Under the pieces are notes generated by a model. It did not search any database, was not told the DNA's origin, and saw only the letters and a list, made by a program, of their open reading frames with translations. From a virus: a stretch of 47,690 nt of DNA. Both the position numbers and the translations under genes were made by a program. Position 1 is the stretch's first letter. Each line of letters opens with the position of its first letter. Shown piece by piece: positions 1 to 47,690 of this stretch. The stretch is taken from positions 1-47,690 of the IMG/VR virus record IMGVR_UViG_3300050821_004051. One strand, given 5' to 3'.

Positions 1-3
1 CCG

Positions 4-44
4 CGGTTTGCCCTCTCCTGTTTTTTTTTTTTTTTTTATTCAAT
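4..44. repeat. Left copy of terminal direct repeat with poly-T tract
   Basis: Positions 4-44 match positions 47650-47690 over 41 bases with two differences: T versus A before the tract, and one A inside the tract. The tract itself is 17 T, then ATT, at 21-40. This may be an assembly overlap of a circular or circularly permuted genome, or a true terminal repeat. The sequence left of the tract (CCCTCTCCT) can pair with the AGGAGGGGG that follows at 50-58, making a hairpin with the T tract in its loop. Confidence 0.8.
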
Positions 45-51
45 AGGGTAG

Positions 52-86
52 GAGGGGGACCTAACGCACGGTGATAGAGCCCCCTC
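52..86 (+). repeat. Hairpin repeat element, copy 1 (CAC-S-GTG core)
   Basis: G-rich left arm GAGGGGG, a CTA...TAG inner pair around the core CACGGTG (67-73), then AGAGCCCCCTC. The right half is shared with copies at 7056, 12837 and 34644 (other strand). It lies 24 nt upstream of the first early gene and points in the direction of transcription. It may be a promoter, operator or RNA hairpin; the sequence alone does not decide. Confidence 0.7.
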
Positions 87-110
87 AATCAAACGCGGCC
101 ATAGGAAGCT

Positions 111-695
111 ATGGACGCGGACGGGGACGCGGCTGCGGCTGCGGATGTGATGCGCAGTTGGATTGACTGTGGCCACGCGTTGTGGTATGCTCGGGGGATC
201 AATTGGGAGATACAACTGATGGCATGGACGCGCGGACGACTTGGACCGGCTGAAGCTATGGCGCTCAAAGGGCGAGAAGCGGATGATTACAGGGACTGGT
301 GCACGGAGCATTTCGAGGAATTGATGGCTGACGACGCTCCCTCGCTTGAGGATATGGACGATGGGATTGAGGAGCCGGCACCGCTCGTTATAGACTATTC
401 AAACCAACAAATTGAGCGGGAGGATATTGAGCGTATTGCCTCAACGCTCGAGATCGATCCTGATCCGAGAGCTACGGCCGCGCGGGAACGGGCCAGGCGG
501 TCAAACATGATCCGCAAGCTCAAAAATCGATACAACACCTACGTGCCGTTTACGTGTGAGGACGCTGCTCAACGCTGCAAAATGAGGGAGGGGGAAATGA
601 ATACATTTCTGCAGTTTGAATGCTCAATTGCAGGATCGTTGTTCTCTCGTCTTGGTGATGGGCGGTATATGATCCGCTCGCCGTGGGGACCGTGA
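111..695 (+). CDS. First early protein, unknown function (194 aa)
   Basis: Not recognised. It is the first gene of the plus-strand block, starting 24 nt after repeat copy 1. AGGA lies 4 nt before the ATG. The middle is acidic (about residues 65-115), followed by a basic stretch around residues 125-145. The C-terminal part (about 148-185) has alternating helical segments that could be a small DNA-binding fold, but no clear helix-turn-helix is visible. Being first in the block, a host-takeover or regulatory role is possible, as inference only. A promoter follows immediately after its stop, so it may be transcribed separately from the genes behind it. Confidence 0.65.
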   Translation: MDADGDAAAAADVMRSWIDCGHALWYARGINWEIQLMAWTRGRLGPAEAMALKGREADDYRDWCTEHFEELMADDAPSLEDMDDGIEEPAPLVIDYSNQQIEREDIERIASTLEIDPDPRATAARERARRSNMIRKLKNRYNTYVPFTCEDAAQRCKMREGEMNTFLQFECSIAGSLFSRLGDGRYMIRSPWGP

Positions 696-714
696 TTGAG
701 GGGGTTCCTCGGGC

Positions 715-743
715 TTGACATTCCCGGCGAGTTGTGATACGCT
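715..743 (+). promoter_or_regulatory. sigma70-type promoter
   Basis: TTGACA at 715-720, 17-nt spacer, TACGCT at 738-743. The expected start near 750 gives a leader of about 54 nt before the ATG at 804. A GAGGGGG half-site similar to the arm of the hairpin repeat lies just upstream at 698-704. Confidence 0.65.
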
Positions 744-803
744 ACGGGCGTTAGCTCGTTGGGGGTTAACGAACGGCCCTGGTGGCCGTGGAGGATCGAG
801 CAA

Positions 804-1034
804 ATGGACTTAAAACCAGAACATCCCAAGCGTTGTTGGAGCGGGGCTGTGCCGCTCCAAGATGATTTCGATAAGACGATTGTCGCCTCTTTCATAGACG
901 GTGCAACAATTCGCGGACCCTGGGCAATTATGACGCTTGAGTCGTTCAAGCTCTACGGTCTTGGTCTTGGTCTTGGGGTTGGTCAAAAATACCAGCTTCA
1001 AGATGACGGTCGCTGGCTGAAGGTGGCAGGCTGA
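804..1034 (+). CDS. Small early protein, unknown function (76 aa)
   Basis: The start is set by GGAGG at 790-794, 9 nt before the ATG. An upstream in-frame start at 759 lacks this site. The protein contains a run GLGLGLG near residue 55 encoded by three GGTCTT hexamers. First gene behind the promoter at 715; its stop overlaps the next start (TGATG). Function not recognised. Confidence 0.6.
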   Translation: MDLKPEHPKRCWSGAVPLQDDFDKTIVASFIDGATIRGPWAIMTLESFKLYGLGLGLGVGQKYQLQDDGRWLKVAG

Positions 1035-1228
1035 TGCTTAACCCTCTCGCCTACTCAACCAACGAGGCGTATCTTCACGCTCGGGCTCTGTCCCGTGGGG
1101 TACGCCTCGTACCGCTTCAGCGCTCTAATCACCGGATATGGCCGCAGTCATTCGCGCGGCGTTTCGGCGGAGCGTTGACGCTCTTTGCACTCGCCTTCTT
1201 CGCCTATGTGCTGTGGAGGCTGCCATGA
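1034..1228 (+). CDS. Small protein with C-terminal membrane segment (64 aa)
   Basis: The ATG overlaps the preceding stop. Residues about 46-62 form one hydrophobic helix (ALTLFALAFFAYVLW) after a basic stretch, consistent with a single-pass inner-membrane protein with the N terminus in the cytoplasm. Function not recognised. Confidence 0.55.
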   Translation: MLNPLAYSTNEAYLHARALSRGVRLVPLQRSNHRIWPQSFARRFGGALTLFALAFFAYVLWRLP

Positions 1229-1434
1229 GTCGGCGCGTTCGTTCAGCCGGAGCGATTGCGCCTCAACGCTACGCCCACGCGGTCCATATCACCTATCTCG
1301 CCCACACCGAGGCGGAGGAGATTGCCGCTCGGCTATTCAGCGCTGACGCAGCGAGGATGGAAGCGGTCCGTGCAAAGCGAGCGCTGCGTAAGCCGAGCGC
1401 TCCGCGCCGGTTCTCATGGGAGGAGGGACAATGA
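1225..1434 (+). CDS. Small basic early protein (69 aa)
   Basis: Starts in an ATGA overlap with the previous stop, with GGAGG 5 nt upstream; this start is preferred over one at 1138. Arg/Ala-rich, largely helical, with EAEEIAARLF in the middle. Function not recognised. Confidence 0.55.
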   Translation: MSRRVRSAGAIAPQRYAHAVHITYLAHTEAEEIAARLFSADAARMEAVRAKRALRKPSAPRRFSWEEGQ

Positions 1435-1772
1435 CTGTCAGGGACTCATTTGTAGCCCATTTCGGCGAGGAGAATGCACTCGCCTTTGAGGCTGCAGCGG
1501 AAGAGCATGAGAATGGAATGCACCCGAATAAGGGCAGCGATCCGTTCCAGTGGACGCTCATGCTTGTGCTGAGCTATGAGTGCGCGAGCAAGCCCCGCTA
1601 TGCCAAATACCATGGGATCACCGCTCCCTGGGATAAGGTCGATGCATGGATCATTGAGCATGGCCACATGGCGGACTATGACGGTGATATTGACGCGCTT
1701 GCGCTGTTCACAAAGACATATGACCGTTACGTTGAGGTCGCCAACGGCGACAGCGGTGAGGGAAACAAATGA
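1431..1772 (+). CDS. Early protein, unknown function (113 aa)
   Basis: The ATG at 1431 follows GGAGGAGGG and overlaps the previous stop (ATGA). A start at 1416 would place the ribosome binding site inside the gene. The soluble, acidic protein has conserved-looking Trp, Tyr and Cys residues in the middle (QWTLMLVLSYECASKPRYA). Function not recognised. ATGA coupling to the next gene. Confidence 0.6.
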   Translation: MTVRDSFVAHFGEENALAFEAAAEEHENGMHPNKGSDPFQWTLMLVLSYECASKPRYAKYHGITAPWDKVDAWIIEHGHMADYDGDIDALALFTKTYDRYVEVANGDSGEGNK

Positions 1773-2038
1773 TCCGGATCATCTATCCAGGGGGCGAGGA
1801 ATGCCCAGACGCTCTGACCTTTGAAGAGATGCAAAAGCTCGTTGGAGGTTACGTCGAGTGCAATCATACTCGCCTTGGGGATGAAATCGTGCAGGCGATC
1901 TGTAATGAAGATGGGATCGCCCTCGGCCTCCCGTTCAATCCTCGCGCTCAGGCGATCTTCGGAGACAAGTTCCTGATGCCGCCGCAAGGCGCGCTGGGAA
2001 CGTGGATCATCCTCTCAGGCAAGGATATGCTGACATGA
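1769..2038 (+). CDS. DUF3846-like protein (89 aa)
   Basis: The pattern MIRIIYP..., EEMQKLVGGYVE near residue 20, a short strand ending CNEDGIALGLPFNP, then a closing I/L-rich strand (GTWIILS) matches my recollection of the DUF3846 family, small phage and plasmid proteins of unknown role. Length is typical. ATGA overlap on both sides. The family assignment is from memory of its motif. Confidence 0.65.
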   Translation: MIRIIYPGGEECPDALTFEEMQKLVGGYVECNHTRLGDEIVQAICNEDGIALGLPFNPRAQAIFGDKFLMPPQGALGTWIILSGKDMLT

Positions 2039-2358
2039 GCGAGGACACTCTCACCCTGGCGGTGAGCTTTACGTTCGACCCTCCCAGCGGGCTATACTAC
2101 GGCACGTTAGAGAACGGCGCGAGGTTCGCAATCACGCCTATGAATGTCTCAGGGAAGCTCGGGGCAAACCTCGATCTGCTCCGCCAGATGACAATCCGCG
2201 AGCGCGGCGGCCACGCCGCTCGGCCTCACCCCGCAAGTGGAGACTTCGGCAAGTCCGAGGAAACCCGGCTCGTTGAGGAGGCAATCGCCGCAGGGCGGTT
2301 AACGAAACTTTCCAAGACCGGAAAGCCGGTCGTAACACTAGAGGAGTTGGGGCTATGA
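2035..2358 (+). CDS. Early protein, unknown function (107 aa)
   Basis: Starts in the ATGA overlap at 2035. The N-terminal half looks beta-rich (TLAVSFTFDPPSGLYYGTLE), then a charged linker and a C-terminal segment (VEEAIAAGRLTKLSKTGKP) that could be a small helical domain. Function not recognised. Confidence 0.6.
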   Translation: MSEDTLTLAVSFTFDPPSGLYYGTLENGARFAITPMNVSGKLGANLDLLRQMTIRERGGHAARPHPASGDFGKSEETRLVEEAIAAGRLTKLSKTGKPVVTLEELGL

Positions 2359-2663
2359 GTCAGGACCTTCCCACAATTAAGGCTCTTCTCGAAAGAGCCG
2401 AGGAGATCATCGTTGAAACCGCGGACTGCGAGCATCAGACAAAGTTGCTCGCCTTCGCGCTGCTGCTCGCGCATATGAAGCAGCACAAGCGTGTTGCAAA
2501 GCAACAAGGGCTCAAGGAGAATATCCCGCTGAGCACGCTCGGTCTGCTCGACCGAAAGGAGCTGATCCCCGTGCTCACTGAGTTCGCGCGGATGAGGATG
2601 CTCGATGACGCGAAGAACGCGCCGGATATTTATGAGCTGGCGGTGAAAGGAGGGCTGATCTGA
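2355..2663 (+). CDS. Helical early protein, unknown function (102 aa)
   Basis: ATGA overlap with the previous gene and TGATG with the next. Predicted nearly all helical, with a Leu/Ala-rich stretch at about residues 25-45. Function not recognised. Confidence 0.6.
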   Translation: MSQDLPTIKALLERAEEIIVETADCEHQTKLLAFALLLAHMKQHKRVAKQQGLKENIPLSTLGLLDRKELIPVLTEFARMRMLDDAKNAPDIYELAVKGGLI

Positions 2664-2845
2664 TGGCCAGGGTTAAGCTAACCGAGCAAGAGCTCGCCCT
2701 CGTCAACGCGTTTCGGGCGGAGCGGAATATCTACAATTCCGCTCTCGCGGATGCTCTCATAGTCATCAAGGAAGCGGTCTTTACAGAAGTGTCCGACTAC
2801 AATGCTTGTGTAGCTGCTATCCTCAAACTAAGAAAGGAGGGTTAG
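2663..2845 (+). CDS. Small helical protein (60 aa)
   Basis: Start overlaps the previous stop by one base. Two helices (ELALVNAFRAERNIYNSALADALIVIKEA). Function not recognised. Confidence 0.5.
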   Translation: MARVKLTEQELALVNAFRAERNIYNSALADALIVIKEAVFTEVSDYNACVAAILKLRKEG

Positions 2846-2849
2846 GCCC

Positions 2850-2936
2850 ATGACCAGCTTTCAAGGCGTTGTGATTTCAATTCAGCTCCTGTGTATCGCT
2901 GTACTCGAGCTCTGCATCTTGCTGAGAATGCACTGA
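2850..2936 (+). CDS. 28-residue membrane micro-protein
   Basis: ATG at 2850 is preceded by AGGAGG with 9-nt spacing. The product is almost entirely one hydrophobic segment (VVISIQLLCIAVLELCILL). Its TGA overlaps the helicase ATG (TGATG at 2934-2938), so its translation would feed ribosomes to the helicase start. It may be a genuine membrane peptide or mainly a translational-coupling leader. Confidence 0.55.
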   Translation: MTSFQGVVISIQLLCIAVLELCILLRMH

Positions 2937-4423
2937 TGGCCCTCGATCCAACCCCAGAGCAATCCGCTATCCTCGCCGAGGCCCGCTCACGCGACAGCCT
3001 CCTCATCAACGCTCTCGCCGGAGCGGCCAAGACAACGACTTTGGTCATGCTTGCGAGCAAGCTCCCTATGGAACCAACCTTGTGCCTCGCTTTCAACAAG
3101 CGGATCGCGGAGGAGATGGCCAAGCGGATGCCAGGGCATATCGCGTGTCAGACACTGAACAGTGCAGGCCATCGTGCCTGGGGACAAACCGCCGGAAGGA
3201 AACTTCGAGTTGAAACCGACAAGCTCTATACAATTCTCCAAGACCAGAACAGCCGACTGGCTCCAGCTGATAAGCGAGACGCGGGAGAAGTCTTTGCAGC
3301 AACACTGCGAGCAGTCCGACTTGCTAAATCTGCTGGATACGTTCCTGAGTCAATGCGGAAGTTCGGAAGAAGTCTCTGTGATATTAGCGACCTCCTCGAG
3401 TCTTTCGCCCAACAAATCGACGTTGATCCTGACGACAGTTTCTGTAATGCAGTTGACCGAGTCCTTGAGACCAGCATCGCCCAAGCCTATGATGGACTCA
3501 TAGACTTTGATGATCAGCTCTATATGAGTATTCTCTTCGGAGGCTCTTACCCTCGATATCCTATCATCATGGTGGATGAGGCTCAGGACTTGTCGCCGCT
3601 CAACCACGAGGGGCTAAAAAAGATGTTCGGCGGGCGGCTCATCGCTGTCGGCGATCCTCACCAAGCGATCTACGCGTTCCGTGGGGCTTCTCATACATCG
3701 ATGGGGGACCTCCGGGAGGCCTTCAATATGAAGGAGTTGACGCTCTCGACCTCTTTCCGCTGCCCGATCAACGTCGTGAAGAACGTCCATTGGCACGTTC
3801 CTCACATGGCGTGGCCGGAGTGGGCGAGCGTTGGGATTGTGGAGCATCTTGCTGAATGGGGTCAGGGCGATATTCCCGATGGCAGCGCTATCATTTGCCG
3901 GAACAATGCTCCGATCTTCAGCATCGCCCTACGGCTCATTCGAGCGGGGCGTGGGGTCAAAATCCTTGGAAATGATATAGGAGCGAGCCTTGTCAAAACG
4001 CTGGAAAAGCTTGGCCCAGGAAACACTAAGCAAGCTGTGGTATTCGGGCTTATTGAGACCTGGCGTGAGGCCCAGGAACGTAAGGCGCACAAAGCGCGTC
4101 TTGCGGGGATACGGGACAGAGCTGAGTGCCTTCGTGTATTTGCGGAGGTCGGTGAGACGCTCGATGAAGCGGCCGCTTACGCTAAAGCGATATTTGCGGC
4201 AAGCGGTCCCATACAACTCATGACCGGCCATAAGGCCAAGGGAGGAGAGTGGCCAATCGTATTCCACCTCGATCCGTTCCTCGTCCCATCCCCCTGGGCC
4301 ATTCGCCGCGCGGTCGAAACTGGCGACGAGTCGCAACTGATCCAGGAGAAGAACCTTAAGTATGTGATTGATACCCGTGCGCAAGAGGCGCTCTATTACG
4401 TGAATACGGAGGACTTTCGATAA
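2936..4423 (+). CDS. UvrD/Rep-like superfamily 1 DNA helicase (495 aa)
   Basis: ATP-driven 3'-5' DNA unwinding by analogy with UvrD/Rep. All signature motifs are visible in order: Q motif (LDPTPEQSAIL), motif I GAAKTT at about 29-34 (Gly of the usual GAGKT replaced by Ala), motif II MVDEAQD, motif III GDPHQAIYAFRGA, motif IV STSFRCP, motif V GHKAKGGEW and motif VI DTRAQEALYYVN. At 495 aa it is shorter than cellular UvrD (about 700), so the 2B and C-terminal parts are reduced. The start at 2936 is coupled to the micro-protein before it. Probably replication or recombination, together with the nuclease at 8839. Confidence 0.9.
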   Translation: MALDPTPEQSAILAEARSRDSLLINALAGAAKTTTLVMLASKLPMEPTLCLAFNKRIAEEMAKRMPGHIACQTLNSAGHRAWGQTAGRKLRVETDKLYTILQDQNSRLAPADKRDAGEVFAATLRAVRLAKSAGYVPESMRKFGRSLCDISDLLESFAQQIDVDPDDSFCNAVDRVLETSIAQAYDGLIDFDDQLYMSILFGGSYPRYPIIMVDEAQDLSPLNHEGLKKMFGGRLIAVGDPHQAIYAFRGASHTSMGDLREAFNMKELTLSTSFRCPINVVKNVHWHVPHMAWPEWASVGIVEHLAEWGQGDIPDGSAIICRNNAPIFSIALRLIRAGRGVKILGNDIGASLVKTLEKLGPGNTKQAVVFGLIETWREAQERKAHKARLAGIRDRAECLRVFAEVGETLDEAAAYAKAIFAASGPIQLMTGHKAKGGEWPIVFHLDPFLVPSPWAIRRAVETGDESQLIQEKNLKYVIDTRAQEALYYVNTEDFR

Positions 4424-4602
4424 TGCCTACCTTCAGATCGAATGCTGAGCTCTGGTGCAAGGAGGCGATCGGCTACATGCTCGCCACTCTCGCCGCAGAT
4501 AGCGACGCGGCGCAAGCCCGTGCGCTCGAATGGTCGCAACATTGCGTAGGCTGGTCGCTACAAGCGCTCGCCCTCGCGGAAATGGGAAAGGACCAGAAAT
4601 GA
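4423..4602 (+). CDS. Small early protein (59 aa)
   Basis: TAATG overlap with the helicase stop and ATGA overlap with the next start; reading frame open for 59 codons. Ala-rich and helical with several Trp and Cys residues (ELWCKEAIGYMLATLAA). Function not recognised. Confidence 0.6.
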   Translation: MPTFRSNAELWCKEAIGYMLATLAADSDAAQARALEWSQHCVGWSLQALALAEMGKDQK

Positions 4603-5084
4603 CCGAGAAGCTGATCGAGGAAGCGCGGAAATATGTCGAGCCGCCCAGAACGTGCAGCGTGTATGCCGAAGGGCTCATCACCCGCCTCGCCGACGCCCTC
4701 ACCGCCCAATCCCCCGCTGGGTGGAAGATGGTTCCGGTTGAGCCGACTGAGGGGATGTACGAAGCCTCTCATAAGGCCCTTCAAGCCAATATTGATAAAC
4801 TACCACAAGACCAAAGACCGTGGCGCTACAGCAAGGGATTTGGTTACCGCATACCCGAGCAACTGAAGGCAACATGGCGTTGGGCCGCCATGCTCAACGC
4901 CGCTCCCCACCCTCCAGCCCAATCCCCCCTAGCGGGAGAGGTGGAGAGGCTGAGAGCGCACCTGAGACTTATGGCGAAAAACGCCGATGTCGTCGCGGAC
5001 GGGATCAAAGACCAATTCCCCACCACGGCGGCTCTACTGGCTCAGAGAGCCCGTGACGCCTACGCAGCAACAGGGGAGGGATAG
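4599..5084 (+). CDS. Conserved phage-type protein, unknown function (161 aa)
   Basis: Start 4599 is in an ATGA overlap with an AAGGA site; an upstream start at 4530 would run through the previous gene. It contains the pattern WKMVPVEPTEGM ... WRWAAMLNAAP, which recurs in small early proteins of many proteobacterial phages and prophages (my recollection, not a search). The C-terminal part is a helical, coiled-coil-like segment (EVERLRAHLRLMAKNADVVADG). Function unknown. Confidence 0.6.
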   Translation: MTEKLIEEARKYVEPPRTCSVYAEGLITRLADALTAQSPAGWKMVPVEPTEGMYEASHKALQANIDKLPQDQRPWRYSKGFGYRIPEQLKATWRWAAMLNAAPHPPAQSPLAGEVERLRAHLRLMAKNADVVADGIKDQFPTTAALLAQRARDAYAATGEG

Positions 5085-5267
5085 GTGGGCGAACACACAT
5101 TCTGGGCTTTTTGCACCGTGATCGGTGCGGTTGTCGTCTTCCTCACAGGCTTCCTGCTGCTGTGCGGCCTTATCAGCGCGCTCGTTGGCTTCCTGGCGTG
5201 GTTCCGGGAGCGATCAGAACGCGGCTGGGAGATCATCCGCGCTCGCCTTAGGAAGGTGCACTCATGA
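5085..5267 (+). CDS. Small membrane protein (60 aa)
   Basis: GTG start immediately after the previous TAG, with GGGGAGGG just upstream. One or two transmembrane stretches cover residues 7-40 (FCTVIGAVVVFLTGFLLL, LISALVGFLAWF), then a basic tail (RERSERGWEIIRARLRK) likely facing the cytoplasm. Function not recognised. Confidence 0.6.
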   Translation: MGEHTFWAFCTVIGAVVVFLTGFLLLCGLISALVGFLAWFRERSERGWEIIRARLRKVHS

Positions 5268-5719
5268 CCCCCCACCCCACCCACACCGACTTGCTGCGCC
5301 GGGTGCGCGAGGCCGTTGGGCCGGATAGGGAGCTGGACCGCGACCTTTTTTGGTCATTCGAGCCCGTCCAGTCGGGCATCGCCTTTGCCAACGCCGCGAT
5401 GGGCCTTGCGCGCCCGATGGACCATACACAGCCCATACCGGGCGCCCTAGGAAGGCTCGGCGTCGAAGTCAGCGCGCCGCTCTACACCGCCTCGCTTGAT
5501 AGCGCGCTGGCCCTGGTGGAGCGGGTGAGGCCGGGACAGAAGTGGATGATTGCCAGCGTCGGATACGATGCCGGCGTATGGCAAGACGGGAAGGCGGGTG
5601 CCTACCTCTACGATCCGATTTTGACGCCGCCACGATGGAAGGGTTTTGCCGCTACCCCGGCCTTGGCGCTCCTTGCCGCCCTCCTCGCCTCCCCCGCCAA
5701 CCCGGATGAGGGGGAGTGA
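5264..5719 (+). CDS. Phage ABA-sandwich-like domain protein (151 aa)
   Basis: The C-terminal two thirds carry the pattern YTASLDSALALVERV near residue 75 and TPALALLAALLAS near the end, which I associate with the Phage_ABA_S family. These are small early proteins of unknown role. ATGA overlap with the membrane-protein gene before it. Confidence 0.6.
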   Translation: MTPHPTHTDLLRRVREAVGPDRELDRDLFWSFEPVQSGIAFANAAMGLARPMDHTQPIPGALGRLGVEVSAPLYTASLDSALALVERVRPGQKWMIASVGYDAGVWQDGKAGAYLYDPILTPPRWKGFAATPALALLAALLASPANPDEGE

Positions 5720-5720
5720 G

Positions 5721-6017
5721 ATGGTTCAGACCGAGGCATGTGGAGAAGCCACCCACACCCAAGACCGCCTAACGCCGGAAGCTTTCGAGGCCATCCGAAT
5801 GCTGCAAGAGCGCGCCAAGCACTGCGACGATGCGGTGGAGTTATTCACCAAGCAGATCGAGGAGCGCAAGGTATGGATAGAACGCAACAAGCAAGAGGCC
5901 AGCAGCCTGCGCTTGGCTATTCAGTCGATGACTACTAGCGGAGTGGGTGGTGACCCGGCTCGGCACGATATGACCAATCCCCTTCCCAACCCCAACCTAC
6001 AAGGAGACGAGGGATGA
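5721..6017 (+). CDS. Coiled-coil early protein (98 aa)
   Basis: ATG at 5721 preceded by GGGGGAG; an upstream start at 5646 lies inside the previous gene. Residues about 15-70 are a charged helix likely to form a coiled coil (AIRMLQERAKHCDDAVELF, QIEERKVWIERNKQEASSL). ATGA overlap with the next gene. Function not recognised. Confidence 0.6.
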   Translation: MVQTEACGEATHTQDRLTPEAFEAIRMLQERAKHCDDAVELFTKQIEERKVWIERNKQEASSLRLAIQSMTTSGVGGDPARHDMTNPLPNPNLQGDEG

Positions 6018-6187
6018 GCAATCTGATCGTCAACGTCCGTTTTGGGCTGTGGCACTTTCAGATCAGGCGCGACCGCCCGTGGTTCGGTTTGTCCCGCAAC
6101 GACTACCACGCCAAGGGGCTTGAGCGCGGTGACACCCCGATCATCGAAATCTACGCCCCGTTCCATCTGGCTATCGGAGGACGCTGA
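6014..6187 (+). CDS. Small early protein (57 aa)
   Basis: ATGA overlap with the previous gene, with GGAG upstream. Beta-rich, with aromatic and basic residues (VRFGLWHFQIRRDRPWFGLSR). Function not recognised. Confidence 0.55.
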   Translation: MSNLIVNVRFGLWHFQIRRDRPWFGLSRNDYHAKGLERGDTPIIEIYAPFHLAIGGR

Positions 6188-6191
6188 GCCC

Positions 6192-6418
6192 ATGACCCAA
6201 CCCCAACCCCTGACAGAGGCGAAGCCCAATCCCTAGCTCTCTCCTTCTCCTCCGCCTCTTCGACTTCGACGTTCCCCATCTCCCAGAGGACGCCGCCCTC
6301 ATCGACGGAGACGCCCTCACCTACCTCCTCGAAACCCAAGGCGGTTCATGCACCCTCTTCTTCGGCCTCGGCCATGAAGGCGAGTTCTGGGAAGAGTTTC
6401 CATTAAGGAGATATACCC
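6192..6418 (+). pseudogene. Possible frameshifted small gene
   Basis: An ATG at 6192 (GGAGG 11 nt upstream) opens a 14-codon frame ending CCC TAG at 6231-6236. The +1 frame continues, without its own ATG/GTG/TTG start, into a very protein-like stretch at 6238-6418 (LFDFDVPHLPEDAALIDGD, FFGLGHEGEFWEEF). That frame does not stop before the next gene. It could be a decayed gene, a sequencing error, or +1 slippage at CCC-T. Confidence 0.4.
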
Positions 6419-6763
6419 TTGCTCGATCCAACGCCCCCGGCAGGTTCGTTTTCAACTGGACCTCTCTACACGTCCCCGCTCAGAATTTATCACCTAACTG
6501 GAACCTTCTGGGTCTACGATTACAAAGGGTTCCTGTGCTCAACGGAGGACCCCGCGGATCTCGTTCAGTTGTTGATAGCAGAGTCGGCTCGTCCTACCGG
6601 GGAGGGGCCTCATTTCCGGGCCCGGGACCTCGTTCATCCTGGGACGGCGGAGGCGCTCTATGCGACCTACCAAGCCGCTCGGAACCTTCCCCCTCCGAGC
6701 AGCCCTTCACGCTTATCTCACCCGGTCCCCGTCAGCGTTAGTCTTGAGGACCTCGGGCTGTGA
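6419..6763 (+). CDS. Early protein, unknown function, TTG start (114 aa)
   Basis: TTG at 6419 is preceded by AAGGAG with 8-nt spacing; no ATG fits. It contains IYHLTGTFWVYDYKGFLC, a beta-rich segment, then helices. Ends in a GTGA overlap with the winged-helix gene. Function not recognised. Confidence 0.6.
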   Translation: MLDPTPPAGSFSTGPLYTSPLRIYHLTGTFWVYDYKGFLCSTEDPADLVQLLIAESARPTGEGPHFRARDLVHPGTAEALYATYQAARNLPPPSSPSRLSHPVPVSVSLEDLGL

Positions 6764-7044
6764 ACCCTCTTGCTTCCTCTCGACCTGTAGGGTTCCGAAA
6801 CAGGAGACAGATACTCATCTTGCTTGCCTTTCATAAGGAGATAACACCGCGGCAGATAACTTATGAGTTGCGCATTCACATATCTAATATACATCGCTGG
6901 CTTGATCAGTTAATGGACGAAGGAATAGTCTATAAACCTTGTTGGGGACGTTACGCTCTTTCAGCCTACGGCAAAGAACAATTCAACTATCTAACCGATA
7001 GCTACGCCGTGGTTGAATTTAAGGACTATGGGGCGGGAATATGA
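6760..7044 (+). CDS. Winged-helix DNA-binding protein (94 aa)
   Basis: GTG start in a GTGA overlap. Residues about 16-75 fit a winged helix: helix RRQILILLAFHK, a turn, then the helix pair TPRQITYELRIHISNIHRWLDQL, and a wing ending GRYALSAYGKEQ. Likely a transcriptional regulator of phage genes. It sits immediately upstream of repeat copy 2 and the strong promoter at 7127, so that region is a natural candidate target (inference). Its codons are more A/T-rich than those of its neighbours. Confidence 0.7.
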   Translation: MNPLASSRPVGFRNRRQILILLAFHKEITPRQITYELRIHISNIHRWLDQLMDEGIVYKPCWGRYALSAYGKEQFNYLTDSYAVVEFKDYGAGI

Positions 7045-7055
7045 GGACCTCGATA

Positions 7056-7086
7056 CCCCCCTATCACACCGTGTTAGAGCCCCCTC
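7056..7086 (+). repeat. Hairpin repeat element, copy 2
   Basis: CCTATCACACCGTGTTAG followed by AGCCCCCTC, core CACCGTG at 7067-7073. The last 20 or so bases match copy 4 (reverse strand at 34644) almost exactly. Unlike the other copies, its left arm is C-rich and cannot pair with the right arm beyond CTA/TAG. It lies 41 nt upstream of the -35 box at 7127. Confidence 0.7.
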
Positions 7087-7126
7087 CCACGTCTGAACAA
7101 ATACCGCCAGCCTCCGAAAAAATGAC

Positions 7127-7155
7127 TTGACACCCCCACGGGGGGCATGTAGAGT
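7127..7155 (+). promoter_or_regulatory. Strong sigma70-type promoter with palindrome in spacer
   Basis: TTGACA at 7127-7132, 17-nt spacer, TAGAGT at 7150-7155. The spacer holds CCCCCACGGGGG, an inverted repeat that could be an operator. The predicted start near 7162 gives a leader of about 34 nt with AAGGAG before the ATG at 7196. Confidence 0.75.
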
Positions 7156-7195
7156 TGCCATACGGCCACCGCCGCTCACCCAAGGAGACTACCGA

Positions 7196-7756
7196 ATGCC
7201 CGAGATCACTTCCGACACCCCCCGCGAGACCTACACCATCGCGGGCGAGTCGTTCAACGTCCCGCTTCCCTACGCTGTCGGCCATGCACTGACGGAAGGG
7301 GAGGCCAACGCCCTCAATCAGACCTGGGCGGAGAACATCCGCAACAACCTCGCTGGGAAGATCAAGGAGGCCAAGGAGGCCGGGTCCTTCGACGCCGAGG
7401 TCTTCCAAGGCACGGTCGATGACTACGCCGACGGGTATGAGTTCGGTGTCCGCACTGGCGGCGGCCGGACTGGCGACCCGGTCATGGCCGAGGCCCTCAC
7501 CATCGCGCGCGACCTGGTCCGCAAGGCCATCGTCAAGCAGGGCAAGTACAAGCTTGCCGATGTGAAGGCCGCTCAGATCACTTCGCTTGCGAAGGGCCTG
7601 ATCGAGAAGAACCCGACCATCCTCGAGACCGCCAAGGCGCGGGTTGAGGAAGTCCGGGCCATCGCCGACGTGGAGCTGGGAGACCTCAGCCCCGCGAGCG
7701 AGGGCGAAACCGAGGCCGAGCCCCGCAAGGCTCGCGCCAAGGCCGCGGCGGAGTAA
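7196..7756 (+). CDS. Early paralog of the right-end protein, unknown function (186 aa)
   Basis: AAGGAG 8 nt before the ATG sets the start; a frame start at 7127 would overlap the promoter. Residues about 100-170 (DPVMAEALTIARDLVRKAI, ITSLAKGLIEKNPTI) align with the protein at 47004-47465, so the two are paralogs. Both have their own promoter and are followed by a strong hairpin, suggesting high single-gene expression. The acidic-helical N-terminal part and an Ala/Arg/Glu-rich tail are specific to this copy. I recall this as a recurrent phage protein family without known function. A nucleic-acid-binding or abundant host-modifying protein is possible, but unsupported. Confidence 0.75.
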   Translation: MPEITSDTPRETYTIAGESFNVPLPYAVGHALTEGEANALNQTWAENIRNNLAGKIKEAKEAGSFDAEVFQGTVDDYADGYEFGVRTGGGRTGDPVMAEALTIARDLVRKAIVKQGKYKLADVKAAQITSLAKGLIEKNPTILETAKARVEEVRAIADVELGDLSPASEGETEAEPRKARAKAAAE

Positions 7757-7778
7757 GGCCCCCCGAACTCCGAAGCGA

Positions 7779-7818
7779 GGAGCAGGATGGAGCCCGCCGA
7801 CTCCCTCCATCCTGCTCC
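7779..7818 (+). terminator. 14-bp perfect hairpin after the early paralog gene
   Basis: GGAGCAGGATGGAG at 7779-7792 pairs perfectly with 7805-7818 around a 12-nt loop. No T tract follows, so it may act as a terminator needing a factor, an RNA processing site or a 3' stabiliser. Confidence 0.6.
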
Positions 7819-7921
7819 ACCCGCCTTCAGCGTCCTGCTGCCCACCGAACGGGTTTGACTGAGGAACCAGTCTTTCCTAGGGGGAGTTCCCAGCAGGACA
7901 CTCAAGCCGGGAGAACCTCCC

Positions 7922-8152
7922 ATTCTGGAATATCTGTATCAAGCTCTCCGTTCCGCTCGCGGAATAGTCGTGCGAACGACTGACCGTGATCGCCTGCGAG
8001 CTAAGCTCTACACCGCCCGTCGGGAGGCAAACGATACAGCGCTCGCAGAGCTTGCGCTCGTTCCATCCCCGACTTCTGATGACGAATTGTGGATACTGAA
8101 GAAAAATGCCCCGAGTGAAATCGACCGAGCCGCTCCTCAAGGTGAAGATTAA
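7922..8152 (+). CDS. Conserved small phage-type protein with unusual start (76 aa)
   Basis: The frame is open from 7859 and contains no ATG/GTG/TTG until a GTG at 7970. Yet the conserved-looking part begins earlier with ILEYLYQALRSARGIVVRT, so I place the start at ATT 7922, 8 nt after GGGAG (CTG at 7925 is the alternative). The pattern, ending LWILKKN, resembles a widespread small phage protein family of unknown function (from memory). Overlaps the next gene by 47 nt. Confidence 0.5.
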   Translation: MLEYLYQALRSARGIVVRTTDRDRLRAKLYTARREANDTALAELALVPSPTSDDELWILKKNAPSEIDRAAPQGED

Positions 8153-8330
8153 CCTCTTCGCTGCGGACTATGAGCGGATGCAGATGATGTATCCATCGAC
8201 CGGGGCTGGGCCGGCGATCCGTGCGCTCGTCCGCTCGCATGTGAATAAGATCTCCCGGAACGTGGGAACGCTCGCGCCGGTTGAGATCGGGGATATCGAT
8301 ATCGATCTGGAGGAGGAAGAAGATGCTTGA
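8106..8330 (+). CDS. Possible ribbon-helix-helix-like protein (74 aa)
   Basis: A short beta strand (LLKVKINLFAADYERMQMM) followed by two helices (GPAIRALVRSHVNKI) resembles RHH-type DNA-binding or related small phage proteins. The tail is strongly acidic (IDIDLEEEEDA). Overlaps the end of the previous gene. Role as a regulator is inferred. Confidence 0.55.
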   Translation: MPRVKSTEPLLKVKINLFAADYERMQMMYPSTGAGPAIRALVRSHVNKISRNVGTLAPVEIGDIDIDLEEEEDA

Positions 8331-8520
8331 GCGGAGTTGGACATTCAAGTTTCACGTCTGCGTCTTTGACGAGGGCAAACGAGCGAGGCTTCGTGCAATC
8401 ATGGAAGAGCTGGTCCAGCTCGATCCTGCTGCTCATATGGACGAAGTAACAGGAGTTCAAGAGGTAGAGCAAGAACTTAAAGACTTCATCAAGCAGCAGC
8501 GCTTGCAGGTGGTCCAATGA
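8323..8520 (+). CDS. Small early protein (65 aa)
   Basis: ATG at 8323 with GGAGGA upstream, overlapping the previous stop by 8 nt; an upstream start at 8281 is inside that gene. Helical C-terminal half (VQEVEQELKDFIKQQRLQVV). Function not recognised. Confidence 0.5.
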   Translation: MLERSWTFKFHVCVFDEGKRARLRAIMEELVQLDPAAHMDEVTGVQEVEQELKDFIKQQRLQVVQ

Positions 8521-8738
8521 CTGATCTTCCCCCTTCAAACCCCGGCCTCATTGCAGACCTCTTCGCCAAGGACCCTCTTCATCTAACCCGGGAGGACCGT
8601 GCAGAGATGGTAGCCTACTTCCGTAAGAACCGTGCGCTCTGGGTTCAAGGTGGGAAGGGCACTAAGCCTGCGACCGCGGCGGCGAAGAAGTCTGCTCCGC
8701 CGGCAGGTGGGCTCAGTCTTGATGATCTGGAGCTCTGA
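8517..8738 (+). CDS. Small early protein with basic Ala-rich tail (73 aa)
   Basis: ATGA overlap with the previous gene. Ordered N-terminal part (LTREDRAEMVAYFRKNRALW), Lys/Ala/Pro-rich linker, then a C-terminal acidic motif GGLSLDDLEL. Acidic C-terminal tips of this kind are known on SSB-interacting or SSB-like proteins, but this is only a resemblance. Confidence 0.55.
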   Translation: MTDLPPSNPGLIADLFAKDPLHLTREDRAEMVAYFRKNRALWVQGGKGTKPATAAAKKSAPPAGGLSLDDLEL

Positions 8739-8740
8739 CG

Positions 8741-8842
8741 ATGTCTGAGATAGCGATAACTGAGTTTGCCGCCGTCTACACCGCCATTATTGTGACAGCC
8801 ATTTTAATCGGCGTCGCAGTCATCTGTGCGAGGTTGAAATGA
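8741..8842 (+). CDS. 33-residue membrane micro-protein
   Basis: ATG at 8741 directly after the preceding TGA; 33 codons ending in an ATGA overlap with the nuclease gene. Residues 11-29 are a single transmembrane helix (VYTAIIVTAILIGVAVICA). Like the micro-protein at 2850, it is coupled to a DNA-metabolism gene. Confidence 0.55.
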   Translation: MSEIAITEFAAVYTAIIVTAILIGVAVICARLK

Positions 8843-9759
8843 GCTATGGTGCTTTCACCTCTCCCTTCCTCCCAGGAACCCACATTCAGTACGCTTGGGA
8901 CTCAACCTCCCTCGGCTACCTGAAGGAGTGCCCTCGCAAGTACCAGCTCACCATGATCGAGGGCTGGCGCTCTCGCGGGGAGAGCGTCCATCTGACCTTC
9001 GGCATCCACTTTCACAAGGCATTGGAGAATTACGATCTCTTCCGCGCCTACGGCCTCGATCATGAAGAGGCTATCTCCTGGGTCGTTCATTATCTGTTTA
9101 ACGCCACCCACGGTTGGGACTCCGACCACCACGCCAAGAACCGAGAAACTCTTTTCCGCTCCATCATCTGGTATCTGGAGACCTACTCCGATGACCCAGC
9201 GAAAACCCTCATCCTCTCCAATGGCAAGCCAGCGGTTGAGCTCTCGTTCCGCTTCGAGACTGAAGTGGTGGTTCCTGGTAGCAGGGATCATTATATTCTG
9301 TCTGGTCACATGGATCGACTTGTGGACTTCGGTGGAACTCGCTATGTCATGGATCGTAAGACCACTGGTGGGGGGATAGGAACCTACTTCTTCGATAATT
9401 TCTCCCCTGATAACCAGATGACGCTCTACACGATTGCGTCTCAGATCGTCTACAACATGCCGGTCGCAGGGGTTATGATCGACGCCGCGCAGGTTCTCGT
9501 AGGCCACACGGCCTTTGGTCGGGGGATCACAATGCGGTCTGCGGGGCAGCTTGATGAGTGGATGAAGGACTTTGAAGTCTGGATGGCCACAGCCCATGCC
9601 TACGCAGTGCGAGGGCACTGGCCGATGAATGAGAAGAGTTGTGGAAATTACGGAGGCTGCACCTTCCGGGGGATCTGTAATAAAGACCCTGCGGTTCGGG
9701 ATGCCTTTCTGAGGACGGACTTTGAGAAGCGGTTCTGGAACCCACTGGAGGAGCGCTGA
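8839..9759 (+). CDS. PD-(D/E)XK nuclease, Cas4/RecB-type, with Fe-S cysteines (306 aa)
   Basis: Likely a DNA exonuclease for recombination or end-processing. The RecB-family active site is visible: His in FGIHFHKALENY near residue 57, Asp in GHMDRLVDFG near 159, and the D-x-K signature in VMDRKTT near 173. C31 (in KECPRKYQ) plus C268, C274 and C280 near the C terminus form the four-cysteine pattern of Cas4/AddB-type 4Fe-4S nucleases. No CRISPR genes are nearby, so an adaptation role is unlikely. It most likely works with the helicase and the Sak4-like ATPase. Confidence 0.85.
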   Translation: MSYGAFTSPFLPGTHIQYAWDSTSLGYLKECPRKYQLTMIEGWRSRGESVHLTFGIHFHKALENYDLFRAYGLDHEEAISWVVHYLFNATHGWDSDHHAKNRETLFRSIIWYLETYSDDPAKTLILSNGKPAVELSFRFETEVVVPGSRDHYILSGHMDRLVDFGGTRYVMDRKTTGGGIGTYFFDNFSPDNQMTLYTIASQIVYNMPVAGVMIDAAQVLVGHTAFGRGITMRSAGQLDEWMKDFEVWMATAHAYAVRGHWPMNEKSCGNYGGCTFRGICNKDPAVRDAFLRTDFEKRFWNPLEER

Positions 9760-9944
9760 TGTTCGTTTGGATGGTTATATCTGTCACGATCTATACGGCT
9801 CCAGCAGACCAATACAAGGACGTTATTCTGTACAATACAAGGGCTGAATGTGAGCATATAAAGCTACCACCGGATCAGTTTAAGTGTACGCGCGTTCGTG
9901 TCTTTATGGATCAGTCTGTGTTGGAGAAGCTCTTTGGCCATTGA
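9759..9944 (+). CDS. Small protein with N-terminal signal or anchor (61 aa)
   Basis: TGATG overlap with the nuclease gene. Short hydrophobic N terminus (MFVWMVISVTIYTA), then a small domain with two Cys residues (RAECEHIK, FKCTRV) spaced as in small exported disulfide proteins. Possibly periplasmic; function not recognised. Confidence 0.5.
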   Translation: MFVWMVISVTIYTAPADQYKDVILYNTRAECEHIKLPPDQFKCTRVRVFMDQSVLEKLFGH

Positions 9945-10179
9945 CCTGAAAGCCCTCCGTGAGCGTATGTATCAGCTGGCCCAGCCGACTGAATACTATC
10001 TCGCCCTCACCGATCAAGAGCGGCAATCGATGGAGCGGACCGCCTGGAACCATTACCGGGACTTCGGCCGGCGGTTGAAGATCGCGCCGAGGCTCTTCTA
10101 CGACCTTGCAAGATATGGGACTAATATGAAATACATGGAGCCTAACGGCGAGGCCGAGGCCTGGGGAGCGAAACCGTGA
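9934..10179 (+). CDS. Early protein, unknown function, TTG start (81 aa)
   Basis: TTG at 9934 is placed 7 nt after GGAG (9923-9926) and gives an 11-nt overlap with the previous gene. A GTG at 9898 has no such site. Helical, basic; contains LTDQERQSMERTAWNHYRDF. Function not recognised. Confidence 0.5.
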   Translation: MAIDLKALRERMYQLAQPTEYYLALTDQERQSMERTAWNHYRDFGRRLKIAPRLFYDLARYGTNMKYMEPNGEAEAWGAKP

Positions 10180-10370
10180 TGCATAAATGCACAAGCACTA
10201 TGTCAGAGGACGGGGGCAGTGGAAGTCCTCGTGTTCCTTGCTCCGGTTTCTTTGACCCAGATACGGGTGAGCATGATCCTGGTTGTTGCGAACCTTGTGG
10301 TTTCGCTATGATGAAGCTTGGCTACGGTGAACCGCCTTGGACTGAGGCAGACAGGAACCTGCCGAAATGA
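10179..10370 (+). CDS. Small Cys-rich protein (63 aa)
   Basis: TGATG overlap with the previous gene, GGGGAG upstream. Cys at HKC, VPCSGF and PGCCEPCGF could coordinate one zinc ion. Gly/Ser/Pro-rich otherwise. Function not recognised. Confidence 0.5.
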   Translation: MHKCTSTMSEDGGSGSPRVPCSGFFDPDTGEHDPGCCEPCGFAMMKLGYGEPPWTEADRNLPK

Positions 10371-10960
10371 AAATCTTCATCGGCATCCCAACGCTCGATT
10401 TCGTCCCAGCCCCACACTACGCGGCGATGCTCAACCTCACCTTCAACCGGGCTTACGATCCGAAGCTTCGCAAGGATGTTCCCGTCGTAGGCCAAGCGAT
10501 CCTCCAGAACAACATCATCCCAGACGCTCGGCGTCAGTTGGTTAGCTCCGCTCACCTCGCCGGCGCTACTCACATCTGGTTCATAGACTCTGATATTGTT
10601 CCTCCACTCGGGGCCCTCAATCGTTTGATCGCCCACCGTCAGGAAATTGTTGGCGCTTCTTATCGCAGGCGTTACCCTCCCCACACCATCCTTGGAAACC
10701 AAGACCTCGCGACCGCTCCCCGTAAAGGGTTGATAGCGATGGCGACGATGGGGCTCGGCTGTATGCTGATAGACCTTAAGGTTTTTGAGAAGCTAGCTCT
10801 CCCTTGGTTCAATTATCAGCTTGGTGTCGCCGGGGATAAGACCAAAGATATCTCCGAGGATAGCTGGTTCTGCCGCAACGCCCGAAACGCCGGGTTCACT
10901 ATCTGGCAGGACACTTCACTGACTGATGAGATGGGCCATGTTGGGATGGAGATTTATTAA
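10367..10960 (+). CDS. GT-A-fold glycosyltransferase-like protein (197 aa)
   Basis: The N terminus FIGIPTLDFV is the nucleotide-sugar-binding strand of GT-A enzymes. IDSDI at about residues 73-77 supplies a DxD-type metal motif, followed by LNRLIAHRQEIVGASYRRR. It would transfer a sugar from an activated nucleotide donor. The acceptor cannot be told from sequence: DNA bases, cell-surface glycans or proteins are all possible. It sits among DNA-replication genes rather than with tail genes, which leans towards DNA or an intracellular target (inference). The C-terminal part (SEDSWFCRNA) has the acidic motif expected near a catalytic base. Confidence 0.7.
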   Translation: MKIFIGIPTLDFVPAPHYAAMLNLTFNRAYDPKLRKDVPVVGQAILQNNIIPDARRQLVSSAHLAGATHIWFIDSDIVPPLGALNRLIAHRQEIVGASYRRRYPPHTILGNQDLATAPRKGLIAMATMGLGCMLIDLKVFEKLALPWFNYQLGVAGDKTKDISEDSWFCRNARNAGFTIWQDTSLTDEMGHVGMEIY

Positions 10961-11208
10961 TGGCTTTCAAACTCAACGTCTCCCACCACGCTGAGGCTAT
11001 GAACCTCCGAGCCGAAGGTCTCGTCGGCGGGCGCGTTATATCCCTTAACTCCCCCGACGGTCAGGTCAGGTTGCAGGTGCCGCTTTCGGCCTTCCCTTTC
11101 CTCTCCCCTGGCGATCCAGTCATCATCACCCTCGGCGTTACAAAGATCGCCGTAGAGGATATCCCAGACGAGCTGCCTGGGCTCTCGCAGCTCCATAGGA
11201 CAAATTGA
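10960..11208 (+). CDS. Small protein, unknown function (82 aa)
   Basis: TAATG overlap with the glycosyltransferase-like gene. Beta-rich core (GRVISLNSPDGQVRLQVPL, DPVIITLGV) could be a small barrel. Function not recognised. Confidence 0.5.
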   Translation: MAFKLNVSHHAEAMNLRAEGLVGGRVISLNSPDGQVRLQVPLSAFPFLSPGDPVIITLGVTKIAVEDIPDELPGLSQLHRTN

Positions 11209-11529
11209 ATGACACCTTCGGACGAATACGAACCCGCCGGCGCTGGCGAACAAGAAGCGGAACACTCCGCTGACCAAGCGCAGAACCAGGCCATCATCAA
11301 CGAGGACAAGCCGTATGTTGTCGTTGGTGAGGGTCCAGACACAACCTCTCGGTTTGATGGCGACACCGCTGGCTCCGGCCGGCCTGTCCTCAAGGCCGTT
11401 GCGGTCAGTGCCAAAGACGAGGACGAAGCGGCGGAGAAGTCCGGCGTCCGTTCTTTCCACGTCTATCCTGACGATGGCAGCGATGCGATCCTGCATGAAG
11501 ACACCCCCCTGAAAGTGCAGCGCAGCTGA
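11209..11529 (+). CDS. Acidic disordered-looking protein (106 aa)
   Basis: Starts at the base after the previous stop; overlaps the ATPase start. Very rich in Glu, Asp, Ala and Gly in its first half, with a beta-like end (VRSFHVYPDDGSDAILHED). Function not recognised. Confidence 0.5.
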   Translation: MTPSDEYEPAGAGEQEAEHSADQAQNQAIINEDKPYVVVGEGPDTTSRFDGDTAGSGRPVLKAVAVSAKDEDEAAEKSGVRSFHVYPDDGSDAILHEDTPLKVQRS

Positions 11530-12383
11530 TGCCCTCACTCGCCCAGCATTCATCCTTGGAATATGTCAAGGCACTCTATCTGGGCGATCCCGGCTCCGGC
11601 AAGACAGGGTCACTCGACTCACTTGTCGGGGCTGGGTATCAGCTCAGGATATACGATTACGATAACCTCCTCGGGTCGCTCACTCAGTACGTGCTGCGGA
11701 ACCATCCAGATCTGATAGACAACGTGCGGTTTCAGACCTTCACCGATCAGATGGAAGGCAAGGCTATGCCGGTCACTATGATCGGGAACAGCATGAGGGT
11801 CGCCCCGTTCGCTAAGGGCGTGCCGACAGCGTTCGTCAAAGGTCTGCAGCAGATGACCCGCTGGAAGACGGAGGAGGAGGACCTCGGAGACCCCGGTTCG
11901 TGGGGTAAGGACACCGTGGTTGTGATTGACTCCCTCACCAACCTCGCCCAAGCTGCCTACCGCTACGCGATGGCCATGAACCCTGCAGGGAAGGAAGGGC
12001 AAGTCTTTTACGGCATCGCTCAGTCGTTGGTGCTGAATACTATCCAGCTCCTCTTCTCCGAGCAGATGGCCACGAATGTTCTCGTCCTCGCGCACATCGA
12101 CTACCGCGAGAATGAGTTCGAGATCATGAAGGGCTTTCCACGGTCTATCGGACAAGCCTTGAACTCCCAGATCGCAGCGTACTTCAACTGTGTTCTGCTC
12201 GCTCAGAAAACGGGCCAAGGCCAGAATATCAAACGCACTATCAAGACCAATTCTACCGGGGTTGTAGATCTCAAGAACCCCGTCAGTTTCAAAGTGGATG
12301 ATGAGCTTCCACTTGAAAGCGGGCTGGCGACCTTCTTCAAGGCGGTCACCGGCTATTCACCAGCAGATAAGGAAAAGAACTAA
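11529..12383 (+). CDS. Sak4-like RecA-core ATPase (284 aa)
   Basis: P-loop GDPGSGKTGS at residues 19-28 and Walker B TVVVIDSLTNL near 132-142, with a following sensor-like strand (VLVLAHIDYRE), match the minimal RecA-core ATPases called Sak4 (AAA_24 type). These assist single-strand annealing in phage recombination. Length is typical of the family. The next gene is an SSB-like protein, the usual neighbour of Sak4, which strengthens the assignment. TGATG and TAATG overlaps link the three genes. Confidence 0.75.
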   Translation: MPSLAQHSSLEYVKALYLGDPGSGKTGSLDSLVGAGYQLRIYDYDNLLGSLTQYVLRNHPDLIDNVRFQTFTDQMEGKAMPVTMIGNSMRVAPFAKGVPTAFVKGLQQMTRWKTEEEDLGDPGSWGKDTVVVIDSLTNLAQAAYRYAMAMNPAGKEGQVFYGIAQSLVLNTIQLLFSEQMATNVLVLAHIDYRENEFEIMKGFPRSIGQALNSQIAAYFNCVLLAQKTGQGQNIKRTIKTNSTGVVDLKNPVSFKVDDELPLESGLATFFKAVTGYSPADKEKN

Positions 12384-12829
12384 TGCCTGATTTCGAAAGC
12401 ATTCTCGACAAGCCGATCGGATCGATCGAGGCGCCGGCTCCCAAGCCGGTGGGGACTTTCGTCGGCGTCCTTATGGGCGTCCCGGAAATCCAGAAGATCG
12501 GAAAGGACGAGCACCAAGTCGTCGACTTCAAGGTCAAGCTTCTCTCCGCGGAAGCGGACGTGGATGCTGACCAGCTCGCCGCGGCGCCTCCTCTCAACGA
12601 GTGGCCACAGTTCCAGCTTCGCCGCTGGGCCAACTCGGAGGACGCGATCTACTCCCTGCAGGAGTGGTTGAAGAACACCCTCGACTGCACTGAGGGCACG
12701 CCCATCCGTCAAGCGTTGGCTGAGACTGCCGGCAAGCAGCTGAAGGTCACGATGAAGAACCGGCCCGGGACCAACCGAGACGGTCAGCCGGCGATCTTCT
12801 TCGAGGTCGGAGACACTGCTCACATCTAG
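12383..12829 (+). CDS. Probable single-stranded-DNA-binding protein (148 aa)
   Basis: Beta-rich sequence compatible with an OB fold (GTFVGVLMGVPEIQ, HQVVDFKVKLLSA, KQLKVTMKNRPG, PAIFFEVGD). It is directly coupled to the Sak4-like ATPase by a TAATG overlap, the classical Sak4-SSB arrangement. It lacks the standard bacterial SSB acidic tip. Function is inferred mainly from fold pattern and context. Confidence 0.55.
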   Translation: MPDFESILDKPIGSIEAPAPKPVGTFVGVLMGVPEIQKIGKDEHQVVDFKVKLLSAEADVDADQLAAAPPLNEWPQFQLRRWANSEDAIYSLQEWLKNTLDCTEGTPIRQALAETAGKQLKVTMKNRPGTNRDGQPAIFFEVGDTAHI

Positions 12830-12836
12830 TCGGATT

Positions 12837-12871
12837 GAGGGGGTCCTATTGCACGGTGATAGGACCCCCTC
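12837..12871 (+). repeat. Hairpin repeat element, copy 3, perfect 13-bp stem
   Basis: GAGGGGGTCCTAT at 12837-12849 pairs perfectly with 12859-12871 around the 9-nt loop TGCACGGTG. It lies in the only real gap of the middle region, before the ParB-methyltransferase gene. A second small inverted repeat (TGGGGGACCCCCA, 12878-12890) overlaps that gene's ribosome binding site. Confidence 0.8.
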
Positions 12872-12889
12872 TAACCCTGGGGGACCCCC

Positions 12890-14158
12890 ATGATCCAAGG
12901 CGAAACTGCGGTAGTCCGCATCTCTGATATCATTATCTCACGGGGCGAGCGGCTCCGAGGAGAACTCAAACCTGAACGCGTCGCGGAGCTGGCCGAGTCA
13001 ATTGCACGACTCGGCCCTATTCACTTCCCGGTCATCACGAGGGACATGACACTCGTCTCCGGGGAGACCCGCCTCGCGGCATATCGCCACCTTGGTTGGG
13101 ACCGTTGCACCGTTACCTGGGCAGACACCCTTGATGAGGACGAACTTCTCGCTATCGAGTTGGAGGAGAACGTCAAGCGGACGGACCTCACATGGCAGGA
13201 ACAATGTTCCGCGATCCAGCGGTTCCACGCGCTCCGTCTCCGAACGGAAGATACCTGGTCTCAGACAAAGACGGCCGAGGCTCTCGGCATGAGTCAGGCC
13301 CGGGTCAACGAAGCACTCATGATCGTTGCGGCAATCGCAGGGGGCAACGCTCGTGTGGCCGCTGCGCCTTTGCTGAGCACCGCCCGTAACGTGGCCCGCC
13401 GAGCGGCTGAACGGCTCGCCTCTGACGAGGCCGTCATGCTTGCCACGATTGAAGGAGACATTGATGTTAGTCCCGAGCGTTCCGAAGGACCGATCCTCAA
13501 TACTGATTTCTGCGAATGGGTCAGTGATTATCGTGGACCGCCTTTCAACTTCCTTCACTGCGATTTCCCCTACGGAATTAACGCCGAGCGTTTCAACCAA
13601 TCCGCTGGGGGAGAGTTTGGAACGTATAAGGACGACTTCTCCACATACGAAGGGCTCATCGAGACTCTCACCGAGAACCGACACAGACTTCTTGGAGACA
13701 GTGGACACATTATCTTTTGGTTCTCTATGCGACATTATGATTTCACACTCCGAGCCCTTACAAGACATTTCTGGGTCGATCCCTACCCATTGGCTTGGAT
13801 TAAGTCCGACAACAAAGGAACCTTGCCTGATCCTCAGCGCGGTCCAAGGCGGATATATGAGGTTGCATTCTTATGCAGTCACGGAGACAGAAAGATTATC
13901 GCTCCTGTATCTAATGCTTTCTCTGCTCCGACCGAAAGGTCTGGAGACCACATGAGTGAGAAGTCCCAGCCGATGTTGGAGCACTTCATGAGGATGATCG
14001 TGGATGAGAACACTCGGATGCTGGACCCTACTTGTGGTAGCGGTAGCGCTCTGCGGGCTGCCGATCGTCTTGGCGCTTCATTCGTGCTGGGGCTAGAACG
14101 AGACGCGGAGTTCGCTGCCAACGCCCAACGCGCTTGGGAGAAAAGGAATGAGCTATGA
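12890..14158 (+). CDS. ParB-like / DNA adenine-or-cytosine-N4 methyltransferase fusion (422 aa)
   Basis: The N-terminal part, residues 1-110, is a ParB/sulfiredoxin-like domain (LAESIARLGPIHFPVI, SGETRLAAYRHLG, ELEENVKRTDLTWQE). A helix-turn-helix follows (TKTAEALGMSQARVNEALM). From about residue 200 there is an N4/N6 methyltransferase. Motif IV is DFPY near 223 (the usual DPPY with Phe) and motif I is DPTCGSGSALRAADRLGA near 379, so the order IV-target domain-I is beta-class. It would methylate an exocyclic amino group of DNA, probably to protect phage DNA or mark it. No restriction enzyme is adjacent. The 11-nt overlap with the next gene couples it to replication. Confidence 0.85.
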   Translation: MIQGETAVVRISDIIISRGERLRGELKPERVAELAESIARLGPIHFPVITRDMTLVSGETRLAAYRHLGWDRCTVTWADTLDEDELLAIELEENVKRTDLTWQEQCSAIQRFHALRLRTEDTWSQTKTAEALGMSQARVNEALMIVAAIAGGNARVAAAPLLSTARNVARRAAERLASDEAVMLATIEGDIDVSPERSEGPILNTDFCEWVSDYRGPPFNFLHCDFPYGINAERFNQSAGGEFGTYKDDFSTYEGLIETLTENRHRLLGDSGHIIFWFSMRHYDFTLRALTRHFWVDPYPLAWIKSDNKGTLPDPQRGPRRIYEVAFLCSHGDRKIIAPVSNAFSAPTERSGDHMSEKSQPMLEHFMRMIVDENTRMLDPTCGSGSALRAADRLGASFVLGLERDAEFAANAQRAWEKRNEL

Positions 14159-15176
14159 TATCGCCATCGTTGGAGAAGCCTACGGCGAAGAGGAAGCCCG
14201 GTTCAAGCGACCCTTCATCGGCAAGGCCGGACAGCAGCTCGATGAACTCCTCGCCGACGCCGGCATCTCGCGTAGCTCTTGCTACGTCACAAATGTCTTT
14301 AACCTTAGACCAGATCGTAATGACCTGTCAACTCTTTGCTGCAAAAAGAGTGAAGGTGACTGTGTACCAGGGACACCGGCTCTGGCTCGAGGACTATATC
14401 TACGGGCAGAGTACGCGGGAGAAATTACTCGCTTATTTTCAGAGCTTGCAGAAGTCCGACCTAATGTGGTGGTCCTGCTCGGGAATACAGCCTGTTGGGC
14501 AGTCCTTCAGCGAACGGCTATCTCCAAGATTCGAGGAGCATGCACGACTTCTCCTCTTCTTCCGGGACTCAAGTTCCTCCCCACGTACCACCCTGCCAAT
14601 ATCCTCCGACAATATGAGAACCGACATGTTGCAGTCCTGGACCTTATCAAGGCGAAACGAGAGTCTCAGTTCCCTGAACTTAGAAGACCGGCTCGCGAGG
14701 TATGGATGGAACCCTCACTGGAGGACTTAGAAAGGTTCTACCATGAGTATATCCTTCCGTCTGACTGTTGTGCATTTGACGTTGAGACGGCTAACCGACA
14801 AGTCACTTGCATTGGCTTCGCTCCCAGCGCTGACCGCGCGATCGTTATCCCCTTTCATGATCCGCGCAATCGTTCGGGATCGTATTGGCCTACGAGTGAG
14901 GATGAGCTGGCTGCTTGGGCGTGGGTTCAAAAGTTCCTTTCCGCTCCTTGCAGAAAAGTTGGTCAGAATGGTCTGTACGATATACAATACCTCTGGATGG
15001 CACACGGTATCACAGTGGCAAACTACACAGAGGATACTATGTTGCTACATCACAGTCTCCAGCCTGAGGCTCCAAAGTCGCTTGGATTTCTGGGATCTGT
15101 CTACACGAATGAGATAGCCTGGAAGCCTAACCGGCCGAAGGGAAAGAACGAAGTTCGCCGGGAGGATAGCGAATGA
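14148..15176 (+). CDS. Uracil-DNA glycosylase fused to a 3'-5' exonuclease domain (342 aa)
   Basis: Residues 1-175 resemble family-4-type uracil-DNA glycosylases: VGEAYGEEEARFKRPFIGKA, YVTNVFNLRPDRND and the late motif YHPANILRQ, with Cys residues (CCKKSEGDC) that may bind an Fe-S cluster. Residues about 190-342 are the DEDD exonuclease of family-A polymerases: Exo I FDVETAN (D211, E213) and Exo II GQNGLYDIQYL. The third exonuclease motif is absent here and lies at the start of the next gene. The product probably proofreads for, and removes uracil ahead of, the polymerase. ATGA junction with the polymerase, with a good GGAGG 7 nt before its ATG. Confidence 0.85.
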   Translation: MSYDIAIVGEAYGEEEARFKRPFIGKAGQQLDELLADAGISRSSCYVTNVFNLRPDRNDLSTLCCKKSEGDCVPGTPALARGLYLRAEYAGEITRLFSELAEVRPNVVVLLGNTACWAVLQRTAISKIRGACTTSPLLPGLKFLPTYHPANILRQYENRHVAVLDLIKAKRESQFPELRRPAREVWMEPSLEDLERFYHEYILPSDCCAFDVETANRQVTCIGFAPSADRAIVIPFHDPRNRSGSYWPTSEDELAAWAWVQKFLSAPCRKVGQNGLYDIQYLWMAHGITVANYTEDTMLLHHSLQPEAPKSLGFLGSVYTNEIAWKPNRPKGKNEVRREDSE

Positions 15177-16678
15177 GGATATGGCGCTCAACCGATCCCG
15201 AACCTTCCGACTCCTTCGCTGCGGAGCAGGTCTACAACGCGCTTGATTGCTGCGTCACCCGCGAGGTGCTCGACGAGCTGCTCCCCCAACTGAACGAGCG
15301 CACCAGTGCGGTCTACGATTTCGAGCGGGAACTCCAAGCCCCGATCCTCGAGATGATGCTCCGCGGAATAGCAGTAGATATGGAGGCTCGCAGTGAGCTC
15401 ATCGCCCTCTACCAAAAACAACTCCTCGATCTTCAGACCATACTCGACGAAATACTTACCGAAGGATTGGGAGTCGGAACAATTAATCCAGGCTCTTGGC
15501 AACAGAAGCAGCACCTTCTGTACGACGTGCTTGGGCTGCCTCACGTTAGAAAACGTGGTAAGATCACAACTGACCGATCGGCTTTGGAAAAGCTATCTAC
15601 ATACTTCCATGCCGAGCCGATCTGTAGATGTATCATGGCCTGTCAAGATGTGCGAAAGAAGCTTGGCTTTCTTAAAACTGGGCTCGATCCAGATAACAGA
15701 TGCCGAACTACTTTTGGCATTGCAGGAACTGATACCGGAAGATTAAGTTCCTATGGGAGCTGCTGGTTCACCGGCACCAATATGCAGAACATCGCGCCGG
15801 AAATGCGCAAGATGTTCATAGCTGACCCAGGGATGAAGCTCGCTTACATCGACCTCGAGCAAGCCGAGGCCCGTCTCCTGGGCGGCATTCTATGGAACCT
15901 CTTCCACGACGGCAAGTATCTAGACTTCTGCGAGTCTGGTGACCTTCACACCAACGTCACCATGATGACTTGGCAGCACCTCGGTTGGTCCGAGGACGCG
16001 GCCGCAAACAAGACTATCGCTAAGGCCAACTTCTACAGGGAGTTTACCTATCGTGACGCAAGCAAACGGCTGGGACACGCCAGCAACTATCATGGTCAGC
16101 CTCCCCAAATCTCGAGGGAAGTGCGAATACCAGTGGGACTGGTCACGGAGTTCCAGCATAACTATTTCCGTGAGTTCCCGGCGATTGCCAGATGGCACGA
16201 TTACGTCCGAACTAAGCTTCTCCGAGACGGCTGGCTTACTTCTCTTATGGGACGACCGCGCTGGTTCTTTGGCCGTCGGTGGGAGAACGAAACCGTCAAC
16301 GCCGCAATCGCTTACGATCCGCAATCATCTATTGCTGATTATCTTAATCGCGGGCTTGTCTCTGTTTGGGCTGATCCTCTATGCAACAAGCTGGGATGCC
16401 AAATCCTCCTCCAAGTCCACGACGCCCTCCTCATTCAGTATCCCGAGTCCGCAGAAGCCGCCGTGGTCCCCAGAGTCCAGTCTCTCCTCGAGATGAGCAT
16501 CCCCCTCTTCCACGGCCGCTCCCTCACTATCCCAACAGAAGCCCTCGTCGGCTGGAATTGGGGATACGCCTACAACGATAAGAAAGAGCTTGTGAACCCC
16601 AATGGTCTCGTTGCTTTCGGGAATGACAAGCGCGTCCGCACATCGAGCAAATCCTTCTTGGATAGAGAGCTTCGTTGA
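15173..16678 (+). CDS. Family A DNA polymerase, polymerase domain (501 aa)
   Basis: Template-directed DNA synthesis. It begins with the tail of the exonuclease domain, including Exo III (YNALDC, Y21-D25), then thumb, palm and fingers. Motif A is YIDLEQAEARL with catalytic D227. Motif B is RDASKRLGHASNYHG with K298 and H302; H302 is the position of E. coli Phe762. Motif C is QVHDALLI with catalytic D417 and Ala in place of the usual Glu (HDA for HDE). The split from the exonuclease half is bridged by an ATGA overlap and a strong ribosome binding site, so the two proteins probably assemble as one polymerase. The 3' end overlaps the next gene. Confidence 0.92.
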   Translation: MRIWRSTDPEPSDSFAAEQVYNALDCCVTREVLDELLPQLNERTSAVYDFERELQAPILEMMLRGIAVDMEARSELIALYQKQLLDLQTILDEILTEGLGVGTINPGSWQQKQHLLYDVLGLPHVRKRGKITTDRSALEKLSTYFHAEPICRCIMACQDVRKKLGFLKTGLDPDNRCRTTFGIAGTDTGRLSSYGSCWFTGTNMQNIAPEMRKMFIADPGMKLAYIDLEQAEARLLGGILWNLFHDGKYLDFCESGDLHTNVTMMTWQHLGWSEDAAANKTIAKANFYREFTYRDASKRLGHASNYHGQPPQISREVRIPVGLVTEFQHNYFREFPAIARWHDYVRTKLLRDGWLTSLMGRPRWFFGRRWENETVNAAIAYDPQSSIADYLNRGLVSVWADPLCNKLGCQILLQVHDALLIQYPESAEAAVVPRVQSLLEMSIPLFHGRSLTIPTEALVGWNWGYAYNDKKELVNPNGLVAFGNDKRVRTSSKSFLDRELR

Positions 16679-17846
16679 CCTAACAGCAGGCACTCAATCC
16701 CCAGAGATCTTCCGTCGGTGGGCGGCGGTCTCTATTATTGCGGGGGCGCTAGAACGAAAGGTATGGGTCAAGGCGTTCAAGCGGACGCTCTTCGCTAACC
16801 TGTATATCCTGCTCGTCGCTGGGCCTGGGATCGGTAAGACCGACGCGCTCCGTGGGGTCAGGGAATATTGGGAAGAGATCGACGGGCTGCATGTTGCACC
16901 GACAAGCGTCTCTCGGGCATCCCTCACCGATAGCTTGAACCTCGCGACCCGCCAGACGCTCAATCCCAAGACCGGAGTCTTTGATAAATTCAATGCGCTG
17001 CAAGTATGCGCGGAGGAGTTCGGCACGTTCTTGACTCAGTATGAGACTGAGTTCATGTCAACCCTCAACCACTTATATGACTGTATAAGCTTCACTGAGC
17101 GGAAGCGGGCATCCCTTAAAGAGCCTATCATTATCCCCCATCCCTACCTTAATATCATAGCAGCGACTACACCTGCATGGCTAGGTGGCACCCTCCCTGA
17201 GACCGCTTGGGCAGAGGGTTTCTCATCCCGTCTCACGATGGTGTTCTCTGCGGAGAAGATTAAGATCGACCCGTTCGCAGAGAGCTCCCTCGACGAGGCA
17301 GCCAAGGCCACCCTCCTTTCCGACCTCGATCAGGTCCATCAGTTAAATGGACTCATGCGGTTTGAGGAGGAGTTCCTCCCGCTATTCCGAGAGTGGTACA
17401 TGGACGATTGCCCTCCAATTCCTGACCACCCCAAACTAGAGCACTACCTCCCACGCCGGCACGTTCACTTCATGAAGCTCTGTATGATAATGTCCGCCGC
17501 TCGATCGAATGAGCAGATCATCAGAGTGCAGGATTTCTACGAGGCCCGCAACTTACAGATCGATACCGAGGCTATGATGCCGGAGGTATTCAAGGCCATT
17601 AAATACAACTCCGACCTCAATGTCATCGACGAGGCTTACGCATTTATCTGGCAAGCGTATTCGCGGGAGGGCAAGGCGATCTCGGAGCACCGTATCCACA
17701 GGTTCCTATCAGAACGAGCGCCAGCCTATGCGGTTGATAAAATCCTCAAGACCATGGTAGCCTCACGGATCATCCTACCTGATGGGATCGGTGCGGGGGA
17801 GGGAGGAACCAACACTTACCGCCCCGCCCCGAAGGCATCATTCTGA
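16602..17846 (+). CDS. P-loop ATPase, putative replicative helicase-like (414 aa)
   Basis: Walker A AGPGIGKTDAL near residues 74-84; candidate Walker B LQVCAEEFGTFL near 140; a sensor-like strand NIIAATTPAWLG near 185. This resembles the DUF3987-type ATPases that stand in for a helicase or helicase loader in phage replication cassettes, from memory. The start overlaps the polymerase gene by 77 nt; ATG 16623 is an alternative with a somewhat better context. Last gene of the plus-strand block, ending just before the terminator. Confidence 0.65.
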   Translation: MVSLLSGMTSASAHRANPSWIESFVDLTAGTQSPEIFRRWAAVSIIAGALERKVWVKAFKRTLFANLYILLVAGPGIGKTDALRGVREYWEEIDGLHVAPTSVSRASLTDSLNLATRQTLNPKTGVFDKFNALQVCAEEFGTFLTQYETEFMSTLNHLYDCISFTERKRASLKEPIIIPHPYLNIIAATTPAWLGGTLPETAWAEGFSSRLTMVFSAEKIKIDPFAESSLDEAAKATLLSDLDQVHQLNGLMRFEEEFLPLFREWYMDDCPPIPDHPKLEHYLPRRHVHFMKLCMIMSAARSNEQIIRVQDFYEARNLQIDTEAMMPEVFKAIKYNSDLNVIDEAYAFIWQAYSREGKAISEHRIHRFLSERAPAYAVDKILKTMVASRIILPDGIGAGEGGTNTYRPAPKASF

Positions 17847-17853
17847 TAAAAAG

Positions 17854-17873
17854 AAGGGGGCCGAAGCCCCCTT
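17854..17873 (-). terminator. Convergent-block terminator, UUCG hairpin
   Basis: AAGGGGGC (17854-17861) pairs with GCCCCCTT (17866-17873). Read on the minus strand the loop is TTCG and the stem is followed by CTTTTTATC, a classical intrinsic terminator for the late operon. On the plus strand the stem lacks a T tract but the hairpin still sits 8 nt after the last early gene. Confidence 0.85.
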
Positions 17874-17899
17874 GAGTTGCCAGCAGATCAGGGTATCCG

Positions 17900-18349
17900 C
17901 TAGGGGTTCGGTGCGGCCGGAGGATTTGGAACCGGCGCGCTCGCCACAACGACCGGAGCGAGCTTCGCTTGGATTTCCAGCTCCAGCGCATTCAGCTCAT
18001 TGATGATCCCCTGCTTGATAGAGCCGATTGCGTCGAGCGCGGCAGGAGTAATAGCCGCTCCGGCAACGGGACCGAGGTAGGCAGTCACCGCTCCTGAGAA
18101 GGCGGCGCCGGCAGCGGTAGCTGCAGTCTGGATGATCGGCACGGCGAGGGTATCGGCCACCCCAACAGCAGCGCTGGCAACTCCCTTGAGGTCTGTAACC
18201 GCAGCGGTGATATCCGCTTGCACTGAGGCCGGCGCCTTCGCAATGACAGACGCTCCCCACTGATCGATCTGAGCGATCGCGATTTCAGTTGACTTGATCG
18301 GATCAGCGCCACCGGCAATGAGCCGGAAGAGGTTTGAGATGATGCTCAT
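17900..18349 (-). CDS. Ala-rich hydrophobic protein at the end of the late operon (149 aa)
   Basis: Start at ATG 18349, adjacent to the previous stop; a longer frame to 18526 overlaps the upstream gene. Long Ala/Val/Gly helices at about residues 45-105 (VGVADTLAVPIIQTAATAA, GAVTAYLGPVAGAAI) could be amphipathic or membrane-inserting, and the tail is Pro/Ala-rich. It follows the endolysin gene closely, so a role in lysis is possible but no holin topology is clear. Confidence 0.55.
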   Translation of the reverse strand: MSIISNLFRLIAGGADPIKSTEIAIAQIDQWGASVIAKAPASVQADITAAVTDLKGVASAAVGVADTLAVPIIQTAATAAGAAFSGAVTAYLGPVAGAAITPAALDAIGSIKQGIINELNALELEIQAKLAPVVVASAPVPNPPAAPNP

Positions 18350-18350
18350 A

Positions 18351-18554
18351 TCAGTTGGCCTTTGCTTGCTGAGCGCTCTTGTACATATCGAGCGCGAGTT
18401 GGATTTCGTCCATAGTGGCTTGCGCCATTTCGACCTGCATCGCTGGAGTGATGTCAGGATATTTCGCGGCCAGTCCAGCAATAGCTTTCTTAACCGCTCC
18501 GTCAATGATCGGATCAAGGATATCACCGATCAATCCTCCTACTCCCGTAGCCAT
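18351..18554 (-). CDS. Small protein beside the endolysin (67 aa)
   Basis: AAGGAGG lies 6 nt before ATG 18554, setting the start; the neighbouring ATG at 18560 is too close to it. Gly-rich N terminus (GVGGLIGDILDPIIDGAVKK), then a helical acidic region. Function not recognised; could belong to the lysis group by position. Confidence 0.55.
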   Translation of the reverse strand: MATGVGGLIGDILDPIIDGAVKKAIAGLAAKYPDITPAMQVEMAQATMDEIQLALDMYKSAQQAKAN

Positions 18555-18567
18555 ACTCATCCTCCTT

Positions 18568-19017
18568 TCAAGGATACACTGAGGTTGGTAGTTCGAAGTG
18601 GCCCCAATCAGGGAACCTCGATTGGTCTCCCGAATGGGCGTTGATCGCCGCGTCCGTGGCGGGCGGTCCCCATGAGCCACCCCAACGGATCGGCACACCG
18701 GCGGAAGCCGCTGCAGCGGCCACCTGGGCGGCCAATTGGCCATACGTGCGGTCGACCCCGCCCGGTGGTGTGAAGGTCAGCTCCCCATTGACAATCGGTG
18801 TCAGGTCCACGGCGCAACACTTCCCTCCATACTGCGGTTGGGCCAGGTGTCGGGAGTGGAGGGTCTGACTGTGTCCGGTCGCCACAGCCTCTTCCTCCGC
18901 TGCGAGAGAGCGGAGTCCGTAGGTCACCTGAAACTCCACCGGCGATTGGGCCGTGGCTTCGATAACCTTGCCGAGATCTGGATGAACCTCCGCAAGCATT
19001 CCATGTGGATCAAGCAT
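18568..19017 (-). CDS. M15-type peptidase endolysin (149 aa)
   Basis: Cuts peptide cross-links or stems in peptidoglycan to release progeny. The zinc-binding set of M15 (VanY / L-Ala-D-Glu type) peptidases is visible: H57 in HSRHLAQ, D71 in AVDLTP and H140 in DWGHFEL. GLRSLAAEEE matches the usual 'G-x-R-s...Q/E' start of these enzymes. Length is typical. AGGAG 8 nt before the ATG. There is no signal peptide, so it needs a holin or similar, not obvious nearby. Confidence 0.88.
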   Translation of the reverse strand: MLDPHGMLAEVHPDLGKVIEATAQSPVEFQVTYGLRSLAAEEEAVATGHSQTLHSRHLAQPQYGGKCCAVDLTPIVNGELTFTPPGGVDRTYGQLAAQVAAAAASAGVPIRWGGSWGPPATDAAINAHSGDQSRFPDWGHFELPTSVYP

Positions 19018-19028
19018 CTTTCTTTCTC

Positions 19029-19715
19029 CTATGTATAGGCAAACTTAACTTGCCCCGCAGCACCGTCGTAAGGAACTGCAGAACTCTTCACACCAGCAGC
19101 ACCACCACCAGGGGCAGTCGGTGCTCTGGCTACGCCACCGCTACAAGTGCCTCCAACCCCTCCACCGGCTGAGTTAGCTCCGGGCGAGCATGTAATACTT
19201 CCAGATACATTGATTGCTGTACTGCCGTTAGTCAGTGTGGAACCCGCAGTCCCTGTTGCAAGTCCTCCAGCACCGCCTGTGACTGTAGCATTAGTTCCTC
19301 CCCCACCGGCGTCTAATGAGATTGATCCGCACGCGCCGCCGCTCGCGCTGACAGTAGAGTCTGTCCCGTTGGTCCCGTTGTGCCCGCTGATCCAGGTCCC
19401 GCCAACCCCAACTGTATAGGTGAAAGAGTCGCCGGTAGTAACAGTGCAAGTGTATATGACCTCAGCCCCACCCCCACCACCAGCGGAGGAGTTAGTTGTT
19501 CCTTGTCCAGCTCCCCCACCGGACCCATCAACAGTTATGACTGCCTGAGATGCCCCAACCGGGACGTTCTCAGTAGCGCTCGATCCGGTAACGTAGGTGT
19601 GTGTAACTGGAACAAACGCCGGGATTGGATAGGTAGACCAGAACGAGGGAACCGCAGCGGCTGGGCCGGCAAGAAGGAGCGCCGCAAGGACTAGCCCTTT
19701 GATTAAGCGGCCCAT
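19029..19715 (-). CDS. Secreted glycine-rich repeat protein, tail-tip-like (228 aa)
   Basis: Begins with a Sec-type signal peptide (GLVLAALLLAGPAAA, residues about 7-21). The rest is Gly/Ser/Thr-rich with runs such as GGGGGAEV and GGVGGTC, resembling the glycine-rich tail-tip adhesins that form polyglycine-II-like sandwiches. It directly follows the tail fibre gene with a 13-nt overlap. Related in style to the protein at 36219. A receptor-binding or fibre-cap role is inferred; the signal peptide is unexpected for a virion protein. Confidence 0.65.
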   Translation of the reverse strand: MGRLIKGLVLAALLLAGPAAAVPSFWSTYPIPAFVPVTHTYVTGSSATENVPVGASQAVITVDGSGGGAGQGTTNSSAGGGGGAEVIYTCTVTTGDSFTYTVGVGGTWISGHNGTNGTDSTVSASGGACGSISLDAGGGGTNATVTGGAGGLATGTAGSTLTNGSTAINVSGSITCSPGANSAGGGVGGTCSGGVARAPTAPGGGAAGVKSSAVPYDGAAGQVKFAYT

Positions 19716-22246
19716 ACTTCATCCTCCTGCTTGTTGTCGTTGGCAATGAAGTCTGGTAATGCCAGATCATTATAGCTGATCGACACTCCCGTAATACTCC
19801 ATTCCGTTGCGGTCAGCTTGGTCAGCGTCGCTTGTCCACAAGGACCAATAGTCCGGGAGCCTGTATTGCCAGATGGAAACCACTCCAATGTATCCGTCGT
19901 ATTGAGGGTGATATTCCCAGCGCCGCAGTCGTTGACCAGTTCTATCTTAGTCCCGATGGCATACGCCACAGAACTGTTGGCTGGGATCGCCCAATTCCTT
20001 GCGGTCGAGTCGGATGAGGAGTGCATGATCTGCCCACCAGCATCAGACAGAACGAAGGTGTAGAGGTTGTTCTGAATGTTCTGAGTTGGTCCACTAAACC
20101 GGCTGTCATTGCCGGCAGCAAGAGTGGTTGAGGTTGTCCCCTGCAGCGCCCCGGCGAACGTCGCGTAGCTCACCGCGGTCGGAGCGGCTGTGCTGCCGGT
20201 GTTGTTCGCAAGAACTGTATCCGCCCCTTGCGTCGCTAGCCCTGCAGTTCCCCAGCTAGGATTAGCGGACGCGCCACCAGTCACCAAGGCTTGACCATTA
20301 GTCCCCGGCGCTAGCACGACCCAAGATGAGGAATTTCGATAAAGAATGTCTCCTTGTGTCGAACCGATCGCAGCATCGATTGTCGCGGTCAGGGTATTGT
20401 CAATCGGCGCAGCCGTACTGCCGGTGATGTTAGAGAGGATATCGTGGGCACCAATAGTCGCGAGACTGATCGTGCAGGTTGTGGTGCAGGTGCCGCCGGT
20501 CAATCCTGTACTTGTCGCCACACTCGAGAGTGGCGTTACCCAGGACGGATTAGCCGCCGCGCCTCCAGACTTCAGTAACTGCCCAGCCGTCCCAGGGCCA
20601 AGGTCAGTCCATACAGTGCTGGAACGATAGAGGATATCACCTTGGGTATTGTCGATGGCCTTGTCGATTGTGGCCGTGAGAGTATTTGCGGTCGGAGCGG
20701 CTGAGCCAGCGGTGATGTTGGAGAGCAGGTCTCCGGCTGCGATAGAGGCAAGACCGATCGTTCCTGTGGTAGTGATCGTCCCTCCAGTGATCCCGTTGTT
20801 CGTCGCAACTGAGGTGACGGTGCCAACACCACTTACAGTCTGAAACGTTGGAGGATTACCCGCACCGTTAGAGGTCAGCACTTGCCCCGCCGATCCAACC
20901 GCTGTCACGCCAAGGGCGGAGGTTCCGTTGCCGTACACGACACCATCTGCGGTATAGGTCGTCCCTGTCAGCATGGTTGGGAGCCCAACGGTGCCGGAGG
21001 TCGTAATGGTCCCTCCGGTCAGTGGGGAAGAGAACACGATCGAGGTGACTGTACCGCTGCTCCCGGTCCCGCTGCAATCCGATCCGGTCCCGCTAATCAC
21101 TCCGGAGGTATTAACGTGAAGGCATTGTGCGGAGACCCCTGTTGCGAAGCCGAGGGTCAGGCTCGTAGCCGCTGTGGCAGACGTGAGCGTCGGGGTTGTG
21201 ATGCTCGGAGAGGTTGAGAATACCAGGTTAGTTGAGGTAGTTCCTGTCGCCCCGGCTGCAGTGTAGCCTGTGATGTTGTTGAACGCTGTGATGCTGGCAG
21301 AGGTAGCATTGGTCCCTCCAAGCGACACCGGCACCGGAGCGGTTATAGAACAAGTCCCTGTCGTGGTGATGGTCCCACCACTCAGTCCAGTCCCGCAGAC
21401 CACTGAGGTGACTGTCCCTGTCCCGCCGGCCGCTGCCCACTGAACATTCTGCCCAGCGCCTTGGGTCTCAAGAAACTGCCCATTGGTCCCAGGCGCGAGT
21501 GCGAGCCATGCAGACGCTCCACGGTAAAGGACTTCCCCCTCAGTCGATCCGTAATTGGAGTCGAGGCAGGAGGTCAGCGTCCCAACAGCAATAGTGCCTG
21601 TGGTGGTGATAGTACCGCCGGTGAGACAAGCCCCCGCTGTGATTGAGGTCACCGTGCCTGCACCACCGCCCCCTCCTCCACAGGTCGAGGAGATAGTCGG
21701 GTTGCCCGACCCATCAAAGGTCAAGCAGCCGTTCGCCCGGACGCTCGCGGAGGGAAGGGTCATTGGGCCGGTGTCAGTCAGCGGAACATACACTCCGTAG
21801 AATGCCTTGTTCGCCAGCTGCTGGGTCTGCCCAACGTCCCAATCAGCCACCTGCTCAACAGTGTGTGGATAGAATGATTGGTTCTGAACCGCGGTAGGTT
21901 GGACGTAGTTTTGTGCTCGCTGAATGACGACCGAGGTTCCTGTCGGAACTGGCACGCCACCAGGGTTGTACGTGACCGAGCCGCCGGCAGGGTTCCCCAC
22001 CCCACTGATCGTATAGTTCGCAGAGGAGATTGGAGTGAGCGCTCCGGTCGTAGTGTTCAATGTACTCACCGTGACCGCTGGGGTCACCCCATCAGACTGG
22101 TAGGGGATCAGGAATGAGTAGTTAAAAACCGTCGTCGCACCGTTCCCTGCGTCGATCGCTTGAACCGTAGCCGATGGGATAGTCGCCAGCGCCGGCCCCG
22201 CGATCGCCAAGGCAAAGACGATGAGGAGATTTCTGAGAGCGTTCAT
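19703..22246 (-). CDS. Tail fibre / receptor-binding protein with signal-like N terminus (847 aa)
   Basis: After a hydrophobic signal-like start (LLIVFALAIAGPALA) the first 160 residues resemble the virion-anchoring domain of T7-type tail fibres (FNYSFLIPYQSDGVTPAVTV, YPHTVEQVADWDVGQTQQLA). Then come repeated beta modules: GTVTSV...GGTITTTGT motifs and ~95-residue units with NTLTATID, GDILYR and PGTNGQ/PGTAGQ cores. The C-terminal portion (ARNWAIPANSSVAYAIGTK) resembles a fibre tip. It probably binds the host surface. ATGA overlap with the giant virion protein gene. Confidence 0.85.
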   Translation of the reverse strand: MNALRNLLIVFALAIAGPALATIPSATVQAIDAGNGATTVFNYSFLIPYQSDGVTPAVTVSTLNTTTGALTPISSANYTISGVGNPAGGSVTYNPGGVPVPTGTSVVIQRAQNYVQPTAVQNQSFYPHTVEQVADWDVGQTQQLANKAFYGVYVPLTDTGPMTLPSASVRANGCLTFDGSGNPTISSTCGGGGGGAGTVTSITAGACLTGGTITTTGTIAVGTLTSCLDSNYGSTEGEVLYRGASAWLALAPGTNGQFLETQGAGQNVQWAAAGGTGTVTSVVCGTGLSGGTITTTGTCSITAPVPVSLGGTNATSASITAFNNITGYTAAGATGTTSTNLVFSTSPSITTPTLTSATAATSLTLGFATGVSAQCLHVNTSGVISGTGSDCSGTGSSGTVTSIVFSSPLTGGTITTSGTVGLPTMLTGTTYTADGVVYGNGTSALGVTAVGSAGQVLTSNGAGNPPTFQTVSGVGTVTSVATNNGITGGTITTTGTIGLASIAAGDLLSNITAGSAAPTANTLTATIDKAIDNTQGDILYRSSTVWTDLGPGTAGQLLKSGGAAANPSWVTPLSSVATSTGLTGGTCTTTCTISLATIGAHDILSNITGSTAAPIDNTLTATIDAAIGSTQGDILYRNSSSWVVLAPGTNGQALVTGGASANPSWGTAGLATQGADTVLANNTGSTAAPTAVSYATFAGALQGTTSTTLAAGNDSRFSGPTQNIQNNLYTFVLSDAGGQIMHSSSDSTARNWAIPANSSVAYAIGTKIELVNDCGAGNITLNTTDTLEWFPSGNTGSRTIGPCGQATLTKLTATEWSITGVSISYNDLALPDFIANDNKQEDEVWAA

Positions 22247-25200
22247 CTGCGTCCTCTTCTGCGAGACCGGGACGAGCCCGGAGGATGGTCGCCGGCTAGG
22301 AGTTGCCGGAGCATTTCAGTGGTATTTTCAGGTTGGACCTGCCCGGTCATCATATCGTAGGATGACTGAGCGGTAATGCCCATCTGGTCGGGCGGTGCGC
22401 CAAGGGCAAAGCCGGTGGCATCAACGAGAGAGCGAATGGGAGACCTTACAGGCTGCATGAACGCCGCGAGCAGCGCTTGGCGGTAGGCATTGGTCTCCTC
22501 AGAGACAATGTTATGCTCATCCGCCTGGAGACCTTTGGCCCCCACATCAGCTATCACATCGCCGAATACAGAGCTCCCAACGGTCGTGTGGAGGAAGCCT
22601 TCTTGCAATGCATCCCCCCAGCTCTCAGCGGCCGCGTCAAACTCTTTCCGCTTCCAAGCGTAGAGCATCGCTGGCAGAACACAGAACGTGAAGAGGTTCC
22701 AGAAGATCTTATCGAAGTTCATATTGGCTTGGTTGCCAGTGAACTTAGCCCGCGTCGCCATAGCCATGACCCATTCGCGGTTGAACGTAGTGTTTCTGAA
22801 CCCCATGAAGGTTCCGGCTAACGTCCGACCAATCTCCCCAACAGCGTTATGACCGCCTCGAAGCACTGGCGGAGAGTCCATCGTTGAGCCGGCACCTTGA
22901 GTATCCCTAACCGCTTTATTCGCAAGACCGATCGCGGCTTCCTCATCGTTATCTCGATCCATCTGCTTGCGGTACTCAGCGAGCCAAGTCATCCTCGCCT
23001 CGATCTTCTTCAAGATCGCGAATTGCTGAGCGCCGAGCTTCTGAATATAGGGAACGAGGCCTTCCTTGTCCTCCGCCTTGCCGAGAAGCTCCGTGATGTC
23101 TCGGTCGATCCCGTAGTCTACATTCCGGAGTTCCCCAGACTTTTCGTCAATGAACTTCATCCAGTAGGATAGTTGACCAGGGGTCCTGAACACATCGAGG
23201 ATTGCCTGTCCGTATATGTCCTTAGCCGCACCGGGGAGATACAGGCCGCCTTGGCCGATCATGTGGGAGGTGGCAGTTGGCGTATGGAGGAGGAAGGTTG
23301 ACGCTCGGAACATCACTTGCGTAGCGACAAAGTTACGGCGGATACCGCGGATCATCTTAGCGAGGTCATCAGACCCCGAGCCGGAATAAACGGCCTCACG
23401 TGCGATGTATTCGAGCCAGTCACGGTTAAGCCCTGGCCACTCCGGCCCGACAACCTCCTGAAATGCCTTCACCACGTCAGGCTGTGACAGCACCTTGTTC
23501 ATCTGGATCAGTGCTTTGCGCCAGGCAATGTCATGGATTTGCTGCTGAATACCCGATGGGATCATCTCAGCGCTCAGGTTGAGTGGAGCTACAAATCCGG
23601 TTACGGCCTTAGTGTAGTTGTTTGAAGGAGCGGCTGAGCGGTTCTCACCTCCGAGGATACCTGTTGGATCGCGAGCAGTCGGGTCTTTGATCCCCATACG
23701 TTCAAGGTATGATTGCATATAGCTGATCGGGTAGTACCAGCCGGGGCCACCCTCAACTTCCCGAAGCGACTTGCGGCGAGGGGGCACGCCTGAGACGGTC
23801 TTATCCCGATAGGTCTCAACAACCTTGGGCCAGAGTTGTTCCTCGTAGATCGATCCAATCTTCCGGACATAAGCCCAATCATCAGGTGTCGCCGCGCGGC
23901 GGACAGCGGTCATCACATCGTTGTAAGACCATCCGTAGCCGGCGAGAAGCTTGGTCAGGTTCTCCGTCGTTCCGAGGTTAAGCATCAACGCACGGAGGTC
24001 CCCTCGAGTCCTGATCCAGTTGATCCCCTCGAACTGAAGCTCCGGAACATCAATCAATTGCTTGCCTGAATTGAGCACCCCAGGATGAGCACGATAGAAG
24101 TCCGCAAGTCCCTTCATGACCGCGCGGTGGAGATCGTCCTCGACGTACCGAGCCTCCGCTGCGATGTTCACGACGTAACGCATAAGCGGGCCGAATTGAT
24201 CTCTATCGAGATAGCTCATAACTGTCTCAGGCCGAAGCTGAGCGTTCGCAATGATCCGGGGGACTTTGTCCGCGCCGTCCTTGATCTTGGCATGCAAGTC
24301 CGTCCGGGCCTTGCGCCGGCCAGCCTCAGTATACGCGGGTTTCCGACCGAGGGTGTCTGCGTTCGCCGCAACCTCCTGACCAATCGCGGCGAGAGTCTGA
24401 GCCTGGTTCGCCGCATAGGCTTTATTGACCGCGGTCCCGAGGTTCTTCAGTCCGTTAACCATCTCGCGGACGTTACGGAAGTCAGCAACCTTCTGATCCT
24501 TCGGCAGGATATTGGGCACATCTGCCTCTGGCGGCTCGATCATCATCTGCCGCAGCATCCCCATGAACTGAGGAACACTAACTCCATTGAGCGCTTGAGC
24601 CAGTTCCTCCGGCTGCCGATTGACCTTCATTCCCATCTGCTGGAAGATGGAATGGATTTGGTTAAGGAAATCCTGATCGATCGTCGGGGAGGTTGAGCGG
24701 CGAGCAAGCCGCTGCCAGTTGTTCATGGTCGCTTGGAATGTCTTAGCGAGCTTATACGCCTCCTGCAGCTTGTAGTAATTGAGGACAGCATTCTGCCTCG
24801 CCTTGAACCCGGCGATCAAATCCTCAGGCTTGTCGGTCAGCAAGCCTTTCTCAACTTGGATCATGTTCTGTCGGAAGGAATTTTGCAGGCTCTTGATGTT
24901 CGTAGCGTCTGCTACCTTCATCGCCTCAAACGAGGCCTTTGCAACCTGCTTCATGTCCTGAGCGTTGATCTTCATGATCTCGCCGGTGCGGTCGTCGATC
25001 AGACCATGCTCCGCGACGAAGGACTGAAGGTTACCGACGAGCAAGTCCCCGATCTGCGGGGCGACGATGGAGGCTCGGGCCTCTTCCAACAGCGCCGCCG
25101 GCGACATATCGAAGCCTAGCTCAGCCTCGGCCCGACGAGCAGACTCGAGCTTGAACTCCCTGACGAGCCAATTCTTAAACGAGGTCTCACCGTGCGTAGC

Positions 25201-27630
25201 ACGGAGTGCGGCGATCTCGTTGAGCATCTGCTCCGCGGAGTCGAAACCAAGTTGAGAGGCGAAGTCCTCAGCCGGCAGGCCGTCCTTGGCAAAGAGGCCG
25301 CGGGGGAGGGACTTGATCAGCTCCGGGGAGAAGTTCTTGCGATCTGCCTCCGCGAGCTTAGTTGCCACCGGCACTGCGTCCGGGCGGTATTTGAAGAATA
25401 CCTGATCGCCATTGGCAATAGCTATATTCAATGAAGGAGATACAGAATTCTCCTTCATGTGAGCAGCATCGAACGGCGGCTTAACCGCTGCCCACATCTT
25501 CGGCTGTTCCCACTGAGACCAAGAAGCACTCTGCAAAGCGCGCTCTTGATCCCTTACACGGGAATGAAACTCAGCGTCTGTCTCATAACTTAACTGAGGA
25601 CTATGCGCTTTGTAGGCATCTAGCGCAAGCTTCACATGCTCAGCCTTACGGAAGTCGGCCGGGTTCTTGGCTTTCAGATGGACTACGTAAGTGACGTGGC
25701 CGTAAGTGGAACCTGTATTAGGGTCATAGTGCTGGCCACCCTTACCTTGTCCCCACTCGGAGGCAAACACAGGATCATAGCTGAAGCTCATCACCGCATG
25801 GGGAGAATGATGTGGAACTTCCCAGCGCTCAATATCAGCATGACCAGACCCATGGTAGAATGTAATAGGCTTCCCATTCTCCACCAGCGCGTTGTCTTTC
25901 AACAGGTCCGGGCTCGACAATTCCGTCCCAAACTTCAGTTGGTGGTAAGCCTTAACGTCCCTCCGGCCCATCACGTCTTGCACAACTTGCGGATAGTTCC
26001 GTTCGTACGCTCCTTTGTACTGCTTCGTAGCGTAGAATTTCAGCTTCGCAACAGTCCGCTTGATAGCGTTATCGTAGATAGCTTGCTGTGCGCCCTGGAC
26101 TTTCTCACTCCATTTGCCGAGCAGCTGCTCATTGGTCTGAAGTGCAGACGGCGCCTCGAACAGCCCCTTGAGATACATCTCCTTCGCGGCTTGCTGAACG
26201 CCCTGGGCAATCGTAGGCGCAAGCGCCCGCATCGCCTCGTTCGCAGAGTCAGGGAGCGTCGGGTCGGACTTATACTCGGGGTTAAAGCCGAGCGGCTCCG
26301 GCGGCGCGGAGGGAATTTCTTTTGCGTCTGCCTGAGACAGGCCGTCTTCGGAGAACCGAGTGATCTCTCGGATCGCATCGGCGAGGGGATGGCCGCTCAT
26401 TGTAGTCAGATATTTCGAGAGAGGAAGAGCGTACTCACTCCCCGTATCCAAGCTATTTAGAAGTGCTGTTGAAGCCTCGGGGGTTGGGGCTAGTTTCTGC
26501 AGCAAGTCGGAAAATTGTGGACCAGACAGACCCATGCCGAGGTCCATAAGTTTTGGGCCGTTGATGTAAGCATTCTTTTCCGGCAGCGTATGTTCCAGGA
26601 AGTCCTGCATAGTCTCCGGGGAGCGTTCGGCAACCTTGGTCTCAGCGATAGCCTCCTCAGCGTTCCGGACTTGCTCCGCTTGGAAGTCCGCAGCGGCTAC
26701 GTGGGTTGCATCAGTCTCAGGGGAAACGCCGGGGCCGGGAGTTCCGACCGGGCCACCCTCTACAGGGACTTGCTGTAGATGGAATGAACCATCAGCGTTG
26801 GCGTAAGGCTCCCAACGGGTTCCCTCAGCCGGAAGGACTGAGGTCGCATAGCGCCCCATTGCCCTCGGCTCAGTAAACCTGATCGGCGCTCCATCAGGAC
26901 CAAGCGCTGGATTAATCGGACCTGGGCCGGTCGGAGGAGCCTCAGGCCCTGGCGGACGAATGAAGCCGGCCGCTCCACCCTCCGCAGGCATTATCCCCAT
27001 CAGGGCAGTATTAACAACCCCATAAATCTTCTGGGCATTCGCCGGCCCAACCAGCGAGGTTAGTCCAGCCTGTTCGGCTTGCTGAGCTTGGAAAGCTCCC
27101 GGCAGGAATATCCCTTCTGCAGCGGTTGAGACCGCTCCGAACAGATCGCCGAGGGCAGAACCTTGGGTCTTGAGCCGGCCCCATTGGTCTAAAAGAGGGC
27201 CGAACGCTCCGGGTGTTGGATGGAGATCAATCTGCGCCGATCGAGCGGCTTGGGTATTGATATCAGCAAGCTGTGCCCCTGCCGCTGCGAACGGAGCACC
27301 AAGGAAGTTAGAGATGCTATTCGCTACCTTCGCCATAGCCGGCAGGTCATCTTGCGACGCGGCCACATGCTGAGGTGCAGCGTTCGCGAGATAATCCCGA
27401 AGCACCGGCGAGTCGCTCAGTGCCTGCTGCTGTTGGGCAGAGGTTTGCGCAGACCGCACTTGATCCGGCACCGTCATAGCAACTGCCGGAGGCAACCCCG
27501 TCGCGGCAGCGCCTTTGATCCCAAGAGCCGCATCGTCCGGCTTGACGGTCTGCGCAGCGGCAAGCTTTCCAGATGCCTGCATCTGACCGTCTTGTTGGAT
27601 CAGCGTGGAGTACTCGTTTGTCTCAGGCAT
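22243..27630 (-). CDS. Giant internal virion protein with ADP-ribosyltransferase-like domain (1795 aa)
   Basis: By position (after gp14- and transglycosylase-type genes, before the fibre) and size it corresponds to T7 gp16, the ejected core protein that spans the host envelope. Start ATG 27630 overlaps the previous TAA. Residues about 585-747 carry an ART-PolyVal-like domain: ITFYHGSG, MSFSYDPVFASEWGQG, TYVVHLKAKNPADF and closing NIAIANGDQVFFK. This fold transfers ADP-ribose to a target and is known from polyvalent proteins carried into cells. Long helical regions fill the rest, with a hydrophobic stretch near residue 1650 (LFTFCVLPAMLYAW). Confidence 0.75.
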   Translation of the reverse strand: MPETNEYSTLIQQDGQMQASGKLAAAQTVKPDDAALGIKGAAATGLPPAVAMTVPDQVRSAQTSAQQQQALSDSPVLRDYLANAAPQHVAASQDDLPAMAKVANSISNFLGAPFAAAGAQLADINTQAARSAQIDLHPTPGAFGPLLDQWGRLKTQGSALGDLFGAVSTAAEGIFLPGAFQAQQAEQAGLTSLVGPANAQKIYGVVNTALMGIMPAEGGAAGFIRPPGPEAPPTGPGPINPALGPDGAPIRFTEPRAMGRYATSVLPAEGTRWEPYANADGSFHLQQVPVEGGPVGTPGPGVSPETDATHVAAADFQAEQVRNAEEAIAETKVAERSPETMQDFLEHTLPEKNAYINGPKLMDLGMGLSGPQFSDLLQKLAPTPEASTALLNSLDTGSEYALPLSKYLTTMSGHPLADAIREITRFSEDGLSQADAKEIPSAPPEPLGFNPEYKSDPTLPDSANEAMRALAPTIAQGVQQAAKEMYLKGLFEAPSALQTNEQLLGKWSEKVQGAQQAIYDNAIKRTVAKLKFYATKQYKGAYERNYPQVVQDVMGRRDVKAYHQLKFGTELSSPDLLKDNALVENGKPITFYHGSGHADIERWEVPHHSPHAVMSFSYDPVFASEWGQGKGGQHYDPNTGSTYGHVTYVVHLKAKNPADFRKAEHVKLALDAYKAHSPQLSYETDAEFHSRVRDQERALQSASWSQWEQPKMWAAVKPPFDAAHMKENSVSPSLNIAIANGDQVFFKYRPDAVPVATKLAEADRKNFSPELIKSLPRGLFAKDGLPAEDFASQLGFDSAEQMLNEIAALRATHGETSFKNWLVREFKLESARRAEAELGFDMSPAALLEEARASIVAPQIGDLLVGNLQSFVAEHGLIDDRTGEIMKINAQDMKQVAKASFEAMKVADATNIKSLQNSFRQNMIQVEKGLLTDKPEDLIAGFKARQNAVLNYYKLQEAYKLAKTFQATMNNWQRLARRSTSPTIDQDFLNQIHSIFQQMGMKVNRQPEELAQALNGVSVPQFMGMLRQMMIEPPEADVPNILPKDQKVADFRNVREMVNGLKNLGTAVNKAYAANQAQTLAAIGQEVAANADTLGRKPAYTEAGRRKARTDLHAKIKDGADKVPRIIANAQLRPETVMSYLDRDQFGPLMRYVVNIAAEARYVEDDLHRAVMKGLADFYRAHPGVLNSGKQLIDVPELQFEGINWIRTRGDLRALMLNLGTTENLTKLLAGYGWSYNDVMTAVRRAATPDDWAYVRKIGSIYEEQLWPKVVETYRDKTVSGVPPRRKSLREVEGGPGWYYPISYMQSYLERMGIKDPTARDPTGILGGENRSAAPSNNYTKAVTGFVAPLNLSAEMIPSGIQQQIHDIAWRKALIQMNKVLSQPDVVKAFQEVVGPEWPGLNRDWLEYIAREAVYSGSGSDDLAKMIRGIRRNFVATQVMFRASTFLLHTPTATSHMIGQGGLYLPGAAKDIYGQAILDVFRTPGQLSYWMKFIDEKSGELRNVDYGIDRDITELLGKAEDKEGLVPYIQKLGAQQFAILKKIEARMTWLAEYRKQMDRDNDEEAAIGLANKAVRDTQGAGSTMDSPPVLRGGHNAVGEIGRTLAGTFMGFRNTTFNREWVMAMATRAKFTGNQANMNFDKIFWNLFTFCVLPAMLYAWKRKEFDAAAESWGDALQEGFLHTTVGSSVFGDVIADVGAKGLQADEHNIVSEETNAYRQALLAAFMQPVRSPIRSLVDATGFALGAPPDQMGITAQSSYDMMTGQVQPENTTEMLRQLLAGDHPPGSSRSRRRGRR

Positions 27631-29771
27631 TACTGAAGCACCCCACGAATGCGTTGGGACTGAGCCCAAATACGCCCAACGTCAGCGTCTCCGTAATTCA
27701 GTCCTTGAGCCGCTGCGGCCGCTCGGATTTTAGCCGCCTCGTCCGGGGGGACTTCATAGGCTCTGGCGTTTCCGACCTTGGCAGTCACCCGAGCGATGAT
27801 CTGACGGAGGTCAGCATCCTGCGGGTCTCGCCCGTTGTTCGCAGGACTAGCGCGGTAAGCCTCCACCTCCTCTTCCAACGCCCCTTGGAACTGATAATAC
27901 TTCGGAGGGAGCGGCCCGGTTGGGGGCATGAGCCCAAGGGCTTGCACAGCGTTCTTCCCGTCAGGGGAGTTCATCGCGCGTTGGACGACAGTGTCAGTCT
28001 GCTGCTCATGTGTCCTTGCGTTCTTAACCTCATCCTGCTTCGCGATGAGGCTCTGTTTCTGACCGATGGTCAAATTCATCGAGCGGATATCATCCCCAAT
28101 AAACAGGGATTTATCCCCCCAAGCACCCTTGGCCGCGGAGTACCGACCGAGTTCTTCGGTATAGGCTTCACTCCGCTCATAAGTATTGGTGTTGTCCACA
28201 GTGGATTGCAAAGCATGCTGATACTTCGGGGGGAGGGCTGCCCATTGAGAGGGGAATTGCTTTTGAATATCCTCGGTTGAGGTCACCTTTCCTGAGGTAA
28301 ACAGCCCTTCAAGGTTATCATAATTCGCCTTCTGCCCTTCATCCACAACCTGAGCGTCCATATGCGCGCGCTGCATAGCGGCCTCGTACGTCCGCTGAGC
28401 CATCGCGGCGTTATCCGGAAAGGCTTGCTGCGCCCGCTGCCACAAGGTGGTTGTCGTCGATGCCAGCCACTCATCTACGTTCGTGGTAGGTCCTGGCTTC
28501 GGGATTGGAGCGAACGCAACTTCCGCACCGCCGCTAGCGCCACCCGCTCGAGCAATAACTTGGTCGGCATAGGCGTTGGTCTTTGGACCCCATTTAGATG
28601 TATCAGGACCGCCATAGTAGTACTCCGCGGCTTTCCTCAGATCGCCGTTGTTGGCTTCAAGACCTTGCTGGAAGTACGCATGACCGAGCTGCTCTTGATA
28701 CGCCGCGGCTTCAGGAGTTTTCTCCGTCATTAACTCCGGTCGCCAGGGCAGGCCAAGCTTCTCCGCCATCGCCTGCGCAGTCGCAGGGAGCATCTGAGTG
28801 AGGCCCTGAGCTTGGCCGTAGGGGGTTTCAGGCCCTGTGACGCCGGGTTGGTTGTGGCTCTCTTGGGTCTTGATCGAGGCCCACAGAGACTCCGGCGTAG
28901 CCGCACTCGCTTGGCCGGAAGAGGGAACACTCTTCCCTCCCTCATACATCGCGTTCGCAGTGCTCTGCACATCATTCGCAAGGTTGGCCGTGCGGTAGGC
29001 GTTCTGCACTGCACGGAGGTCTTGGAGCGTCATATCTCCAGAGTGCTGCTGGATCATCCGACCGGCGGTGTCTACATCACCAGCACTCAGTGCAGCACTG
29101 ATCTTCGCCTCATACGCTGGGGAGACATAAGATTTTATCTTGTCGATGATTTGAGGATCGTCCGGTTGGAGCCCAGCGGTTGAGAAGAACTGATGTGCGG
29201 ACGCGGCGGCTTGCTGAAGCATCCCAGCCTCAAGATGGCCGTCAGGATCAGCTTGGGAGGACCCATACAATTGCGCTGCGGCAATGGCATTTTTATCCGC
29301 AGCGTTGATCCGGCCGAGCGTTCCTTGGGCAGCGGCATAACCAGCGCCCTCGATCAAGAATGACCGAGCATACCGTTGGGCAAGGTCCTGATAATCCCTA
29401 GCCGCAACAGGGCTTAGCCCTTGCAGACCGTCCTGTACGATCCCCGTGACCTGCTTTTGGAAATCCGGAAAGGTTGCGACCGCGGCATCTTCAGTATGGT
29501 TCTCCTTCCACGCCGCATACGCCTGCCCAACTTTCTGCGCAGTGTCATAGCCACGAGTCGCAGCTACCTGGGCATTGTATAGAGTCTGGACCTTCCCCGC
29601 GTAGTCATAAAGGGCATCGCCGGCTTGGCCGGTTGCCTTGCTTGCATCGGCAAGGCCTGCGGCTAGCTGCGTTCCTCCAAACGCCTCAGCCGGCGCGTTA
29701 ATGCTTTGCCCTGGAGTCGGCGCAGCGCTCTGCGGAACGCTCGGGACGGTAAGTTCAGGAACCTGCGCCAT
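27630..29771 (-). CDS. Internal virion protein with lytic transglycosylase domain (713 aa)
   Basis: Residues about 300-400 are an SLT-type lytic transglycosylase: catalytic Glu in IKTQESHNQPG, then GQAQGLTQMLPATAQ and AEYYYGG. It would open the peptidoglycan locally during DNA ejection. The flanking regions are long helices typical of T7 gp15/gp16-like core proteins. Start is ATG 29771 in a TGATG overlap (a TTG 3 nt upstream is possible). It sits between the gp14-like and giant proteins, as in T7 order. Confidence 0.82.
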   Translation of the reverse strand: MAQVPELTVPSVPQSAAPTPGQSINAPAEAFGGTQLAAGLADASKATGQAGDALYDYAGKVQTLYNAQVAATRGYDTAQKVGQAYAAWKENHTEDAAVATFPDFQKQVTGIVQDGLQGLSPVAARDYQDLAQRYARSFLIEGAGYAAAQGTLGRINAADKNAIAAAQLYGSSQADPDGHLEAGMLQQAAASAHQFFSTAGLQPDDPQIIDKIKSYVSPAYEAKISAALSAGDVDTAGRMIQQHSGDMTLQDLRAVQNAYRTANLANDVQSTANAMYEGGKSVPSSGQASAATPESLWASIKTQESHNQPGVTGPETPYGQAQGLTQMLPATAQAMAEKLGLPWRPELMTEKTPEAAAYQEQLGHAYFQQGLEANNGDLRKAAEYYYGGPDTSKWGPKTNAYADQVIARAGGASGGAEVAFAPIPKPGPTTNVDEWLASTTTTLWQRAQQAFPDNAAMAQRTYEAAMQRAHMDAQVVDEGQKANYDNLEGLFTSGKVTSTEDIQKQFPSQWAALPPKYQHALQSTVDNTNTYERSEAYTEELGRYSAAKGAWGDKSLFIGDDIRSMNLTIGQKQSLIAKQDEVKNARTHEQQTDTVVQRAMNSPDGKNAVQALGLMPPTGPLPPKYYQFQGALEEEVEAYRASPANNGRDPQDADLRQIIARVTAKVGNARAYEVPPDEAAKIRAAAAAQGLNYGDADVGRIWAQSQRIRGVLQ

Positions 29772-30340
29772 CAAGTAGCTCCCGGCGCAGCTTGCAGCTG
29801 CCAGTTAGCGTAACGACCAGCAACGCTGTATGCGCCTCCAAGGATCGTAGAAGCCGCCTTTGTGAAGCCTCCACTGAGCGCCCCAAGCCCGGCAGCTTGG
29901 TCGAGTTGGCTCTGAGCCTTGAGGCTCCTGGCCTCAACCTCTTGCCCATACGCCTGCCTCAGCGCATTATAATGGATCATCGCAGCGTCCATCGCGCCGA
30001 CCTTCTGCGTGCTCTCCTGCACCGCAGCGGCCGATCCAGCATTCACGTCGATATTATTGGCGCCCTGAGCTGCACGCGCCGCTCCCACCACCTGGGAGGT
30101 CTTGAGCCCGGATACCTCAGTTTCATAATCTCCTGCTTGTAGCGAAGCTTGGGCGTTTGCTTGGGCGATCTTGGCGTTATTCGCAGCAACTGCTGCTTGG
30201 TAATTAGCGAGCTGATATCCTCCAACTCCTCCAAGAGCAGCACTTCCTGCTTCGAGGTTGGTAGAGGCTCTGGAAAAGGCGAAGGAGTCATTAGCCGCTC
30301 CTTGAGGGGTTCCCCCAAAACCTTGAACGAGCGTTCCCAT
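29771..30340 (-). CDS. Internal virion protein, T7 gp14-like (189 aa)
   Basis: Helical, Ala/Gln-rich with GGYQLANYQAAVAANNAKIA near residue 40 and AARAAQGANNIDVNAGSAAAV in the middle, patterns typical of gp14-type proteins that form the outer-membrane part of the ejection channel. Length is close to T7 gp14 (about 196). TGATG junction with the gp13-like gene. Confidence 0.75.
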   Translation of the reverse strand: MGTLVQGFGGTPQGAANDSFAFSRASTNLEAGSAALGGVGGYQLANYQAAVAANNAKIAQANAQASLQAGDYETEVSGLKTSQVVGAARAAQGANNIDVNAGSAAAVQESTQKVGAMDAAMIHYNALRQAYGQEVEARSLKAQSQLDQAAGLGALSGGFTKAASTILGGAYSVAGRYANWQLQAAPGAT

Positions 30341-30756
30341 CAGGCCCTCCCGCCGCGGGTAATCCGATAGGTCACGAAGCGGTCATACGGGCCAGCCTCG
30401 CGAAAGCCGAGCCACTCAAGCCAGCGGCGGGTTTGCTCATACGCTGGGTCGACGATACACTCGATCGAATAGTGGGTCTCGAGTATCTTGTCGAGATAGT
30501 AGATCGACGCCCGCGCGGCGAAGAACTTGTGGTTATCCAACTCCTCTGTTGAGAGCATCCACATCTTGCAGCCGCCAGTCAGAACACACTCATCCTTCCA
30601 GCCGAAGTAGGCGAGCGGCTTGCCATCATACTTGATACAATAGTTGAAGTCAGAATGGCGAACGCTGAACGCCAGCGCTTCTTCCGCTGTCATCCCGCCC
30701 AGGGCACACTCATCTTCGACTGCCTTTCGGAAAACGACCTTATCTTGATGTATCAC
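30340..30756 (-). CDS. T7 gp13-like (DUF2833) acetyltransferase-fold protein (138 aa)
   Basis: GTG at 30756 has GGAGG 9 nt upstream; an ATG at 30783 precedes that site and is unlikely. The resulting 138 residues equal the length of T7 gp13. The sequence (CIKYDGKPLAYFGWK near the middle, RRWLEWLGFREAGPYDRF near the end) fits the GNAT-like DUF2833 family. In T7 it is needed for virion morphogenesis. Overlaps the tail tubular gene by 17 nt. Confidence 0.78.
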   Translation of the reverse strand: MIHQDKVVFRKAVEDECALGGMTAEEALAFSVRHSDFNYCIKYDGKPLAYFGWKDECVLTGGCKMWMLSTEELDNHKFFAARASIYYLDKILETHYSIECIVDPAYEQTRRWLEWLGFREAGPYDRFVTYRITRGGRA

Positions 30757-33628
30757 CGAGGGTGACCTCCGGCATGATGGCAAGGATGGTGAAGGGGAGA
30801 GGATAGTCCTGCTGGAAGCAGAGCTGCCCGTCTACCTTCCATTGAGAGGGGATGATTGGTCTCACGTCATTGGAGACCAAGGAATACGGCGGGGTATAAG
30901 GAACCTGAAGGTCTTTGATCTCCACGAGGTTCGCAAAGTTCGGGCCGGCCTTCAGACCAAGGGTCTTATCGACGCGGAGGGAGACCGCAGTGATATTCTT
31001 CCGCTTGCCCTGTTGCGTGGGCTCACCAAGGTCGATCTTCAAGGTCTGGGCCTGGGCTTGATACGCGAGCCCCGCAACAACCTTGGTCGCTGGCTGGGGA
31101 AGGACGATCGCTCCGTTGTTGCATACTTGGGCAGGGACCGGAACCCCGTCGGCAAGTGCCGAAACCATGAGACCGTCGAGATGATCGAGCCCGCTCACGT
31201 TGACCGTCGGCGTTCCCTCGAACCAGGTCCCAGCGGCAATCGGCACGGCGGTGAAACTTGGATCATTGGCGAATACAGGGAAGGGCTCATTGATCGTCAC
31301 TGTGACGTGCTGAGAGTCTGCAAACGCCGTGATCGTTGCCTTGCCCCCACCAAGCAGCGTTCCCCAAATCACATCGCCTATAACTGCGGCTGAAGCCCAG
31401 GCCGCCCCGGTTGAAGCGAAAGCTGAGACACTCGCACCGACCGTCTGGGCGCCGGCTCCAAGAAGAAGATTTGACGCTGGGGACGAGAGCGGTAGCGCCA
31501 GCGCCGCGTCGAGGAACCAAGCATCTTCCGTGAAGGCGAATACTCTCGAAGCAAGCCGCTCGACGTAGTAGACATAGCTCCCCTCCACATACCGCTGGAT
31601 GATGAAGTAGACAGCATTTTCCTGCCCTTCCGGGATCGAGCAGACGGAGAGGAACAGCCCGTTGGTATCGCCATGAGTCCAAGCAAAGACCTCTTGTTCA
31701 GGAACATAGGTCATTGTCAGTAACGTGCCGTCGTTTCGGATAGCGTGGACGAGCCGGAACGGCGCCTCAGCAAACGCCCATTCCTGCAGCTTGTATCCGA
31801 AGAATAGATGGGAGGCGAGGACGCTCCGGTCAACGCCAACGTAATTCTGGTAATAGAAGTTGAACGTCAGATCTCGGACGGTCGATCCTCGTGCCTCGCT
31901 ATACAACACGTCGTAGTTGACCGGGATCGGAGGCAGCGCGCTGGCGCCAAAGGATGCCTGAGGCAGCGCGACGATTGAGGACGGCGTGACCGCCGTGCCC
32001 TGCCCACCACCGGAGACGAGGAACGCACTGCCGGCAGTAAAGACAATAAGCCCCGTCGACATTGCTGTCATGGACATGATCGTGTTGTTCTGGACGGAGG
32101 CGATCGAAGCGGTTATGGAGTCTGACGCGTTGGAGATAGATGATGTATCGAAGTTGGAATACTTCCCAGGTTGGCTCGCCACGAACGACTCAGGAAGGTT
32201 CGATGTTCCGCCAAAGGTCTCCCGTTGCTGGAAGTAAGTCACAGCGGAGGGGTAGGTGCCGGTCAACTGACCGAGGGTCACCGTGTAGGTGGTTGTGCCG
32301 ATGGCATCGCTCACGGTCGGGAGGGTTGTATATCCCTTCCCGAAGTTGGTGATAACCACCCCTGCGGCCTTATTCGTGAAGGGGTTAACAATGACATACC
32401 CAGCGGCTCCGGAGCCGCCCCCTCCGCTAAAGATCAGCGGAGTCGTGTAGATACCAGTGTAGCCACCTCCAGCGACGTTGATATTGACTGTCGCAAGCTG
32501 GCCGGTTGAGAATGGGTCGTTGTATTGGGGCGGACTCCGAGCGAAGTCCGGAGCGTTCGTATTCACAGCGTCGGTGAAATTAGTCGAAGTGGACTGACCG
32601 ACAAGCCCGAAGAACGAGTTGGGCGTTGTGGCCTTATTGGTCCCGCCAGCGTTCCGGGACCAGAAGAACGCTGTCCGGTAAATCCGATAGGACGACACCG
32701 GCTCAGCCGGAGCCTTCCAACTAAGGTTGATCTGAGCACTCTTATTCGAGGTGGTGGTGAGGGGATTGTCCGTGAGGATATCTACCCGGTTGGAAACGAT
32801 AGACTCTTCTTTCCCGTCCTGAGAGACCGCTGTCACAACGTAGGAGTACCCAGCGTCGGAATTGACCGTCCCTGGATCAACGCCGGAAAGGCTTGTCGGG
32901 GAACCTACCAGCGGTCCGATCCCTACAGGAGAGAGCGTAAACGCTGCCGCTCCGACCTGCGAGAGGTTCATCGGAAAGTACGAGGGATGCGTAATCGTCA
33001 GAACATTCGCGGACTGCGTGTACTTAAGGTTCGGAATATCCGCTGAGGCATACGGCGTCGTAAGGGTATAGACCCGCGCCACCGTCCCCCCACCTCCATA
33101 TGCAGGCAGGGCCACTGTGCTGATGGGGTTAAAGAAAAGGTCGGCGAGAGTGAAGGTGTTGGTCGTTGCGCCGGCAATGAGGTATGACTTGCCGTTCAAT
33201 GAAGTCATGCCTGTCAGGCTAGCGAGCTGAACCTCATCCCCATTGCTATACCCGTGCGCAGGAACCGTAAACACCCCAGGGTTCGCTTGCGTCACCGCGG
33301 TAATGGCCTGAGTCGCCTCGAGAACCGGCGCTCGGTTATACCAGAACCGAACATACATATTCCCGAACTCAAGCGCGTACGCCGAGGTCGTATTAACGAT
33401 GAAGGGAATGAGACGAGGCTGACCGACAGTGTTAGGCTTGGCCTGCCCACAGAACTGAGTCCCCGGACGGTTGCTCAGCCCCCCACGGTAATCTACAAAG
33501 CAATTCCGCGCGAGCGCAAGCCCGACGTGGTATTTGTCGAGATCAACCCGGCCGAACAGGAGCGGCGAGAGCTCGCCAGCAGCGAAACTGGGCTGGATCG
33601 CGGTGACGAGTTCTCTTCCCCCCGGCAT
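30740..33628 (-). CDS. Tail tubular protein B-like nozzle protein (962 aa)
   Basis: N-terminal SFAAGELSPLLFGRVDLDKY and RNCFVDYRGGLSNRPGTQF are hallmarks of the T7 gp12-type tail nozzle family. It then holds fibronectin-type-III-like and other beta domains (about residues 240-340: WKAPAEPVSSYRIYRT). At 962 aa it is longer than T7 gp12 (about 794). It forms the lower tail tube with the protein of the gene before it. Confidence 0.85.
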   Translation of the reverse strand: MPGGRELVTAIQPSFAAGELSPLLFGRVDLDKYHVGLALARNCFVDYRGGLSNRPGTQFCGQAKPNTVGQPRLIPFIVNTTSAYALEFGNMYVRFWYNRAPVLEATQAITAVTQANPGVFTVPAHGYSNGDEVQLASLTGMTSLNGKSYLIAGATTNTFTLADLFFNPISTVALPAYGGGGTVARVYTLTTPYASADIPNLKYTQSANVLTITHPSYFPMNLSQVGAAAFTLSPVGIGPLVGSPTSLSGVDPGTVNSDAGYSYVVTAVSQDGKEESIVSNRVDILTDNPLTTTSNKSAQINLSWKAPAEPVSSYRIYRTAFFWSRNAGGTNKATTPNSFFGLVGQSTSTNFTDAVNTNAPDFARSPPQYNDPFSTGQLATVNINVAGGGYTGIYTTPLIFSGGGGSGAAGYVIVNPFTNKAAGVVITNFGKGYTTLPTVSDAIGTTTYTVTLGQLTGTYPSAVTYFQQRETFGGTSNLPESFVASQPGKYSNFDTSSISNASDSITASIASVQNNTIMSMTAMSTGLIVFTAGSAFLVSGGGQGTAVTPSSIVALPQASFGASALPPIPVNYDVLYSEARGSTVRDLTFNFYYQNYVGVDRSVLASHLFFGYKLQEWAFAEAPFRLVHAIRNDGTLLTMTYVPEQEVFAWTHGDTNGLFLSVCSIPEGQENAVYFIIQRYVEGSYVYYVERLASRVFAFTEDAWFLDAALALPLSSPASNLLLGAGAQTVGASVSAFASTGAAWASAAVIGDVIWGTLLGGGKATITAFADSQHVTVTINEPFPVFANDPSFTAVPIAAGTWFEGTPTVNVSGLDHLDGLMVSALADGVPVPAQVCNNGAIVLPQPATKVVAGLAYQAQAQTLKIDLGEPTQQGKRKNITAVSLRVDKTLGLKAGPNFANLVEIKDLQVPYTPPYSLVSNDVRPIIPSQWKVDGQLCFQQDYPLPFTILAIMPEVTLGDTSR

Positions 33629-33629
33629 C

Positions 33630-34409
33630 TCAGCTACCCCAATTCATCTCGTCCCACCCACAATTCCACTGGCCCCAGCCGACGCCGCTCCAGGGAGCGA
33701 AGCCATAGGCCGAACCGACTCCGCGAGTCTCGATCCAATCAACCTTGATATCGGTCGTGGGGATGGCCTCGTTAGCGTCGGCAGCCCGAGCTTGAGTTAT
33801 CGCAAGCTCAGCCGCGGCTTTGAAATCCGCCTTCATCGCAATATTCCCCGACAGGGGAATGACGAGCTTATACGACAGAGCCGCTTGCAGCGCTTCAATG
33901 AAGAGATCATCGAAAACGTCCGGGTCAGTCACATCGACGGTGTAGACCCCGATGGCTTGCTGAACGTTGGAGATGACCTGACGGGATTGGTTGCCCTGCC
34001 CGTCACGGGCAAACTGGACAAGGTAGCGGTTTCGGCGAGACGGCGCCATCCAACCAGTGACGAACTGATCGCCGGTTAGAGGAGGAGAGATCGCCCCGGT
34101 GATCGGAGGAACGGGCGGGGGGAGGATATACCGGAACTTGATACAATCTGATGGGTATGCGTAAGCCCAGAGAAACGGATACGGCGCCGTTTGATCAGGG
34201 ATAAGGTCCCCAACCTGCGTCAAGGTCTCCTGAAACCTCGCAAATCCCCAAGGGGCAGTCCTCAAGAGGTTCCGACGAAGCCGGTCATACCAGAGGTTGC
34301 ACTGAGCCGCTTCAACACTTCCGTCAGCAAGCGTCGTAATCTGAGACGGCGTTCCACCACCAATCTCTGAGATCGCTCGGTTACAGATTGCGATGATGGA
34401 GTCAGGCAT
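33630..34409 (-). CDS. Tail tubular protein A-like (259 aa)
   Basis: ICNRAISEIGG near the N terminus, CNLWYDRLRRNLLRTAPWGFA near residue 40 and a closing helix (AELAITQARAADANE) match T7 gp11-type adaptor proteins joining portal and nozzle. The C terminus is Trp/Gly-rich (GWGQWNCGWDEMNWG), a little unusual. Next to the nozzle gene as in T7. Confidence 0.82.
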   Translation of the reverse strand: MPDSIIAICNRAISEIGGGTPSQITTLADGSVEAAQCNLWYDRLRRNLLRTAPWGFARFQETLTQVGDLIPDQTAPYPFLWAYAYPSDCIKFRYILPPPVPPITGAISPPLTGDQFVTGWMAPSRRNRYLVQFARDGQGNQSRQVISNVQQAIGVYTVDVTDPDVFDDLFIEALQAALSYKLVIPLSGNIAMKADFKAAAELAITQARAADANEAIPTTDIKVDWIETRGVGSAYGFAPWSGVGWGQWNCGWDEMNWGS

Positions 34410-34414
34410 AGGGC

Positions 34415-34633
34415 TCAGCCAGTCTGATACAGCGGATTGCGCTTAACCCGGTTATCTCCGGGCTGGTCGTTCTTCGCCTCGCCGCTCCCGTGAACACCTT
34501 GAGCGAAGTACGCGAGCCGAGCAAGCTTGCCAAGGTTGCCTTCGTCCTGCTTGTGGTTCTCCACAAACTGAACTGTTGGCACCCCTGCAGCGGCCGCTCG
34601 GGCTTTCAAAGAACCAGGATAATTGATTGCCAT
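34415..34633 (-). CDS. Small structural-region protein (72 aa)
   Basis: GGAG 5 nt before the ATG; repeat copy 4 lies immediately upstream. Basic, partly disordered (QGVHGSGEAKNDQPGDNRVK). Function not recognised; placed before the tail tubular genes. Confidence 0.6.
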   Translation of the reverse strand: MAINYPGSLKARAAAAGVPTVQFVENHKQDEGNLGKLARLAYFAQGVHGSGEAKNDQPGDNRVKRNPLYQTG

Positions 34634-34643
34634 TGGAGTCTCC

Positions 34644-34679
34644 GAGGGGGCTCTAACACGGTGTGGTAGAGGGTCCCCT
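34644..34679 (-). repeat. Hairpin repeat element, copy 4 (minus orientation)
   Basis: On the minus strand it reads CCACACCGTGTTAGAG then CCCCCTC, core CACCGTG, near-identical to copy 2. The arms CTCTA/TAGAG pair, then G-rich/C-rich extensions. It points in the direction of late transcription and sits directly before the 34633 gene. Confidence 0.75.
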
Positions 34680-34866
34680 AGCCTTTCTTTGGATAAAGGG
34701 TTTCCCCTCCGCTTTGCTTCGCGCGCTTGATCGCGGTGGCGATTGCAGTGCCCTCGGCGGTGCCAGATTTGAGCATTGCGTTCGCCATAGCCGCAGCCTT
34801 TCGCGCTTGCGCAGGGGAGAGGTCCTTCGCGTGACGTTCCTTGAACTCTTGCGGAGTCCAGGGCAT
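34678..34866 (-). CDS. Small basic phage protein (62 aa)
   Basis: The pattern PWTPQEFKERHAKDLSPAQA ... SGTAEGTAIATAIKRAK resembles a widespread family of short phage/bacterial proteins (DUF7218-like or related, from memory). Function unknown. Its stop codon overlaps repeat copy 4. Confidence 0.6.
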   Translation of the reverse strand: MPWTPQEFKERHAKDLSPAQARKAAAMANAMLKSGTAEGTAIATAIKRAKQSGGETLYPKKG

Positions 34867-34867
34867 G

Positions 34868-35356
34868 TTAGTATGCCTGACAGCTGACGTTCAGGATATC
34901 CGAGTCGACCCAAGCGTGAGTCGCCGCGGCATCAGAATAGTTCTGAAAAGTAACGGACGTGGCTGACGTCGGCGCGACCTTCGTAATGAACACAGTAGCG
35001 CTGGTCGTAGTGTTATCCGTAGCACTGCAGGTCCAACCGTGGGGAGCGGTCGGGAGCGTCAGGACGCCGGTTCCGGTGTTCGAGGTCCCAACGTTGATAG
35101 TGAAAGAGCAGGTGCCGTTGTTGTTGGCGACGCTCGGTGCGGTTCCAAAGCCGCTTGCAATCGCCGGCGCGGTCGAGCTGCAAAGGAGGGCGCCGGATGA
35201 GCCCTCAGCGTTGAAGAAGTTGAGGTTGTGGTAGGAACCATCTCCACCAGTCAAGGTGAGAATATCCGACGAGGTCGGCGTGTAGACCTGAGCCTCCGCA
35301 GCGACCGGGCCGAGGAGAGCCAGCGCGGCAACGGCCGCGAGGAGAAAGCGCTTCAT
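34868..35356 (-). CDS. Exported beta-rich protein (162 aa)
   Basis: Clear Sec signal peptide (FLLAAVAALALLGPVAAEA, residues 4-22) with a likely cleavage after AEA. The mature part is Thr/Ser/Ala-rich beta structure with four to five Cys residues. Function not recognised; part of the exported cluster in the virion operon. Confidence 0.6.
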   Translation of the reverse strand: MKRFLLAAVAALALLGPVAAEAQVYTPTSSDILTLTGGDGSYHNLNFFNAEGSSGALLCSSTAPAIASGFGTAPSVANNNGTCSFTINVGTSNTGTGVLTLPTAPHGWTCSATDNTTTSATVFITKVAPTSATSVTFQNYSDAAATHAWVDSDILNVSCQAY

Positions 35357-35359
35357 TGG

Positions 35360-35527
35360 TTAGAACCTTCCGTGACCGAAGAGGAAAAAGAGGACGAAGA
35401 TGATGAGGATAAGGCCGATGAGACCTCCTCCAAAGACATTCCCGGAATAGTAACTGTTCCGGTAGCCGTAGTAGCCTCCACCTCCGAAGAGTACGAGGAG
35501 GACTACAATCAAGATAATAAGACTCAT
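35360..35527 (-). CDS. 55-residue DUF3309-like membrane protein
   Basis: Two hydrophobic segments (SLIILIVVLLVLFGGGGYYG and LIGLILIIFVLFFLF) separated by a short aromatic-Gly loop, close to the small DUF3309-type proteins common in alphaproteobacteria. ATG 35527 sits in an ATGA overlap with the preceding gene. Too short for many gene finders but frame, coupling and composition support it. Confidence 0.7.
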   Translation of the reverse strand: MSLIILIVVLLVLFGGGGYYGYRNSYYSGNVFGGGLIGLILIIFVLFFLFGHGRF

Positions 35528-35763
35528 GGTCCTACCTTTCGAGCTGTTTCGCTGGCGATCCCAGCCTCTTTACCTTCTGCAAACGCAACAGCTTTGACAG
35601 CGGTCTTAAGGACCTCTGATTGACCATTGACCAAGTCATGTACCTCAGCAATCTTCTGATCTCGTTTGCCACTCCGTATCAGGTTAAATATCTGAATACC
35701 GAGGCTTCCTACGACCGTAAGTAAGGTTGCAGAAGAAGATATGAGACCTGGTAGGTCGTTCAT
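35524..35763 (-). CDS. Small membrane protein, holin-like candidate (79 aa)
   Basis: One N-terminal transmembrane segment (LISSSATLLTVVGSLGIQIF) then a soluble helical tail with Lys/Glu/Ala. ATGA overlaps on both sides. Topology would suit a one-helix (class III-like) holin or a virion membrane protein; neither is proven. Confidence 0.55.
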   Translation of the reverse strand: MNDLPGLISSSATLLTVVGSLGIQIFNLIRSGKRDQKIAEVHDLVNGQSEVLKTAVKAVAFAEGKEAGIASETARKVGP

Positions 35764-36161
35764 TGCGAGGCTCCCGCAATCGAATTGAGCGTGTGGAGTG
35801 TGGCAGTACTTGTCTTAGCCGCTGCGTCCGCTCTCGAAGCGGCGACATTCGCTGCCTGTCGCGCGTTCTCTGCTCCAATATAGTTTTGAACCACAACCGT
35901 TACCCAAGCAGTGAAAAAGATCGTGGCGGCTCCAAGGGCTGCCCGCCGGCCATACTTAAATAGCCAATCGAAGATCTTGATGAGGCGTGCGATCAGTTGG
36001 AATATATCCTCATGCGTCGAGAATTGCCCCTGCAGCACGACGAGAGAGTTGTTCGTCTGCCTGACTGCAGCGGTGTTCTTTTGGAGTTCCTCCCTCACTT
36101 CCTGTTGCAAGGCGGCACACTCCAAGATATGTTGGTCAAGTTTTTCCTCAACAGTCGCCAC
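35760..36161 (-). CDS. Coiled-coil membrane protein, lysis or signalling candidate (133 aa)
   Basis: GTG start with AAAGGAG 6 nt upstream. Residues 1-45 are a coiled coil (EEKLDQHILECAALQQEVRE), residues about 72-95 one transmembrane helix (AALGAATIFFTAWVTVVVQN), and the rest an Ala-rich helix. Together with the two following small membrane genes this forms a membrane-protein cassette. It may include the missing holin. Confidence 0.55.
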   Translation of the reverse strand: MATVEEKLDQHILECAALQQEVREELQKNTAAVRQTNNSLVVLQGQFSTHEDIFQLIARLIKIFDWLFKYGRRAALGAATIFFTAWVTVVVQNYIGAENARQAANVAASRADAAAKTSTATLHTLNSIAGASQ

Positions 36162-36218
36162 AAGTAACTCCTTTAGTGCTCACCGCCGTCACCGTCCAGA
36201 TCGTGCGGCGGGGAGGGG

Positions 36219-37259
36219 TCATTGGCCGACGCCGAGGGTAGTGAGATTGGCCGGAGTCGAACCGCCACCGGAGGGTGTGTAAATGATCGTTATAATACCT
36301 TGAGCCCCGGCTCCCCCTCCACCATAGCCTGTGGCGCCAGTGGATACAAAACCGCCTGAGCCACCCCCGCCTCCATAATTACCGCCCCCTCCGCCAGTTC
36401 CACCGGGATTAACTGTTAAGTCGGTTGAGCCACCTCCGCCCCCGCCACCTGAGCCGTGGGTAGAGTCCCACTCTTGCCCAGCTCCACCAGCGCCGCCTCC
36501 AGCAGAAACCGAAGCTGAAACACCGAAACCACCCCCTCCGCCACCGCCACCGAATGTTGCTGATCCTGAGCCAGTGCCCCCCGTAGGTGTACCTACCGTA
36601 CCCGCCGTGCCGCCCCCAACAGAATTGGAATTGTTACCGCCCGCACCAGCCGCTCCAGCCGAAGCATTGGCCCCTACAGAGCCACTATCCGCACCGCCGC
36701 CGCCGGAGCCATGAATAGCCGCAGAAGCTCCAGAACCTCCAGCAGCCCCAGCACCCAAAGCTCCGGCAGCGCCGCCCCCTCCATTTCCCCCATCGCTTAC
36801 TGACCCCGATCCTCCGTTACCGCCGGCTTTTTGAGTTCCGACGCCTGTAGCACCACTGCCTCCATTTCCTATAGCGGCCGTACCGCCGCCACCCGCCTTG
36901 GCGCACATTGTTGCACCGCTGCAAGTCGCACCGCCCCAAAAAGAGTCTGTTCCGTTTGAGCCATTATTGGCGCTAGTAGCCGCAGCGCCCCCTGCGCCAG
37001 CCGCACCAACTTGCATAGTGACCGAACCTGAACAGGCCTGGTTGGATACTTTAGCATCTGCCCCCCCACCGCCCCCGTTCGCAGAGGAGCCGTTAGAACC
37101 ACCCCCTCCGCCACCGACACCTTCAACAGTGTTAGCGGCAGCATTCCAATCACCAGGACAGGTGAACGTGGTCCCGGACAGCTCAAAGAGAGTGGTTGCG
37201 CTGGATGGTTGCGCCCAAGTGAGCGCCAGAAGAATGAATAGGACAGTGAGTTTCTTCAT
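36219..37259 (-). CDS. Secreted glycine-rich repeat protein (346 aa)
   Basis: Start ATG 37259 in an ATGA overlap. Signal peptide LTVLFILLALTWAQPSSA at residues 4-21. The mature protein is dominated by Gly/Ala/Ser/Asn runs (GGGGGGSNGSS, NGGSGSVSDGGNGGGGAAG) and shares the style of the protein at 19029, including the GGWxxGGxxGxxG spacing. A glycine-rich tail-tip adhesin or an exported matrix-like protein are both possible. The 57-nt gap after it (36162-36218) shows nothing clear. Confidence 0.6.
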   Translation of the reverse strand: MKKLTVLFILLALTWAQPSSATTLFELSGTTFTCPGDWNAAANTVEGVGGGGGGSNGSSANGGGGGADAKVSNQACSGSVTMQVGAAGAGGAAATSANNGSNGTDSFWGGATCSGATMCAKAGGGGTAAIGNGGSGATGVGTQKAGGNGGSGSVSDGGNGGGGAAGALGAGAAGGSGASAAIHGSGGGGADSGSVGANASAGAAGAGGNNSNSVGGGTAGTVGTPTGGTGSGSATFGGGGGGGGFGVSASVSAGGGAGGAGQEWDSTHGSGGGGGGGSTDLTVNPGGTGGGGGNYGGGGGSGGFVSTGATGYGGGGAGAQGIITIIYTPSGGGSTPANLTTLGVGQ

Positions 37260-37576
37260 GGCGCAGCTTGGACTCCGTGGGCCGGATTGCAACCCACCAC
37301 ACACGGGGCCGCATTCTGCACCGGAGGCGGTAGTTGAAGGGCCGGAACCTGAGCCGTAGCAGTCGTCACCGGGTCGGTGGATGGGATATGCGTCACCCTG
37401 ACCTGCACCATACCCGGTGGATTGAAGGCCGGATCGTTCAGTTGCTTATCGTCATCCGGCACCACTACGGCGATTACGACCTTAGTATTTGGATCATAGA
37501 TCACCGCGTCTTGGGTGTGGGCAGCAAGGGCCGGCCCAGCCAGAAGGGTTAGGAGAAAGCCGAGAACCTTGAACAT
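37256..37576 (-). CDS. Small exported protein, Pro-rich tail (106 aa)
   Basis: Signal peptide (FKVLGFLLTLLAGPALA, residues 2-18). Short beta domain (TQDAVIYDPNTKVVIAVVVP), then a Pro/Gln/Ala-rich tail with two Cys. ATGA overlap with the next gene. Function not recognised. Confidence 0.6.
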   Translation of the reverse strand: MFKVLGFLLTLLAGPALAAHTQDAVIYDPNTKVVIAVVVPDDDKQLNDPAFNPPGMVQVRVTHIPSTDPVTTATAQVPALQLPPPVQNAAPCVVGCNPAHGVQAAP

Positions 37577-37585
37577 GGCGCGCCC

Positions 37586-39157
37586 TCACTTATACAACAC
37601 GTCTATAGACATGGCGGTCGCCGTCGCACTGGTAGTGTTGGTTTGACCGTACCCGGAAGTCACACAGATTGAGATGCCGGTGGCGAATGCGATGCCGGAT
37701 GAGAAGTCGATCACAAAGCCTGCATCGGAAGTGGACGCGGGAATGTGGCCCTCCCAAAGCAGGCTGGTAGCCGAATTGCAGCCGTTGAACCCGGTGCCCA
37801 CGTTGTAGAGGCGGATATAGTTAACCGTCGCGGAGTTGTTAAAGGCGACGATGGAGTAAACTTGGCCCGCACCGTTCTTGATGACGGTGTGATTATCGGA
37901 GGCGGCAGGTTCGAGGACGAAAGAGGACAAGCCGCCCGTCGTCACCGGGGTTGGCTGAGCCTGTACGGCGAAGGTCCCAGCGTTGGTTGTCGCAATCGTG
38001 CCTGTAGAGTCAGAGGCAACGGTTACGCGGAGGGCCGAACCGTTCGTGCCGTTGCCGACCGCTGTGGCAGAGCCAGCGGCTTGGATGTTGACCGCGAACG
38101 CGGTGTTGTCGGAGGCGATGTTGACCCGCTGAGAGCCGGTGCCCGAGACCCCGTTGCCGGTCAGGACGGTGTTGGCCCCGACCTGGGCGAGGGAGACCGC
38201 GTTGGTAGTCCCCACGGTCGTCTGGTCGATGCCTACCTTGCCCATGAGGTTCGCACCCGCTGGGATGGAGGCCGACCCGGCAACCGTGGCGCTGTCCGTG
38301 GCGACCGTGACCCGCTGGGCACCCGTGCCTTGAGCGCCGGTCCCCGTGAGGGTGGTGACCCCGTTGACCTGGGCGACATTCACCGACTGGTTGGCGGGGA
38401 GGGCCACGCTGTCGGGCGTCACCAGCAGCTTCGTCATTGAAGCGACGCCCTGGACGGTGATGACATTGGCCGAGGCCGCGCCAGCCGTGCCGGGGGCAGA
38501 CCCCGCGATGGTGGTGGTATCCTGCGCCGCCGTGACCCGCTGAGACCCCGCGCCAGTCGCCCCAGCGCCCATCAGGGGTGTCACCCCATTGATCTGCGCT
38601 TCGTTGGTCGAGAGGTTGGTCGCGGTGACGGTGGCGAGGATCGGCGTCATGGACGCGACGCCCTGGATCGTGAGAACCCCGCCGGAGGCAGACCCCGCCG
38701 TTCCCGCCCCTGCTACAATCGCCCGACCAGAGGCATCGCCGATTGCACCGATAAGCGTCCCCGCATTGGAGAGACCTTCATAGTCCGCCTTAGCCGGGAC
38801 GGCTGAGCCGGTGGCGCTCGCCGCCGCATTGCCTCCGCCGGTAGTGTTAGTCACGATGGATTGAAGGGCGGCAGCGTCGGTCGTATCGAGGGTTGTGGTC
38901 ACGCCGACCGCAGGCGCTCCCGTTCCGAGAGGGCCAGTGATAGTTACGTTACCCCCTCCCCCTCCACCAGTAGCATTGGTGCACAACGCCCCCTGCTGCG
39001 TCTCCACAAGCGGGCGGTTGTTACCGACGTTGAGGACAGTAGAACTCGGGCAAGTTGCGCCCGAGACTACCGTTGCCCCTGCAACTTGGGCATAAGACGG
39101 CGCGCTGCACAGCGCAGCAATGCTCGCAAGCCCCGCTAGTACAGCGCGCAACCTCAT
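37586..39157 (-). CDS. Exported beta-repeat structural protein (523 aa)
   Basis: Signal peptide RAVLAGLASIAALCSAPSYA at residues 3-22. The middle consists of repeated units with a GTGAQRVTVATDS / GTGSQRVNIASDN core, typical of repeat proteins in phage structural operons, and the C-terminal 130 residues form a distinct beta domain (SSFVLEPAASDNHTVIK). It is more GC-rich and uses more GCC/GTG/ACC codons than its neighbours. Possibly an appendage or decoration protein; function not recognised. Confidence 0.65.
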   Translation of the reverse strand: MRLRAVLAGLASIAALCSAPSYAQVAGATVVSGATCPSSTVLNVGNNRPLVETQQGALCTNATGGGGGGNVTITGPLGTGAPAVGVTTTLDTTDAAALQSIVTNTTGGGNAAASATGSAVPAKADYEGLSNAGTLIGAIGDASGRAIVAGAGTAGSASGGVLTIQGVASMTPILATVTATNLSTNEAQINGVTPLMGAGATGAGSQRVTAAQDTTTIAGSAPGTAGAASANVITVQGVASMTKLLVTPDSVALPANQSVNVAQVNGVTTLTGTGAQGTGAQRVTVATDSATVAGSASIPAGANLMGKVGIDQTTVGTTNAVSLAQVGANTVLTGNGVSGTGSQRVNIASDNTAFAVNIQAAGSATAVGNGTNGSALRVTVASDSTGTIATTNAGTFAVQAQPTPVTTGGLSSFVLEPAASDNHTVIKNGAGQVYSIVAFNNSATVNYIRLYNVGTGFNGCNSATSLLWEGHIPASTSDAGFVIDFSSGIAFATGISICVTSGYGQTNTTSATATAMSIDVLYK

Positions 39158-39669
39158 GCCGAGGCTCCTTCTTTCACTTGCTTCGCCAAGTCGACCTTCT
39201 TCGGGGACGGCGCGGCTGCGATCACGACAGGGGCGTCGTCCCCGAGGTCGAACTCAGGCTCGGCGACGCGGACGTGATCAGGCGGGGGACGGAGGTCGAG
39301 TGTAGCTTGCTTGAGCCCGATCCCCCCGATAGTCTGCTCGAGGGACGGCGCCTCAGCCTTCGGCGGACCCGAGATGAACTCGAACTCCGCTTGAGGATTG
39401 GCCTCGTACTCATGACGACGATAGGCCGCGTGCGGCTTCCACATCTTCTGAGTCCGAGCGCCATTCTCGTCGAGGAAGAAGATGGGCTCTCCATCCTTGT
39501 CGAGTTGGGGATGCTCTTCCTCGTACCAGCGCTCGAAGGCGTCTGAAGCCTCCGCATTGAGCGGGAAAAGGTGGGGACCAGGGGTCCCCTTGTACTCGAT
39601 GATCGAGCCCTTTTCCAGCATGTACGGGGCGATGAAAGTCCGTTGGAGGATTTCGTACCGGGCGGTCAT
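39154..39669 (-). CDS. Head-completion-region protein (171 aa)
   Basis: The true start is ATG 39669 (TGATG overlap with the cement gene); the frame upstream of it reads through another gene. N-terminal part YEILQRTFIAPYMLEKGSII then an acidic C-terminal half. It lies between the cement protein and the exported cluster. Function not recognised; probably a minor head or head-tail protein. Confidence 0.6.
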   Translation of the reverse strand: MTARYEILQRTFIAPYMLEKGSIIEYKGTPGPHLFPLNAEASDAFERWYEEEHPQLDKDGEPIFFLDENGARTQKMWKPHAAYRRHEYEANPQAEFEFISGPPKAEAPSLEQTIGGIGLKQATLDLRPPPDHVRVAEPEFDLGDDAPVVIAAAPSPKKVDLAKQVKEGASA

Positions 39670-40178
39670 CAGATTTGCCCCGACTGAACCGCGGCGGTGT
39701 AGCCGATCGGGTAGTTGTAGTACTCGTTGCGGTCTTGACGAGGGGTCAAGAAAGCGACGATCGCGCTGGTGGAAGAGAACACCCCGGTCCCCACGACGTA
39801 CTGCAACTGGCAGTATCGACCTGGAGTTTTCAGTACGCCCGCGGTGGCATTCAAGATCTGGTTGACCGGAAGGGCATAGCGAAAGAGAGGGGCGCCCTTG
39901 ATCAGCTGAGCCGCGGGGTAAACCGGGCTCGAGAGGATCGTCAGATACGTCCCGTTGGTGGTATCGCAGACCTGGTAGTTGATCTGCAGCGTCGCGGAGT
40001 TGGTAGTGACGAACGCGCCGGAGATGAGGACGTGGATGCCCAGCGGCTCCCCCGCGCCAACATCTCGGCCGGTGAGCCAATCGATGATGTTGGTGCTCGT
40101 GGCAGTCGCAGTGATCGCCACGCCAGTCGGCGGGTCGGTCGTGAAGGTTCCGTCAAAGACGAGAGAAAGGTCGATCAT
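39669..40178 (-). CDS. Bbp16-like capsid cement protein (169 aa)
   Basis: Placed directly after the capsid gene, with the sequence style of the Bbp16 family of cement proteins (BPP-1): SLVFDGTFTTDPPTGVAITA at the start, LGIHVLISGAFVTTNSATLQ mid and RYCQLQYVVGTGVFSSTSAI late, a jelly-roll-like beta protein that stabilises the capsid at three-fold sites. Length typical. Confidence 0.75.
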   Translation of the reverse strand: MIDLSLVFDGTFTTDPPTGVAITATATSTNIIDWLTGRDVGAGEPLGIHVLISGAFVTTNSATLQINYQVCDTTNGTYLTILSSPVYPAAQLIKGAPLFRYALPVNQILNATAGVLKTPGRYCQLQYVVGTGVFSSTSAIVAFLTPRQDRNEYYNYPIGYTAAVQSGQI

Positions 40179-40191
40179 TTCATGTGCTCCT

Positions 40192-41232
40192 TTAGACCAC
40201 GCGGCTTTCAGCGATGGTCAAAGCGTCTTGGTTGCGGATCGGAACCCCACGGTAGGTGAGGATCGCGTGACCATCCCACTCTTCCATCTTGAGGAGCAGG
40301 TTGGTCTTGTTCTGAGCCTGCAGGTCGAGTTGGAGGTAGATAGTGCGGTTGAGGTAGAAGCACGACCGGGCCATCGTCAGCGCAGGGTACGCGTCGGAGG
40401 TCTGGATCGGCATGACGCCCGCCGGCATGATCGGAGGCTTCATCGCCATGGCGCTCAGTGTCGCAATCAAGTTGGCACTCGAGCCACCGCCGAAGAGTGT
40501 TACGTCGATGTTCGCGGCCCGAACGCCGAAGCGCCAGTCCTTCACGGCCACACCAATGTTCCACTGCATCCAGGTCCGCCAAGCGAGGAACTCGTTGGAG
40601 GAGCTGTCCGGGATGAAGGAGCGTCCGAGGTCGACGTGCTGAAGGCCAGCCGGCAGGCCCTTGGGGAAGATCGAGAAGATCGACTGAGGACCCCAGCCAA
40701 GCAGCCAGATCGAACCATTGGTCGAGCCGGTCCCACCGCAGTCGATCACGTTGTTGGCGATCTGAGAAGTGGAGGTCGTGACCGTGTTGTAGATGTTGGC
40801 GAAGCCAGTGAACTGATACGGGTCGGTAGCGCGGTTGGCGTAAAACAGGTCGGACGCCACTTGCTGGGAGATGCCCTCCATGTGGAGAGCGTCTTCTTGC
40901 ATGCGGAGTTCGCTCAGATTTCCGCCGAGGCGAGCGAGCGAGTCGTCGAGCGCCGACCAGTCAGCATATTCGCTGGTCGTAACGATCTGCTTGCCGACGC
41001 CCGCCATCGTGCGAGGGACACCTTGGTTGTAGGCACGGCGGGTTGGCGTCGGGAGCTTCACGACCTGCGTGAACTCGTAAGAGTTCCCAGAGGTGCACTC
41101 GACGGCGAGCATGTCTTCGAGCAGACCGTTGTTCTGGGAGAGGAGGTTGACGAGAAACGATGATTTCCCGTCAGCGTCCATTCGCAACGCCCATTCGGCG
41201 TAGGTGAATAGACCAGGAGTTTCAATAGCCAT
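40192..41232 (-). CDS. Major capsid protein, BPP-1-type (346 aa)
   Basis: Opens FTYAEWALRMDADGK, continues RAYNQGVPRTMAGVGKQIV and ends ILTYRGVPIRNQDAL, as in the HK97-fold capsid proteins of BPP-1-like podoviruses, which lack a cleaved N-terminal delta domain. A good AGGAA/GGAACC site precedes the ATG. The scaffold gene is just upstream and the cement gene just downstream. Confidence 0.88.
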   Translation of the reverse strand: MAIETPGLFTYAEWALRMDADGKSSFLVNLLSQNNGLLEDMLAVECTSGNSYEFTQVVKLPTPTRRAYNQGVPRTMAGVGKQIVTTSEYADWSALDDSLARLGGNLSELRMQEDALHMEGISQQVASDLFYANRATDPYQFTGFANIYNTVTTSTSQIANNVIDCGGTGSTNGSIWLLGWGPQSIFSIFPKGLPAGLQHVDLGRSFIPDSSSNEFLAWRTWMQWNIGVAVKDWRFGVRAANIDVTLFGGGSSANLIATLSAMAMKPPIMPAGVMPIQTSDAYPALTMARSCFYLNRTIYLQLDLQAQNKTNLLLKMEEWDGHAILTYRGVPIRNQDALTIAESRVV

Positions 41233-41240
41233 GGTGGTTC

Positions 41241-41981
41241 CTAATTCGGAGCGGAGGGATACAGGATTTCAGCGCCGCTGCGGCGAGCAGGGGCTTTGCC
41301 TGTAGGTGAAGCGAGAGAGCCCGGCTTTCCAACCGGGGTAGGTTCGCCCTCTAGGAGGGCGTTAGCCATCCCGAGGATCATTTTGACGATAGCCGGGTGG
41401 TTCCCTGCCCCGGTGGAGTTGAGGTACTCTCGCGCCTCAGGACTTCCGAATTCGTCCATTACCCTGCCCAGGAATGCCGTGGTCTGCGCAGCGCGCTCGC
41501 CTTGGAACTCCGGCATGGCTTGTACTTGTTGCGTCCATTCGGACTGCTGGCGTTGGAACTCAGCCGCGGAGGCGTCATTCAGTTTGGCAACTTGTGCTTG
41601 AGCGACCTTCGTGTAAAGATCCACGAGCTTCTGCGCGCCCTCAGGCGGGAGGCCGAGTTCGGCCGCAGTGGTCTTGAATTCATTAAGCGAAGGTTCATCA
41701 ACGACGAAACCTTCCGCGAGCTTGATCTCATAGCTCGCAGGATCGATCTTCGCGGGGGCCTCGCCCTCAGGCTTGGTCTCTTCGACCGGCTTCGCTTCTC
41801 CCTCAGCGGGGGCGCCTTCAGGCGCGGCAGCAGCTGGTTCTACGGACGGTGCCGCCGGGGCGGCTGCTGCAGGATCGACCGGAGCGGCCGCAGGGGCAAT
41901 CTCGCCAGGCTTCCCAGCCTCAGCGTTGGTCGGATAGAGCGCATTGACCGCGGAAGCGGGAGCAGCAGGGGCGTCAGCCAT
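41241..41981 (-). CDS. Scaffold protein (246 aa)
   Basis: Ala/Pro/Glu-rich disordered N-terminal third (about residues 1-80), then a coiled-coil-like helical middle (ASAAEFQRQQSEWTQQVQAM) and a basic Ser/Lys tail, the layout of podovirus scaffolds. Directly upstream of the capsid gene. Overlaps the preceding gene by 8 nt. Confidence 0.78.
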   Translation of the reverse strand: MADAPAAPASAVNALYPTNAEAGKPGEIAPAAAPVDPAAAAPAAPSVEPAAAAPEGAPAEGEAKPVEETKPEGEAPAKIDPASYEIKLAEGFVVDEPSLNEFKTTAAELGLPPEGAQKLVDLYTKVAQAQVAKLNDASAAEFQRQQSEWTQQVQAMPEFQGERAAQTTAFLGRVMDEFGSPEAREYLNSTGAGNHPAIVKMILGMANALLEGEPTPVGKPGSLASPTGKAPARRSGAEILYPSAPN

Positions 41982-42321
41982 CGATAGGTTCCTCTTCGTC
42001 GTTTGCGGGGGCCTCGTTCATCTCGGCCACAAGCTTGTTGTTCTCTTGCCACATCCTCGTGTAGAGATCTGGGCAGTGCTGCATGATGCTCGCTTGCAGG
42101 CGCAAGCCTTCGTTCCTGAGCCCGGCTTTCCACGCCATACGCTGGGGGTCAAGGACGCCGTCCTCATGCCAGATGCCGGAGTGGAAGAGGCGGAGATAAA
42201 CCCAGCGCCGACCGTTGCCGGACTGCATCAGGACTTTGATGATGGTCGCATCGGTCTCGTCGTCGCGAGCGGCTTGCTTGCGGAGCTTGGCTTCATCGCG
42301 CTTGGAGGTAAGGTTGGTCAT
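41974..42321 (-). CDS. Bbp19-like head protein (115 aa)
   Basis: Pattern ATIIKVLMQSGNGRRWVYLR, RNEGLRLQASIMQHCPDLYTRM matches my recollection of the Bbp19 family, located between portal and scaffold in BPP-1-like phages. Function unknown. ATGA overlap with the portal gene. Confidence 0.72.
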   Translation of the reverse strand: MTNLTSKRDEAKLRKQAARDDETDATIIKVLMQSGNGRRWVYLRLFHSGIWHEDGVLDPQRMAWKAGLRNEGLRLQASIMQHCPDLYTRMWQENNKLVAEMNEAPANDEEEPIDG

Positions 42322-44087
42322 GCAGCGGCCGCCTGCGGGGCTTGGGTCGGCGAGGAGCCGAGCATTTGTTGCAGGGCATTCTGACCGCCGCCAACGTCAG
42401 TCTTCGAGAGGGTCGCAGCTCCTTGGGCCGCTGCAGAGCCGACCTGAAGCGCGGCCGCAGCTTGTTGTTGCTGAGCGCGGGCGGCACGGATTTGCATTAC
42501 GGCCTTGGTTGCCCGGAGGATTTTCGGGGGGACGTTCAGACGCTCCGCATACTCGTCGAGCATCTCGTCGGAGTCAACGTTGTCCCAGATCTCGGGGCTG
42601 ATGGACCCAGCGAGCGTCCCAGCGAAGGTAGCAAACCGCTCGATCGCAGTCGTCGCAGCGGCGCGTTGAACCTCCGCGAAGAGCGAGATATAGTTGATTA
42701 CGAGCGGACGACCCGCAATCTCGGGCGGCGGCGGAGGGAACAGCTTCCGACGGGACATGATTGCGTAGACACGCTTAATGATCCGATCAAGCTCACCTTC
42801 GGTTCGTTCAATAACAGGCCCGATTTGAATGAGCGTTTCAGACTGTCGAGCTTCAATCTCAGTTGCGCTTCGAACAGTGCCCAACTGCGAGATGCCAAGG
42901 AACAGGTCGTTGAAGAACACGCGCTGGACACGGCCCTGGACCTCCTTGATATCTTCGACCATCTCAGAGATGCGAGGCTCAACCTGATACGCGGGCTTGA
43001 AGCCTTCGGCCTGAGGATTGACGACGAAGGTGAGCCCGCCGGCGGTTATGTCCATCGGCTCGTTCTTCATCCCGACAGAGCCGATCATCGGGGGGCGGAC
43101 GAGCTTGTCGATGGCCTCGGCCTTACGGACTTGCTCAACTTGGAGCTGTCGGACAGCGGGATAGGCATCCATCGCGGGGGAGCGGCCATAGGGGTCATTT
43201 GCCGAGACGTCCCAGCGGAACGCAGCGAAGGGCTGCTCGTTATACCCACCTACCCGGAGGATGTGGGAACCTTGCTGGTTCCCCGCACCGGCAGACGAAC
43301 GCTCCCAATAAACCTCGCGGAATTTGAATTTCTGAGGAACGATCTGACCGATAGAGGCCCCAGCGATGTAGACGTCCTTATTCGGCTCGATCGCGTGGCA
43401 GACAACGACTTCTTGTTCCTGGCTCGAGGCAGACCGAGCCGCGGTCTTGGCGCTCTCGCTCAGCGCGTCCATGCCGAACTCTTTGACAAGCTCGGAGATC
43501 GTATAGGTGTACTCCCGGTAGAGCGTATCGACCTCGAGGAAGTTGTCGAGGGCAAAGAAATACTCCCCGGCCTCCGGAACGTAACAAGATATGATCCGAG
43601 TCGGATGCTCGTAGATAATCATCGGCGCGGAGCCGAAAACCACGTCGTCATGATAGGCTTGACCGAGCATCTGATAGATATTCGACCCAGCCATGACCTC
43701 GAGCATCCGCTCGGTGCAGGTATCGAGCCAGGTCCGGGCAGGGCCCTCTTCGAGCTCATCCTCATCGGCGAGGGCAAGGCCAAACCAGGGCTTCGTCGGA
43801 GACGTCAAGCCGCTCAGGAGGCCCGTGTAGAGGATACGAGCGGCGAGCACGCCAGTCTCATCCTTGATCGATTGGTTGAGCGGCGCACCGCGGTTGTACT
43901 GGTTAGGGGTGACGAACCAGCGGTAGCGGCGGGGCAGGAACATCTCGGCGAGCTGGGCCCAATTAGCCCACCATGAGATACGGTATCCCCTCATTGTTTC
44001 GAGCCGCGCGGAGCAGTACTGCTGCAAGCCAACGAGCTTGTTCTTGCCCTCAGGCGTAGCCGCTAGCTTGCGGAGGTCAAGCGCCAC
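42318..44087 (-). CDS. Portal (head-to-tail connector) protein (589 aa)
   Basis: Forms the dodecameric DNA channel at the capsid vertex. Matches the T7-type connector family: PRRYRWFVTPNQYNRGAPLN, ARILYTGLLSGLTSPTKPWF, EYFFALDNFLEVDTLYREY and a C-terminal Ala/Gln-rich barrel tail. GTG 44087 with GGGAGAGG upstream is chosen over a longer frame starting at 44150 that would absorb the small membrane gene. Length near T7 gp8 (536). Confidence 0.92.
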   Translation of the reverse strand: MALDLRKLAATPEGKNKLVGLQQYCSARLETMRGYRISWWANWAQLAEMFLPRRYRWFVTPNQYNRGAPLNQSIKDETGVLAARILYTGLLSGLTSPTKPWFGLALADEDELEEGPARTWLDTCTERMLEVMAGSNIYQMLGQAYHDDVVFGSAPMIIYEHPTRIISCYVPEAGEYFFALDNFLEVDTLYREYTYTISELVKEFGMDALSESAKTAARSASSQEQEVVVCHAIEPNKDVYIAGASIGQIVPQKFKFREVYWERSSAGAGNQQGSHILRVGGYNEQPFAAFRWDVSANDPYGRSPAMDAYPAVRQLQVEQVRKAEAIDKLVRPPMIGSVGMKNEPMDITAGGLTFVVNPQAEGFKPAYQVEPRISEMVEDIKEVQGRVQRVFFNDLFLGISQLGTVRSATEIEARQSETLIQIGPVIERTEGELDRIIKRVYAIMSRRKLFPPPPPEIAGRPLVINYISLFAEVQRAAATTAIERFATFAGTLAGSISPEIWDNVDSDEMLDEYAERLNVPPKILRATKAVMQIRAARAQQQQAAAALQVGSAAAQGAATLSKTDVGGGQNALQQMLGSSPTQAPQAAAA

Positions 44088-44184
44088 GGCCTCTCCCTTC
44101 CTGCCAGACACCGTAGAACACAATCCCCACAAACATGAGGACTGCGCCAAGGAGAAGGCCGGCTATGAAGGCTGCGAGGATCAT
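44077..44184 (-). CDS. 35-residue membrane micro-protein
   Basis: ATG 44184 is in an ATGA overlap with the previous gene; its end overlaps the portal start by 11 nt. Almost all of it is one transmembrane helix (LAAFIAGLLLGAVLMFVGIV) plus a short basic tail. Could be a holin-like pinhole peptide or a coupling leader for the portal; undetermined. Confidence 0.6.
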   Translation of the reverse strand: MILAAFIAGLLLGAVLMFVGIVFYGVWQEGRGRGA

Positions 44185-44540
44185 CCGCCTAACAAGGTTT
44201 TGTATCCGCCGCTCGGAGCGGAGAAGGAGCCGGTGGCTGTGCCGCCAAGGACAGAGCCTGGGGAGATGGCTGCGAGGGCGGAATTGGTGCCGCCTCGGGC
44301 ATTGCCGATACTTGGTAAAGTTGGAACCTGCGGGACTGAGGGAGGTTTCGGATTGGAAACGAGGGACTTGATCCCGGTGGCGAGACCGAGACCGGCAGAC
44401 GCGGCGCCGAGAGCAGTTGAGGCGGCGCTCCCACCAAGGATTGAGGCCGTGACACCTGATGCCGCCGCGGTCGCACCTGCAGCAGCTCCGGCTCCGGAGA
44501 GCCCTGCGGCCAGCGCCGCGAGGGGAGGAATGAAGCCCAT
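44181..44540 (-). CDS. Ala/Gly-rich small head-region protein (119 aa)
   Basis: TGATG overlap with the terminase stop. Very rich in Ala, Gly and Ser (LAAGLSGAGAAAGATAAASG), likely membrane-associated or disordered. Resembles short structural proteins found between terminase and portal in BPP-1-like phages. Function not recognised. Confidence 0.6.
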   Translation of the reverse strand: MGFIPPLAALAAGLSGAGAAAGATAAASGVTASILGGSAASTALGAASAGLGLATGIKSLVSNPKPPSVPQVPTLPSIGNARGGTNSALAAISPGSVLGGTATGSFSAPSGGYKTLLGG

Positions 44541-46156
44541 CAGTTGAACCTCGTTGGATCGCCACCAAACTGGGAATAGACCATCGGTCGGGAGGGTGCG
44601 CGGTAGCCCGGCATAGCCTCGTCGCCAAGAGGGTCATAATCGACTTTCATCTTCCCGGCGCCAGCGCTCTCGTTCCGCTTCGAGACAGGGTACGCGAATG
44701 TCAACGCGAGAGCGTCACCCCAGTCGGGGGAATCTTTGCCGATCGACCTCATGTCCTCTTTAGACATCAGTTGAATTTCTTGTTTCTTGTTGTAGTGATA
44801 CTCGATGGAGATAAGCTGATCCGACAGATCACCCGAGGGGTCAACGCATCCGCCGGATGAGAGCCAATCACGCAACATGACGAACATCTCTGCCCGTTTA
44901 TTTGCAACCAAGGTTCCTGCAGGGTTTTGTGAGGCAGGGACCCCGAAATTGACAGGGATAACGCTGTGGCCAAGCCGGCGGAGGAAGTCAACCACACCAC
45001 CACCAACACCTCCTTCATCGATGAAGACCGCATCAGGGGAGAATTGAGAGATCAGCGCCGCAATTCGATCAGCCGTCTGATCCACAGGCAGATTACGCCA
45101 GCGGGCAGCGGGCATTGTGCGAGCGTCTCGGCCGCGGCGGAATTGCGCGACTGTCTCGTTGTTGCCGAAACGCGCGATATCAACGCCCAGGATGAGGGGC
45201 TCCCAATGGAACGACTGCACCTCTCGCACGCCGGCAGTCTGGATAATCTCGAGCGGGATGAGCTGGGTTGTGGAGGCATTGGGGAATTCGCCGAGGACAC
45301 GGATGCGGTAGAAGTCGCTCTCCTCGCCCCAGGACGAGCGCCACTTGCGATACAAGGATTTATTAGAGAGCGCTGAGTCCCAGCCGTTGACCTTGTAGCA
45401 ATGCCATGTACCGTAGGGGTTTGGCTCGCGGGAGCGGCCGGGGGACTCCCAATAATCCGCCCCGAATTTATCCCAACAGTCCCTGAAGCGACCTGCGTTC
45501 CGCGTAGGGTTCCCTGCGACGATCCAGATGATCTGAGTGTTCATATCCGTCGTGGCGCCGTCGAGGACTTCCCAGATCACATCATCAATCGCGGAGGCCT
45601 CATCGCAGAGCACCATGATCCGCTTGCCGTAGTTGTGGAGGCCAGCAAATGCCTCTGGGTTCTCCGCAGACCAGGGGATGGCGTCTATACGCCAGGTCTT
45701 TTCGTGGACCGGATCAGCGGAGAAGATCGCGGTGGCGGTCACTTTGAAGAGATGCCGGCAGATGGAAAGCCGATGCCATTTGGCCAGCTCTCCCCAAAGG
45801 ACCCGCATGAGCTGCTCTTTGGTATTCGCGGTGACGCGGCCTCGAGTGTCGGACTTAGTCGCTATGCCCCACATGATGAGCCAGGAGAAGAGCGCAGACT
45901 TCCCTACCCCGTGGCCGGAGCGGATAGCGATCTGCCAGAGGAACTCAAACGCGGCCGCAAGGTCCGTCTTGCCGGAGAGGAGTCCCTCTTGAAGGTCCCA
46001 GAGGACCCGCTTCTGCCATTCGTCCGGGCCGGTCAGTTCGGATAGTTCCGACCCAGCCTCTCCCCAAGGAAACGCTCCATAGACGAAGTCGTAGGGGCGT
46101 AGCTCCCACTCGGCGAGCTGGTCGAAGAGCAGGTCCTCAGCGCTCGCCGTCTGCAC
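44540..46156 (-). CDS. terL: Terminase large subunit (538 aa)
   Basis: DNA-packaging ATPase and nuclease. Walker A SGHGVGKS at residues 80-87, Walker B IMVLCDEASAID near 185, C-motif-like WIVAGNPTRN, then an RNase H-like nuclease with ILGVDIARFG (first Asp), DAVFIDEGGVGGG (second acid) and DWGDALALTFA (last Asp). GTG start after GGGGGGAC, overlapping the small subunit gene by 20 nt. Cutting mode (cos or headful) cannot be decided. Confidence 0.93.
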   Translation of the reverse strand: MQTASAEDLLFDQLAEWELRPYDFVYGAFPWGEAGSELSELTGPDEWQKRVLWDLQEGLLSGKTDLAAAFEFLWQIAIRSGHGVGKSALFSWLIMWGIATKSDTRGRVTANTKEQLMRVLWGELAKWHRLSICRHLFKVTATAIFSADPVHEKTWRIDAIPWSAENPEAFAGLHNYGKRIMVLCDEASAIDDVIWEVLDGATTDMNTQIIWIVAGNPTRNAGRFRDCWDKFGADYWESPGRSREPNPYGTWHCYKVNGWDSALSNKSLYRKWRSSWGEESDFYRIRVLGEFPNASTTQLIPLEIIQTAGVREVQSFHWEPLILGVDIARFGNNETVAQFRRGRDARTMPAARWRNLPVDQTADRIAALISQFSPDAVFIDEGGVGGGVVDFLRRLGHSVIPVNFGVPASQNPAGTLVANKRAEMFVMLRDWLSSGGCVDPSGDLSDQLISIEYHYNKKQEIQLMSKEDMRSIGKDSPDWGDALALTFAYPVSKRNESAGAGKMKVDYDPLGDEAMPGYRAPSRPMVYSQFGGDPTRFN

Positions 46157-46757
46157 CGTCGTCCCCCCTGACTTCGCTGAAGTCAGCGTCTAGGATCGGC
46201 GCCGGTGGCGCTATTGCGGCGAGGCGAGCTCGGGCCTGGCTCAGTCTCGTTCCCAGCTCTACGTTGACCTGAGTATTGACCGAGCGAGCGATCGGCGCAT
46301 GGCCGGTTCGATCTGCGAGGGTCTTGACCGCGGCGAGGTTCTGGTCGAAGGTTGCAGGGTTCTCCTCATCCTCGAGGATATCCTGGAGGTTCTCGAGCGC
46401 GGTCAGAGTGACGGTTGAGGCCCGACGCTGGAACTCCGCGAGCTGCACGTTTTCATGCTCGCGATAGAGCTCGAGGAGCTCTTGGAAAGTGGGATCACCT
46501 TTGAGGATCGAAATCCTCGAGGGATCGTACCCCGTGATCGCCGATGCCTCAGCATTCGACATGCCCTGCGCGAGACACCGTGCGAGCTGATGATGCCGGT
46601 CGCGCAGCCGCTTAATCGTGGAGGGCTGAACCGAGCGTTCAGTTGCGAGCAACGCGATATCCGCTGCCCCGATATCCCGAACATAGTCCACCGATAAGCC
46701 CTTGGGAGCCCTCCCGGCGAGCCGGGGCGTCATATCGAGCTGGTCCACGACCGACAT
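46137..46757 (-). CDS. terS: Terminase small subunit (206 aa)
   Basis: DNA-recognition subunit. A helix-turn-helix is visible at about residues 55-85 (LAQGMSNAEASAITGYDPSRIS), followed by coiled-coil helices (FQELLELYREHENVQLAEFQ) and an acidic tail. Directly upstream of terL. The start codon lies 6 nt beyond a strong -10 box, so the mRNA may be leaderless (see promoter). Confidence 0.75.
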   Translation of the reverse strand: MSVVDQLDMTPRLAGRAPKGLSVDYVRDIGAADIALLATERSVQPSTIKRLRDRHHQLARCLAQGMSNAEASAITGYDPSRISILKGDPTFQELLELYREHENVQLAEFQRRASTVTLTALENLQDILEDEENPATFDQNLAAVKTLADRTGHAPIARSVNTQVNVELGTRLSQARARLAAIAPPAPILDADFSEVRGDDGADGER

Positions 46758-46763
46758 ACGAGC

Positions 46764-46815
46764 ATTTTACCACACGGCTGAGGCGTGTCAAGAGCGCTAC
46801 CCAAAAATATTTTTT
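46764..46815 (-). promoter_or_regulatory. Strong late promoter with UP-like element
   Basis: On the minus strand: A/T tract at 46803-46815, TTGACA at 46786-46791, 16-nt spacer, TAAAAT at 46764-46769, then 6 nt to the ATG at 46757. The start point should coincide with the start codon. It is the only strong promoter seen for the whole late operon. Confidence 0.8.
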
Positions 46816-46948
46816 GAGGTCGAAGGGGGGTCTCAATGGTTTTTGGGGCTCGTTCTGCTGAACGCTTGGCGCGCGATGGCGGGGGGATGCGGCGAAAGCC
46901 GGGTGGCCCGCTTCGCAAAGAGAGACCAACGGTCATCAGGCATGAGAA

Positions 46949-46977
46949 AACCCCCAGGCGTGTGATGCCTGGGGGTT
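46949..46977 (-). terminator. Intrinsic terminator after the right-end gene
   Basis: Perfect 11-bp stem AACCCCCAGGC / GCCTGGGGGTT with a 7-nt loop, followed on the minus strand by TTTTCTC. It insulates the right-end gene from the late operon. Between it and the late promoter (46816-46948) I see no gene. Confidence 0.88.
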
Positions 46978-47003
46978 GGGCCGTCTCAATGATGATCGAT
47001 TGA

Positions 47004-47465
47004 TCAATCGTTGTCAAGCCCTTCGAGGTCAACGTCGATGGACAGGTCCTTAGTCGCCGTCACGTTGGCCTGCGCAGTCGCCGTGATGGACTCGTTCTTG
47101 GCGATCAACTCCTTCGCCAATTCGCGGACCTTCGTCGCGCCGACATCCTTGACCTTAAGACCTTTGGCCTTGAGAGCCTTTTCGACCATGCCGGTTGCGA
47201 TGCGGATGGCTTCGGCCTTCACTGGATCGGACTCACGGTTCGGCGACGCACGGAGCACGCCGTTGGCGAGGTTATCGATCCGCTTTTGAACGAGCGGCAT
47301 GATCTCCGACTCGTCCTTGGCCGGCGCAGCGGCATCGTTCAGCAACTGCTGGAAGCCGTAGGCGAAGATCTTTTCAATCGACGCGAGCGGCCAGTCCGCG
47401 ATTGCGACCGTGACGGATTGTTTACGAACGGCAGCGGTCATTTCCGCTGGGATTTGGTATTGCAT
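47004..47465 (-). CDS. Right-end paralog of the early protein at 7196 (153 aa)
   Basis: The start is ATG 47465, with GGAG upstream and within a leader of about 30 nt; a longer frame to 47504 would begin inside the -10 box. The C-terminal half (SDPVKAEAIRIATGMVEKAL, LAKELIAKNESI) aligns with the protein at 7196-7756, so both belong to one family. Acidic C-terminus (DVDLEGLDND). The gene is a single-gene unit with its own promoter and terminator, a sign of high expression. Function unknown. Confidence 0.78.
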   Translation of the reverse strand: MQYQIPAEMTAAVRKQSVTVAIADWPLASIEKIFAYGFQQLLNDAAAPAKDESEIMPLVQKRIDNLANGVLRASPNRESDPVKAEAIRIATGMVEKALKAKGLKVKDVGATKVRELAKELIAKNESITATAQANVTATKDLSIDVDLEGLDND

Positions 47466-47502
47466 GGTGATGACTCCAATCGCCGGGATTGGCGATAACC
47501 CC

Positions 47503-47530
47503 ACAATACACCTCGGCGCGGACGAGTCAA
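47503..47530 (-). promoter_or_regulatory. sigma70-type promoter of the right-end gene
   Basis: On the minus strand TTGACT (47525-47530), 16-nt spacer, TATTGT (47503-47508). Predicted start near 47496. Confidence 0.75.
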
Positions 47531-47620
47531 TCGTTATTTTGCGCCGTCGCCAAAACCCCGTCCGCAGCCGCAGCCAACGCTGGAGCCATAGCCAATGTTG
47601 CGTCCATAGCAGATCATGGC

Positions 47621-47642
47621 CACTCGTTGATAGAGCCCCCCC
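47621..47642 (+). repeat. Partial hairpin-repeat element, copy 5
   Basis: CACTCGTTGATAGAGCCCCC keeps the right arm and a degenerate core of the repeat element. If the ends join, it lies about 100 nt before copy 1 on the same strand, with the T tract between them. Confidence 0.5.
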
Positions 47643-47649
47643 TTACCCT

Positions 47650-47690
47650 CGGTTTGCCCTCTCCAGTTTTTTTTTTTTTTTTTTTTCAAT
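47650..47690. repeat. Right copy of terminal direct repeat with 20-T tract
   Basis: Matches positions 4-44 with two differences; the tract is 20 uninterrupted T at 47667-47686, then CAAT. The region 47531-47620 before it holds no gene or motif that I can support. Confidence 0.8.

Follow-up and report, generated by a model that had tools for sequence, protein, structure and literature searches.

Canonical ParB-parS and Noc-NBS systems combine an N-terminal ParB domain and a helix-turn-helix (HTH) with palindromic sites, and the centre of parS reads CAC-GTG. The window analyzed here, i.e., the whole viral stretch of 47,690 nt (IMG/VR record IMGVR_UViG_3300050821_004051), resembles these systems in that its repeated palindromic element has a CAC-S-GTG core that recalls the parS centre, and one of its proteins matches the Noc profile (E 2e-18) over N-domain and HTH. 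It differs from them by the absence of ParA and of the usual C-terminal dimer domain, by a hypervariable recognition helix, and by its setting in a virulent-looking phage. KorB/O_B with KorA from plasmid RK2 (PMC11790492) shares with our locus a ParB-family HTH protein, dispersed palindromes both promoter-proximal and distal, a small DNA-binding partner and host-RNAP-type promoters. In contrast to KorB/O_B, the ParB protein here ends in a methyltransferase, the sites are two-box elements of 31-45 bp with a spelling for each phage, the partner would be a predicted ribbon-helix-helix protein, and a CTP clamp and repression are putative.

According to a 2025 survey (PMC12704722), fusions of ParB-like folds to DNA methyltransferases are a frequent feature of phages; the survey leaves their role open and suggests anti-defence or phage-host roles. 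The domain pairing of its ParB-CTPase/N6_N4 methyltransferase fusions (PF02195 + PF01555) is the one found here. Palindromes are absent from the survey's main text, and we found no report of cognate sites for such fusions. VirB and its virS sites (PMC10770331) likewise pair a ParB-like regulator with sites upstream of promoters, but VirB is a plasmid anti-silencer without methyltransferase. Among phage elements, SAS/ESAS of cluster K mycobacteriophages (PMC3203893) are also repeated, contain imperfect inverted repeats and vary in sequence by subcluster; furthermore, the right half GATAGAGCCCCC resembles GGGATAGGAGCCC. SAS are 13-bp repeats with AGGAG, located 3-7 bp before start codons in 11-19 copies. 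Neither copies 1 and 2 nor the relatives fit the SAS/ESAS definition, such that we treat the likeness as a resemblance and not as identity.

Within the window, we recovered four full copies of the element and one half copy, in agreement with the four to five places listed in the initial annotation. CTA-N11-TAG and the exact 18-mer CACSGTGNTAGRRCCCCC are common to the full copies, and a search for the 18-mer with up to 3 mismatches yields 5 matches (4 of them exact) compared to 0.74 expected. Copy 1 (52-86, plus strand) is located in a divergent control region beside a poly-T tract. Copy 2 (plus strand), for which a start at 7056 had been given, spans 7052-7086; it follows the stop of the 6760-7044 gene by 7 bp and its outer left arm is degenerate. 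Copy 3 (12837-12871, plus strand) indeed shows the full 13-bp stem, i.e., perfect arms without mismatch around a 9-nt loop, and the start codon of a ParB-methyltransferase gene is found 18 bp on. Copy 4 (34644-34679, minus strand) is situated within the leftward late operon, with a 72-aa gene 10 bp on. The half copy (47621-47642) belongs to the late side of the divergent region; it is written on the plus strand with its nearest gene on the minus strand, where it reads as the left half-site GGGGGGGCTCTATCAAC. The claim that each copy precedes a gene block is thus valid for copies 1-3 but not for copy 4, which lies inside an operon. All four full window copies are oriented with transcription, yet this is no general rule, since the element family of one relative (G030) is near-symmetric and in another (G003) the distinctive half is found in either direction.

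At least 14 related phage records carry their own palindrome family each, with lengths of 31-45 bp and in 2-6 places, i.e., the divergent control region, the recombination-operon promoter and the late region (sometimes within a long gene). Nine of these relatives (G003, G024, G025, G028, G030, G032, G019, G020, G005) have their own palindromes at matching places, and the main order shared among them is upstream gene end, element, TTGACA-17-TANNNT-type promoter, and operon with a homologue of the 8106-8330 gene. Five further families were found in G042, G043, G045, G046 and G048. Counterparts are hence present at equivalent boundaries of relatives. Scanning viral contigs for the exact pattern of the window element gave a single match, a fragment of the same phage, and a loose scan of 36 relatives gave matches at chance level because the spelling differs from phage to phage. 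General dyad clustering was too permissive to be usable. As the alignment of the small protein at 8106-8330 lacks conserved stretches, the exonuclease served as search query.

Promoters were assessed as consensus matches only. A sigma70-like promoter within 100 bp and pointing away is observed for 17/53 elements versus 5.6% expected (p 2e-9), and the elements without such a promoter are distal or in-gene. In the window, TTGACT-17-TATGCT (163-191, plus strand) lies 76 bp downstream of copy 1, TTGACA-17-TAGAGT (7127-7155, plus strand) 40 bp downstream of copy 2, and TTGACT-16-TATTGT of the leftward late block (47503-47530, minus strand) at a distance of 90 bp from the half-site. No promoter is located near copies 3 and 4. 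The elements are therefore dispersed palindromic sites, both upstream of promoters and distant from them, as in the KorB/O_B type.

Each half-site consists of an outer and an inner box. This is reflected in the bimodal information content along the half-site (1.4-1.65 bits for the outer box, a dip of 1.1-1.2, and mostly 1.5-1.9 for the inner box). While the outer box often reads TATGGCT, the inner box is near-constant inside one genome and different from genome to genome, e.g., TCGC in 10/10 halves of G028 and ATAAA in 10/10 halves of G043. For the window phage it is approximately CTATCAC, which yields the CAC-S-GTG core.

The predicted binder is the ParB-methyltransferase encoded at 12890-14158 (plus strand), whose gene is abutted by copy 3; dyads are also observed directly behind its homologue in G032, L105 and L262. 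Its residues 1-190 form a ParB-like N-domain with HTH, residues 207-422 an N6/N4 DNA methyltransferase. While the Pfam ParB_N match (E 6e-4) is under the curated cut-off, the PDB profile search places the Noc match on residues 6-197, thereby including the DNA-binding domain, and also returns Spo0J and ParB. Among 11 homologues, G58, E59, R61, A64 as well as E93, N94, R97 and D99 are invariant; GETR in the window protein deviates from the usual ParB motif GERR, which counts against the reading. Sequence thus points to a ParB N-domain with nucleotide-pocket motifs, and the AF2 model predicts helices 125-132 and 136-150 (pLDDT about 90) of a central DNA-binding HTH. The second part is predicted to be an N6/N4 DNA methyltransferase by motifs I and IV (LDPTCGSG conserved with small variants, CDFPYG invariant), by Pfam N6_N4_Mtase (E 1e-8, over cut-off) and by the modelled fold (Foldseek match to CcrM, E 8e-11). 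The protein is present in 13/13 near-complete genomes with elements versus 6/13 genomes without, although this count is inflated since several genomes were found via that protein; in G023, G027 and G037-G040 the protein is present but no element was detected.

The recognition-helix window SQARVNEAL (residues 135-143, codons at 13292-13318, plus strand) is hypervariable among genomes; of the 157 windows within the ParB part, only two vary more. Its similarity tracks that of the inner box (partial r 0.42, partial Mantel p 0.0005; p 0.001 when G042 is removed), whereas no such tracking is seen for the outer box (p 0.75). With regard to inner-box tracking, it ranks 2 among 1824 windows from six proteins, one N-terminal exonuclease window scoring slightly above. 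The test covers 14 genomes with relatedness partly controlled, and these are also the genomes from which the hypothesis arose. The recognition helix appears to set target specificity.

Given placement, anatomy and co-variation, the elements are probably parS-like or KorB O_B-like binding sites of the phage's own ParB-methyltransferase that control transcription units. The HTH would read the inner box of each half-site, while a further factor, perhaps the predicted ribbon-helix-helix protein 8106-8330, would read the outer box. Assembled on 4-6 sites, the complex would switch or repress host-RNAP promoters that drive the early, recombination and late blocks, as well as the ParB-methyltransferase's own gene. 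From distant or in-gene sites, it could also act at a distance as a sliding, putatively NTP-dependent clamp. One phage ParB-methyltransferase family thereby obtains predicted targets and a two-box site anatomy. Since at least 14 relatives have their own element version, often before promoters, a common unexplained phage protein gains testable predicted targets. The data suggest that a KorB-like regulon may operate in phages for which no RNA polymerase of their own is recognised, and the rapid divergence of helix and site offers natural material from which ParB specificity could be learned.

An unlikely variant assigns a role to the methyltransferase part as well: the ParB part would load at the sites and slide in cis along the phage DNA together with the methyltransferase, such that methylation would spread from the sites over the phage genome and spare that of the host. 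The inner-box divergence would then keep co-infecting phages apart.

We regard it as similarly improbable that the elements are operators or activator sites of another regulator alone, with the ParB-methyltransferase unrelated. One such regulator would be the 74-aa protein at 8106-8330 (plus strand), a candidate outer-box reader whose gene belongs, in the element genomes, to the operon that follows the copy-2 element. Its predicted ribbon-helix-helix fold consists of a strand-like segment followed by helices 19-28 and 35-53, and neither Foldseek nor Pfam returned a significant match. Throughout the first ten genomes, the triad of its strand corresponded exactly to the six element classes defined initially, compared to 0/4816 triples from other proteins, and TATGGCT outer boxes are confined to KTN genomes. 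The exact triad code is broken by the new genomes G042 and G046, and we keep it as weak support. Furthermore, the strand relates to the outer box weakly (partial p 0.05; p 0.2 with two genomes left out) and does not track the inner box (p 0.45), and the protein is also found in 11/13 genomes without elements.

The initial annotation read the copies as a phage-specific promoter, operator or RNA element, with the winged-helix 6760 protein as binding factor. This combination is very unlikely. Location at block boundaries speaks for it, as does the RNA fold of copy 3 (z -6.4); copy 1 folds less well (z -3.3). The fold of copy 2 is weak and of another kind (-5.4 kcal/mol), and that of copy 4 does not surpass shuffled sequences (z -0.6), i.e., neither has a convincing hairpin. 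The stems had been said to differ but compensate, which does not stand, as two pairs are mismatched in copy 1 and the left arm CCCCCC of copy 2 cannot pair with CCCCC. Across genomes, matching of half versus half gives 518 pairs, lower than the 540 +/- 9.7 of randomly re-paired half-sites, and no Rfam family matches the element. Pairing is lost across copies, and the elements are DNA rather than RNA in character. As far as can be judged from the ORFs scanned, a phage-polymerase promoter is not supported either: ordinary TTGACA/TANNNT boxes lie downstream, or the element is within coding sequence, as for several elements, and no polymerase family is recognised among the scanned ORFs (for PF00940, by a search without positive control). 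What remains is an operator-like role at block boundaries, supported by the relatives' counterparts and the promoter enrichment. The 6760 protein itself has a homologue in 0/25 compared relatives. An N4-like virion RNA polymerase with hairpin promoters was also considered for the 1808-aa protein, which matches polyvalent LPD22/ART domains instead.

Plasmid prophages such as N15 have a ParB-like protein and several palindromes. As both are found here, centromere sites for a plasmid-like partition of the phage genome were considered, but are highly improbable: ParA (PF13614) is not matched in the window genome, with the control search positive in 14/14 genomes, no integrase is over cut-off, and the sites are located at promoters. 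Still less plausible are lox-like recombination or packaging sites, suggested by the dimensions of copy 3 (13-bp arms, 9-bp spacer), given that no recombinase is over cut-off, spacers differ among copies, and recombination between repeated sites of both orientations would lead to genome rearrangement. Block-end terminators, to which several elements right after stop codons would point, are equally implausible since a T-run is absent, half-site complementarity is not above chance re-pairing, and elements are found upstream of promoters and also inside the giant late gene (G024, G028, G032, G020).

Among cultured phages, all portal relatives show <60% identity. The ParB-methyltransferase is also found on four MAG contigs of different phyla, which may be binned phage contigs.

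The repeat sequences reported in the initial annotation are present in the window: its four full copies (copies 1 to 3 at 52-86, 7052-7086 and 12837-12871 on the plus strand, copy 4 at 34644-34679 on the minus strand) have CTA-N11-TAG and CACSGTGNTAGRRCCCCC in common. Scanning the window with 3 mismatches allowed yields 5 matches vs. 0.74 expected, of which 4 are exact. The fifth match at 47621 is a half-site (47621-47642), i.e., its minus-strand reading GGGGGGGCTCTATCAAC is the left half of the element.

Since the sole match of a direct element scan was a fragment of the same phage, we gathered related records via their portal, ParB-methyltransferase and exonuclease genes and then read the whole records. 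Among these, 14 relatives carry their own palindrome family with 2-6 copies each; these counts are lower bounds because the records are metagenomic and unfinished. The families read TATGGCTCATTC... (G003), TATGGCTCNCGC... (G024), TATGGNCCNTTCGCC... (G028), TATGGCTATTGACAC... (G032), GATATGTAYGCGGG... (G030), ATGCATAC.TATNCCC... (G020/G005), TATGGCTGGATAAAC... (G043), TATTGCC..ATAAAT... (G042) and TATGGCTCAACCGC... (G045); the further such relatives are G019, G025, G046 and G048. Elements are found at corresponding places across the phages, i.e., in the divergent control region, at the recombination-operon promoter, near the ParB-methyltransferase gene (window, G032 and the contigs L105 and L262) and in the late region. 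The late copy lies within the long reading frame of a giant late protein in G024, G028, G032 and G020, and within a different long frame in G019. No elements were detected in G023, G027 and G037-G040, genomes that do encode the ParB-methyltransferase. Beside these records, contig L261, binned as an Acidobacteria gp4 genome, shows a G048-type element and a ParB-methyltransferase (positions 4073 and 20270); it may be a phage contig and hint at the host. The more distant relative G018 holds an array of TGCAATAATTGCA-like palindromic repeats (25829-25966).

At the recombination operon, the order of upstream gene end, element, TTGACA-17-TANNNT-type promoter and gene is repeated across records. Overall, a sigma70-like promoter pointing outwards lies no more than 100 bp from 17/53 elements, compared to 5.6% of random positions (binomial p 2e-9), while only 2/53 have one pointing towards the element. 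Within the window, such outward promoters are located at 163-191 (copy 1) and 7127-7155 (copy 2), and the half-site has one 90 bp away (47530-47503); copies 3 and 4 show no recognisable promoter nearby.

When aligning all half-sites on their centres, the information per position peaks twice, at -15 to -11 and again at -6 to -2, and drops between these peaks. The inner box is near-invariant within a genome and differs across genomes. Most genomes have TATGGCT, or a variant of it, as outer box, sometimes reversed (GCCATA).

The element is a DNA site rather than an RNA hairpin. In the window, good folding is limited to copies 3 and 1. The paired halves of one element form 518 pairs vs. 540 +/- 9.7 for random re-pairing within the same genome, i.e., they match slightly worse than random. 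Furthermore, some sites lie inside coding sequence, and the elements show no general orientation.

The predicted binder of this DNA site is encoded directly behind copy 3 (12890-14158, plus strand). Its product fuses an N6/N4 methyltransferase to a ParB-like N-domain with HTH, which matches Noc, Spo0J and ParB in the PDB (residues 6-197, E down to 2e-18). The gene is present in 13/13 near-complete element genomes vs. 6/13 others (p 0.005, inflated by the genome-finding route). Both this gene and elements are also present in G045 and G046, two genomes where the capsid and portal families of the window are missing. Among 157 windows of the ParB part, only two are more variable than the recognition helix. 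We also tested co-variation of 1824 nine-residue windows from six proteins with the boxes, where each protein's overall divergence was partialled out. Here, the helix window SQARVNEAL comes second in inner-box similarity (permutation p 0.0005; when leaving out the close relative G042, 0.001) in a test on 14 genomes that was designed after viewing some of them and corrects relatedness only partly. No association with the outer box is observed (p 0.75).

For the outer box, the small protein at 8106-8330 (plus strand, 74 aa) provides a lead. It is modelled as strand-helix-helix, a fold unconfirmed by Pfam and Foldseek, and its strand is weakly linked to the outer box (p 0.05, 14 genomes) and not to the inner box (p 0.45). 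Its code seemed perfect among the ten initial genomes but is broken in the new ones. The winged-helix protein at 6760, initially proposed as binding factor, was rejected, as none of the 25 relatives compared has a homologue.

KorB and KorA of plasmid RK2 (PMC11790492) serve as model system. By analogy, the ParB-family protein would load at the palindromic sites, from which it may slide as a clamp, and could occlude host RNA polymerase promoters jointly with a small partner. Such a mode of action is probable and fits the sites upstream of host-type promoters, those at distance and inside genes, the copy before the binder's own gene, and the finding that no phage RNA polymerase was recognised in the ORFs scanned. 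All conclusions are computational, and we infer the direction of regulation, the clamping and what the methyltransferase is for. In a bolder reading, the methyltransferase would spread in cis from the elements and thereby mark the phage genome. Fusions of ParB fold and N6_N4 methyltransferase are reportedly frequent in phages, with possible anti-defence roles suggested (PMC12704722), and a ParB-methylase with nicking activity has been mentioned (PMC5512222); within the open-licence literature, we found no description of the DNA sites of such fusions. The kind of system is already known; what is new is the predicted pairing of a phage ParB-methyltransferase with two-box sites that are dispersed and specific to each lineage.

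The window comprises the entire IMG/VR record of 47,690 bases. It encodes a head and tail of podovirus type (portal phrog_332, major head protein phrog_212, tail phrog_394 and phrog_376, terminase) as well as a family A DNA polymerase, UvrD helicase, primase and PDDEXK exonuclease. The record ends (1-44 and 47650-47690) show an imperfect 41 bp overlap in a T17-T20 tract. Poly-T is also found at the record ends of G003 and G019, and G024 has a T24 tract inside the record, between its elements at 2479 and 2599. The window record is probably near-complete, its break falling in a conserved homopolymer of the divergent region. Across the two sides of this region (87-150 and 47540-47620) runs an imperfect inverted repeat, GGCCAT..GCTATGGACGC..GGCTGCGGCTGCGGA, including CCATAG-GAAG-CTATGG, a sequence reminiscent of the relatives' TATGGC outer box; similar inverted repeats flank the divergent region in G003 and G020. 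The late protein of 1808 aa (22243-27669) has LPD22, matches ART-PolyVal weakly (phrog_9880) and is likely a polyvalent virion protein. Finally, the proteins of unknown function at 7196-7756 and 47004-47504 are paralogue-like; the gene of each comes first behind a control region that contains an element or half-site, and the 7196 family is present in 26/26 near-complete records compared.
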